Source: Lepraria neglecta
Lineage: Eukaryota; Ascomycota; Lecanoromycetes; Lecanorales; Stereocaulaceae
Direction of reading: 5' to 3'
Assembly (NCBI GenBank): GCA_033220425.1
Contig: CM065651.1
Span: 2,914,001 to 2,978,000, forward strand
DNA: 64,000 bases
Part shown: piece after piece, positions 1-64,000 of the stretch
Position numbering within the stretch: the stretch's first letter is position 1
How the letters are laid out: each line of letters starts with the position of its first letter
The notes under the pieces: generated by a model
Database searches by the model: none
What the model was told of the DNA's origin: nothing
The model's input: only the letters and a program-made list of their open reading frames with translations
Made by a program: the position numbers and the translations under genes

Positions 1-2
1 AG

Positions 3-545
3 TTCCAAAGCGGTCTACAAGCTATCCTCGGCCAAGATCCTTCTCCAGATCAAGCGCAACATCTGACACTACGCGCACGATGCTTCTATTTTTCGCGGTA
101 TGTAACTTCTACAGATATTTATCAGGGATCTTATGTACTGATGCAATGAGTCTACAGCAAGAATAACATCCCCGTCGACTTCAACGCCTACCAAACATGG
201 CGCTCTCAACGAGCAAACTCCTCTCTTCCCAATGGCACTTCCTCTACCGCTCCAATCTCAAATTCAACCGCTCCAAGTATTGTCTCATCAGGCTCAGGGC
301 AGGCTGCTCGAAATGAGACAAATGCCACAACTACCAGCTCAGAGCCACCAGCACCATATCCAACTTCCTTCAGCCAGATAGTCGAGCTGATCACAAATGG
401 TCAGCCAATACCTGGAATTCAGGAAGTACCAGATACCGTACTGGAAGGGCAGGCTTCTCAGGCCACTACAACGAAGCGGAAAAAGCCGTGGGAAGCGGAC
501 GACGCAGAGGGCGCCGAGACTGGTAGAACAATAATCAATGCATGA
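3..545 (+). CDS. pex39: KPWE-motif protein, Pex39-like peroxisomal import factor (5' end outside window)
   Basis: Partial gene. The exon entering the window ends at 97, an intron runs 98-157 (GTATGT donor, CTGATG branch-like site, CAG acceptor), and the last exon is 158-545, ending in TGA. The readable product starts FQSGLQAILGQ, has an Asn/Ser/Thr-rich linker, then the block SFSQIVELITNGQPIPGI and, near the C-terminus, KRKKPWE. That pairing of an 'IxxLIxxGxPIPGI' block with a basic KPWE tail is the signature of the KPWE family (human C6ORF226, yeast Yjr012c), described as PEX39, which helps PEX7 bring PTS2 cargo into peroxisomes. The function is inferred from that motif only. The start codon lies upstream of base 1, so length and N-terminus are unknown. 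The next gene converges on it from the minus strand. Confidence 0.7.
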
Positions 546-1186
546 GAGAAAGGACAGTGGTATTCAATGCTGGTACCAGCCACGCGTGACGAATAGACGA
601 TGGAAGCATGATATTCTATTGCTATAACACTACTGACTCTCGAGTGGGCACATGGCCAGATAATAGTACAAGTAAAGGATGAGCTACCTCCGATTTTCTG
701 CTGATCTGTCCACACCTCCATAAAGCTGTTGCTCGGACAAGCGCCATCGATACAGTCGATACAGTAGTCGAGATACAAAAAGGAGTAGTCTCCGAAGAAG
801 TGAGAATGAAGACTGTGAAATCTGTCTGTGAGCATTGCATGCAAGCTGTGTTAGTATTAGAACTCTCCGCCGACTCTGTTGGTAATGTCCCTTTTGACTT
901 TTCCAATGACTCCGGGATCCGAAATCCATTGCGTATGACCTAGGTCAAAGAGTAGTGCTGGTCTAGGATGAAATATGATGAATAAGAATGTGGTAAATTG
1001 GAAACGAATGTGGTGAATGACCGATGAAACCATAGTGTGCCCAAGATGCGAAGCCAGGGTTTGAGCAATATGCTAGCTCCTGAATTTCTGAGGCAACATA
1101 CGTCTGGAGTTTGACGGTCCTAAAGGTGGTGTAGCAGAGGAGCCATCCAAGCATGTGCCCAAGATTGAGAGCGGGAAGCATGGCGT
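546..1186. other. convergent 3' flank, no gene seen
   Basis: This is the stretch between the stop of the Pex39-like gene (+) and the stop of the PUF gene (-). The short open frames here overlap one another on both strands, lack family motifs and have no convincing splice signals, so I read it as two 3' UTRs plus spacer. Confidence 0.5.
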
Positions 1187-4019
1187 TCAGCGGTAAGCTC
1201 CACCAAAACGAGGAATGTTGCTAGTGTTCTGGATACTGAAAGAGCGAGTGGGTGGAAGTCCAACGCCGACACCTGGGCCGGGATGAGTTGCGTATGCCGG
1301 GTTGCAGCAGAGCATTCCTACACGGGAGCCGAATTTGGAGCCACGTAGGGAGACCATGTGCTTGCTACAAAGCATTAGCTGGTATGAAAACGCACAAGGG
1401 CTTGTCTCCACCTACCGGATATGGGAAGCCACAATGTCACGGTGGGTTGGGTTGGCGTGCGTGAGGATGTACTGGATGAGGTAGTTTCCATACTGGTCGC
1501 TGGCGACTACAGAGGATCAGCAAAGGCAAGGAATACACACTAGGATGACCTACTGTCGATCAAGGGGATACGAGGACGATCAGCACGTCCTTCGCATACA
1601 CGCTCGAGGTAGTGCTCTAAAAATTCAGCACCGCCGATCTTGAGACATTTCTCGACCACCTTCGATGCGAATTGATCCATGCTATACTCAGTAGCATATC
1701 GGAGAACGTGATCGATAGCACGGCTTCGGTCAGCAGGTGCCCCGTGCTCGCAGATGTGTTGAATGCACCAGTTGCCAAATTGACCATGAGCAACGATGTC
1801 GATGCTGTTCAGGACCTCAGTGATGCAAGGACGCTGTTCGAGATGTAAGTCAGCAGTATCATCTGAAGTAGTATGGAATTCACAAGTGTTTGAGAAGCTG
1901 GCTTAGAAGTGCCTGGAATAAGCGGAAGACAACGTACCTTGTCTTCTTCCAAACAGTTCTCGAAGATGTTCTGTACCACTAAACTACCAGTTTCCCCTAG
2001 GGCAACTTCGTGCCACATTCCATGCAAGGCTTCGTTGACATACTTCATGATCTGGGGAGGTGAGTCACTCCAACGCAGCTCGAATAACTTCTGCCATACA
2101 TGGCATGCGTAGCGATGAATGACTGTCTCAGGAATACGACGCAGAAGCTCATGCACCATGATAGCTTTGTAGTCCTCGGGCACAGCATCAAAGGCCTTTT
2201 GAACAACATGGCATCCAAACGTATCCATGCTGAGACTCAAAGTATTACCACGGATGGCATTAGCAATAGCGATGACTTGCTCTAGGGTTCCATGTTCGAA
2301 GCAACGCTGCACCAGGAAGTTGCCGAAGCGGTTGACCATCAAAGGATAGGCTTGGGCAACAATAGCTTCGATTATCTGATACTTTTGCTCGACGGTACCA
2401 ACTTTGAGCTTCTGCTGCAGGAAAATAGAGGCTTGCTGGTCATTGTTGCAAACGATCTTGTCGACAATGTACTTCCAGTTGCAGGTGATGCTTCGATCAA
2501 GCAGACGACGGTAGTTCAGGGGCTCCATTGGGGATACATAAGTTTGTCCACGTGACGCAGGAGGCTATGAAAGTATTAGTAGATGTTCAGACTGACTTCG
2601 AAAAGGCTTAGGTTTAACTCACAGGATTGTTCCATGGGCCCGCCGAAGCTTGTCCAACTTTAAATTCGGCTGCCGTTGGTGACAGAGGCGTGCCGATGGG
2701 CTGAGGCTGGTAAGCTGGCTGATACATGCCCACAGAAGAGTACGCTGAAACAGGACCCATGCCACCCTTGGTTATGTTATCAATGTGACTAGAGCCATTT
2801 GCGTATGCGCCCCATCCGTTTCCAGGCTGGAAGAAGGAGGCGTTGCGGTCGTTCTGCGCCGCGTTTGGATGGCCAAAGCGGCCACGGCCATGGTTGCTTT
2901 GGTTGAAGTCATTCATGCCCCGTCGGCCACTACCGCCCACCGGTGAGAGTGGCACAGAGTAATTACGCTGTTGCACGGGCTGTTGTTGGGACATCATCAT
3001 TGAAGGCAAGGCGTTGCCAGCTCCTCGCTGGCCCCATGGACGAGGACCCGGCTGGCCCCAAGCGGGCTCTGGTTGCAAAGGAGCACTGAGGACGGGTCTG
3101 GAAGGATTGTTCCAATTGTTTGGGACCGCATTGAATGCGGCTGCTGCGTCCGGTCCGTTAGAACGGGTATTGTCGCTAGTGAAACGACCCTGGAATGTAT
3201 TGATTGGACGGTTGGAAGTCATGAATGCGCTGGCTTGGTCGACTCTAGGACTGAGGGTGGCTTCGGAAGGTGGCCCCATAGCTTGGTCGAAAGTGTGCTT
3301 GATGAGACGGCTCTGTTCAAGCTCCTGCTTCTGACGTGCAATCTGATCTTTTGCAGCATCTAGCTCTTTCTTCAGACGAGCCATCTCCGCTGCGTCGAGG
3401 CGGACCGTGTGGTCACCATCATCGGTTGGGCTGGGATGGCTAAATGACTCGGACGCGGGGGTCAGGAGGGAAGGGCTGGGGGAAGAATCATCTTTTGCCT
3501 GGTTCTCGTTGTCTGCAGTGGGGACGCGTGCGGACTTCTGCTCTGCCGTCGAGACAAGAGCCGACTTCTGCTTTGCAAGCAGTGCTTGTTGCTCTGAGAG
3601 CTTTGCCAGCAACGCATCGATGGAATCTGGCTGCATTTCATCGTGAGGTGCAGCGGCAGGGTGGTCGTGCTTCAGCTTCTAGTACTGTCAGCAAGAGCAT
3701 ATGAAATGTAACAGTGATAGGTGACGAACCTTAGGACCGCCTGCTAGGCCTGGCACTGGCTGTAAGTTGCCGAGCTTTGAGGTTGACAAGGGTGCTGGAC
3801 CTTCTTGGGACGCGAGACCATGCTTGGGGACGCCCTGCTTTGAGGCCTGTGTATTGGATTAGTATGAGATGACTTTCGAAGGAAGTGGTGTTGTAAACTC
3901 ACCGAGCTCACTTGACGCGTCGAGGTCTCCTGCTTGTCATCTGCATCATTGCGGATGGAGAATTGAGCAGAAGTACGACCACGTACAGCTGGAGAGCCAT
4001 CAGAAGGTAGTGAAGCCAT
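1187..4019 (-). CDS. PUF (Pumilio-homology) repeat RNA-binding protein, seven exons
   Basis: Exons on the minus strand: 4019-3903, 3846-3730, 3678-2623, 2564-1938, 1833-1554, 1506-1416 and 1364-1187. Introns are 47-104 bp with GT..AG ends and the phases add up to 821 residues. The N-terminal half is low-complexity with coiled-coil segments (DALLAKLSEQQALLAKQ; later an RLKKELDAAKDQIARQK stretch) and Gly/Asn/Gln-rich linkers. The C-terminal half holds PUF repeats, each with the helix-2 pattern that contacts one RNA base: NRFGNFLVQ, DTFGCHVVQ, HRYACHVWQ, ETGSLVVQ, GQFGNWCIQ, DQFASKVVE and DQYGNYLIQ. PUF proteins bind short 3' UTR motifs and repress or localise mRNAs in the cytoplasm. Seven repeats are clear; an eighth may be degenerate. 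The start was chosen because exon 1 reads open from this ATG and splices in frame. Targets cannot be told from the sequence. Confidence 0.9.
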
Positions 4020-4685
4020 CTTGGGGAGATGGAATCGTTGGACGGTGGACCGGTGCCTGGGTGTAAGTTACGCTCCCGATGTTTAGGTGTGTGTTGATTG
4101 GATGGCCAGAGATCACGAAGCTTCAGACACTATGTGGTAACACACTGTGACGACGAAGACGTTCTGGATGTCCAAAAGCTCGGAGCAAGGATTGTGGTGG
4201 TGTAGATGTGCAAGGAGATGAGAGCTCTGAAGTGAGGTGGATAAGATACTCTAAGTAGATTCGAGAGAGCCTCCCTAAATGGTACACTAAAGCAGGTGGA
4301 AGGAGCGTTGATGACCGTTCACATCAGACAGATTCCAACTATATGTTCCTAGTTGAGGGAGAAGAGGAGGCAGGTGCAAGTTGTAAGTAGTGCGGCGTTG
4401 CGGTGAGTGGGATTTTCGTGGCGAGGAAGAAAGGAAACAGGAAATATCAACACGCTTAGCGGCAGCGCTAATTGGCCAAACCGCCTGTACAATTCTCCAT
4501 TCTGGAAAGAGGATCCTTACTCCCGTCCCAATTTCATAATTCACTGATGCCAGTGCCTCCATGACGTGTTAATCTGAAATATTCTCATATCGATGCCTTC
4601 ACTTTCAAGACTAGCATCTGCAAAGAACAAATCTCTCAGAATTCTACCTCCTAAATGGTGCCAGCTGCTTCTTATGCAATTCGTC
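4020..4685. other. spacer: PUF promoter and hydrolase 3' flank
   Basis: 666 bp between the PUF start (transcribed leftwards) and the stop of the hydrolase gene. It should hold the PUF promoter. I see no TATA box, operator-like repeat or conserved ORF that I would defend. Confidence 0.5.
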
Positions 4686-7597
4686 TCAACCAACAAAGGA
4701 AGTCTCCGACAGGCTCCAAAAATTATCGAAAGACCCCATAGCATGCGCACCTGCGGCACCTTCCCAAGCACATCTTTTACCGACGATGACGAACTCCGGC
4801 TGCCCTAATCCCGTCAACATTGGCACAAGACGGGCCGCCAGTCTGAGTCCACAGCTTTCATAACCCCAGATCACGAGTTCAAGTCGCCCCAGCGGCAAAG
4901 GGCGCAGGAAGATGGCTCCGAGGCCTTCTTCGAATTGGAAAACTCTCTTCTGACCGTTATGTTTACGCACAACGAGTCCATGATCTGCGAGCACGTTAAT
5001 CGAATGGAACCAAGGCACAGACTCTGGCAAGTCAGAGCCCAACGCCACGCTGATGACATTGCCTTGGTGCAAGACTGCATCAGTATTGAGATCAACGATC
5101 TCGGAGTCTGCAGCGAAGTATTGGAAGAGGTTGCGTGACACTTGCAGCGCCGTATCAAAAATCTCCTTCGATGTTGTCCGTATCAAGAATCGTCCAGAAG
5201 TGTGCAGTATTGAATCGAGCGGCCCCAATTGAGCGCCATAGCGCTGTTCCGTCATCCATGTTCGATCGTCAGATACCTTGAGGAGTCAGCTCATAAAGCT
5301 AGTTACTCAGCAGCCCACAACTCACATGCCAAGAACCTTCTTCAGACCGGACGAGCCAGCACTCAAACCTCTCGTGCCCCAGCGGCAAACTCAATGACCT
5401 CTTGTCGACGATTAGATCCTGAGTTAAAGACGTCGAGGTGCCTGTTGGGGTGAAATGAATGCGAAGAACGTTGGATGTTGTCAAGACCCAGGCTGCCGTG
5501 GTGGTATCTCGAGCCACGTCGATCTTTCCAAGCTGATCTGGCGTAACTAATTGGTCTACAACAATACCACCGCGGGAGGCCATGTCAGCTGGATTTGCAA
5601 TCACAATGCCGAATTTCTGGGGTAGCTGTGGCAGTTCTGTGCCATTGCCAAGGATCTCATAGTAGAATTTGCGCAGCAGCGGAGTGCTCATGACTCCTTC
5701 AAACCAGTGGTTCTTGCCTTCCAGCTCCCTATATTCATGACAATGGTCATCACTCGATTGGGAGATGAGCTGATTCATTCGTCGAGAATGGAAGGGTGGA
5801 ACGTTATCGTCTGCGCTACCATGTTGTTGCATGATTGGGATACCGTTGACATTTCTGAGAAGCAGCTCATGACGAAAGCTTCGCAGAGAATTCTGGACTG
5901 CAAGTGTCACCCTCGGATCGGCTTCTGCCCACATTTGGTATGGCACATAGCCTGAGAGATAGACAAGTGAGCAAATTTGACATCGGTTTTGCGGCAAGGC
6001 GCAATCACTGACCTTGGATAGAAGAGTACCCGGACACTGGAGCAGCTCCAATGATTTTGTCAGGTCGATGAGTAAGTGCATACCATGCCCCTTGGCCTGT
6101 CAAGCTTCAGCGCTTGCATCTTAACATGGGATGCTAGACCTACCCCCATTCGAATGCCCACTGACGAGCCACTTGTCAGCATCCACTGAAGGCCATTTCC
6201 ATCCAACAATCTTGATCCAGTCCGGAATTGCTTTAATGGCTGCCTCCACATCGGCAAATCCCCATGTGTCTGGCTCAAGGTCAGCAGCGGGACTAATACA
6301 CTGCATAAGGAGAAGCCATTACGCCAATCATCACTACTCCAAGGAGTGACTCCAGTCGGGAACAACACCCATGCATGAAGGTCTGGCACAGGGTCAAGCA
6401 TGTGCCGAACTTGTTTACTATCCGCTTCCAGCCCTGCCCCATGGAGATTGAGAAGTATTGGCAAATTTGAGTCTTTCACTTCGCAGATGGCTTGGTTTGA
6501 TGGTGCTCGAAGGATCGCATATGAGACAATGCCACCAGGGTGGAGATAGGTGAACTTATGTGGTGAATGAACAGTGCGCTCTAGGAACTTGTGGAATATT
6601 ACGGTGCTGAGCAGACTTTCGGGAGCTTCGCTTGTAGCATATGTGACTTTCAAGGACAGTGACTTGATTGAAGGGCCTTGCACAGATAGGAGAAATGGGA
6701 ACGGCCTCGACTGGCCTGGTGCTAGTCTCAACGATGCCTTTTCGAGCATGCCAGCAACACATGTCGCCTCCAGAAAACATCAGTGGGGGCTTGAAACCGT
6801 GGATGGCCCTTGAACGTACGTTCAAAGATTCAATTCCCAAGATGTCTACCCAACCTCGCGCTTCATTGCGTACTGGTATAGAGGCAAAAGGACTTGCCAA
6901 GGTCCCATCAACGATATCAGAAACGAGGAGTTTTTGTTCGACCATCGCCAGTGTGCCATTGGATATCTCGGCTTTCAACTTGATTATGACATTGGGTACA
7001 CCAATGCCACCCATTGCTCGGACATCGCGAACCAGCCGAATGTCAACTTTGTGTTTGCCTGCTGCTAGTTGAAGTACCAGAGGAGCTCTGCGGTAGGCAT
7101 AAAAGTCTCCACCGAAGTACAGCTTATTGTCTAACCAAAACTCAATCACATTGTCAGTATAAAATGTGATGGTTTGGGGCAAGTCTGCAGATATTCCCAA
7201 ATATCCACGGGCCCATGCTTGGTACTGCAGAGTAGCCCAGCCATACACTGATTGCAGGAAACGCCAGTCCACCTCTGGAAAGTCAATAGTCAAGGCCGCC
7301 TCGGCTACAGTTGGATCGACTGCGTGGGTTTCTAATTGCTGAGATGACCAAGAGACCAGGCCGTTGGGAGCGAGGGAACTTCTATATTCTGCACGAGAAT
7401 CTGGCTCAAGAGCGCGGAATCCGCCCAGACACTCCAAAGGATCTGCTCCCCAGCTTGCCTCTACATTTTCGTCAGACTAGCATCTCGCATCCAGGATCGA
7501 TACTACCTCTAGTTCCGATTTGAAAAGGCCCAAGTATGTCCCAAGTATTCGAGAAGCTAACCAAGGGGCTCGTCTTGCCATTGTGCTTGATCACCAT
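4686..7597 (-). CDS. alpha/beta hydrolase, peptidase S9-like (GHSNGG serine hydrolase)
   Basis: Exons on the minus strand: 7597-7507, 7445-6820, 6767-6323, 6269-6144, 6096-6013, 5951-5326 and 5276-4686, giving 862 residues with consistent phases. An N-terminal beta-rich region opens with FSNTWDILGPFQIG. The catalytic part follows: oxyanion-type segment LLNLHGAG, nucleophile elbow WLVSGHSNGG (Ser), QQHGSADDNVP (probable Asp) and GKNHWFEG (probable His). A further C-terminal region of about 330 residues follows the triad. This layout matches a group of large fungal S9-like hydrolases, many of them secreted. Here no clear signal peptide is seen at the chosen ATG; a short upstream exon from about 7722 could add one, but I could not settle its splice sites. 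The substrate is unknown. It is divergently arranged with the transporter gene to the right. Confidence 0.85.
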
Positions 7598-8117
7598 TCT
7601 GCTGGTTCATAGATAGCGTTAGCTGTGAATGTTGGCCTCATAGCCACTCATTCTCATCATTTTAGATCTACATGCGAAGAATACCCCAAATAAGGCAATA
7701 GCAGTCGTCGCATGCCCATCACGGATGAAATGACGTTTGATCTTTGCGCTGCAAATACAGTTAGCCTTTCCTAATCAGGTCGTAGCGTAAACCTTGAAAC
7801 AAGCTTGGATATACCAGCACATCCAAATCTTAATCCTCTGTTCCCTATTTTCCTGAGGCGGCGTACTCACCATGGTTTGCAGTGAATGGTAGACCCTACA
7901 CTCATTTAGATACGCCCATCAAATTTCCGCATCTGTCGACAGAACGCGGGCACTTGCAGCTAAAAGGCCCCCTGTTCTACAGCTTTTATCTCGAGCAGCC
8001 ACCGAACCAAGTCGACCGACAATGTATTTGCGAGATCTGCAGCCATTGCATATACAGCGCTGTGAAATGCATGAAAATCTACATCGAGTATAGTCTAGGT
8101 CTGCGCCGCATAGGCAC
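7598..8117. promoter_or_regulatory. divergent promoter region, hydrolase (-) / transporter (+)
   Basis: 520 bp separate two start codons pointing outwards, so both promoters must lie here. The region carries stop codons in all frames apart from short stretches. No specific binding site is obvious. A possible extra hydrolase exon with a short hydrophobic N-terminus (start near 7722) lies inside it. Confidence 0.5.
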
Positions 8118-9861
8118 ATGAGCTCCACCACGACCATGTCTGCAAGTGCAGAACGCCGCTGGTCATTTTCTTCAACCGGGAAAGAGAAGTTTCCAGACTT
8201 CGACCGGTCAACATCTGGAGACTACCTAGCCACAATTGATGGGAGCGACGAAGGCGCAACTACGTCGTCGAGGACTCCGAGTCCTGCAAAAACGAATGGC
8301 ATTCTACACAGTGAGAGGTGGCAACCTCGAAAAGACCACCATCTGGTATGGGGCAATGGTCAGATCAGTGTCACGCCGTCGAGGCATAACCGGCAGAGGA
8401 GCTTGAGCGATGCTTTCAAGACCATTCGGTCAAGGAAGGCGAGTGTGGGTGAGAATGCACGAGAGGTCGCGGAAGCATTGAAGGCGCCTGTATCTATGAA
8501 AATAGTGGTAAGTAGGCCCTTTCGATTTCCATGTATTTCCCGACTAACGGCGATCCCAGATCCTTTGCCTCGTCTGGTACTTAAGCTCCGCCTTGACCAA
8601 TACTTCTTCGAAATCTATACTCAACGCTTTCCCCAAACCAATCACGCTCACTATCATACAATTCGCCTTCGTCTCTGGCTGGTGCTTCTTCTTTGCATGG
8701 CTGGCACGCATCTTTCCCCGCCTCAAGACCGCCGTTCCAGCGCTGAGGAACGGCATTCGATATCCAAGCCGCGATGTAATATCTACGACCCTCCCTCTGG
8801 CACTCTTCCAGATCGGCGGGCATATACTTTCTTCCACAGCTACAGAGAAGATCCCAGTATCTCTCGTGCACACCATTAAAGGCCTCTCGCCGCTCTTCAC
8901 CGTTCTAGCGTACCGCATCATTTACGACATCCGCTACCCATCCGCTACATACTTCTCCCTAATACCTCTCACCCTCGGTGTCATTCTAGCTTGCAGCACC
9001 GAGTTCTCAGGCAACCTCTTCGGCATTCTTTGCGCCTTTATCGCCGCTCTCATCTTCGTCACGCAAAACATCTTCTCCAAACACCTCTTCAACCAAGCCA
9101 ACCAAGCCGAAGCCGATGGCCCCGCCACGGCAGCTAAAGAGCGCAAACTCGACAAGCTGAACCTCCTATGCTACTGCTCCGGTCTCGCCTTCGTCCTCAC
9201 TTTCCCCATCTGGCTCTGGACCGACGCCCTCCCTCTCTACTCCGCCCCTCTGTCCCTAACGACTCACACCAACCCCTCCCCATCTCCCTCATCCTCAATA
9301 TACCTCCCCCTCGAATTCCTCTTCAATGGAATCTTCCACTTCGCCCAGAACATGCTCGCCTTCGTCCTCCTCTCGCTCGTCTCTCCAGTCACCTACTCCG
9401 TCGCCTCCCTCATCAAGCGCGTATTCGTCATCGTGATCGCTATCGTCTGGTTCGGCAATAGTACCACATCCATTCAAGCTGTTGGGATCGCTCTCACGTT
9501 CTTCGGACTTTATCTCTATGACCGCACCAGTGATTCGGCAAAAGCAGATCGAAGGGCTAAACTAGAGGGGTTGCGTGCTGAGAGGCCTCTGTTACCCTTC
9601 ACCGCCAAAGATACCATCCAGGAATCGCCACTGGAGACAACTCTGAATGCCCCGTTTGCGAATGACTTCGGCAATGTGTTTAGTAGCGCCAATGGCCATG
9701 TCGTTAGGGGAGACAAGAAAGCAGATGTAGATGGGCCCGGTAGACCGCGAACGAGGAGTCATCACAATGAGACTCCTTGGCTGCCGCCTGGGACAAAGCA
9801 GGAAGAAACGTGGAAGCCGATAGACTTAGGCAATAGCCTGAGCAATGGGATTAAAAGCTGA
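8118..9861 (+). CDS. triose-phosphate/nucleotide-sugar type transporter (TPT, DMT superfamily)
   Basis: Two exons, 8118-8507 and 8560-9861, with a 52-bp intron (GTAAGT..CCCAG) in phase 0, give 563 residues. About 130 N-terminal residues are hydrophilic and Ser/Arg-rich, likely cytosolic. The membrane part begins ILCLVWYLSSALTNTSSKS, the classic opening of the TPT domain, and continues with roughly ten hydrophobic helices, including EKIPVSLVHTIKGLSPLFT and SPVTYSVASLIKRVFVI, both conserved in SLY41/TPT-like transporters. The C-terminal 100 residues are hydrophilic. Such proteins exchange phosphorylated C3 compounds or nucleotide sugars across ER or Golgi membranes; SLY41-like function is the closest guess. 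The substrate cannot be assigned from the motifs. Confidence 0.88.
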
Positions 9862-10439
9862 AAGCCTTTGATGTAACGACTGGGTGTAGGATATTATTGG
9901 AGTAGATCTACCCTATGGCATACGGTGTTGGCGGTTAGCTATGATGCCATGTGCCTAAGCATTTGGTATTGAGTCACAAATACGAACAACTACAGAAAGA
10001 TCAAGGTCATTCATTTCTGGCCTCCTGAAAACAGCTTTGACCACGCAAAATCCATACAAAATCCGCTCTGACACAAGCTCACGCGCCCCAGTCACCACAA
10101 GCACACACTCTTCCTTCACAGCTGCCAATTCATCACACCCTGTTCCTCCACCAAACCCAACCCCCGCGTATTCTGTGTGCAGGTGGATTACTTCTTCCGG
10201 TAAAGCTTGTCGCATTCGGCCAGCCTGCCCCTCGCCGCCCTGCACTTCCTGCTGCTTGCCCCTTGGTTTCTGGCTGCCGTCACAACTCTTGGATGCTCCC
10301 ACATCAATGTGAATACGCCCGTATCTTATGCTTCTTGTAACACGGTCATTGTTTCCATACTACGGCGATCAGACTTCTGTGGTGCCTGCAGAGCGAGGCG
10401 GTGTAATCGTCCGTGATGACACCTGCCTCTGTGAAGGCC
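9862..10439. other. spacer after the transporter, no supported gene
   Basis: Contains the transporter 3' flank. A 115-codon open frame on the minus strand (10302-9955) and shorter plus-strand ones have no recognisable domain, no intron support and no homology I can name, so I do not call them. Confidence 0.4.
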
Positions 10440-10560
10440 TCTCGGCCTCTCGCTCCTTCTTTACCTTTTACTTCTCTTCGACGCTGTTTCGTCTTTTTCG
10501 TTTTATACTCATCTCTCTTCTTACTTCATCCCATTTTGTTCATCGAATTCAATAACCACG
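10440..10560 (+). promoter_or_regulatory. pyrimidine-rich leader upstream of the 10561 ORF
   Basis: A C/T-rich tract (CTCTCGCTCCTTCTTTACC and similar) runs for about 100 bases and ends in AACCACG just before ATG at 10561. Such CT tracts mark transcription starts of many filamentous-fungal genes, and the A at -4 with ACC before the start suits good initiation context. This suggests the ORF was a real gene. Confidence 0.5.
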
Positions 10561-11130
10561 ATGGGCGTTTTCACATTTTCGGACGCATATTATGAGAAGG
10601 ACGAGCCATCAGAGATCGAAAGCGTTGACGAACAAGGGGATTTTGATATCGATTCGGATACTTTTGATGCGGATCTCTCGGAGCTGAAGCAGGAGCTGAA
10701 AAAGTTGGGGTCGGACGAACCCTCAATTTTTGGAGGTACCCGCGAGGGAGTACTCTCCTGACAAGTGCTCCCTCGACGAGTACTCCAATCGACGAACCTT
10801 ATTTTTGCGTGGGGGAGTATTCCCCCGACGAGTGCTCTCTGGGCGAATGCTCCCTCAATGAGTACTTTCCCCAACGAACCTCAAATCTTGGAGGCATCCA
10901 TGAAGTACTCCCTTGGCGAGTGCTCTTTGGAGGAGTACTCCCCTCAACGAACCCTCATTTTCGGAGGTACCATGGGAAATACTCCCCCAACGAGTACTCC
11001 CCTCATGATTCTCGGGAAGGAACACGAATCGCAAACAGTCGCCGCTGCAGATGAGGAGGTAAATGTTGTACCAAATTTTACGATGGAAGATGACATCGGT
11101 TGGCTCGACTGGCTCAACAACGTTGAATGA
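10561..11130 (+). pseudogene. acidic hypothetical protein gene degraded by an internal ~75-bp repeat
   Basis: One reading frame spans 190 codons from ATG 10561 to TGA 11128-11130, interrupted only by an in-frame TGA at 10759-10761. The first 58 codons are strongly acidic (DIDSDTFDADLSELKQELKK) and the last 40 are also acidic, ending MEDDIGWLDWLNNVE. The middle (10717-11000) is made of imperfect repeats. No family is recognised. The good leader and start context suggest a once-expressed small acidic protein. Either repeat growth destroyed the frame, or the repeats are now spliced out: the direct repeat GGAGGTACC at both edges offers weak GT donors, but I found no convincing acceptor. Confidence 0.45.
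10717..11000 (+). repeat. GAGTACTC repeat family, locus A (about four units of 71-82 bp)
   Basis: Units begin near 10717, 10793, 10875 and 10946 with a GAACCnTCA..TTTTnGGAGG core, followed by alternating GAGTACTCCC and GAGTGCTCCC words. GGGAGTACTCCC-type words are self-complementary, so each unit can fold. In one frame the units read GEYSPDECSLGECSL, in another DEPSIFGGT. The same family recurs in opposite orientation at 16240-16425. Confidence 0.75.
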
Positions 11131-12176
11131 ACCAATGATGCATGGAGAGATTTTAGCTGAGATGACATGTTGCCAAACATCGAATCCAATGTTTCTGTAA
11201 TACCGGTTCCAGGAAAGCCAAAGACATCTATGATCCTGACCTCGACCACAACATGTTTGGAATTGTCCAGTGAATTTTGCAGGATACAGTTACCCGGTTG
11301 AGGCTGACTATAAAGTTGTTGTATTTGAATCACCATTCAATAACGGAGATATACCAATACTGAACTACGATCTTTGCGTCATTGCCATTCTATTCAGGGC
11401 GCAATTATATCAAAATAACCTACAACCGCAACGGCCTGACATTCTATCACTCCACAAGCGCCTGCGCTCTTGTATGTTCACAAATGCGCAACCGCACATT
11501 TTCGACAATGGTTACCAAAAAGTCGGCGCCGTGCCCGTGGCTAGATGGACACGGTGTTCGGGCCCGGCATGCTGTGTCCTTTGCCGGGCAACGACAATCA
11601 GATCTGAAACTTCGAGTTCAGTAAGGAATTTCAATTCAAAATCCTCGCCTCGAGTAAAAAAGATGTCGACGTGATGAGGCGTGTGAATGAACGGGGCGAG
11701 AAATGCGATGCGAACGAGGGCTGTTTTGACTTTTGTTATTACCAGCTCGTATTTCCGTGAGGCAAAGTCAATGATGTAAGGAATCGCGAACTGATGATGA
11801 AAAGTGTGGAAAAGGATGCGTGAACACCAATGTTCAAATCGAATCAATATTTGGCGAGATTGAAGGTTGAAGAGGTCGTCTAACTAGACACGGGGTTAAC
11901 TCTGGTTTAACCCCGTCTATGACCGCAAGAGCCTCGCGAATAGAATATTTCAATGATCAGTTTTTGATAAATTTAATAACTTAAAGTAAATTTACATTAT
12001 ACAATTTTATATAATTATTCAACTCAAGATTGATTTAAGGAATTTTGACAACACAGGCTTTCGCTGTGGAATGATGGCCAATGATTGGATTGTCTTAAGA
12101 CGGCGGCTTGGGCTTGATCTGTGTTGTGCTGAGAAGAAACTATGAGCTGTGCCTTTTATCGAATTAGCCCCCTGGG
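11131..12176. other. spacer with degenerate ORFs and AT-rich tail
   Basis: About 1 kb between the acidic ORF and the DUF7924 gene. The longest frames are 134 codons (+, 11270-11674) and 111 codons (-, 11847-11512). They overlap, so at most one is real, and neither shows a domain. A hairpin lies at 11885-11919, followed by a strongly AT-rich stretch (about 11940-12030). This could be a relic gene or mobile-element scar. Confidence 0.4.
11885..11919. repeat. 13-bp inverted repeat (hairpin)
   Basis: TAGAC plus GGGGTTAA pairs with TTAACCCC plus GTCTA across a loop of about 7 bases, with a 2-base bulge in the left arm. It lies at the left edge of an AT-rich stretch and outside any called gene. 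Confidence 0.7.
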
Positions 12177-13706
12177 CTATTCTCGTCTCTCAGATCTTCT
12201 AGTCCCAGACCTCATGTTATCTCGAACGGTCTTCTCCTTCACACGTCGATTTGATGCTACTTTGGATGGAGGATTCGTTCGAGCACCGACCGGAGTTCTG
12301 CGGCTGGAGCTAGCAAATGTATCCATGTTCAGGGCAAGCTCGTCAGCAGACGTCTCAGATTCTAGGTGAGTGTGCTCGTTCGATGATAGTGATACGAAGC
12401 TTTGCGTAGATGAAACCAAATCTGAATGTTCCGTATCTGGCACCTTGCCGTTCGCCGCAGCTATGAGCTCTTCCCGTTTCTCTTTCGCCCAGTCCCTAGC
12501 GTTTCTCAAGGCGCCAGCTCCTTGTCGGAAGGTATCAGGGGCGTCGGTCATAGCAAATGATCGTAGCTGGGTCATGCGGTATTCATTCGATCTTTTAGGA
12601 TCTTCGGACGCAGTAGGATGGGTTGTGTACATGGTGAGGAGGCCACTATGATGATAGGTCGATGTAATCGTATAAGCATTGTTGTCGAATAGCGTCTCCT
12701 GACCGACGTAAGATCGAAGCTCGTGTACCCCCCGGGCACCCATAGCACCGTCGTATAAAGCTTGTAGCTTGCATACGTCTGAAGTTCCCTTTGGACCTTT
12801 CCCCTCGGTGAAGAAATTGGGCACGCAGGGTGCAGCAGTGTTCGTTGACGGTACGATGTAGGGGCCTAGATCTTCCCGGACTTGTTTTTTGAGTTCCGCC
12901 GGACGGCTTCCATCGTAGAAGTCCGGCTTAGCCTTGGTAATAGAGCCGTCGGTCAGGTGTTTGAGATTTCCGAAATAGAGATTCTCCTGCGAGGGAATAT
13001 CGGCGGTGCCAGCAATAATCGGGAATGCCTTACTCATCACCGTATTCTCGGTCAAAGCCTGCATGTTTGTCTTTTCAAACTTCCGAAATGCTTCACGAGG
13101 AAAGCGTGATGGTGAAAGAGAAGGCCGTGGCCGTGCTAGCATTTCGTTTATTTCCTCCCAGTTATCTGGATATACGGAGCCATTATCATCACCATGGTCG
13201 TACCCATGAGGGTAGATACTATTATCAATGAGATGCTGCTCGAAGATAGGGTCATAGGCAGAAGATTTCCTGGTCTTCGAGGATGTATCCGAAATTTTGG
13301 CTCGTTTCCTAGAACCCGATTGACTCGGGTCCATCATTCGACTGGAAGGAGCTGCGGTTTCGAGTCCCGGATACTAGCATACAGTCAGAAAGCTTTTCGG
13401 AGAAGGTTGGATCGAACTTACAGCTCTAAGGTCACCAAGGCCTGGTCCACCGTGTCTTGCGAAGCGCTTAAGCTGTGCAAGGTCAATGTCTTCCTTACCA
13501 GTCCGATCAGGCGGTAAAGGAGCAGCAGGCCACACAGTCCTTCGATCAAACTCTCGAAGAGCGCGGGGAGTGAGCCACAACCGTGACAGGTTGTCCCAAA
13601 ACCAGCTGGGTGTCCGGTGTCGTTGCTGATTCTCGAGCTTTCGACGTTTGGTGTCAGTCGTAGGCTCTGCCTCAACACACAGCTTTCGTTTTCGATTGGG
13701 GGGCAT
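12177..13706 (-). CDS. DUF7924 family protein
   Basis: Two exons on the minus strand, 13706-13422 and 13373-12177, with a 48-bp phase-0 intron, give 493 residues. The N-terminus is basic with nuclear-localisation-like runs (PPNRKRKL, TKRRKLENQ, GSRKRAKIS). The central block has the family's conserved features: the FYDGSRPAELKKQVREDLG region, IVPSTN, a PNFFTEGKGP turn, LYDGAMGARGVHELRSY and DNNAYTITSTYHHSG. The C-terminal third is Ser-rich and ends in a basic tail. DUF7924 is widespread and often amplified in filamentous fungi. The EGKG and DGA..GAR segments are reminiscent of restriction-endonuclease-like folds, but this is only a suspicion and the function is unknown. It is divergent from the kinase gene (298 bp between starts). 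Confidence 0.85.
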
Positions 13707-14004
13707 TGGAGTTCTCTCTGAAGGTATTGAACCTCAGTCTCATGAAACGTCTTATTTAATCAAGAATGCGGAGATGCAGATAGCGCGCGTCTCCCAAAAC
13801 CACACTACGGGGTGTGAGTCATTTCAGATTGCGGGGTTGATAAGCCAATCAACGAAATGGCTGCTGCCTGGAAGACGCTAAATATATGCATGCGCCAGAT
13901 AAGCACCCATACCTTTTCACCCTTCATCCCGTTGAAAAGATGATGGTGTGAGCACTTTGCGCACTGCAGCTTCGAGCCCCTACCGACGTCCGTCAGATTC
14001 ACAA
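13707..14004. promoter_or_regulatory. divergent promoter region, DUF7924 (-) / CK1-like kinase (+)
   Basis: 298 bp between two outward-facing start codons; it must hold both promoters. No specific motif is called. Confidence 0.45.
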
Positions 14005-15096
14005 ATGGAGAACTTGGTGAGTAGGTTGTGCTCTTCGATCTTGCCTCTTCCTTATCGACACGACATGGCCACGGTGTACTGACAGCTCATTTACGTTAGG
14101 ACTTACGCATAGCCGGTAAATATCGGCTGCGAAGAAGGATTGGTGGGGGCGGCTTCGGCGATGTGTATATAGGTAATGGAAGTGGGTGACCGCAGCTGCT
14201 TCATGAGACTCATGATGCACCAGCAACCAACATAGAGACCGACGAAGATGTCGCCATCAAACTCGAACGGGTGCAAATCGATCCCTCCCTCCTGGAACGT
14301 GAAGCCGATGTTTATCGATCCCTTTCTGGTGGTGCCGGCATTCCACGCGTTCGCTTGTATGAGACCGAATCTGAATACAACGTGATGGTGTTTGATCTCC
14401 TGGGGCCGAGTTTGGAAGACCTTTTCAACTTTTGCGGCCGCAAGTTCTCTCTCAAAACAGTGTTGATGCTCGCGGACCAGCTCATTCGTCGTCTGGAATA
14501 TATCCATTCCAAGCGTGTCATCCATCGAGACATCAAACCGGAGAACTTCTTGATGGGTGAAGGGAAGCATGGGAATCAGGTTTATGTGACGGATTTGGGG
14601 CTCGCCACGGAACGCCGTGCTGCTCAGGTCAATACCGGTCGTGCCCGGATTCCACATTTGATTGGCACGGCCCGTTTTGCCAGCATCAATGGTCATTTAG
14701 GTGTTGGTAAGTGCAATATCCTCGGTTCTTGCTGCGCAAAGACTAATGCCTGGTCAAGTGCAGCATCGCTGCGATGATTTGGAATCCCTCGGGTACATGC
14801 TTCTCTACTTTCTTCGAGGCTCACTCCCGTGGCAAGGTCTCACGGCCGTGGATCAGATGCAAAAGGAGGAACTTATCTTGGAGAAGAAGCAGACGATCAA
14901 AACGAGGGATCTTTGCGACGGCCTTCCCAAGGAATTCGCGGCTTATTTCGACCATATCCGTTCCCTTGGCTTTGACGACAAGCCTCAATACCCACATCTG
15001 CGCAAAATATTCCGTGGTCTCTTCATAAGTGAGGGCTTCGAATATGATCATGTGTATGATTGGACAATCCTCGAATATCTGAGATCGACACAATGA
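14005..15096 (+). CDS. short casein-kinase-1-like protein kinase
   Basis: Exons 14005-14016, 14100-14172, 14224-14706 and 14759-15096 give 301 residues. The first exon codes only four residues (MENL). Kinase landmarks in order: Gly loop [18 protein letters not shown] (ATP lysine), the CK1 hallmark [29 protein letters not shown] (catalytic loop), VTDLGLA in place of the usual [17 protein letters not shown], and [20 protein letters not shown]. The protein stops soon after the kinase core ([10 protein letters not shown]), without the long tail of Hrr25/Yck types. CK1 kinases prefer primed Ser/Thr sites and act in signalling, trafficking and clock control. The DLG variant keeps the metal-binding Asp, so activity is possible. 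Divergence from canonical CK1 (for example at the activation loop before GTAR) suggests a paralogue with a relaxed or altered role. Confidence 0.85.
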
Positions 15097-15497
15097 AGGA
15101 AGGTACTGCAAGATGTGTATACCTGCCAGAAAGAGCTGCACAAGGTTGGATTTTGGGGTGGACAAGGCAAACGGGTCTTACGGCCAGATGAAGACAGTAT
15201 ATGAGAAGAGAAAACGCTGGAGTATCCGACAACAGTGATGGAAGACTACATCCAGAACCGAAGTGCGGGTTTCGGGCTTCTGATTAGTGCTACCATTCGC
15301 TGGCAACGTCGCCAGGTGTTCTGGGCCGATGAGGACTGTGACATAGTTCTCTCTCGAACTGTATTTCGAATACAGGGAGAGAATCTCCATTTTCTCACTC
15401 AATGCCACCTCCAAAGATGGATCTTTCGGTATCTGGCCCATTTTACGTTGCAGCCAAGAGGACGTTGACCTGAACCTCTCAGGGAAAGGGTGCCAAG

Positions 15498-15547
15498 TCA
15501 TATGACAGTAGTTCTCTGCTCGCGGGCAGAAAACTACTGTCACGTGA
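15498..15547. repeat. 50-bp imperfect palindrome
   Basis: Two 25-base arms (left starts TCATATGACAGTAGTT, right ends AACTACTGTCACGTGA) match at 21 of 25 positions with no loop. All four mismatches are transitions, as expected from C-to-T decay of a once perfect palindrome or from wobble-tolerant RNA pairing. CACGTG and CATATG sit at mirrored positions. Confidence 0.8.
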
Positions 15548-16157
15548 GATGAGGGGGCTGAGCTGGGGCAATAGAGCCTTGACTCCACCTCAATGCGCAA
15601 TTACTTCAAAAGAGGATGTGAATATGAAGGATTGCTGACCGACGGCACAAAAGCCAATGGGATTATAGTACTGCTTAGTAATAAAGCTGACCATTCACTT
15701 TGGACTTCCTACGGCACTCATTCAAAATTGACTGATACGAATGTGGGCTAGCTCAGACAATTGCACAGACAGACCTTCTGACACAACCCAATACGTCCTT
15801 GACGGTTACCATATCCCAATCTTTCAAACCCACCACCCTTTCTTCGGGCGAACGGCCCCTGGTGACCCGTCACCAAGCTTGACATACAAGCGGGAGAAGA
15901 AACGATAAGTCATTCTTCTTCCATCTCAATTGACCAGAGAATAAGAAGTCCGGTTCTTGGAGGATGGAGCCTGCAATTTTGTTATAGCTGCAGAGAGAAA
16001 TCAGGGGCGATAACGTAGACACCGGTGAAACTGAGGGAAGAAGGCGTGACGTACCATAGATAAATCTGCTGGCGAGGCTTCTGGTATTTGAACCATATCG
16101 TACGAAGCAAGCGGAAGTTTGATCTTTGGCTCGTCACGAGAAGCGCATTAGATTACG

Positions 16158-16196
16158 TAAGGAAGTTCTGTCCTCCCGGAGGACAGAACTTCCTTA
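16158..16196. repeat. perfect 39-bp palindrome (19-bp arms, one-base centre)
   Basis: TAAGGAAGTTCTGTCCTCC is followed by one C and then its exact reverse complement. It lies 44 bp before locus B of the GAGTACTC repeats. There is no U-tract or neighbouring stop to suggest a terminator. It could be a young foldback insertion or a MITE core. Confidence 0.9.
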
Positions 16197-16239
16197 GTCA
16201 GCTCACCGTGACACAAAAGTCCGGGGAACTGGGCCAGTA

Positions 16240-16425
16240 TTCACTGAGGGAGCACTCGCTGGGGGAGTAGTCCCCACGGGTAGTAGACCATCCAAAATTG
16301 ATGGCTCACTAAAGGGAGTATTCGCTGAGGGAGCACTCGCTGGGGGAGTACTCCCCACGGGTAGACCCTCTAAAACCTGAGAGAAACCTGGTAGAGCACT
16401 CCCTAGGGGAGTACTCTCCACTGAC
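16240..16425 (-). repeat. GAGTACTC repeat family, locus B
   Basis: Two units 81 bp apart (16240 and 16321), plus a partial third, share GAGGGAGCACTCGCTGGGGG and GGGGAGTACTCCCC. Read on the minus strand the order GAGCCATCAATTTTGGATGG, then ACCCGTGGGG, then the AGTACTCCCC words matches locus A units, so this is the same family inverted. The minus strand translates as GEYSPSECSLSEYSL in one frame and EPSILDGLLPVGTTPPASAPS in another, without a supported gene around it. Confidence 0.75.
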
Positions 16426-17036
16426 ATCCAATAATTGAGGGATTACTGGCTGAGGTGGCGTGCACCTAAATCGGACCCCTTGTTGCAATGCTTCATGCAG
16501 CCCGTCGCCATGCAGGTCCATCCCTCAGTCAAGGCCTATCCCTTGTCCCTTAAACATGGTCTGTCCCTTTTCTCGAAGTCCATCCCTATCCCTCTGCTCC
16601 TGATCACAGCTGGTGTTTTGAAGGTGGACTTAAATCCGTAGAGGGGTCGTCTAGTGCCCCTGTGAATTGGAGAGAACTCCTGTTACCATCTACATTCCGA
16701 TTATAATGATCACTGTGATACTTCCACCTAGATGGCAAGAAAGATGTTTGAATGTTGGGACGAGAGGCAAGAGCGGCGTTAAAACGTGCGAAATAGCACC
16801 CGAAATAGCACAGATAGGGCTGAGCGGGGTAGGGCGACCAAGCATTTAGATAGCCATCTTTCTTCCTCCAGCAATCCACCACCATTTAGACCTTCTCATT
16901 AGTTGGCGCTGACCACCGACAGACCCTCTTCTTTATGACTCCACTAATAATGGCTTCCATCTGCTAGCGCCCCTCGAGCTATTCCCATCTGGTTGCCTTA
17001 CAACGTGAAACTAGCAGTACAGAACGCCTCTCGACA

Positions 17037-18792
17037 ATGGCATTCTTCAGTCTTCCCAATGAGATCATAATCGAGATCGTCGAACACTTGGACAAGGTGC
17101 AAGACGTCGATTATTTCATCTGCGTGAGTAAGCGATTTTACAATCTCTTTCGATGACTATTTGTATTGCTACAATATAAAACATCGAAGATGCAGTGCTC
17201 TATTCTGGGCTGCGGAACATGGTCGTGAATCTACAGCGCGCAAACTGCTTCGCCTAGGAGCGGACGTTAATTCCAAAGTAGAGAAGGCAGGAAGCAATGG
17301 AAATGGGCCAAACGCTGACTCAACGCCTCTTCATTTGGCGGCTTGGAAGGGGCATCTTCCCATGGTGAAATTGTTGCTGGATGTCGGAGCCGATCCTGAG
17401 GCCAGAGTCCGAGAGGGATTGACACCGCTTTTTTTCGCACTTTTTGCGAAGCACGAAAAGGTTGCTCGTACCGTTTCCAGGCATATGAGCAATCTGCAAA
17501 ATTGCTTGGTGGATTCAACGAAAAGACTGACTCTCCTACATGTTTCATGTGGCCGAGGACTTCGGAGTGGTACGGGGTATTTTCTGAATGAAGGTACAGA
17601 CGTTGATGCTATAGACGCGAGTGCAATGACACCCCTCCACCATGCCCTGCTGTAAGTAAGGCCCTTCGCCTTTAGAATCGGACTGTTATCTTACTTTAGC
17701 TAGAATTAATGTCGGTGGAGGGGCGTCTAATCCTGGTCCTGACGAGGTTTTCGAAACAGTGAAGGTGTGCTCTGCATTAGGATAATGTCAAGTCTTCGAT
17801 TTTATAATGCACATCATTCGTCGTTGAGATAGATATCGTAAGACTTCTTAGATCACACGATCAAAAGAATCTTGCGACTTTTAGGGGAAGGCAAATCGTA
17901 AGATTTCTTGTCACAGGAAGAAGAGAAATCGTAAGACTTCCTGGATCACAGGGTAAAATGAAGCTTGAGACTTTTCCAGGCCGGGAAAATCGTAAGACTT
18001 CTTGAATCGCAGGGTAAAATGAAGCTTGAGACTTTTCCAGGCCGGGAAAACCGTAAGACTTCTTGGATCACAGGGTTAAATGAAGCTTGGGACGAAAGAA
18101 ATCGTAAGACTTCCTGGATCACAGGGTAAAATGAAGCTTGGGAAGATGGAAAATCGTAAGATTTCTCGGATCGCAGGGTGAAAAAAAGCTTGGGACTTTC
18201 TAGGGATGGAAAATCGTAAGATTTCTTGGATCGCAGGGTAAAAAAAAGCTTGTGACTTTCGAGGAGATGGGAAATCGTAAGATTTCTTGGATCGCAGGGT
18301 TAAATGAAGCTTGGGACGAAAGAAATCGTAAGACTTCCTGGATCACAGGGTAAAATGAAGCTTGGGAAGATGGAAAATCGTAAGATTTCTCGGATCGCAG
18401 GGTGAAAAAAAGCTTGGGACTTTCTAGGGATGGAAAATCGTAAGATTTCTTGGATCGCAGGGTAAAAAAAAGCTTGTGACTTTCGAGGAGATGGGAAATC
18501 GTAAGATTTCTTGGATCGCAGGGTAAAAAAAGCTTATGACTTTAGAGAGCCAGCACAGGTTGGAGGCGGGGGATCCTTCGAATGGAAGGTCTGCTTCGGC
18601 AGAGCTAGGGTCTTCTGAGGACAGATAGGCTTTAAGGCATCTTGTAATTTAATGCATACCAAAGCCGAAGGAGATATCTCAGTCGATGGAGGGGCATTAT
18701 TATTTGCTGTGGATGGTGCAGGACGGACAGCGCACGATTTGGCAGAAGAGAAGGGGTTGGAACGTGCCATAAAAGCTCTAGACGGTGAATAA
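17037..18792 (+). pseudogene. F-box/ankyrin-repeat gene, broken and split by a minisatellite
   Basis: ATG 17037 opens an F-box (SLPNEIIIEIVEHLDKVQ, then FICVSKRFYNLF). A one-base frame change at about 17150, just before a TGA, separates it from the ankyrin part read in the next frame (YNIKHRRCSALFWAAEHGRE; STPLHLAAWKGHLPMVKLLL; MTPLHHALL) to about 17650. A likely intron (GTAAGTAAG at about 17652, ending TAGCTAG at about 17708) leads to INVGGGASNPGPDEVFETVK. A tandem array then occupies about 17830-18545. After it, 18690-18792 reads DGAGRTAHDLAEEKGLERAI and ends in TAA, the typical last ankyrin repeat. F-box/ankyrin proteins would recruit substrates to SCF ubiquitin ligases. With the frame change and the array in it, this copy is probably not functional unless splicing removes the array. 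Confidence 0.75.
17830..18545 (+). repeat. minisatellite, about 13 units of 50-62 bp, with 224-bp higher-order repeats
   Basis: Each unit carries AATCGTAAGA(T/C)TTC, then TTGGATCGCAGGGTAAAA, then AAGCTTG(G/T)GACTTT. Two consecutive blocks of exactly 224 bp (18071-18294 and 18295-18518), each of several units, are nearly identical, so the latest growth was by whole-block duplication. Unit lengths vary and are mostly not multiples of three, so it is not a coding array. It sits inside the F-box/ankyrin gene. Confidence 0.9.
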
Positions 18793-18990
18793 TCGACAGG
18801 CTATGACGCGTGAAGCAGCGCAGTCACTTTGAGCTTGAGTACTTTTCCCTCATCTTGCGATGAAGCACTTTACGCGGGTTGGTAGATCTAAAGGTCCCTG
18901 CTAGCCTCTACCCCTTGCCCTCCCCTTCTAACATATCCACCACAAAGACTTCGATCTCAGTCACCATTGTACCTGACACAAGTTGAGAAT

Positions 18991-19423
18991 ATGGCGGGGC
19001 CAACCGCCCAAGAGCCTACACCCGCTCACGAGCCTGCGGCACCTCAAGAGCCAATTCAGGAAGAAGGACACTTAGCTATCGACACCCATTCCACCTGCGG
19101 TGAAGATGATGTCTCGACCTACACAACATCCCTCACCTCAAGCGTATTGAAGTTTCCCTCCGAAAACGGCCGCCGCTACCATGCCTTTCGCGAAGGCACC
19201 TATGTCTTCCCCAACGATGAGCCCGAGCAAAGATCGCATGGACATCCATCACGAGATGTATATGCGAGCATGCAGTGGCAAACTCCACCTCGCGCCGCTC
19301 ACCGATACCAAAAGCAAGCGAATCTTGGACCTGGGAACAGGGACGGGCATCCGGTGCGTGGAGATGGCCGACATATATCCTGACGTGGAAGTTCGATCGG
19401 TGTTCGTTGCATGTCATTGGTGA
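18991..19423 (+). pseudogene. LaeA-like SAM-dependent methyltransferase, N-terminal remnant
   Basis: From ATG 18991 the frame reads a Pro/Glu-rich leader, then SSVLKFPSENGRRYHAFREG and TYVFPNDEPEQ. The usual continuation DRMDIHHEMYMRACSGKLHL is present one frame over, implying one extra A in CAAAGATC near 19230. SAM-binding motif I (RILDLGTGTGI) and the following VEMADIYPDVEV are clear; then the frame ends at 19423, well before motifs II-III. Intact members of this family (Methyltransf_23 / LaeA-like) are about 300-350 residues and modify small molecules or regulate secondary metabolism. This copy keeps about 140 residues and cannot be active. The remainder of the domain is not found downstream, so it is a 3' truncation. 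Confidence 0.75.
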
Positions 19424-19742
19424 AAGAGGCTGGTAATTATGCCTGTGCTTTGCCCCCAAAAAGGCTGCCCTGTCAGAAGCCAATGGATGGTGGAGAGGAA
19501 CTGGTTCCATTACAAGAACAGCCTTCAGTTGGCGCCGGCCTGATCAGCTGAGACGACTCAAGGGGCGGTGTTCGAAGTTGGTTGGCCCCAGATGAACGCC
19601 GCCGTGAGGGTGCTGCACGATCACGAGCTTGCCCTGGTCCAAACTTGGGCTCAGGCAGCTATATAATGTCCTCCTGCGTCCGCCCTCGTCTGCCTTTCTT
19701 TTTTCTCGTCTCAAGCCCAATCCACCTCAGCATTCAGGAGCC
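19424..19742. other. spacer before the RING gene
   Basis: 319 bp with no supported gene. The last 90 bases are pyrimidine-rich (CTTTCTTTTTTCTCGTC) and probably hold the start site of the RING gene. Confidence 0.4.
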
Positions 19743-20551
19743 ATGCCTTCCCAAGAACCAGCAAACTTCCTATCCGATCATGGAACATCGCCGGGTTGGC
19801 TCGATCTGTCTCATCACATTGAATACTACTGATCGCCAAAACAGATTCGCCAATCGTCCTCGACTCCAGTGATGATGAGAACCATAGCGCCACCGATCAT
19901 GAGGACTGTGACTGCAGCGATGACAAGGACGACGAACCCAGCGATGACGAGGACTGCGAATCCAGCGATGACGAGGACTGCGATCCCAGCGACTGTATGG
20001 TGTGGAAGACAGAGCTGGTTGATTATGTGGAAGACCAAGCCTTGGATAGTCCCATCTACGCGTTAGCGAACCGCCAGTGGTTTCTACATCCGGAGCTCAA
20101 AATTTTTCGCGCTGAGGACCCGCAAAGTGCCCTCCGGCCATCTGCACTTCGCTCCGACTTCTCACGATTCTCGGCAGACGACAGACTCACCCTACTCAAT
20201 GTTTCATGGCAAATTGCGCATTCTCAGAGGCGAAGAGCAAGGAACCTCCAAAGGAAGCTCAACGACAACCACAAAGAACTGGACCGGCATCAGAAGAAGT
20301 CAACACACTGTGTGAAGCTCGTCATGTCGGCGGTGCACAAGAGGGCCGCTAGAGACTCAGCCCACAAACTTCGCCAGCGACAGGAAAGCTCTCGTATTGA
20401 CTGCCCGATTTGTCGGATTACGGAGGTCAACGTGGTGACGGGCTGTGGCCATGTTTTTTGCAAGGAGTGTATCAATCATTGGAAGGCTATTGGGAATTCG
20501 TGTCCCACATGTAGGAAGCCATTCGAAGGCCCATATCCTCTTCATGTATAA
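19743..20551 (+). CDS. RING-finger protein with acidic N-terminal repeats
   Basis: Exon 1 is 19743-19794 and exon 2 is 19845-20551; the 50-bp intron has a weak GTTGGC donor but a strong TACTGAT branch site and an ACAG acceptor, and it fixes the phase (252 residues). Residues about 17-68 are acidic and Cys-containing, with a repeated SSDDEDC/PSDDEDC octad. A basic coiled segment follows (SQRRRARNLQRKLNDNHKELD). The C-terminus is a C3HC4 RING: CPIC, then CGHVFCKEC, then CPTCRKPF. RING proteins act as E3 ubiquitin ligases, bringing an E2 to a substrate; the substrate is unknown. A single-exon reading from a later ATG (20000) is possible and would drop the acidic part. Confidence 0.75.
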
Positions 20552-20925
20552 TATACACAGATTCGTTGTCTACCTTGGCTATCATTGTTCCACCAGCGAA
20601 GAAGCGAATGATCAAGAATCTTCCTCAATCCATGCAGAGCTCCCATTCCCTTGATATGGATTTTTCTGTGATCAATACCAGAGGTCTAAGGCAGTGGCCA
20701 CCGGGGGACTTTTCCAGAAATGCGCTCTGGCTATATCAGCCAAGCTGGGTACTGCTGGGCGAGATGACATTATCACCTCAAGCTAATGCTTAATCCGACA
20801 ATAAGATGAATCAGTGCTACCTGATCGGACGCAGTGCAGGCAAAGACCAATGCTGTCGTTTAAGTTGTAAGTTCACAATACTTCCAAGTTCCGTCGTGCC
20901 GTCACTGCTAGCAGCCGATTCTTCC
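20552..20925. other. spacer, nothing recognised
   Basis: 374 bp between the RING gene and the NACHT remnant. No ORF with a domain, no RNA gene and no repeat is seen. Confidence 0.4.
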
Positions 20926-21340
20926 ATATCGCGAAAGACCTTATCTATGTAGTCCCCCGCACCACTGTCATAGTGGTTGATGCTCTAGACGAATGCGACC
21001 GAGATGACGATGTCAGAGTCATCAATTCTTAAGCTATGGACCTGCTGCGGTACCTACTGCAGAAGCCATCAACCTCATCAAGCCGTCCAACCCTTTCTGT
21101 CTATCGGGATCCGCCATGTTCTGGGAGAGCTGGCACTCAACCTCCTTGTTTTTCTGGTCTGCAAAACATCCTTTAGGACTATCGTGAGTGATACCGCATT
21201 TTCTATCATCTTCTCAATCTCAGAAACGCTCGCCAGTCGTCGTCTAATTTTGGCCCACACCGGGCGTTTTTCTGCCCGTGCGGCACCAATTCTGCTAGCC
21301 GCGTACACAATCGACCAATCAAAGTGCTTCCCCTCAAAGT
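20926..21340 (+). pseudogene. NACHT (NLR-type NTPase) gene remnant
   Basis: The frame from about 20927 reads IAKDLIYVVPRTTVIVVDAL then DECDRDDDVRVI, which is the Walker B/kinase-2 strand and following helix of fungal NACHT domains (VIVVDALDECD at 20967-20999). A stop at 21030 ends it. Weak traces in other frames follow (LLRYLLQKPSTSSSRP near 21040). No P-loop is visible upstream, and no WD40, ankyrin or TPR repeats follow. NACHT proteins act in heterokaryon incompatibility and innate-like defence; this is only a scrap of one. Confidence 0.45.
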
Positions 21341-21465
21341 TATGAAGTTAAGGTGTTCCCACCTTACACTTTATTTCTCCTATGACGAGGTTAAGCAGGC
21401 TTGCCTCGAGCGTCTTCGGCGGAAAAGCTGCAAATGCAAGTAAGGGAAATAAATTGCACATCCGT

Positions 21466-22577
21466 ATGGCAAGGACAACACACAGTAAGTTTCTCAACGA
21501 CAACCCCGCTTCGAGCGATTGTTACTCATGTTCAAAGTGCATACACAGGAGACGGAAAAGACGCTCGAGCCTCCGTTTTCTTCATCCTCTGCGTCAGCTT
21601 GTATTGGCTGCCCAGTTCCGACCAATAGCTCCGAGACACCATCTCATGCCCCGCAACGTCCCTTCCCTCCTGAATACAATACTGTGCTGCCGGCAACCTA
21701 TTACACAGAAGCAGAAGGCTACACAGCGCTCATGCCTGAAGATGACATCTTAACGTTCCTGGACCACGATCTTGATGTCTCGAGACTCAATTACATACAT
21801 GAGAAGCTATGGCTGGCTGGACGTCCAATGAACTATAGTTCACTCTGTCAGCAGAAGACGATGAAGCGCGAGATCGTCGTCACAGAGCAGGCAGACCTTC
21901 ATCTTACTTGGTCTGAATCGACAATTTTCGTCAAGCCACTCCCCAGATATCTTGGCAACCACGAATTTTGGATCACGCACCTCTGCCAAAGTGAAGAGCT
22001 TCATAGAACTGCCTGTGGCTTTCTCTTTTCGTACACTTGGCTGATTTGCCATGAGAGCGATTTCAACATCGCACAAGGACTGAACTTGGTACCTCAAATG
22101 CCGTGGACGCAGTGGAGGGTTTATATTCAGGATGTCCGGAGAACCATTGATGCGAGGCCTCTGAGTCACATCAACCGGCGATATTTTTACGGTGAGCTCC
22201 GGCTTCGGAGGCTCAACTGGATATATCGCTTCTACGGACGCTCCCAAGATCGCTCGCTCGTTCGTGGCTACTTCTATAACTATCGCACCTACAGTTCGTT
22301 CTTCGTGCGGCATTTCGCATGGATTTTCGTCGTCTTTGTGTACATGACTACTGTCCTCACAGCAATGCAGGTCGGCTTAGCTACTGAACGTCTGCAACCG
22401 AGTCAAAGATTTCAAGATGTGTCATACGGATTTGCGGTCTTCTCGATGGCTGTGCCATTGATCATCACTGGAACTGCCGCGGCGACTTTCTTATTTTCAT
22501 TTCTCTTTAACTTGATAGTCACGCTGTCATCCCGCCGTCACCACGAAAAAAAATGGTCCGTTCGAAGGAAGGCATAA
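21466..22577 (+). CDS. DUF6601 family membrane protein
   Basis: The preferred model has a 19-base first exon (21466-21484), a GTAAGT intron to 21537 and exon 2 from 21538 to 22577, giving 352 residues. Without the intron, ATG 21528 also opens the frame. The conserved core LNYIHEKLWLAGRPMNYSSL, KREIVVTEQADLHLTWSES, IFVKPLPRYL and SYTWLICHESDFNIA matches the DUF6601 family of filamentous fungi. Two hydrophobic segments near the C-terminus (HFAWIFVVFVYMTTVLTAMQ and AVPLIITGTAAATFLFSFLF) predict a two-helix anchor with a short basic tail. Family members are common in accessory and subtelomeric regions and have no known function. It is the last intact gene before the repeat block. Confidence 0.82.
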
Positions 22578-23094
22578 TTGCAACAAGGTAAAGCTGTAGT
22601 TGAGAGATACATTATATGCTGAGATGGTGCTGCGATCCAGTTGGGGTAGATTTATTATAACTGAAGTAGGGAAGTAATTCAGACGCGCATTGACTATTGA
22701 GCATCGAAGAACCCTTAAAGCAGCATACCAAACGTCGTATTGTGTCGAGAGGAGAAAGTATGATAGACTGCAGAATGAAGGCAATCGGCCCCAATGAAAT
22801 AGCCCAAAGTGTCGAATCTCCTACGCCGACGACGTAGGGTAAATTGCCAAGTTGAGCAAAGCCGGCGAGGCCGAAGCAGTTACGTGCTCTTTAGTAGCTC
22901 GATAGAGCTGCCTGACGGCTGTTGGATCCGGGCGTGATCTTCTAATGATAGTAATAACAAGCTACCCATGCGAGCTTGTCATAAAATCTCATAGAGCTGG
23001 TCAAATATGGATAGTTGTTGACTAAAACACTATTGCTGAGGGAAGGTTGGTTCTGCAGGCGGCGGCGGCGAAGCCCTGCCGAGGTATACCGGCT
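22578..23094. other. spacer at the edge of the AT-rich repeat block
   Basis: 517 bp with no gene. Base composition is still balanced, and a GGCGGCGGCGGCG run lies at about 23055-23075, just before D1. No RNA gene or LTR is seen. Confidence 0.45.
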
Positions 23095-23274
23095 TACGTC
23101 AGCTGATGCACGGCCTCACCTGATGCACGATTTTGGCTCCACCACCACCTTTAGTTTTGAAGCTATCTACGCCTATATACATATCTAATATATCTAATTT
23201 TTTGATAGGCACATCTATCAGGCTATCACATAGTTGGTTGATATTGCTTAGGAAGACGGGTTTGCCTTCCACGA
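23095..23274 (-). mobile_element. D1, pogo/Fot-type DNA transposon, left end
   Basis: D1 is a Tc1/mariner-superfamily (pogo/Fot) transposon cut into pieces by later insertions. This piece holds the last codons of the transposase on the minus strand (RGRQTRLPKQYQPTM, stop at 23226-23228), then a terminal region with two copies of CTGATGCACG (about 23103 and 23121). Its reading continues across E1 into 54374-55071: the target duplication CACGA at both E1 edges proves the join. The outer edge near 23095 (TTACGTCAGCTGATG) is my estimate of the terminal inverted repeat; the other end lies outside the window. Confidence 0.6.
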
Positions 23275-23691
23275 TGTTACGAACCGTGTTGCGTACCGAC
23301 GGTTCTATGGATTGATTCTCAATGGGGATGGATGTGTAACAGCGCAAGAGTATGAAGCAGGCTTCAAATGATGCTAAGCGGGTCTGGTATATAATCAGAT
23401 GATGTATATATTCAGTGCCTAGCCTAAGAGATCTATCGCATGTAGTAAGTACTAGATGTAAACAGAAGTTGAGCACGATGCTCCAAGTGGTGAGCAAGTG
23501 CTCGTATATATAGCAATAGGAAATCCCTGCCAAGCCTTCATGAGCGTTATGAGCGCACGGTACTCATTGCGCTCATCATTCTTGAGCGCCATGAGCGCAC
23601 GGCGCTCGTTGCGCTCATCGCTTCAGCTGCTAGTCCTGTCTATAGTACCGTGTCCTACAGGACAGTCCTGTCAGAACCATTGGTTCTAACA
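23275..23691 (-). repeat. E1 3' LTR
   Basis: 417 bp, begins TGTTAC and ends CTAACA on the plus strand. It contains clustered GAGCGC words and two short palindromes near its right end (GTCCTACAGGAC; AGAACCATTGGTTCT at 23673-23687). Confidence 0.9.
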
Positions 23692-24373
23692 CTAGCTCCC
23701 TCCTCCAGATTTCTCGTCCCGAGAAACTATCTATCCTTTATACTACCCCGTCAAATCACCCGATCTAAGGACCCTATCGTTCGTCGCAAAGAACTCTCTA
23801 GCGAATTATCTACATTCGTGATACGTCCTTATACTTTGTATACGAAGGGGCACAAGTAGTATATAGTGGGCGCGCGTTCGGATCGTTGTTCTAACTGTAT
23901 TACCGCGGGCAAGAAGTGCGACCTGGTCGTATCTATTAACGAGATATATCGTATTAAGAAAGTACGTGATAATATATAGTCGGAAATAAAGGAAACGCAG
24001 GCGAAGCTTATACGCCTTTAATTATAATTTAACTTTGTCTAAAACGAAGAGAAGAAGTTAATCGAGTACGAGCTATAGAATATTAAGGAATTGGAGAAGG
24101 ATAAGGAACTTCCTTCTGGTACCCCCGATGACCTAATATTCAACGTCGGTTCCGAGCAGTTCGACCTCCCCCCGGCCTGGAAGGCCCCGAGAGCTTCGAC
24201 TGGTCCTCTCTTATTTCTAATAGAACTCTTAGAGACATTCCCTATAGTTCCCCGCAAGGTTCCTAAGAGGTTCCTAGGTACTTTCCGTTTTATCGTACCC
24301 TTTCTATTTAACTAGATAGAACTAATTTCTTCTATCTAGGATCCTCTCGACCTCGTACTCTGTTTCTTCCTTA
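23692..24373 (+). other. antisense accessory ORF region of E1
   Basis: On the strand opposite to pol, this stretch is related to the better-preserved copy in E4 (55488-55980): the same start region after the LTR, a Cys-bearing segment, a Lys/Glu-rich segment and a shared FNVGSEQFDLP-type motif. It is broken here, and E2 is inserted at its far end. Confidence 0.65.
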
Positions 24374-27300
24374 TGTAACGGGGTCTAGGTATACGTGACT
24401 AATGCAACTGGTAGATTTGCTACTAGATAGACTGAATCCTAAGGAACTCAGGTAGGAGTCCTTAGAGATAATATATTTATCGAGGGAGATTGCACCCTCG
24501 TATCAAGCCGATCCACTATACGACTTGCGCTATTATATAGCCGTACTAGAGGGATAGTCTCCCGAACCTGGTCTAGTATCTCTATAGTCGGCCCTTATAA
24601 TTATCCTCTCTTTTCTAAAACGAGCTCCTATAAGGTAGTAAGCGTAGGAAGAAGAATAATAGTAATTAGCTACCCCTACCGGAGCAGCTTTATAGTACGC
24701 CGGTACCCTATTATATAGATATTATACTAATATACTAGTAATTATTAGATAACTACTGAGCAGACGAGATCCGACTCGAAGTCCGAGTCGATTAGTTAGA
24801 TCGATATCTTTCGAACTTTAATCCTTCCGTCTTATATAACGCCTTAGTCTTATTAAAACTATAAAAACCTCCCTAGTAGATAGGAAAATAGATAAAAGAG
24901 TACTATCGGTTATAGTATCGCTACGGATATTAACGCTTTCTTCTACCCTTACCCTTATTCGTAGATATAGGTCTCTTTAGAATATATTATTATAGCCTCC
25001 TTCCAGCGGCTACCGATTCTACTATAGACCTATTAGGGTATTCCTTATAAAACTTTCCTAATAGCTTCTATAGATAAGAGACCCCCTTGAAGGGTTCCTA
25101 AGTATCCTCTAAATTAGGATAACCTTCCTAATAGATTTAATAGTATAGGCCTCCTGCCTTACTATCCTTACTAGGTTTAAAAATTATACTATCTATAATA
25201 CTAGCGATAATATAGTCCTGTATATCGCCCTCGTCGAATTCTATATCCTCTAGACTTTAGCTTATCTCCCTCTACTTTAAAGAGTCCTTTTCTAGTAAGG
25301 ATATATAGAATATATTATAAATTCGCTAGCTATCTAGTAGCTTTAGTTAGTATAACTATAAGCTAATAATATCTATAATAAGGAATAGACCGAATTTCTT
25401 AAACTCTAGCTTCCTATTTCGCTTTATCTTTATATACTTAGTATTTAACTAAATATAGTTATCGACTTTATAGTCTTATAACTTCCGATATCTATTAGCA
25501 AACTCTACTTATAATTACTATATAGCTAAGATAGTATCCTTATATACGCCTATTAGTATAAATAAGTATTTTATATTATTAACTACAGCGCGAGAATAAG
25601 ATTTTAGATCGATTTCCTCGTCCTAAGATATCCTTAGACTATAGCCAAGGTTAGCCTCGAATAGCGATATACTAGTAGTAGAGTTCTTTATATTATTATA
25701 AGCAAACTCTACTATAGGTAACTACTATACCTAGTCGTCCTACTCCTAGTAGACGAACGCTTATAAGTATTATTCTATAGTACTATTCTATCGCTTAGTC
25801 TAGCTATTAGTCTAAGGGTAAAAAGCTATCGAGAGGCGATATCTTACCCCTAGGAAATACGTAAGGCTAGACTAGAACTGAGAGGTAAATAGTAACCTAC
25901 GGTCCGTTACTATAGAGTCCGGTAATCTATAATAGCGAACTAGGTTCTTAATTAGTACCTAGGCGAACTACTTAGCGTTAAGTATCTTATCTACTACTAT
26001 ATAATATAATATCTTTATAAGACGGTCTACGATTATAAGGATTAAGTCGTATATATACCTACGCTAATCTTTCAATAGGGGTAGCCTAGTTATAAAGTCT
26101 AATAATATATCCTTCTACTTATAAGTAGGGACTAGTAAGGGTATTAACTTACTATACGGTTTATACCTTAACGACTTAGTTATAGTATATATAGAGTATA
26201 TAGTAATATATTCTTATATCCTTGGCAAGCTTTAGCTAGAAGTACTTATATTAAATAAGTGCTTAAGTCTTCTTAGTACCGAAATGGCCTGCTAGCGGAC
26301 TATTATAATAGTATTCTATAACGACGTCTCGTAATACCTTAGGAATATATATTCGTCCCTTATAGTATAGTCTACCTCTAGCGAGACTATAGGGTTAGCT
26401 ACTTAGGCCGCTTAGAGAGTTAATTATAGATTTCTTTAATTATTCTATAACGTTCCTCGTATAATTATCCTTAAGAGTTAACTCTTTAAGTTAATTATTA
26501 AAAGACTAATTCTTAATAGAGTTACCCGTAGGGTCTTCGATTATAATAGTAGCTCGTATTTAGGCCTACTATCTATATATACCGGGTACCCTATTAGTAC
26601 TAGTAATAAGTATCTAAAAGTAGCCTGCTATAAAAGTAGACCGCCCTATAGTACAGAACCCTTATAGGGTATACTTTAGTTTATTAAGTAGATAATAGTT
26701 CTCTTATTTAGTAATACTATTATCCTACTTATAGTCAGGGATCCGACTTAGTAGGTCCGCGGGATTATATTTCCTCTAATAATATTTGATAGTAAAGTTA
26801 TAGCGACTTAGTTCTTGCGCCTAACGAATCTAATAACTATTTAGTTATATAGTACTTATAAATCTCTTAAGATTATAATAATCTATTAAGACCTAAGTCT
26901 TATACCTGCTACCCTTATAGTAGTAGCGCTAGTATTTAAATAACTCGATAATAGCTAATAGTTCTTTATTATACGTGTCGTATCGGGTCTCTACCGGAAT
27001 TTATTTATATAAGTAGTATACTACTAGGTACCAAACTTCGCTATATAACTAACTTAGGATACTACTAATAGTATAGCCCGATATATTAGTCTCTACCTAT
27101 ATTAGTAGTTCCGGGTTAAAGTACCTTAGTACTAGTATAGTAGTAAAAGCTATCTTTAAATCTTTAAAGGCCTTCTTTACCTCGGGTATAAGAATAAACG
27201 GACTCTTAGAGCTCTTTTTATTTATCTTGGTACCTCTAGATATAGTAATTATATCCCTCTATACGTTAAAGACTACTCGGGCGTATAAGTCTATATCTTT

Positions 27301-30300
27301 AGTAGCTACTCGGGCGTACAAGTCTATACCTTTAAGGACTACTCGGGTATACGAGTCTATATCTAGGGTGCCTTTAGATATAATATTTATATCCCTCTAT
27401 ACTATACCTCTAAATATAATATCTATACTTCTCTATATATTAGAGACTACTCGGGCGTACAAGTCTATATCTCTTTTAGGTAGTAATATCTTTATTAACT
27501 CTATTAGAGGAGCTATAATACGACTAAACCCCTTAATAAACCTATAATAGAAATTCGCAAAGCCTACGAAGACCTGAATCTCTTGAACAGATTTTAGTTC
27601 TAGCCAGTTCTTAACTAACTAGATATAGTCTTCCTCTATACTTACCCCTATAGAGGCGATAATATAGCCTAGGAAGTATACCTTATCTATACTAAAATAA
27701 TACTTCTAAAGATTAATAAATAGGCTATACTATCTTAATTTGTCTAGAACCTACTTTATAGCCTTAATATACTTAGTACTAATATCTTACGTATAAATAA
27801 GAATATTATTAAGGTAAATAATATAGAAGATATCTAGCTTTTCGGCTAATACTTGATTAATATACGCTTAGAACGTTATAGGGGCATTTATAAGCCTAAA
27901 TAGCAAGACTTGGTACTTGAAGTATCTATAACATATTCTAAATATAGTCTTCTACTTATTACCCTTCTTAATACAAAGGCGGTAATATATAGTAGTTAGA
28001 TCTAATTAAGTATACCTCTTAGCTATAGCTAGGCGATTAATAGATTCTCCGACGAGGGGAAGAGGATACTAATTCTTAATCGTGATTATATTCAGTCCTT
28101 AATAGTCTATATAGAGGCGTAGACCTCTACCGGGCTTTCGTACGAAGAGGATTAGTGACCCCGCTAGCGATATAGATAGCTATATAAAGCCGTTAGTAAG
28201 GTTACTCTCAATATAGCCTCGTAAGGTCTTAAGCTCTACCTTATTCAGGTTATAGATAGGACTATAGGGTAGCTATCGCTCGTCCATAAGGTCGATAGTA
28301 TAATCTATAGGTCCGTGCTCTAGTAACCCTATAGTACTACTATCCGAAAAGACGTTAGAGTACTCGCTATACTCCGGCGGTATTTATACTATCTTAGTAG
28401 CAGTACTACTTACCTAACCGATATATACGTGACGATCCCTATAGACCGGAGGCTCGTTAGCGTTTACTACTTGACGCGTATATATAATAAAGTAGTATAC
28501 TTCCTTACTAATAGTAAGCCGAGTGAACTCCTTCGGATCTATAATATCTACTCGATAAGTAGTCGTAAGAGCTACTGCCGCAGTATAGATCCTCTACCGG
28601 AATAACTTCTTAACCTAATTAATATCTGGATTCGCTATGGTTAGCTATAGTATACTAAGAATTATTCGGGTATTAATATCTATAGTAAGAAAGATATCCT
28701 GAAAGTAGCGGACTCGGCCTTATTCGTCCTCTTGCTAGAATTCGATATAGTATATCCCGTAGGTCTTTACTACCTCTCTATAGATCGTACTCAGCCTAAT
28801 ATTGGTATTAAGTACTAGTAAGCCTATCTTCTAGGCGCTTATACGGTTGATAATGTTTACTTCAGCCCTACTATCTACTAGTATACTAAAAGTCTTGGTC
28901 TTACCCTTTGTATTTAGTACTAGGGTATTACTAATAAAGATACTATCTATCTTTAACAGTTCCTTAATTCGCTAGGTTACAGCGTGAACCTTTACCGCCT
29001 ATACTCTTGTATTAATAATAGGTTCTACCTTAGTAGCTAGCGGGGTATTCGATTCAACATTCGACTTAGTATTCGACTCGATATTTAACTCGGTATTCGA
29101 CTCGATATTCGACTCGATATTCTAACTCGGACTAGTATTACCTAATAAGATATCTATTAGCTCGGATTCATCGATAGGAGGAGTCGTTATAATTACTCCT
29201 CGTATAGGTATAGCGGTCGGAGCTATTACTATACCTACTTGTTTTTTGCTGTATTAAGTATTGCTTAGGTATTATATAATATTTGTTCCTTTACTATATA
29301 ATCGCGCGTCTTATATCCAGATAACCCGTATTTAAAGCACGCCTAATCTTTCTATTAGCGGTCCCGGATATCTTTAGATAATTTATCCTTCTATATAATA
29401 AAGGGAGGCTTATTACCTAAGTCCTTCTTACTATTATAACCCTTCTTCTAATTATAATTGGCTATTCGGTTAGATTTATTATCCTTCTTCGAAACTTAGG
29501 GTTTCGTAGACCCCTTAGGACGAGACTTATCTCTCTATCTATCCTTCTATATATATATTCTTACTATTTTCTCGTATTAGTAAACCTAATATAATAGTTC
29601 GTATATAGTCTTTAGCCTAGGAATTAGCTCGTCTAGCTTTATCCTATACTCCTAAAGTAGTTATACTCGGAAGTAGTCGAAGAATTATTAATTAGTAAAA
29701 GATTATTCCCTGTCAAGGGCCCTAAGGCGAATATATAGCTTATATATATAGTTATAATACTTATTAACCGAATCGCCCTTTCGCTATCTTACGTTTACTA
29801 GATTCTAGCTACCTTCGGTATACGCCTCGTCTTTATCGCCCTCGAGGAACTTATATAATAATATCTTGAAATATATCTACGAGTTAGCCCCTACCGGGAA
29901 CTATAGTAACTAAGACTTCTAGTTAGTCTTAGCTCTATCCTCTAGGAAGCCTATAGCGTAAGCGACTTTCTTCTTTATTTCCTCCCTTTAATATACTTAG
30001 CCCGCTAGTATCTCGCCTTCGGGGTCTTCTTGCTTAAAGCCCTTAGTATTGAACTAACGCTCGTATTCGTATAGAAAGTTATCTAGTTCCTCCGGGGTGT
30101 TACCCTTATATAGCTTTAGGTCTTTTATCTTTAAGCTTAGGATTGATCTCTTTACTATCCCTTACGTCTTAAAACTTAATAAGGCCTATCGATAGTATAT
30201 CTAATAGGCCTGAAACGCTGTATACTCCTTAGCGTTTACCTGTATTATGCTGGCACCGGCTTCTTCGCCTATATCGGCTCCTCTAAGCGTACTATCGCTA

Positions 30301-30751
30301 GGATCTAATCTAAGTTATTATCTTACTCCCGCTAAGGAAGCTATTACGACTTATAGTTAACTATTCGATTCGATATTCGATTCGAATTTTAACTAACTGG
30401 CTCGACGCCGGCGTCAATCGGTAGGTAGGTAGCGGTAACGGTGGTTATAGTATTGGTCGGTTATTAGACGGGTATACCCCCCTTACTATCGTGTCGATAA
30501 TAGCGAGAGTTTAAGGATTCAGAAATATAATAGGGTCTAGGTATGCGTGACTAATACAACTAGTGGATTTACTACTAGATAGACTGAATCCTAAGGAACT
30601 TAGGTAGGAGTCCTTAGAGACAATACATTTATTGAGAGAGATTGCACCCTCGTATCAAGCCGATCCACTATACGACTTGCGCTGTCGCATAGCCGTACCA
30701 GAGGGATAGTCTCCCGAACCTAGTCTAGCATCTCTATAGTCGGCCCTTACA
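24374..30751 (-). mobile_element. E2, Ty3/gypsy LTR retrotransposon inserted in E1, broken
   Basis: 226-bp LTRs at 24374-24599 and 30526-30751, TSD CCTTA on both sides (24369-24373 and 30752-30756). E4 carries the same site uninterrupted near 56112, confirming the insertion. Sense is minus: gag about 30480-29300 with a CCHC knuckle near 29295-29345, protease near 28850-28890, reverse transcriptase with a YLDD-type motif near 27795-27835, integrase roughly 26900-25700. Many (tens of) breaks; strongly AT-shifted. It is a different family from E1, with shorter LTRs. Confidence 0.88.
27226..27475. repeat. minisatellite inside E2 pol
   Basis: The motif ACTACTCGGGCGTACAAGTC (with small changes) occurs near 27271, 27305, 27337 and 27444, alternating with a degenerate ATATCCCTCTATAC block. 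The array lies between the reverse-transcriptase and integrase regions of E2. Confidence 0.7.
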
Positions 30752-33700
30752 CCTTAATATTATAGTAAAATATTTCTTAGAGAGATATACTAGAGTCTAC
30801 TAGCTCTAGAAGTAAGATATAGAATACCGGATATACCTTTACGTCAGGTAGAAGTTAGAGTTTATAGTTAACCGGTCCTTTTATCCGTTTAATTAAGAAT
30901 AGTCTAACCTTAATATAATCTAGTTTCTTGCTTAGTCTTATTATCCTTATATTTTTTATTAGAAGATATACTTTATCCCCCTCTTTTAGCTAAGGAATAT
31001 TCTTTCTTTTCTTATTAATTTATTCCTTTAACTTTTTATTTAAGCTTTTAATAGACTTTTATATATCTTTATATAAACTCTTAAGCTCTTCTATCTTAAC
31101 TAAGGCTTTTTCTATATTAGGTCCTTATTTTAGTTATAGAAATATATTTATATTCTTCCCGTGGTTGGCGAAGAATAGGGTTAGGCCTGTCGTATCTAAC
31201 CTTTTATTATTATACGCTAGTTATACTATTAGAAGTAGTAAAACCTAGTTATCTTACTTCTAGTTTATATAGTATCTTAAATATACTTCTATTATTTAAT
31301 TTACATATTCCGTTTATCTATTAGTTTATAGATAATATACTATTAATATCCGAAGTTTGGTTCCAATTGCTGCTATAAGTGTTCTCTAGTAGTTAGAAGT
31401 AAATAACTTATCTCTATCGGATATTATCGACTTTAGTATACTATAATTTCTTATTAGTTTATCGAGTAACACGAAGGCTAACTAATCCGCTTTATAGATT
31501 TCTTTGAATAGTATTATAATCGTATACTTCGTTAGTTTATCTATAATGACTATAATTAAGTTAAAGGTATCCTATATAGCTAGGTCCTTTAATGGTAGTA
31601 GTTTAACTATAAAGTCTATTATAATATTATCCTATAGTAATTCTAGTATAGGCGCAAATTATATTTGCCTATACTTGGCGTATTATACCGCCTTGTTCTA
31701 CTGGCACTAGATATATTCTTTAATATATTACTCAACGCGTACCCGAAGCTTCGGTACCGCGTATCCTCGTCCTAGGAGTTCTATAGTCTTAGATACTCTA
31801 GGGTAACCTTGTAAAGGGTCGTTGTGGTAATCCCTGATTACTTCGTTAATATATATATTAGGTAAATAGATCTTATCTTAATATTTAAGTAATACTAAAT
31901 CCTACTAATCCTCCCGTAGTTTTATTACGAATGTATTGTTATTATAGACCCTTACGATTCTATTATTTATATTAGGTTCTAATATATAAAGGGTCGTAGC
32001 TAATACCTAGTATAGTAATAGCGATCCGTCCGCTTCTTTCTTTAGGATTAGTTATTCTATAATATTCTTTTCTTCTATATAGTCTAATTGCCTACTAAGG
32101 GTATCTACTCGACTATTATCCTTTCCTAGGGTATAGGTTATCTTGAATTTATATTAACCTAATAGTTCTAACTATTAAACCTATCTTCTATTTAATTCTT
32201 TTATTATTATAAAGTTAAGAAGGTTCTTATAATCCGTAAAGATAGTTAGATCTAAGTAGCTCTCTACGTATACTCGCTAGTTCTATAATATATATACTAT
32301 AGTAAGTAGTTCCTTATTGTATATATTATAGTTCTATTCTACTACTAATATCTTCCTTGAATAGTAGGTAACTAGATACTACTTTTGGTCCTTTATTTGA
32401 TATAGGTATACTCTAATTACAAGATTCGATATATCTGTTTCGATATAAGCTGGCTCGTTTACTTAAAAGGTATAGAGTACTAGTAGATCTATATATACTT
32501 TCTTTAATATATTAAATGATTTCTATTAGTCTTTTCCCTATATAAACCTAATATCTTTTTTTATAATATCTATTAGAGATAGTACTTTCTTAGAATAGCC
32601 CTCGATAAACTTCCTATTAAAGTTAGTAAATCCTAAGAAGCTTTATACTACTTTAATATCCTATAGTATAGGCTATTTAGCTATAGCTTTAATCTTCTCT
32701 AGGCTTATACTAATACCTTTTATACTAACTATAAATCCTAGAAATTCTACTAATTCTTTATAGAACTCGTACTTTTCTAGTTTAAGAAGAAGTTTTACCT
32801 ATAATAGGTATCTAAGGACATTCTATATATACTCTATATATTCTTTCTTATTCTTAGAATAGATTAGTATATTATCGAGGTATACTATCGCTATTCGATC
32901 TAAGTATACTCGTATAATATTATTAACAAGTACTTAGTAGGTTACTAGTACGTTAGTGAGTCTAAACGGTATTACTAGATACTTATAGTAGCTATATCTC
33001 GTTTAGAAGGTAGTTTTCTATTCCTCGCCTTCTTTCATCCAAATTAGGTTATATATACCTCTAAGATCTAGTTTAGTAAATATCTTTGCTTTACCGAGCT
33101 AATCCTATAGCTCTTCTATATTTAGTAATAGATATCTATTCTTGATTATAATATCGTTTAACTTTTAATAGTCGATATATAGCCGTAAGCTTCTATCCTT
33201 CTTTAGTATAAAGAGGATAGGGTAACCTACTAGTAATTTGGATTCCTAAATAAATCCCTTTTTAAGGTTCTTATTAATATACCCGCGAAGTATCTTAAGT
33301 TCCTTTTCTAATAATACGTAAATAGGTCTAAATATCGGCTATTTACTAGGTTCGAGTTCGATCTTATAATCCTATAGCTAGTACCTAGGTAATACTTCTA
33401 TATTTATCTCTTTCTCGAATAAGTATATCTATCTACTATATTCCTAAGGGATAGAGGGTATATTAGTTCCTCCCTTAACTCTTACTTTATTATCCCGCTA
33501 ACCTTTACTAGTAACTATAGAGTTAGACTACCTTTTAGTACCGTCCTTATACGAAGCTAAGGTAATATATACCTTAACCGGTCTTCGGTTCGACTTCTTA
33601 TCTACTATTAAACGCTACTAATATATAGGTATAATCCTAGTAATATTGCCGGATTAATCCATTTTAAGTACTCCTCGAGCCTAATCGATTATTAGGTTAT

Positions 33701-34444
33701 ACTTCTTTAACTAAGGTATTCCTAAAATTATATAATAGATAGCTATCCTAATAATATTAAAGGTAATCTCCTTATAGTAGCGCTAAATTATAATAGGTAA
33801 CGAAAGTATCTCTTCGTCTACCTTTCCTATTAATAGTATTAACCTATTAGCTATCTAAAGGTTATACTAGTGTAACTTCTTCTAAGTTAGTATTCTAGTT
33901 ATTTATACTAAGTCTCGCGAGATAAAGTTCCTAGTAGCTCTAGAATCTATTATCGCAACGGTCTACTGTCCGTTAATAATTACCGGTGTTTTTACATATA
34001 TATTATATTGCGCGGAATATAGATGTTATTTAGGGGTTAATATATTAATCTCCTTATAGCTACCCCTACTATAAGGGATTACTCTTTTCCCTGCAGAAAT
34101 CCGGATATAGATTCTATCTACTTATATATTGGGAGTAGGAATCCTACTTCGGATTTTTCTTTCTTATATTCCGTGCAGTTATTATATAAATAGGCGTACC
34201 AATCTTTTAGATAGCACTTCTCTATATATAGATGGTATATTATTTCTTTCTTGACACGTTCTAACTAATCCGTATTATTTCCTAGGAAGAACTAGTAAAG
34301 TCTCTTTGTTGCTAGATGAAATTCGTATTCATTTCTCTTATAGTTATAGTAGAAGTCTTGGCCATAGTGAGCTTTCTTTACTAGTCCCTTTCTATAACTT
34401 CTTAGCGTGCTATACTATACGTAATAAAGCGTAGTATATTCTTC
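30752..34444 (-). mobile_element. E1 pol segment between the E2 and E3 insertions
   Basis: Minus-strand remnants of integrase (about 31000-32000, DFIVKL and DKLTKY-type words), RNase H (about 32200-32450), reverse transcriptase (about 32650-33250) and protease (about 33930-33965). It is collinear with E4 at 56110-59775 and with E5 (opposite strand) from about 62000. Ends at the TSD TCTTC of E3. Confidence 0.85.
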
Positions 34445-34896
34445 TATAAGGTATGCTCCCCGTCAGCGGGCCGTTATCGCTCCGTGAACTAGGCTCCTCG
34501 CTAGCGGACCGTTGCTACGCCCTAGGATCTGCGTCCCGCGGGCGCTACGATATCGGACTACGGCTTAGCTCTTCGCTGGCGTTACGCTACTATATACAAA
34601 GGTATTCAAAGACGTGAAGTGGTTATATCACTAGTATAGTATAGATAGTTCTATATTAGAACTAATTACTAAGGATCCTCAAGAAAGAAGTGGGTAGACC
34701 GCTCCTTAAGCTTCTTCCTACGGGTAATATATAGCCGCTATTAGGCAGCTAGCGCACCACTAAGAACCTAGCTCCTAATAGCTACTAAGTCGGTCGAATA
34801 TTATTCCGATCCACGCTAGCGCTCCGCGCACTAAGAGATATTAGAATAGCTTTACTAATAAGGTAGACCGCTTCTAATATAATAGTTAGTATTATA
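34445..34896 (-). repeat. E3 3' LTR
   Basis: 452 bp, GC-rich first half (CAGCGGGCCGTTATCGCTC region), same length as its partner at 52126-52577. Confidence 0.88.
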
Positions 34897-35569
34897 ATTA
34901 TCTCCCCCTTAAGTACTAGCCCTCTAGTATAAACCTATAGCGGCGTATATTCGTAGCGCACACCGATAGTAGGGCTAGATAGTTATATATAGAGCTCGTT
35001 AAAAACCTTCTAAAACCCGATAGGAAAAAGGAGGGAAAAGAGTCTCTACTTTATACAAGCTCCGAAATAACGCGAGTATATTTACTACCGTAGTAACAAG
35101 ATTATAAGGTAAATTTATTTCGAAGTGAATCTTATATAATACTGGCTAACCGCCGTCGCAATGTTAAAAACCCTGTAGATTCCCCTTTCACTTTCTTCCT
35201 TTATAACTCCTACTACTTATAGTATATAACCTATAATCTAATACTCCTTTAATAGGTATAGACTCTAATTAATAATAGATTATCTTATTATAATAATTTT
35301 CGATTCCTAAGTAAGCAGAGCTATCGCGGAGTCGTTGTAGAATACTATTAATATCTTGATAGTTAATAATAGTAGTAGTACTAGAAGTAAGTATAATTTA
35401 ATACGTAAGAGCCCTGCTATCGGGGCGCTACTAATATTCGCAGTGGCGGACCTCCCGTATAGGCCGTGCCTTCGGGCACAAGTCTAGTACTACTATAGGC
35501 TAGTACCTCCTTGTACTCGGTACAAGGGGGCACGATATAGAGTGAACCGTTGTGTTATAGTATAGGTAT

Positions 35570-36620
35570 CACTTAATATTCTACCTGCGTTCCGCTAATG
35601 TTAAAGATACTACTAGAGTTTAGGGCAGAGGCCCGGGCGCTCTCCGCTAAGTTAGCCGGTAGTATAGCGGCGGCGGGCGTGTCACGCCCGTTAGTCTAAC
35701 GTATTAGGGACCTGCTTCGGCAGGTTACCTAGTAGCGTAAGGACCACGGTATAACCCCCGCCATGTCGTGCCATCGGTCGGCTCGGCAGGTGGCCGACCT
35801 GGAGGGGAGGGTACGGGTGTTAGTAAGAATTCTGAATCTGTAAGTTAACTCCGCTAACTCGCCGCAGGAGGTAAGTTATATCCTATTCTTTCCTTCTCTA
35901 TCCTTCTATTATACCGCTTTTCTTAACTCCGCTTATACGCCTTATACGCTACGTATATACCGACTAATTTCTTCTAGGATAAGGTAGAAGGGCTGCGTAT
36001 TATAAGCGCGGAGGCGAGTATAGCGGAGGAGAGTAAGGAGGAGGAAGAGGAGAGGAGGAAGAGAAAGAGGAAGAGGAAGAGAAAGAGGAAGAGGAAGAGG
36101 AAGAGGAAGAGGAAGAGGAAGAGGAAGAGGAAGAGGAAGAGGAAGAGGAAGAGGAAGAGGAAGAGGAAGAGGAAGAGGAAGAGGAAGAGGAAGAGGAAGA
36201 GGAAGAGGAAGAGGAAGAGGAAGAGGAAGAGGAAGAGGAAGAGGAAGAGGAAGAGGAAGAGGAAGAGGAAGAGGAAGAGGAAGAGGAAGAGGAAGAGGAA
36301 GAGGAAGAGGAAGAGGAAGAGGAAGAGGAAGAGGAAGAGGAAGAGGAGTAGGAGGGGTTTAGGGAAAGTAGGGAGGATAACGAAGAGGAGGTAGAGGAAG
36401 AAGAGGAGGTAGAGGAAGAGGAGGTAAGCTCTAGCGTACCGCCTGTTACCGCTATATGCTAAGTTATGTAGCTACCTGTAAGCCAACCTCGGAGTAACGT
36501 CGTTCGAGGTACTATATTAGAGGACCTAGAGGAGAGGAGGATAGAGGAGAGGAGGGTAAGGAGGAGGGAGAAGAGAAAAGAGAGGAGGAGAGCTATAAAA
36601 GTAGCGAAGAGGGTAAGTGA
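35570..36620 (+). other. GC-richer antisense ORF-like region of E3
   Basis: On the strand opposite to pol, about 35620-35870 reads with Ala/Arg/Leu-rich words (ARALSAKLAGS; SARQVADLEGRVRVLVRILN) typical of a helical or coiled protein, then runs into the Lys/Arg/Glu-coding purine tract. It lies between pol and the 3' LTR, the same place as the antisense ORF of E1/E4. It is broken and has no recognised domain. Confidence 0.45.
36041..36352 (+). repeat. (GAGGAA)n hexanucleotide microsatellite
   Basis: A run of almost pure GAGGAA, about 260 bp of it perfect (roughly 43 units), flanked by GAGAAAGAGGAA variants. The purine strand codes alternating basic and acidic residues in a plus-strand frame. 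Confidence 0.95.
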
Positions 36621-39600
36621 TATCGCTTCGCTACCGCCGCTTATACTAACTTTCTAGGCTCGGTCCTCTTAGATTATATTCTTGCTTTTTCCTTTTAGTA
36701 TTCTAGCGTTTAGCGGCTCGGCGATAGAACTACAGGGTTTTATAGTTATATTTAATCAAGATAACTTTCTCCTACGCTTCCTTCCGCGTTCTATATACTC
36801 TTTATACTTATACTTAAGGACTAGCGTATTAATAAGTTTATCCTCTAGTAACTATTAGTTATAGATATTACCCTATCCAGTCTACTTGACCTTATACTAT
36901 ATACCTTCCTTATTCTTTACCTTATTAATAATTTCTTCTACCTTCTACTATTCTTTATTATTAATAAGTTCTAGGGGCTATATAAAATCTACTAACTCTG
37001 CGCTATTATATAAATAATAGGGTTTAAGTAAGGATATATAAAAGGTATTATAGATATAATAATCCGGGGGTAGTATAAGTCGGTACGTCTATACTCTAAC
37101 CTTATCTTTAATTCTAAAAGGGCTAATAAACCGATAGGATAGCTTCTTACTTAGCCGCCTTTACTTAAGGTTTTTAGCTAATAGTATTACTAATTAGCCT
37201 ACTTAGTACTCTTTAGGCTTATATTCTTAGTTATAATACTTCGCCTGCGCCTTAATAGCTCCCTACTAATACTCCTTAATCGTTTTACGATAGTACTATA
37301 ACTACTCTACCCGTTCCTTTACTAATAGTATCTCCCCCCTTAGGGAACCATCCCCGGCTTCCCAATAAATTTCGGGGTTATAACTATATCCTGCAAAAAA
37401 CGGCGAGTAGCTAACGGAGCTATAGAGGCTGTTTATATAAGTAAATTCGGCTACGGGCAAGAGCTTTGCCCAGTTTATTTATTCTGAATTCGTAAACGTC
37501 CGTAAGAAGTACTCCAATATCTGGTTTTAGCGTTCTATCTAACTATCTATCTACGGGTAAAAAGCGGTATTTATATACCGCTTAATCTTTATATAATAGT
37601 AAACCGCTAACTAGAACGTACTTATAAATATAGAGCCTCTGTCGCTTATAATACTAGTTAGTATACTATATTAGTAGATAACTTTATTAAAGAAGAGTTC
37701 CGCTAGCTTAGTAGCAGCGATAGTTTTAGTAGTAGGTAGATAACGAGCCATCTTGGTGAATCTATCTACTACTACTAAAATCGAGTTATACACGACGCCG
37801 CCCTGTTTACTCAGAGGTAATCCCGTTATAAAATCCATAGTCAATTCCTACTATAGACCTTTTAGTAACGGTAATGATTATAATTCGCTATAAGGACGAT
37901 ATCTAGCCACTTTGACCCTTTGATAGATATCGTATATGCGTATATAGCTCTATACCTACTCCGCGATATTATGCTAATAGTACTTGCGCTATAGGAGCTC
38001 CAGCGTCTTTTTAGCTCTAAAGTATCCTACTAGGGGGTTATTGTAGTATTTACTAATTAATTCTTATCTTAAAGTACTATCTTTAGGAATATATAGTCGT
38101 TCCTTATACTAAAGGAGGTTCTTACTATTAAAAGACTAATCTTAATCTAGAAGGCGCGGGCGCCCCTCTAACTCTACGCTATTACTTCTATATTTCCTAA
38201 CCTACTTATTATAGCGTTATAAATCAGAAATTAGTAACTTAAGTAGTCTTTAGGTATCTATATAAGGCCCTTCCTTAAGATCTCTAACGGTTTTCCTTAG
38301 TATAACTACCTAAATACCTATAACTTGTAACCCTAGCTATAGTATCGCCTTATCGGCGCGCTTATATATACTTATATCCTCTATAGACTAAAGTGCCAGC
38401 TTGTTCTATAACGTTAGTAATAGCTTAGTATTTAATAGCGAGGCCCTTTTATAATCTAGGCGTCTAGAAAGAGGATCAGCGGGATTGGTTTTACCTGCTC
38501 TATAGATTATCTCGAAGTTATAAGCTACGAGCTTTAGTACCTAGTGTACTTACTGCGGCGTTAACTCTTTTAGCTTTATAAATCCCCGTAGATTATTATA
38601 ATCTATTAGAACCTCTACCGGGAAAAGGCTTCCTTCTAGGTAGTATCGCTACTACTTGAACGCTATAATAACTACGAGTAATTCTTAGTTATATACTTTA
38701 TAATTTTACTTAGCAGGAATCATTTTACGAGACTAGAATATAACTGGCCGCTAGCTCCCTTAGTTATCCGGTTATAATAGGATATCTATAATAGTAAAAT
38801 TCGATGTATCGGTCTTAACCCTAATTTTCTAAGACGGATTGAAATATTATAGTAGAGGGGCTTCGGTAAACTTCCTATATAGTTATTAGAACGCCGTCTG
38901 CGTGTTATCGGACTACTTGAGTAGTCCCGTTTTCCTTCTATCCTTACTACCTTTTAGTAGGCTAGTAAGTAGCGCTATAATAGCCGAATAATAATAGATA
39001 AAATGATGATAGAAATTCGCAAAGCCTAGGAATACCTGGACTTCTCGATAAGTCTTCGGTGTTAGCTAATCCCTAATTATCTTAACTCTGTGTATATCTA
39101 TCTCTATACTAGCGGTAGAGACGATAAAGCCTAAGTACTTAACCCGGGTCGTAAAAAACTTATACTTCTTCCGGTTTATATAGAGTTAGAATTACTAAAG
39201 TCTTTGGAGTACTCCTTTAATATATCTCTAGTAGTCCGCTAGGGTTTCCGAAAAAACCAAGATATTATCTAAATATACTATATACGTTATATCGACTAGG
39301 CCTATAAGGGCCTAATTAATATACGCTTAAAAAGTAGTAGGGGTATTCGCTAACCTAAATAGTATAATAAGATATTTAAAGTGACCGTAACGCGTGCGGA
39401 ACGCTGTCTTCTATTTATCGCTACGCTTAATTCGGATACGATAATATATATCCTTAAGGTCTAACTTTAAGAATACTTTGGTACCGCTTAAGCGATCTAG
39501 TGTCTCGGTAATTAGGGGCAATAGGTGCCGATTCTTGATCGTTATCGTATTTAACCCTCGATAATCTATATAAAGACGTAGCCCCCTATCCTTTTTCGGT

Positions 39601-40992
39601 ACGAAAAGTATAGGTACTCCTACCGGCGAAATAGAGTAGCGAATCTACTTCTTTCTTAGTATATCGTTAAGGTACCGCCGAAGCTCCGTTAGCTCTATCC
39701 TCGATAGATTATAGATAGGACTATAAGGTGACTCCCTACCGTCTAACTTAATAGTGTAGTCTCCCTGCTTTTATTTAGGCAAGATCCCTACTTTCTTACT
39801 TAAGAAGATATCTTTAAACTCCTGTAATTCAGGAGGAAGGGTTATATCGAACTTATTAGTCCGAGGTTACTCTGCTATCGCGGCGCCAGCGCAAATTACA
39901 GCGAATACTTTCTATTCCTATTACAAAACTTTACCAAATTCGGTCGGTCTATCTAGCTATATCAGCCTAGAATTTATTTAGTACCGCTATTAGCGCGCTA
40001 GTGTATCGACTATAATACCTGACTTATAAAGCGCTGGTATCCCGATAATCAAGTCGGGACCCTCCTAGTCTACGGCGTAGAATAAGGAACTATATTCCTT
40101 TTCTTGCCCCTAGTTATTAGTAGCTATATAGCTTAACTGAAACGCCCTATAATAAAAGGCGCCTTATCTGCTCAGCCATACCGGCGTCGGTAAGATAGCG
40201 CGTTCTGGCGATAAATTATATTGTACCACGAACCGCTGAGAGACCAAGCTAATCGTCGCCCTAGGGTTAATTAGCCCCTTAACGGGCTGTCGACCACCCG
40301 GGAGGATTACTTGTCCCGTAAGGTAAAGAGGTTCCAAGGCTTCTATTCGTCTATCTTCCCCCGCTTACTTAGCGGTAGTAGGGTACTATCTTTTTTTAAC
40401 TGCACCGTATTAATAGGGGTAAAGCTTAGATTATCCCTATAGGGACATTCTGGTTTCTAATACCCCGTCTTACCGTAATAATAATAACTATTATTACGGT
40501 AGTTAGGGTTAGCCTTAGGTACTAGATAAGACTTAGAATTTCGTCTCCTCTTACTACCTCGCTAACGTCCTACTAGCTCTCCGCTAGCGGACTTAGTCGG
40601 AGTACTAGACACCCGTTCTTCTAAAGGCCTACCCTTACTACTAGACCTAGGCGTTAATAGGTAACGCTTAAGGTTCTTTTCCTATATAATCGCAAGTACT
40701 AAGAGACTATTATATATCGTCGGGATACTACCGGTACTCAGGATTTTAGACTTCAACTCAGGGCGGAGTTTGGTTAAAAAGCTATTCACCCGGAACTCTT
40801 CCGATAGGGGAGTAATATAGCTTTCTAGTTCTTCTAGGTAAGCTTTAAAGACGGAAACCTTCTATCCCTACTATTACTTGGCGCTATTCAAGCGCTCGTA
40901 GGTAAGCAGTCGGCGATTTACTAGGTCTACTACTAAATCTAAGAGAAACTAAGAAAAGTTCTTAAAAGAGTAATCGTCTAGCTATTCCTTCC

Positions 40993-41208
40993 TGTCGGTA
41001 TAACCTATAGTAGGGTTATACCGATAGTTAGCTTGTATAATCCCCTATCACCCGCCCTGAGTAGCCTGTATACAGGCTGCTTCTATAGGTAGGTAAAATG
41101 GGGATTGATTCTTCTATAGATTGGAGCTATAGTATTTTATCTAGAAAGGGGCGCCAAGTACAGATCACGTGACTCAGCAAGTTTGCGGAGTGCGGAATAG
41201 TTCCGATA
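40993..41208 (-). repeat. E6 3' LTR
   Basis: 216 bp. It contains a near-terminal hairpin (TCGGTATAACC paired with GGGTTATACCGA, 40994-41023) and the composite word CACGTGACTCA at 41166-41176. Confidence 0.88.
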
Positions 41209-44138
41209 CTAGCAAAGTTTTAGAAAGTCGAAAAATAGTGCTAATCGATGCTAAATCCTAGTTGCTTTTATAAGACGAAGAAGGACCTGATAGGCCGAGT
41301 AACGCTGTGATCTAATTGGTTAGATCGCAGCCGGTCCTTCCCTTTCTACTTAGACCGTAGCTTCCCTTTCTACCTAGGCGTTTGTCTTCAGCTTGATAGT
41401 ATTCTTGTCTACCAGCTGCTTTAACGCCTGACAGGGGTGTTCCTTCGTTATAGCGTCCGCAGGATTATAGCTCCCATCGATCCACCGCACCTCGTCGATT
41501 TCCCTTCTCTCGTAGGATTGCCGTAGTCCCATAATATCGATCATAAGGCGTTTTTCGGCGGTGGTGCCGAGGCGTATAACGCAGTCGTATAGGGAGTATA
41601 AATTAGTATACAGGATTAGTAGGATCTTTGCTTGAGTAATACCGTTAATAGTAGATTATAGGGTAGTAGCGATATCGAATCCTACTACTATTGTATATAG
41701 CTCCGAAGCTAGTACCGATCTTATAACTCTTTTGTATTTAGTACTACTCTAATAAATGATATTGCCGCTGAGATTAATGGTTAATTCGTCTAGTTATTTC
41801 TTATTAGTAAGGACGATAACGTATCCAATCTAAGAGCTTAAGTCTACGTTATTTGCAAACGCTGTATCGACGAAAACAAGAAGCTTTAGTCCTTCTAGAG
41901 CAAGTTTGACAAATTGTAGGCCTCGGAGCTCGTTTGCTTTTTGCCAGTTTAACCATTTATTTAGCCAATCAGCGCTTTCTTTAGTTGGTTAAGTAATTTA
42001 AGCTGCCCTAGATAGTGTTATTGAGGCTATATAGGCGCCTCGAGCTCGCTCCTTGATGTATTGCGATTTAATATCGCCGGCAGTGTCGATCGTATTGATC
42101 TTGCTATATTGCCGTTATTACGAGAGCTTTAGAACGTCACCGTTCCTAGAGATAATAGTGCCGTTAAACGGAAGGTCTTTTCCTTCCTCTAGTTTCTCGA
42201 TTAGCTTTACTAGGAAGCCTATATCAAGTCGTTTTTATTCTTCTAGCTCTAGGTACTCGGTTATTCTAGAAAATAGTAAGTTATTAGTTTGCAGGCTAAT
42301 AATCGCCTATTTAGAGAATATTAAGTAAGGATTAAATAAGGAGACGGTAAGACCAAGCTTCTCGATATAGTAGGTATAGTATATCCTAAACTAGTATATT
42401 CCCGCTTCGGGAACGCCGTATAGGGGGCGGACTACCTTGAGTATATTGTCTCCTAAGTTGGTACCTTGCGGCGGTTTCATATAGAAAGGGCGGCTTAGTA
42501 CTAACGTTGACTGTATATAAGCTTATAAAATATCGTGTATATATAGAGCCCGCGGTAGGATAGTAGTAAGGTAAACGATAAGGCGCTGGCTGGCGCGCTG
42601 AATCGTTAGAGATTATATTAGAACTTCCTTCTTACCCTTGTCGTTATAAGCTTAGATAACTAGTCTTAACTTCTCGAAGGGTATCTCGCCGTTCTACTTA
42701 ATATTATTAATAAAGCGGCAACCGAAAATACGGGTATATAGTAGTATATTATACTTATTTATAATCTTGAAGACCCCTTTAGCGATTAGTCTATTAACTT
42801 CTTTCTTCTAAGAGTTAATAAATAGGCCATTTATTAATTAAATAGCGCCTTTAGAGCAGAGCTTTATCAATAGCTCGATATTAGTTTACTCCTTGTCGGT
42901 AATATAAGCGTAACGGGCGGGCAGGCGTCGTTATCGCTATAGATTATAGCGTGTAGTAGCTTGCGTTTCTAGAGCCTCGTCGATATCTTTATCGCTATTA
43001 GTAAGCTTATTATTATCGTTATCCTTAGTTAGTAGGTCTACTTTAGCTATAGGCGTTTGTAGTATTTAATTAGTTAGTTCTTCGAAATATAGTTTAACCG
43101 ATATAATACGAAAAACCGTAGGGCCGCTATTTAGTTTAACTATATAAGCTTACTCGTCTATAGCGAGTAATTAGTAGGGTCCTTTCTAACCCTTGCCTTC
43201 TCGAAAGACGAGGACGTTATCGCTAATAGGGGTATTAAGGATAGTATTAGTTTATAGACCGTTGCGGTAGTGTAAGGCTTTAGTAACGTCTCTTTTCGCT
43301 AATAAGTCCGATACTTCTTTTATTACACGTCTAATAGCCTTACTTCTTTCCGTAATCGATAGATATATAGGATCTAGCTCAGTGAGCTTTAGGAACGTGC
43401 CGAACAGGAGTAGTGTAGGGGTTAATCCGTCAGGTCTAGCTATATCGTTGATTACCTTAATAGCTATTTACAGGACGAATTACTTACTTAGTAGCGGGAG
43501 GTCTTCTCGAATAATATTATAGGCACGTCGGAGAGGTATATAATAGCGCTTAACCAATCCAATCGAGTGGTATACTTTAATAGGGACGTATTTTACCTTA
43601 ATTACTATCCCTTTCGCCTTAGAGATAAACTTAGCGCTGGTAAACTATTTACCTATATCGTGCACTAATATATCTAGTGGTCCAATATAGGTATCGATCT
43701 AATACGCCCTTAAGGTATCCTAGACTGTTTCCGCTGAGATATCTTTCAGGAAACGGGCGGTTTAGAAGCGTGTAGCCTCGTCAATAGTATATAGAGCGGG
43801 GACCGCAGGGTTATCTAGATATATGATATCGATTATTACTAAGTAATTGAATTAGAGGTCGTTTTTAATAGTGAATTTGAACCTTCCTAGCGATCTTCTA
43901 TATTTTTGGCAAGTTAAATAGAACTTACTTAGTCGGTTGATCGCTTTCCGGTTGAAATAATAACTAGAGCGTTTTAGTAAACGTGCTAACTGTATTATAG
44001 AGGGATGTCCGAAGCGGCGATATAGGCGGTAAAGCTCCTGTTCCGTTAATTGGCTGCTTGCACTGCCGCTGTTGTTGGTGTAGGCGTTAATATAGGCGTT
44101 TGCTAGTGATATTCCCTATATAAGGAATGGGTGGTAAT

Positions 44139-47100
44139 GAATTATAGGGTAGAAGGTATTGTTTATTGAGTTGATTAAAGAAGAAGAAGCTATTTATATA
44201 TAGAGATTTTAATGAAGATAGTACTGACTAAGCAATTTCCAACACAACCCCATAAGTGCACGCTACTATCGCTGTCGCTAAATAGTCTAAAAATAGAAAT
44301 TTCATGGTGTTTTGTATATAATCCTTCCTTTAGGTCTATTATCCTTTCAATTCTCTTTCCTATTGGCTAATATCTTCTAACATCCCTATTAGCCTCACGA
44401 ACCTGCTAAATTTAACTTTATCTAGTGGTTTGGTGAGTCCGTCAGTAGCCATTTGGTCTATAGGGTAATATTTGAATTCCACTTCACCGCTAAGAACCTT
44501 CTCGCGTACGAAGTGCTACTATATATCGATGTGCTTGGTCCGAGTGTGGAATTTTAGATCCTTAGTGAGTATAATTACTCCCTGATTGTCTGCCTTTATG
44601 GTGACCGGTATCGTCGGCGCTTGATGGCCAAGATCTAGCTCTGCAAGTAGTCTAGTTATCCAAATAGCTTCCTTAGAAGCCTGCGTCTGTGCCATATATT
44701 CGGCCTCGCAGGAGGACAGTACAACGGTAGGTTAACGCTTGGAGGACCAGCTAATAGCACCCCCATGAAGGGTAAATATATAGCCACCGGTAGATCTTCT
44801 TGTTGTTTTGTTACTAGCCTAGTTAGTATCCGTATATCCAATAAGGCCTTGTCCTTCACCGTAGATAATTCCTCGGTCCGGTATTCCCTTAAGATATCGG
44901 AGGACCCGCTTAGCTATAGTAAGGTGCGTCTTATTTAGATTATAAGCAAATCGAGAAAGAATTCTAACGGCAAGGCTAATATCTGGACGAGTCTCAATTA
45001 TAGTATATATCAAGGATCCAATGAGAGACTAGTAGTACTTGACCTCATTGGGTGATGCTACGAGGATCTCTTCTGGTTCTAATTGGGCTATAGAGATTAT
45101 CGGTGTATCTGCAGCCGAGTAGTTACTCATATTGAATTTGGTTAGGACCTTCCTAATATATACCTTCTAAGAGATTTAGACAGTCTTAGCCTTACGGTCT
45201 CGTTCAATTTCTATTCTAAGATATTAATAGTAAGGTCCTAGGTTAGTCATTTCATATTCCTTGCTAAGCTTGTCCTTAAGAGTCTATATTTAGGTTGATC
45301 CTTTTGGTCCAAAGATCTGTAGATTATCTATATAGATACTAACAATAAGCTTGGTAATCTTGTTGATAAAAACCGAATAATTAGCCTAGAGGTGATGAAA
45401 ATCGCACGTCTCTAGGAAAGCCCGTATAGTGTAGTACCATTCTCGAGGTGCTTGCTTGAGTCTATACAGTGCTCGATTTAGAAGGTAGACTCTCTTGTCT
45501 TTGACATATCCAGTAGGCTACTTAATATAGATTATCTCCTTGTATATAGAGTTTAGAAAGGCTATAATAATATCTATTTATTCAGCGTCCAAATCGTTTC
45601 GAGCTATAAGTATATATAGAATTTTGAATAATATAGGTTTCACTACTAAGGTAAAGGTCTAGTTAAAATTTATTCCTTGTTGCTATTCAAAGCCTCGGAT
45701 AACCTATCGAGCTTTGAATAAGACTATTCTATTAGCCTTCTTCTTTAGCTTAAAAACCCATTTGCCTTTTAGGACTAGTTAATTATCTAGTCTTAGATAT
45801 AGATCCCATATATTTATCTTTTCGAATATACTTATCTCTTTATCGGCTATAGCCTTCTATTACTTTAAGAGTAGTGAACTTATTACCTTTTCCTATATAC
45901 TTAGCTCTATCCTATAGTTATCTAAGGTATCTTGAATTATTACTTTGTATACCTTGGTCTAACTAATTATTTCTACTACTATATCTAGATTAAAATCGGG
46001 ATCGAAATTATAGTAGTAACGGGATTCTAGATCCATAGTGGCTAAGCGACAGTATAGTTCTTCTAATTTAATAATTTGATCGGCTATAGAGACTACTCCC
46101 TTTGCCTAGTCCTTAGGGTTCTTCTATCTCTTGTTTTAAGCTTACTTTTAAGAAATCTCCTTTTGTCGAGTGGATTTACGAATCTCTTACGAGCGATAAG
46201 TAGAATCGGTACTTGGATCTAGGTGAGTCTCTGGCTTATTAGGAAGTACCTCTTCTAGATCCTACTCCTCTAGGGTCTTAGTTTCATTTGAGGTCTGCTT
46301 AGGTGGCCCTGATTCTATAGCTTCTTCCGAATTTGGGTCGTCGGTAGTACTATCTAGTAGAAGTAGATGAATCGCAACATCACCCCTATTATCTACGTTA
46401 TTAGTACTATCGCTGATGTTATCTATAGAGTAGTCGGATATATCCTTAGCAAGCATCTTTGTTTTATCGAATCGGATATCCTTAGCGCGGAGGATACTAC
46501 TAGTACTAGGATCCTATAGGCGGAATTGATTAGAGCTCTTATAGCTAATAAGGAAACACTTCTTACTCCTATTATCGAGCTTCTTCCGCTTCTCCTTTAG
46601 GATATAAACCTATACGGTATAGCTAATAATCCTTAGATGGAATATATTTGGAACTCTATCAAACTATACCTGATATAGAGTTATCCTATTAAGTCGTGAG
46701 GTAGGGCTAAGGTTCTTTAAATAGACCTTTATATATAGGAGTTCGCTCTAGAGTCCTATAGGGAGGCCTATATCGGCTAATATTAAGCGGACACCCCCAA
46801 TAATAGTACGGTTCTGTACTTCTGCTAATCTATTCTACTTAGGGGCGTAAGGAACAGAGAGCTCCTATTAGATACTATCCTTTTCGAATAGTTCTTTAAA
46901 TTACTAATTAATATACTCCTTTCCGTTATCTAAGCGAATAGCCTTTAGCTTTTTTCCACTTTAAGACTTAGCTATTATTTTCTAGGTAGAAAAGCGGCTG
47001 AATACCTGACTCTTCTTTTTAAACGTAAATATCTAGGTCTATCCCGTTGCCTCATCGGTAATTAGTATATATATAGTATATCCGGTAACTGAACGAGTTG

Positions 47101-49299
47101 AGAATGGTCCTCTAAGGTCTATATATACTCTCTCTAGCTTAGTAGTGACCTTTGTATATAGCTTCCGAGATATCTTCTTTGTGAATTTGCCCTTAGTATA
47201 CCTAGAACAAATAGTAGACGTCGAAGGCTTTGTAGATAGGTCAATCCCTTTTGCTATCGATGGTAGTTACTTGAGGTTAGACTTATTAAGGTGTCCAAGA
47301 CGCTTATACTATAGACGGAGTGCGTTTTGATTATATAATAATCTAATAGTAAGCTTTGCCGTTGTATAGCTAATGTTAAGGACGTACTGGTTTGCTAATT
47401 TTAGTACAGTACTAACTAGAATATTAGCCTTGGAGATCTTACAGCTAGAACCTAAGAAAGCAATACTATATCCTTTTATAGTAGCTTGATATATAGAGAA
47501 GAGTCCGCATTGCAGATAGGGAATATATAGAACGTTATTAATTCGGGTAACTCTAGCCTTATTGTTCGGTAGAATGAACTCTATATTAATCGATCCTCTC
47601 CCCTAAGTATAGATTATAGTACCGTTAGCAATATGGATAGCCTTGCGGAGAGACGTGTAGTTGATGAATTCTTCCCGATCGTGGTATATATAATTAGTAT
47701 ATCTAGAGTTAATAATCCAGTCGGTAACCTTATATATAAGTGGTATTATTAAGGCTATATAGACGCTAGAAGAATCGGGCAGTTGGTTACGAAACTTGAC
47801 TAGGCAGGACTTAGACTGTCTTAGTAGATGGATCTATAGTAAACCTTACTCCTTAGGTACCTCTTCTTTACTAGATTCTAGTAAGGGAGTATATATATCG
47901 AAGCTAAGGTTTCGCTCGTCCAATATTACTGTATAAGTAAATATAGTCTCTTCTTCGAAAGTATTAGATTCGACGTCGTCTTTATCGAGTAGACTTAGTA
48001 TAGCTATAGAGGTAAATAAGCCGAACTAAGGAGCTACTATATCGTTATCGTTATAGTCGTAGTTGCCTCCTATAGCGGTATTAGCCTTTTCATTCTTCGT
48101 TTTGTAGTAGTTAGGGCGTAATTCTAGATATAGTATCCAATATATCTCTTTCGGGTGGATCTTCTTCTTCTTCCCTTTAGGGCAATATTTATACTCCCCT
48201 TCCTCGTGTATTTCGGTTTGCTTTAAGCTCTTTTAAGCCTTTGTACGCGCGGCTACTATAGCCGTCGATATAACTTCTTGCTTAGCTAGACGGTCTTCCT
48301 TATAGAGAAGCTTGACGACTTCTTCAAAGTCCGGTTCTCTAGTAGCCGTAAGGACTATTCGATAGACGAAGTCTATATATTTTTCATCAAGGTTATTAAG
48401 TAGTATTAAGATTAGGATCCAATTAGGGACGGTAGTATTTATATTCTTGAGGTCCTTTGTATTAGTGCGGATCCTATATATATAGCTATCTACTAAGCCT
48501 TCGCAGTCTCCGATTATCGTTGTTATTAGTTTCTAAAAAGCCGTATACCGTATAGTAAAGCCTGAGTCTTAGTAGTTTTCTTTGAGCTTGCACTAAATAA
48601 GGAAGGTATTGTCTATATCCTCGACTATAGAGGTAGGCTTATCTATATAGTATATGACGAGCAGCTAGGCTACTTTCCGATTCTTGACACTCTATTCCTT
48701 ATAAATTCGTTCTAATTTAGTCTTCTCTACTATAGTAGGGGCCGCTTTTGTAACCTTCCTAGTATTATCTTTCTCCTTAGTCTATAGCGTTAGATAGAAC
48801 TCTAAGCCGTTAACGACTTCCCAGTAGCCTTCCCACTTTATTAATCCCTTTATACTTCTCGTCTATAGGCGGTAGTTATCTATACCAATGAGCTTGTCGA
48901 ATTTCCAGACTCCGTAGCCTCCGGAAGATATATTATCGGATATAATAGCATGTGGTCTTAAAGTATACGGGGTTGACGCGTTCTTAGATGATAGATATAG
49001 TAGAGGGTAGAGTACTTAGTATCTTTTATAGAAGATGGCGCGGTTTTAACAGAGTTCTGAGGTTTGTATTATTTGTAGTATTGAGACGAAAACGTGTTTT
49101 CTGTCTACAATCACTGTAAGGTATTACGAACCTCTTTCCGGAATCAATTCAACTAATAAGCAATTACTTAGCTTACCGGGCTTATAACCTAACAAATTAT
49201 AGGGCAGAAGATATTGTTTATTGAGTTGATTAAAGAAGAAGAAGCTATTTATATATAGAGATTTTAATGAAGATAGTACTGACTAAGCAATTTCCAATA
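44139..49299 (-). mobile_element. E7, Ty1/copia LTR retrotransposon with very short LTRs, inserted in E6
   Basis: Terminal direct repeats of about 106 bp lie at 44139-44244 and 49194-49299 (shared core from ATTATAGGG to the AGCAATTTCCAA end). Flanking words GGTAA and GGTAG differ by one transition and are the likely TSD. Sense is minus: gag about 48990-47900 with a zinc-knuckle relic near 48170-48230, integrase about 47500-46600, linker, reverse transcriptase about 45760-45060, RNase H about 45013-44400 (TRPDISLAVRILSRFAYN is readable). Length about 5.16 kb. Broken in many places. As the innermost element it should be the youngest of the stack. Confidence 0.82.
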
Positions 49300-51390
49300 G
49301 GTAGCTATATAACCGGATAATAGGGACTTGTTTCTCTTTGCCGATTAGGTAGTTAGTTAGATTATTAAAGTAGAAGCCTGCTTAGTCGAGGTCTCGTAGG
49401 CAGAGGAGAAAAGGGGTGTCAGCGTCAACAATATAGAATTCGATAGTACTAATTAGTAATTGGATAGCGACGGTGCCCTTTGATAAGGCGTCGCCAATAC
49501 TAAACTTAAACTTAGCGGTGCCAGCCTTATCCGTATTAATATTGACGTTTTACTCGCGCCGTAGTGCCAAGTATTAATTGAATCCTGCGGACGAGTTGTG
49601 GGCGGCACCTGTATTAATCATGAGGCCGCGGAAATGGTTGTCGCCGTATCTACTTACTAGGCAGCGAGGCGCTGATTAATATAGCGCTAGTATTAGTAAT
49701 TCTCCTAGGATGTTAATATATGGATCTTGGGTAAATATCGATCTTGTAACAGCGTGGAGGGTAGCCTGATTGGTTAGCTTCCGGTACGCAGCCTTGCCGT
49801 TAATAGGGCCTATTAATATTAGAAATAACTTATTATCCTCCTGTTTATCGGCCTCGTTGTCGTCGGAGGTATTATTAGCGGTATTATCATTATTGTTTTC
49901 TTCCTTACCGCCTTCAATATCGGTGATATATTACTTAATACTACGTTGGCGTTCCTCCTTAGGGTGGTTAGTTAACTAATATCCTTTCTTCTTGCAGACG
50001 AAGCACCGCTTTTTGGCTTTAGGGTCGCAGTTAGAGTTATTGGAGTCGTATCTTGGTTTACTTGGATATCTGGATTGGTCGCGATTGCTAGATTCCCGGT
50101 TACGGTAGCGGCGGTCTATATATATTGTTTCGCTTAGTAATAAGAGGCTGTAACGGTCTTGTAAGGCTATAGATAATCGAAGGTCTTGGATGAGATCTTG
50201 TATAGCGTTTGGTAGTTTTCGGTAAACTATTTCACAAGTAGATATAGACTCGCAGGTAGTAACAATCTTCTAGTAGATAAAGCTATCTCCATAAATACTT
50301 TCCTCCAAGCTATATTATAGTTCTCTTAGTCTAGATATTATAGCGTTAAGGTATTCAGTTAGGGTTTTATCTTTATTACAGTTGATAAAGAGCTATAGGG
50401 ATATACCGTTCCATTCGTTTAGACGGGCGATCTAGTATTCTCTTCCCTCGAAGTTTCCTTTGAATACGGTTCTTAGGGAGTCTAGATTTATTGATAAGAA
50501 CGACGATTAGTTACTAAAATAGAAGTTAAGTACGTCGCCGTTTAGTATATACTGAAACGCTATAGGGAGTCCGATCAATAGTATCCCCGCGTTAGAGGCG
50601 GTAACCAAGAATATATTCAGCTTATAGTCGAAAGCGTTACTCCTTCTATTATACTTTATCTCTTCTATATAGAGTTTAGTAAGGGCGGTAAGTTCCCGGG
50701 AAAGGCCTTACTCCTAGTAGTTAGCGATAGCGTTATAGATTTTAAGGCCGTTAATTAGAGCCGTTTAGAAGGGTGTCTAGAAGCGCTTTTATATTGTTTC
50801 GAGATTGATTAGCAATAGTATACCGGCTTGGAATAGTAATAGCGAAGGTATATCGGTTTTGACTAATAAAGGCGTGTTATTACCGGGGATAGTAAGGGAA
50901 TCTTAGTAGTATTTCTTCGTGTTTGGAAGGGGCTCTTCTAGAGGCCATTCTTGCCACGGCTAGACTAATAGATTTACTATATATTTATAGACTAGTGTCT
51001 TATTCCTAGGTATATAGACCTTGCGGCCGAAAAATAGGTTCCGAAAGTCATATATAATACGTTTTTCTACCTTAGTAAACGACCGCTCGTCCTAATCGTA
51101 GAAGTCTTCCGCAAAGCTTATCTATAGGCTATATCCTTCCTTATTATAGCTTTCGTAATAGCTCGTTAATTATATAGTATATATTCCTAGGGCGGTAGCT
51201 AACGACTTTGTAGGGTCTATAAGGACGATACCGTATAGGGTTATAGTCCCCTCGTGTTCCTCCTCTATAGTTAGTTATATTATTATAGGGTTTATACAGG
51301 GTTTAGTGCGGAGCTTGGTATTTGGTATTGTAGTATTACAGTCGAATTTTTCTGTTATATCTTACTAATCTAAGGTCGACTACTAATTAG

Positions 51391-51606
51391 TGTCGGTATA
51401 ACCTATAGTAGGGTTATACCGATAGTTAGCTTGTATAATCCCCTATTACCCGCCCTGAGTAGCCTATATATAGGCTGCTTCTATAGGTAGGTAAAATGGG
51501 GATTGATTCTTCTATAGATTGGAGCTATAGTATTTTATCTAGAAAGGGGCGCCAAGTACGGATCACGTGACTCAGCAAGTTTGCGGAGTGCGGAATAGTT
51601 CCGATA
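51391..51606 (-). repeat. E6 5' LTR
   Basis: 216 bp, paired with 40993-41208. CACGTGACTCA is kept at 51564-51574. Confidence 0.88.
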
Positions 51607-52125
51607 CTTCCGAAAGTATTGGCGCTACTATATCGCTGTATCCCCTTCTAGGGACTATATATAGTAGAGGATTTTCGCCCTATCGGTAGTGAAATATTTA
51701 GGACTCAGGAGGAATTTGATTTCGACGTTGGCGAACTAGCGAATATACTCTCCTTCGCTATTGCCGTAATAGAGCCGTATCTTTTCAGGGCGTATTATCT
51801 TTGCTACTAGTAAGATCGATAGTACCTCGCTATTACTAAGCCCCTTAAAGTCTTCTGTATCGGCTTCAGCTCCCAGTCGAAGCTCTGCGTTCCGAGCTTC
51901 TAACTCCCGGACGCGTTTTTCTTCTAATAAGTGTTGGTTTTCTACCTCAAGTTAGGTAATCCTCTACTGGAGTGCCGGAGATAAAAGGGTCGAGTCCGAG
52001 GACTCTACTGTCGGTAGGTTATCGGGGCGCGTAGTCTCCGGTTCTAGTTCTTCTAAAGAGCGCGGTTATCTTGCTATAATATCCTACTCCGGGCCTTTGG
52101 CCTCAAAGATTAGAGTGATTAGAAC

Positions 52126-52577
52126 TGTAAGGTATACTCCCTGTCAGCGGGCCGTTATCGCTCTGTGAACTAGGCTCCTCGCTGGCGGACCGTTGCTGTG
52201 CCCTAGGATCTGCGTCCCGCGGGCGCTACGATGTCGGACTGCGGCTTAGCTCTTCGCTAGCGTTACGCTACTATATATAAAGGTATTCAAAGACGTGAAG
52301 TGGTCATATCACTAGTATAGTATAGATAGTTCTGTATTAGAACTAATTACTAAGGATCCTTAAGAAAGAAGTAGGTAGACCGCTCCTTAAGCTTCTTCCT
52401 ACGGGTAATATATAGCCGCTATTAGGCAGCTAGCGCACCACTAAGAACCTAGCTCCTGATAGCTGCCAAGTCGGTCGAATATCATTCCGATCCACGCTAG
52501 CGCTCCGCGCACTAAGAGATATCGGAATAGCTTCACTAACAAGGCAGACTCCTTCCAACATGATAGTTGGTATTATA
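52126..52577 (-). repeat. E3 5' LTR
   Basis: 452 bp; pairs with 34445-34896 and is followed directly by the TSD TCTTC and then by E1 gag. Confidence 0.88.
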
Positions 52578-53956
52578 TCTTCCCATAGTAACTCTTTGTG
52601 TCTTCGATGATTCCGATCTTGTCAATAATCTAGTTTCTTATTATCCTATTATAATTCCTTAGAGTCTTCTTTTTCCTTAGACGTAGTGGATCTAGGTATT
52701 AATTCCCTTAGTGGTTATATATTTTCCTACTTAGCTTCTAACGTGCTAAGGGCTTCTTCCTACTCTGGGTCTATTCCTTCTTCCTAATCCTACTCGAATT
52801 CTTCCTAAGTACTACTACCGTCTCTATTATCTAAGTCTTCCTTAGTTTATAAGTTAACGTCCTCTATAAGTTCATCCTCGCTTTTAGATTTATAGTTGTA
52901 TTATTCTTGCGTCATCCTATTATACTAGGAGTTAATATCTTTAACTTCGTCCTATAGTAGTAGAATTTCCTTAGGCGTATTATCTATATTGTCCTAGGTA
53001 TATACTCTTTCTAGTACGTTTAGCTGCGGTTGATATACTATATTTTTCGACTTATAGTCTCTAGTGAAGTAGCCCGGTTTGCTATAGCTATAATACGTTA
53101 GTGTTTTCTTGCCCCCCTACTACTTCTTACCCCTAGCTGGCCCTTTATAAGGCCTCTTGCCCTTTCTTTCTATAAAGTCTAGTTCTATTAGTATATATCT
53201 ATAAGGGTTGTATTCTCCTTTATATCCTAGGCGATAGCTCTTTAATTTAGTAAAAAAGCTTAAGTACCCTATCTCGCTAACTCCTCTATTATACCTTTTC
53301 TCTATAGTCCTTTTAAATAACTTATTATTAATTTTAATTACTTCTTTAATTAGTTTATCTAGGGTATTAATAATAATCTCTAACCTTATAAGCTCGTCTT
53401 TAACGTTGTCCTTAAGACCTCTTCGGTATATAGTTATTAATATATTATTATCCTAGTTAGTCTTTACTATATACTACTAAAACTAAGTCGAGTATTCTAA
53501 TATAGACTTCTTCTAAGTTAAGTGCTAAATAGTTTATATTACTATATTAACTTTGTTTAACGGACCGAATATACGGCGGATTTCGAGTCTAAATATAGCT
53601 ATACTCTCTATCTATAATTTAATTTCGCTATCTTCGTCGTTATCTTCTATATACTTCTTTAGGAATAGATTAACCTATTTTTGGGCTCTTCTATATAAGT
53701 AGGTAATAGCGAAGGTAGGATATCTCTAAATAGGTATTAAGTCCCCTTAGAACTTCAGATATAATAATACCTAGAATAGCTATCCTTCGAGCTTATCTCT
53801 TTCTCTATAGTATAAGTTAGGCTAGGCTATCTTAATATACCTACTAAGTCCTTCGTTAATAGTAGGGTGTCTCTATCCGCTTCCTCCTCCTAAGGAGCTT
53901 AAGGTAGATACCCTAGGGTCTCTTAGTATAGCACTCATCCTTGAGGGTGCTTAAAG
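52578..53956 (-). mobile_element. E1 gag segment right of the E3 insertion
   Basis: Minus-strand gag remnant, collinear with the gag of E5 (60274-61600, plus strand). The CCHC knuckle relic lies near 53070-53110. It ends at the E1 5' LTR. Confidence 0.8.
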
Positions 53957-54373
53957 TGTTATAAACCGTATTGCGTACTGACGGTTCTATAGATTGATTC
54001 TTAATAGGGATGGATGTATAATAGCGTAAGAGTATAAAGCAGGCTTCAAATGATACTAAGCGGGTCTAGTATATAATTAGATGATATATATATTCAGTGC
54101 CTAGCCTAAGAGATCTATCGTATATAGTAAGTACTAGATGTAAATAGAAGTTGAGCACGATACTCCAAGTGGTAAGTAAGTACTCGTATATAAAGCAATA
54201 GGAAATCCCTGCCAAGCCTTCATAAGCGTTATGAGCGCACGGTGCTCATTGCGCTCATTATTCTTGAGCGCCATGAGCGCACGGCGCTCGTTGCGCTCAT
54301 CGCTTCAGCTGCTAGTCCTATCTATAGTACCGTGTCCTATAGGACAGTCCTGTCAGAACCATTGGTTCTAACA
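53957..54373 (-). repeat. E1 5' LTR
   Basis: 417 bp, the same length as its partner at 23275-23691, followed by the TSD CACGA. Differences from the partner are mainly transitions. Confidence 0.9.
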
Positions 54374-55071
54374 CACGAGTATTCAGGGGTAGGGGATCTT
54401 TCGTATCTTCTACTACTACTAAATCTCTATTACCCCTAGGATCGCTTTGTTTTTAAGCTTGGATAGGCTTTTGAACCTTCTTAGCTCTTATTATAAGCTT
54501 ACTATAAAGCTACTTACTAGCTTGCTTAGCTTATATAGCCTTATCTTTTTGTTGCTGTTTTTCAGCTAGTTTGCGCAATTTTAATTCCCTTATATTTGCC
54601 CTGATAGCTTTTCGTTCCTTAACTTTTTAAGCTCTTTCTACCTTTTCGGCTTCCTTATAAACCCTATTAAGCTCTTTTTAATAATATTGAGCTATTATAT
54701 TAGCATCTTTTTAAGCTTGTTAGTCGCGCGTATACTAGACCTTAGTAGGTGAATAGAATATTGCTCTACTATTTTCCTAAGTAGGAAAATCTAGTAATAA
54801 CGGCTTGCCACGCTTTCGACGCTTCTTTTCGTTAACTAGGCTTTATTTAAGGCCATCGTTTTATTATTTTAGTAGTATATTCTCAATAGATAGCGCATAT
54901 ATTGTGTTGCTTAGCTACTGCGCCTTTTTGTTATAGATATTGGAAACTATATTATATAGCAGCTTTTCAATATATTTCCAATCTTCTATAGCTATTACTA
55001 AGCGGGTAGAAGAGGTAGAAGAAGACCGATTATTATTCTTTTTAGTAAACTTGGTAATAATAAGCTCAGGA
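54374..55071 (-). mobile_element. D1, pogo/Fot-type transposase C-terminal segment
   Basis: Minus-strand remnant of a DDE transposase tail: KRRKRGKPLLLDFP and ENSRAIFYSPTKV-like words near 54830-54730, then a Lys/Glu/Arg-rich helical tail (KAIRANIRELKLRKLAEKQQ), the usual C-terminus of fungal pogo/Fot transposases. Several stops created by TAG/TAA triplets (for example after LLLDFPT) show it is dead. The catalytic DDE domain would lie right of E4/E5, outside or not visible in the window. It continues at 23274 across E1. Confidence 0.65.
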
Positions 55072-55439
55072 TGTTACGAACCGTATTGCGTACTAACGGT
55101 TCCGTGGATTGATTCTCACTGGGATGAGAGTATATAGAGCAAGAGTATGAAGTAGGCTTCAAGTAATACTAAGCGGGTCTGGTATATAATTAGATAATAT
55201 ATATTTAGTGCCTAGCCTAAGAGATCTATCGTATATAGTAAATAATTGAATAGTAAGTTGAGCACGATGCTCCAAGTGGTAAGTAGTACTCTGTATATAT
55301 AGTAATAGGAAATCCATGCCAAGCATTCTATAAGCGCTGGATCGCTTAGCGCTCCTGGCGCTCATCGCTTTAGCTACCTGTCCTGTCCCTAGTCCTTCCG
55401 TCCTACGCGATAGTCCTATCAGAACCACTGGTTCTAACA
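55072..55439 (-). repeat. E4 3' LTR
   Basis: 368 bp, TGTTAC...TAACA on the plus strand, clearly related to the E1 LTR but shorter within the GAGCGC cluster. Confidence 0.85.
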
Positions 55440-55487
55440 TTAGCTCCCTCCTCCAGATTTCTCGTCCCGAGAAACCATCCATCCTCC

Positions 55488-55980
55488 ATGCCACCCGTTC
55501 GTACTAAACGTTCTAAGGATCCAGCTATCCGCCGCAAGGAGCTCGCAAGCGATCTAGCCGAAGTAGTCATGCGTTCTTGTTCTCTGTGTGTCAGGACTAA
55601 CAAGCAGTGCCTTGTAGGCCCCGATTCTAATAGGTATTCGAGTTGTGTCGGCAATGGAAAGAAATGCGACCTTATGGTGTCGCCCCTTGAAATATATTGT
55701 ATTGAGAGTGCGCGAAAGAAAGTTCGTATCGAGATCCGTGAAATAGTTACTAAGCTTACGTATCTATAAGCGGAGGAAGACTATATTAAAGAAGAGAAGA
55801 AGAGACTTATTAAAAGAGAGCTCTTGAATATTATAGAGCTGGAGGAGGAGCGAAGGCCTTCTCCTACTTCTCCGGGCGACCTAATATTCAACGTTGGTTC
55901 CGAGTAGTTCGATCTCCCCGGCGGGATAGAAGTCCCCGAGACCTTTGACTGGTCTTCTCTCGTCTCTAATAGAACTCTTA
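55488..55980 (+). other. antisense accessory ORF of E4 (Cys-rich, Zn-cluster-like), fossil
   Basis: On the strand opposite to pol, an open stretch of 93 codons (55488-55769) begins MPPVRTKRSKDPAIRRKEL, carries a C-x2-C / C / C-x6-C-like pattern (RSCSLCVRTNKQC and YSSCVGNGKKCDL), then a charged helical part; related sequence continues to about 55980. Proteins of this look (Cys cluster plus coiled coil) are abundant, unnamed entries in fungal genomes. Here the gene sits between integrase and 3' LTR in reverse orientation. The element as a whole is broken; whether this ORF was a gag-like, regulatory or captured protein is not known. Confidence 0.7.
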
Positions 55981-58900
55981 TAGATATTCCCTACAGTTCC
56001 CTACAAGGTTCTTAAGGGGTTCCTAGGTACTTTCCGTTTCGTTATACCCTTTCTATTTAACTAGATAGAATTAATTTCTTCTATCTAGGATCCTCTTAAC
56101 CTTATACTCTATTTCTTCCTTAATATTATAATAAAATATTTCTTAGAAAGGTATACTAGAGTCTACTAGCTCTAGAAGTAAGATATAGAATACCGGATAT
56201 ACCTTTGTATTAGGTAGAAGTTAGAGTTTATAGTTAACCGGTCCTTTTATCCGTTTAATTAAGAATAGTCTAACCTTAATATAATCTAGTTTCTTACTTA
56301 GTCTCGTTATTCTTATATTTTTAGTTAGAAGGTATACTTTATCCCCCTCTTTTAGCTAAGGAATATTCTTTCTTTTCTTATCGATTTATTCCTTTAAATT
56401 CTTATTTAAGCTCTAAATAGACTTTTATATATCTTTATATAAATTCTTAAGCTCTTCTACCTTAACTAAGGCTTTTTCTATATTTAGTCCTTCCCTTTAT
56501 TATAGAAATATATTTATATTCTTTCTATAGTTAGTAAAGAATAGTATTAGGCCTATTATATCTAACCTCTTATTATTATACGCTAACTATACTATTAGAA
56601 GTAGTAAGACCTAGTTATCTTACTTCTAGTTTATATAATATCTTAGGTATACTTCTATTATCTAATTTATATATTCTATTTATCTATTAGTTTATAGGTA
56701 ATACGCTATTAATATCCAAAGTTTCGTTCTAATTACTACTATTAACGTTCTCTAGTAGTTAGAAGTAAATAACTTATCTCTATCGGATATTATTGACTTT
56801 AGTATACTATAATCTCTTATTAGTTTATCTAGTAATATAAAGGCTAATTGATCTACTTTATAGGTTTCCTTGAATAGTATTATAATCGTATACTTCGTGA
56901 GTTTATCTATAATAACTATAATTAAATTAAAGGTATCCTATATAGCTAGGTCCTTTAAAGGTAGTAGTTTAACTATAAAGTCTATTATAATATTATCCTA
57001 TAGTAACTCTAGTATAGGAGTAAACTATATTTGTCTATACTTGGCGTATTATACCGCCTTATTCTGCTGGTACTAGATATATTCCCTAATATATTATTCT
57101 ACGTGTACCTAAAGTTTCGGTACCGTATATCCTCGTCCTAGGAGTTCTATAGTTTTGGATACTCTAGGGTAACCTTGTAAAGGGTTATCGTAGTGATCCC
57201 TAATTACCCCCTTAACGTATATATTAGATAAGTAGGTCTTATCCTAGTATTTAAGTAATACTAAATCCTACTAATCCTTTCATAGATTTATTGCGAATAT
57301 ATCGTTATTATAGGCCTTTATAATCCTATTAGTTGTATTAGGTCCTAATATACGAAGGGTCGCGGCTAATACCTAGTATAGTACTAGCGATCCGTCCGCT
57401 TCTCTCTTTAGGATTAGTCTTTCCGTAATATTCTTTTCTTCTATATAGTCTAACCGCCTACTAAGGGTATCCGCTCGACTATTATCTTTTCCTAGGGTAT
57501 AGGTTATCTTGAATTTATATTAACCTAGTAGTTCTAACTATTAAACCTATCTTCTATTTAATTCCTTTATTATTATAAAGTTAAGAAGGTTCTTATAATC
57601 TATAAAGATAGTTAGCTCCGAGTAGCTTTCTATATATACTCGCTAATTCTATAATATATATACTACGGCAAGTAGTTCCTTATTGTATATATTATAGTTT
57701 TGTTCTACTACTAATATCTTCCTTGAATAGTAGGTAACTAGATACTATTTTTGATCTTTTATTTGGTATAGGTATACTCTAATTACAAGATCTAATATAT
57801 TCGTCTTAATATAAGCTCTAAAAGGTATAAAGTACTAGTAGATCTATATATACTTTCTTTAATATATCGAATGATTTCTATTAGTCTTTTCCCTATATAA
57901 ACCTAATATCTTTCTTTATAATATCTATTAGTAGTAGTACCTTCTTAGAGTAGCCCTTAATAAACTTTCTATTAAAGTTAGCAAATCCTAAGAAGCTTTA
58001 TACTACTTTAACGTCCTATAGTATAGGCTATTCGGCTATAGCCTTGATCTTTTCTAGGCTTATACTAATACCTTTTATACTAACTATAAATCCTAGAAAC
58101 TCTACTAACTCCCTATAGAATTCGTACTTTTCTAGTTTAAGAAGAAGTTTTACTTATAATAGGTATCTAAGGATATCCTATATATACTCGATATATTCTT
58201 TCTTATTCTTAGAATAAATTAGTATATTATCGAGGTACGCTATTACTATTCGATCTAAGTATACTTATATAATATTATTAACTAGTACTTAGTAGGTTAC
58301 TAGTACGTTAGTGAGTCTAAACGGTATTACTAGATACTTATAGTAGCTATATCTCGTTCGGAAGGTAGTTTTCTATTCCTCGCCTTCTTTTATCTAAATT
58401 AGATTATATACGCCTCTAAGATCTAGTTTAGTTAATATCTTTGCTTTCCTAAGCCGATCCTATAGCTCGCTAATATTAGGTAAAGGGTATCTATTCTTGA
58501 TTATAATATCGTTCAACTTTCGATAGTTAATATATAGTCTTAAGCTTCTATCCTTCTTTAGTATAAAGAGGATTAGGTAACCTACTAGTAATTTAGATTC
58601 TTGAATAAATCCCTTTTTAAGGTTCTTGTTAATATACCTACGAAGTACTTTAAGTTCCTTTTCTAATAATACGTAAATAGATCTAAATATTAGCTATTTA
58701 CTAGGTTCGAGTTCGATCTTATAATCCTATAGCTAGTACCTAGGTAATACTTCTATATTCGTCTCTTCCTCGAATAAGTATACCTACTTACTATATTCCT
58801 AAGGGATAGAGAGTATATTAGTTCCTCCCTTATCTCTTACTTTATTATTCTACTAACCTTTACTAGTAACTATAGAGCCGGACTACCTTTTAGTACCGTC

Positions 58901-59775
58901 CTTATGCGAAGTTAAGGTAATATATACCTTAACTAGTCTTCGGTTTAACTTCTTATCTACTATTAAACGCTGCTAATATATAGGTATAATCCTAGTGATA
59001 TTACCGGATTAATCTATTTTGAGTACTCCTCGAGCCTAATTAATTATTAGGTTATACTTCTTTAACCAAGGTATTCCTAAAATTATATAATAGATAGCTA
59101 TCCTAATAATATTAAAGGTAATCTCCTTATAGTAGCGCTAAATTATAATAGGTAATGAAAGTATCTCTTTATCTACCTTTCCTATTAATAGTATTAACCC
59201 GTTAGCTATCTAAAGGTTATATTATTATAACTTTTTTCGAGTTAGTATTCCCGTTATTTATACTAAGTCTCGCGAAATAAAATTTCTAGTAGCTCTAGAA
59301 TCTATTATCGCAACGGTCCGCTGTCTATTAATAATCACTAGTATCTTTATATATATATCGTATTGCGTAGAATATAGATATTATTTAGGGGTTAATATAT
59401 TGATCTCCTTATAGCTACCCCTACCACGAGGGATTACTCTTTTCCCGCTTGTGGGAGTAGGAACCCTACTTCCGACTTCGACTATATATACTTCGCGTAG
59501 TTATCGTATAGGCAAGTATACTATTCTATCGTATTACATTCTTTGGTATGTAGATTGTAGCTCAACTCCCTTCCGAGTCGTTCCGACTATAATTTACTAT
59601 ATCCTAGGAAGAACTAGTAAACTCTTTTCGTTACGAGGTACTATAGATATTTATCTTCATAACAATTATTATAGAAGTTATACCCGCAGGGCGGTACCCT
59701 TATTGGTCCCCTAGCTATATTCCTCGGTATACTATACTATACGTAGTGAAGCGATATACTATTACGATTAGGAAA

Positions 59776-60273
59776 TATAATCAGGGATGCGCTCAAGGAG
59801 CGTAGCGCCCGTTATGGTTCGAGTCGACGAATCGGTATCCGACTCGGATAGACCCTGAAGGCTTGGCATGTTAAGCGATGAGCGTAGTGGTCGTAATGAG
59901 CGCGGTGCGATTAGTGCGATCAGTGCGATCAAGAAGGCTTGGTATGTTAAGCGATGAGCGCAGTGGTCGCAATGAGCGCGGTGCGATTAGTGCGACCAGT
60001 GCGATCAGGAATGCTTGGCATGGATTTCGTATATCTATATATACGGAGCACTACTTACTACTTGGAGTATCGTGCTCAACTTCTATTTTCATCTAGTATC
60101 TACTATATACGATAGATCTCTTAGGCTAGGCACTAAATATATATTATCTAATTATATACCAGACCCGTTTAGTATCACTTGAAGCCTACTTTATACTCTT
60201 ATCTAGTTATACCTCTATCCCTATTAAGAATCAATCTATATACGATATATAGTATACAACGTAGTTTGTAATA
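59776..60273 (+). repeat. E5 5' LTR
   Basis: About 498 bp, longer than the E1 (417) and E4 (368) LTRs. It contains a 75-76 bp tandem duplication at 59857-60008. The right half aligns with the reverse complement of the E1 LTR. Confidence 0.7.
59857..60008. repeat. 75-76 bp tandem duplication in the E5 LTR
   Basis: Two copies starting GAAGGCTTGGCATGTTAAGC and ending in GTGCGATCA words, followed by a partial third start (GGAATGCTTGG). Confidence 0.8.
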
Positions 60274-63200
60274 CTTTGAGCACCCTTAAGGATAAGTACT
60301 ATACTAAGAGACCCTAGGGTACCTACCCTAAGCTCCTTAGGAGGAGGAAGCGGATAATAATACCTAACTATTAACGAAGGACTTAGTAGATATATTAAGA
60401 TAGCCTAGCCCGACTTATACTATAGAGAGAGAGATAAGCTCGAGGGATAGCTATCCTAGGTATTACTTTACTTAAAGTTTTAAGGAGACCTTATACCTAT
60501 ATAATAATATCCTACCTTCGCTATTACTTACTTACGTAGAAGAGCCTAAAAGTAGATTAATCTATTCCTAAAGAAGTATATAGAAGATAATAACGAAGAC
60601 GGCGAAATAAAACTATAGATAGAGAGTATAGCTATATTTAGACTCGAAATCTACCGTATATTCGGTCCGTTAAACGAAGTTAATATAGTAATATAAACTA
60701 TCTAGTATATAATCTAGAAGAAATCTATATTAGAGTACTCGACTTAATTTTAGTAATATATAGTAAAGACTAACTAGGATGATAATATATTAATAACTAT
60801 ATACCGGAGAGGTCTTAAGGATAATATTAAAGATGAGCTTATAAGGTTAGGGATTATTATTAATACCCTTAATAAACTAATTAAAGAAGTAATTAAAATT
60901 AATAATAAGCTATTTAAAAGGACTATAGAGAAAAGGTATAATAGAGGAGTTAGCGGAATAGGACGCTTAAGCTTTTTCGCTAAATCAAGGAGCTATCGCC
61001 TAGGATATAAAGAATATAACCCCTATAGGTATACGCCTATAGAACTAGACTTCACGGAGAAGAAAGGTAAATAGGCCTTTAGGGGGCTAGCTAGGGGTAA
61101 GAAGTAGTAAGGGGGTAATAAGAAAATACTAAAGTATTATAGCTATAGTAAACCGGGCTACTTCGCTAGAGGCTACAAGTCGAAAAATATAGTATATTAA
61201 CTATAGCTAAATATACTAGAGAAAGTATATACCTAGGACGATATAGACGGTACGCCTAAGGAGATTCTACTAGTATAGGATAAAGTTGAAGAAGATATTA
61301 GTTCCTAGTATAATAGGATAATATAAGAAGAACTTGATAAAGAATTCGAAAATAGTAATAACGACTTTATAAGGAAGTTTAATACGCGTATTAGGGAATA
61401 ATATAGGAACGACCTAAATACTAAAGATAGTAGTAAGGCTTAAGAAGAAAAGTCTAAGTAGGATTAGAAAGAAAGCGAAATAGATCTAGAGTAGAAAGAA
61501 GCCCTTAGTATATTAGAAGCTAAGTAGGAAGAAATATAACTACCAAGAAGGATAATACCTAAAACTACTATATCTAAGGAAGAAGAAGAAAGCTCTAAGG
61601 AATATATATAGCTAGACTATCGGATAGATCGGAATTACTAAGGTCACAAGAGTATACTATAGGAAGAATATATATCGCTTTACTATATATAGTATAGTAC
61701 GCCGAGGAATATAGCTAAGGGGCTAGTAAGAATACTACCCTACGGATATAGCTATTACTACGAATATAAGGAAAACGGATATCTATAGTACCTCGCGATA
61801 AAAAGAATATACTAATACTTCCTAGGACGCGATAAGGAATGATTAAAGAGAGTTATCTACTAATTAAATAATAACCTAAGCGCTAGAGAATGCCATTTAA
61901 TAGAATAGTACGCCTATCTATATAATAACTACGAGAAGTATATATAGTCGAAGTTAAAGGTAGAGTTTCTACTCCTATAAGCGGGAAAAGAGTAATCCTT
62001 TATAGTAGGGGTAGCTATAAAGAGATCAATATATTAACCCCTAAATAATATCTGTATTCCGCGCAATACGATATATATATAAAGACACCGGTAATTATTA
62101 ATAGACAGCGGACCGTTGCGATAATAGACTCTAGAGCTACTAGAAACTTTATCTTACGAGATCTAGTACGGATAACTAGAATACTAACTCGAAAGAAGTC
62201 GCAGTAGTATAATCTCTAGATAGCCGACAGGTTAATACTATTAATAGGAAAGGTAAACGAAGAGATACTTTCATTACCTATTATAATTTAGCGCTACTAT
62301 AAGGAGATTACCTTTAATATTATTAGGATAGCTACCTATTATATAATTTTAGGAATATCTTAGTTAAAGAAGTACAACCTAATAATCGATTAGGCTCGAG
62401 GAGTACTCAAGATAGATCAATCCGGAAATATCACCAGGATTATACCTATATATTAGCAGCGTTTAATAGTAGATAAGAAGTCGAACCGAAGACCGGTCGA
62501 GGTATATATTATCTTAGCTTCGTATAAGGATAGTACTAAAGGGTAGTCCGACTCTATAGTTACTAGTAAAGGTTAGCGGGATAATAAAGTAAGAGTTAGA
62601 AGAGGAACTAATATACCCTCTATCCCTCGGGAATATAGTAAGTAGACGTACTTATTCGAGGAAGAGACGAATATAGAAGTATTACCTAAGTATTAGCTAT
62701 AGGATTATAAGATCGAACTCGAACCTAGTAAGTAACTAATATTTAGACCTATTTATATATTATTAGAAAAGGAACTTAAAGTACTTCGTAGGTATATTAA
62801 CGAGAATCTCAAAAAGGGATTTATTCGAGAATCTAAATCACTAGTAGGTTACCCGATCCTCTTTATACTAAAGAAGGATAGAAGCCTATAACTATACGTC
62901 GACTATTAAAAGTTAAACGATATTATAATCAAGAATAGATACCCTTTGCCTAATATCGGCGAGCTATAGGACTAGCTCGGGAAAGTAAAGATATTTACTA
63001 AACTAGATCTTAGAGGCGTATATAACCTAATTTAGATAAAAGAAGGCGAGGAATAGAAAACTACCTTCCGAACGAGATATAGCCACTATAAGTATCTAGT
63101 AATACCGTTTAGACTTACTAACGCACTAGTAACCTACTAAGTACTTATTAATAATATTATACGAGTATACTTAGATTGAATAGCGATAGCGTACCTCGAC

Positions 63201-64000
63201 GATATACTAATTTATTCTAAGAATAAGAAAGAATATATTATATATATATAGGATGTCCTCGGATACCTATTATAAGCGAAACTTCTTCTTAAACTAGAAA
63301 AGTGCGAATTCTATAGGGAATTAGTAGAGTTTCTAGGATTTATAGTTAGTATAAAAGATATTAGTATAAGCCCGGAGAAGATTAAGGCTATAGCTGAATA
63401 GCCTATACTATAGGACGTTAAAGTAGTATAAAGCTTCTTAGGATTTACTAACTTTAATAGGAAGTTTATTAAGGGCTACTCTAAGAAGGTACTATCGCTA
63501 ACGGATATTACTAAGAAGGATATCGGATTTATATAGGGAAAAGACTAATAGAAGGCGTTTAATATACTAAAGAAAGTATATATAGATCTACTAGTACTCT
63601 GTACCTTTTAAATAAACGAGCTAGCTCGTATTAAAATAGATATATCGGATCTTGTAATAGGAGTATACTTATACTAGATAAAAGACTAAAAATAGTATCT
63701 AGTTACCTACTATTCAAGGAAGATATTAGTAGTAGAATAGAACTATAATATATACGACAAGGAGTTACTTACCGTAGTATATATACTTTAGAACTAGCGA
63801 GTATACGTAGAAAGCTGCTTAGACTTAACTATCTTTACGGACTATAAGAACCTTCTTAACTTTATAATAATAAAGGAGTTAAATAGATAACAGGTCCGAT
63901 AGTTAGAACTACTAGGTTAATATAAGTCCAAGATAACCTATACCCTAGGAAAGGATAATAGTCGAGTAGATACCCTTAGTAGATAATTAGACTATATAGA

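Follow-up and report, generated by a model that had tools for sequence, protein, structure and literature searches.

A nested transposon stack of maximum depth five within a single pogo-like element of Lepraria neglecta

In fungi, the process known as repeat-induced point mutation (RIP) converts C to T where DNA is duplicated. Nested transposon clusters of 7.5–63 kb have been described in the fungus Mycosphaerella graminicola (Zymoseptoria tritici), among them eight clusters over 20 kb whose base element is a DNA transposon or an unclassified element and for which target-site duplications (TSDs) are given as verified for the primary LTR insertion (PMC4522978). According to the same report, insertion times may be overestimated on account of RIP (PMC4522978). 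In Podospora, caution on LTR clocks has been advised due to gene conversion and diversifying selection (PMC10787394), and nested plant LTR elements are reported to target specific regions of other elements (PMC6911290).

The window analysed here is a stretch of 64,000 bases (C6:2914001-2978000), and the genome searched comprises 42.0 Mb in 11 contigs, eight of them of 4.5–6.3 Mb. At this locus a 2,120-bp pogo/Fot element, D1, has been stretched to 62,750 bp (63 kb) by 11 later insertions. The block has in common with the M. graminicola clusters, as these are described, a base element carrying primary and then deeper insertions, mostly 4–5-bp TSDs, low GC relative to the flanks and a CpA-to-TpA pattern (PMC4522978). 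Whereas 2–7 different elements per cluster are given for M. graminicola (PMC4522978), the block holds 12 elements, drawn from eight families, in 62.75 kb, and it also differs from the clusters described there in that a single 2.1-kb pogo element took four primary hits. The nesting is real. It is an ordinary and well-known kind of structure, resolved unusually well, and the block is accordingly a well-resolved example of a kind already described.

Layout of the block and order of insertion

Bases 1–23086 of the window are of normal composition, with a GC content of about 0.5. AT-rich DNA begins at 23.1 kb and reaches to about 84 kb on a scale (extended coordinates) that continues the window along contig C6 past position 64000, and the next 138 kb of contig beyond the block is normal except for one RIP-like 500-base bin. 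LTR pairs were found by self-comparison, with boundaries set at TG...CA ends or RIP-changed TA, and uninterrupted copies elsewhere in the same genome were used for empty-site comparison. The features are collected in Table 1.

Table 1. Elements of the block. Positions are window positions, continued along contig C6 beyond 64000 (extended).
Element	Description	Inserted in	Position	Strand	LTRs	TSD or target
D1, left terminal piece	carries terminal inverted repeat; aligned to all 6 other D1 copies found		23087..23274	-		
E1	Ty3/gypsy; 6.6 kb without its own inserts	D1	23275..54373	-	23275-23691/53957-54373, 417 bp	CACGA, exact: 23270-23274 and 54374-54378
E2	gypsy-type	E1	24374..30751	-	24374-24599/30526-30751, 226 bp	CCTTA, exact: 24369-24373 and 30752-30756
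E3	Ty3/gypsy	E1	34445..52577	-	34445-34896/52126-52577, 452 bp	TCTTC, exact: 34440-34444 and 52578-52582
E6	LTR element; 5.4 kb without its insert	E3	40993..51606		40993-41208/51391-51606, 216 bp	CTTCC, exact: 40988-40992 and 51607-51611
E7	Ty1/copia	E6	44138..49299	-	44138-44244/49193-49299, 107 bp	GGTAA/GGTAG: 44133-44137 and 49300-49304
D1, second piece	transposase C-terminal part; 92-94% to 6 other copies over 699 bp		54379..55071	-		
E4, window part	E1-family LTR element; full span 55072-69844 (extended)	D1	55072..64000	- (from homology to E1)	unequal, 368 and 410 bp	CAGGA/TAGGA: 55067-55071 and 69845-69849
E8, window part	inverted E1-family LTR element; full span 59760-66538 (extended)	E4	59760..64000	+ (from inverted homology to E1)	514 bp	TATAC/TGTAT, two mismatches, both transitions
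E9	short LTR element	E4	67432-68931 (extended)			CTAGT
E2'	LTR element	D1	70030-82946 (extended)			GAAAC
E1'	LTR element	E2'	72364-78895 (extended)			ATCGG
D2	second pogo element	D1	about 83158-85002 (extended)			inserted at TA

D1 runs from window position 23087 to C6:2999836, past the window's end, and its terminal inverted repeat (TIR) recurs in inverted form at C6:2999788-2999836. The genome searches yielded seven D1 copies, each on a different contig. Apart from the block copy, all measure 2,120 bp and are unbroken across all four of its insertion sites, and the two D1 pieces of the window are contiguous with each other in all six. Overlaps at these sites measure 5 bp at the three LTR elements (E1, E4 and E2') and 3 bp at D2, the four of the 11 insertions that entered D1 directly. 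Given the positions of the D1 ends and the uninterrupted copies, the whole 62.75-kb block lies inside one 2.1-kb transposon. Maximum depth is reached through D1, E1, E3, E6 and E7.

TIRs and TA are present at both ends of the block D1 and of five of the six other copies, the right end of the remaining one (L037) reading GT; the terminal TA can be assigned to the element or to the target. Compared with its six relatives, the block D1 differs at 106–121 of 1,921 sites, with 0–3 transversions in each comparison. The longest open frame in the six other copies ranges from 73 to 463 codons, and a copy that is uninterrupted is not necessarily functional.

A matching TSD was found at each LTR level. 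Among the block's 10 LTR elements the duplication is exact in seven and carries one or two transitions in three. Pairs of 5-mers drawn at random from the block are identical at a frequency of 0.0025, and agree at 0.019 when at most two transitions are allowed, so that seven exact TSDs out of ten are far beyond chance (binomial p about 7e-17). An uninterrupted relative of the host was likewise found at each insertion. The E2 site is unbroken in E4, E8 and E1', the E3 site in E8 and the E9 site in E1, while at the E8 site in E4 it is E8's own homologous stretch that is unbroken and at the E1' site in E2' the relative E2 runs through. The empty site of E6 in E3 is spanned by all 40 scored genomic matches (out of 54 first-look candidates). 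For E7 in E6, three of six matches cross it, two of these almost from end to end; the remaining three are a fragment and the two halves of the window copy itself. A complete E6 copy of 5,439 bp on contig C5 is continuous across the E7 site with small indels, and the site is also unbroken in an E6 copy on C2. The nesting order is a valid relative chronology.

The original prediction had been made from the window alone. Its LTR pairs, their lengths (417, 226, 452 and 216) and their TSDs were reproduced, and the TSDs and uninterrupted relatives bear out both its five-level order of D1, E1, E3, E6 and E7 and the independent hits of E2 on E1 and E4 on D1. Its layout was incomplete in that D1 begins at 23087 rather than at about 23095 and ends outside the window, E4 was seen only in its visible part, where the whole element carries two insertions of its own (E8 and E9), and the two further D1 insertions past the window, E2' and D2, were missing. 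A two-copy repeat past the window turned out to be the short LTR element E9. An LTR whose partner is not its best match had been named as evidence against the layout, and this was found in part among the three pairs compared. The partner of the E6 LTR is its best genome match after itself, that of the E1 LTR ranks 4 among the 43 matches listed, with only bases 181-416 aligned there, and that of the E3 LTR ranks 11 among the 41 matches listed. RIP noise can explain such ranks, and the pairing is still fixed by the TSDs and empty sites.

Element classes and copy numbers

No open reading frame of at least 150 aa is present in the window between 23 and 64 kb. Pfam domains were scanned for in the main internal stretches of E1, E2, E3, E6 and E7. 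Plus-strand scans of these stretches returned nothing, and minus-strand scans returned domains in E1, E2, E3 and E7 but not E6. E1 and E3 show RVT_1, RNase H, Integrase_H2C2 and SH3_Tf2-1 in the gypsy order, with the integrase core rve not passing in either and SH3_Tf2-1 below the cut-off in E1. E2 shows RNase H and the integrase zinc finger Integrase_H2C2, with no RVT_1 at E 0.001. Judged by the order of reverse transcriptase, RNase H and integrase, E1, E2 and E3 belong to Ty3/gypsy. E7, in which RVT_2 (E 2.7e-42), SH3_retrovirus and Pol_BBD were detected, is by its RVT_2-type polymerase a Ty1/copia element. The elements resemble these two groups in LTR pairs, 5-bp TSDs and pol domains, and nothing unusual was found in them.

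In six frames, the window copy of E6 matched no Pfam family at E 0.001, a weak rve match having E 0.097, and its genomic copy on C5 (L124) gave no domain at E 0.1. E6 as an autonomous, pol-encoding LTR retrotransposon was rejected on the lack of a domain in either copy. Since no recognisable domain occurs in the window or C5 copy, E6 is probably non-autonomous, and its class rests on LTRs and TSD.

The second piece of D1 carries 13 stops in the transposase frame and gave no Pfam match when scanned alone. The family transposase was read on another D1 copy (L039), where DDE_1 (E 8.4e-24) and HTH_Tnp_Tc5 (E 1.5e-09) were detected. These domains, together with ends reading TA, agree with the pogo/Fot base element originally predicted. 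With DDE_1, a Tc5-type DNA-binding domain, TIRs, a TA target and a length of about 2 kb, the D1 family belongs to the Fot1/pogo DNA transposons of fungi. Such elements and the RIP-type mutation would both suit a filamentous fungus. The block copy is set apart in being interrupted four times and in lacking 18 bp near its left end that are present in the six other copies.

Genome searches returned at least 43 matches for the E1 LTR, at least 48 for a piece of E2 and at least 41 for the E3 LTR (lower bounds, with 40 candidates scored each), and 14 each for the E6 LTR and a piece of E7; these are counts of matches rather than copies, since one broken copy counts repeatedly.

RIP-type mutation across the block

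Across the ten LTR pairs (3,119 aligned bases), 206 of 208 differences were transitions and 2 were transversions. By context, 159 of these transitions are clearly CpA, 30 are CpA or CpG and 17 are other. Between the 6.4-kb copies E2 and E2', 6,378 bases yielded 371 transitions and no transversion, plus 2 gap positions. Transversions do occur in some comparisons: E6 and its C5 copy are separated by 353 transitions and 9 transversions across 5,418 bases. Among E1, E4, E8 and E1', mutual transversions amount to 1.0–5.6% over a 3.3–3.6-kb stretch, which we read as probable divergence of the source lineages before insertion. The TA/AT ratio is 1.43–1.82 in the nine large LTR elements versus 0.74 and 0.66 in the 2-kb flanks. 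With transition-only divergence, CpA bias and high TA/AT, the repeats bear the marks of RIP, the indices of E9, D1 and D2 being low. The mutation pattern is directly visible in these comparisons; that RIP itself was the mutator we infer from it.

The RIP index is 0.85–1.53 in the LTR guests, with E9 as an exception (-0.11), and 0.05 in D2. Along D1, E1, E3, E6 and E7 it reads 0.07, 1.15, 1.49, 1.04 and 0.85, which is not monotonic, and RIP load was rejected as a clock on this account. In fact, since D1, the oldest element by nesting, lies below all of its LTR guests except E9, the amount of RIP is no guide to nesting age.

Because the LTRs of an element start out identical, comparing the two provides a natural test of RIP against position in the block. 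In E1, the outer LTR, which adjoins D1's short end and unique DNA, carries 1 RIP-type change versus 26 in the inner one (binomial p 4e-7). At the opposite edge, the outer LTR of E2' carries 5 changes versus 17 in the inner (p 0.017). No position bias below p 0.05 was found in the eight other LTR pairs, the nearest being E3 (20 to 9, p 0.06). Composition is near normal in the outermost ~700 bases on the left and about 3 kb on the right. The normal part at the right edge consists of D1 and D2, both lightly mutated in any case. Given the fewer changes in outer LTRs and the near-normal edge composition, RIP seems weaker at the block edges, a pattern that two cases can only suggest.

Accounts of the insertion history

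The block as a whole is almost certainly one D1 in which later insertions were stacked and then damaged by RIP. In this account D1 landed in a gene-rich part of a fungal chromosome and was afterwards struck directly four times, by E1, E4, E2' and D2. Deeper insertions followed, with E2 and E3 entering E1, E6 entering E3, E7 entering E6, E8 and E9 entering E4, and E1' entering E2'. Each step is ordinary, either cut-and-paste at TA or LTR-integrase insertion with a 5-bp TSD. RIP would afterwards have damaged the multicopy LTR elements and left the block AT-rich. Selection against hits in flanking genes could leave D1 and its inserts as a tolerated landing pad, and we favour such tolerated landing in otherwise gene-dense DNA over targeting or greater age of this copy.

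Self-reinforcing targeting, in which the first insertion or RIP made D1 heterochromatic and later elements integrated there preferentially instead of simply persisting where they do no damage, draws on the distribution of hits among D1 copies. All four direct hits fell on one of seven copies and the six others are uninterrupted, a result with a chance of 0.003 if the copies were equal. This comparison was, however, made after the fact, and selection or a greater age of the block copy would give the same count. No chromodomain passed when the main frames of E1, E2 and E3 were scanned against Pfam, and D1 itself is only lightly RIP-mutated. We consider targeting unlikely on this evidence. It is similarly doubtful that D1 seeded a self-reinforcing sink, in which a first guest rendered the site repetitive, RIP and silencing ensued, more elements were drawn in, and RIP fades at the edge.

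A regional centromere of the chromosome would explain the repeated insertions and fits 62.75 kb of mostly AT-rich, RIP-mutated retroelements with sharp borders to normal DNA on a 4.76-Mb contig. Sampling along this contig (80 samples of 500 bp, mostly 57 kb apart) gave 14 RIP-like samples, which makes the locus one among many and disfavours the centromere reading. Consecutive RIP-like samples occurred at 57–171 kb, 912–1026 kb and 1482–1539 kb, and such runs may be comparable or longer blocks. As the whole block also lies within one transposon, we regard a centromere here as very improbable.

The original prediction proposed a relative clock for the block and concluded that the locus had long been an insertion sink. 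The age of an old sink would be readable from LTR divergence, and 7 of the 10 LTR pairs do differ by 5–10%, which a conventional rate would convert into tens of millions of years. With such a rate assumed to be 1.05e-9 per site per year, E1 would date to 32 My and E2' to 46 My. The differences in question are the nearly pure transitions described above, also in E2 versus E2', and mutation of E1's two LTRs at 1 versus 26 sites is not expected from time alone. Moreover, the guest exceeds its host in divergence in three of seven pairs (E2/E1, E7/E6 and E8/E4) and falls below it in four (E3/E1, E6/E3, E9/E4 and E1'/E2'); in this ordering E3/E1 is nearly tied, and the values for E7, E6 and E9 each come from 4 or 5 differences. 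As a clock, LTR divergence fails because the differences show the RIP pattern rather than slow drift. The nesting order in the proposed clock stands, but LTR divergence contradicts it in those three pairs, and the claim of a long-standing sink is not supported. An old sink dated in this manner is exceedingly improbable. Judged by transversions the insertions look young, and the scarcity of these changes argues for an age far smaller than conventional LTR dates.

An assembly artefact of collapsed or mis-joined repeats is conceivable where a block is full of repeats whose families abound in the rest of the genome. It is barely credible here: each LTR element has a TSD that matches or differs by transitions only, uninterrupted relatives exist, and mis-joins would not create matching 5-bp duplications.

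Where RIP acts, LTR divergence can invert the true order of insertions and would inflate their ages, while nesting and transversions remain usable. For a genome in which RIP-type mutation is strong, the block provides an order of insertions that is cleanly supported.

Element edges, low-RIP element and flanks of the block

The outermost LTRs of the nested block, belonging to E1 (the Ty3/gypsy element in the pogo/Fot base element D1) and to E2' (the LTR element in D1 at the right side of the block), were less changed by repeat-induced point mutation (RIP) than their own buried partners. The RIP signature was absent from the short LTR element E9 (index -0.11), although the surrounding block is heavily mutated and although the E9 LTR has many close matches across the genome.

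To the left of the block, the last ORF listed carries a DUF6601 domain, and self-comparison of this gene-rich flank detected a self-similar, minisatellite-like array. On its right side, the block is closely followed by a tandem array whose repeat unit is about 126 bp long.

Features in window coordinates, continued rightward (extended) from L009
Feature	Position	Note
Minisatellite-like array	17828-18547	
ORF with DUF6601	21519-22577	
E1 outermost LTR	23275-23691	spared by RIP relative to buried partner
E3 insertion site in E1	34440-34444	
12-bp array in E3	35958-36443	~486 bp
E8 insertion site in E4	59755-59759	
E9	67432-68931 (extended; L009:3432-4931)	1.5 kb, LTRs 183 bp
E2' outermost LTR	82721-82946 (extended)	spared by RIP relative to buried partner
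~126-bp-period array	~88719-90000 (extended)	in L011

Tandem repeat and insertion site of E3

The Ty3/gypsy element E3 contains a 12-bp tandem repeat array, positioned between pol and one LTR. The plus strand of the array is purine-rich, and the array falls where the window shows strong GC skew, at 36-37 kb.

Judged by eye, E3 in E1 and E8 in E4, another E1-family copy, went into corresponding positions of their hosts that differ by only about 7 bp. E3 and E8 are different elements, and their neighbouring sites may reflect either target preference or coincidence.
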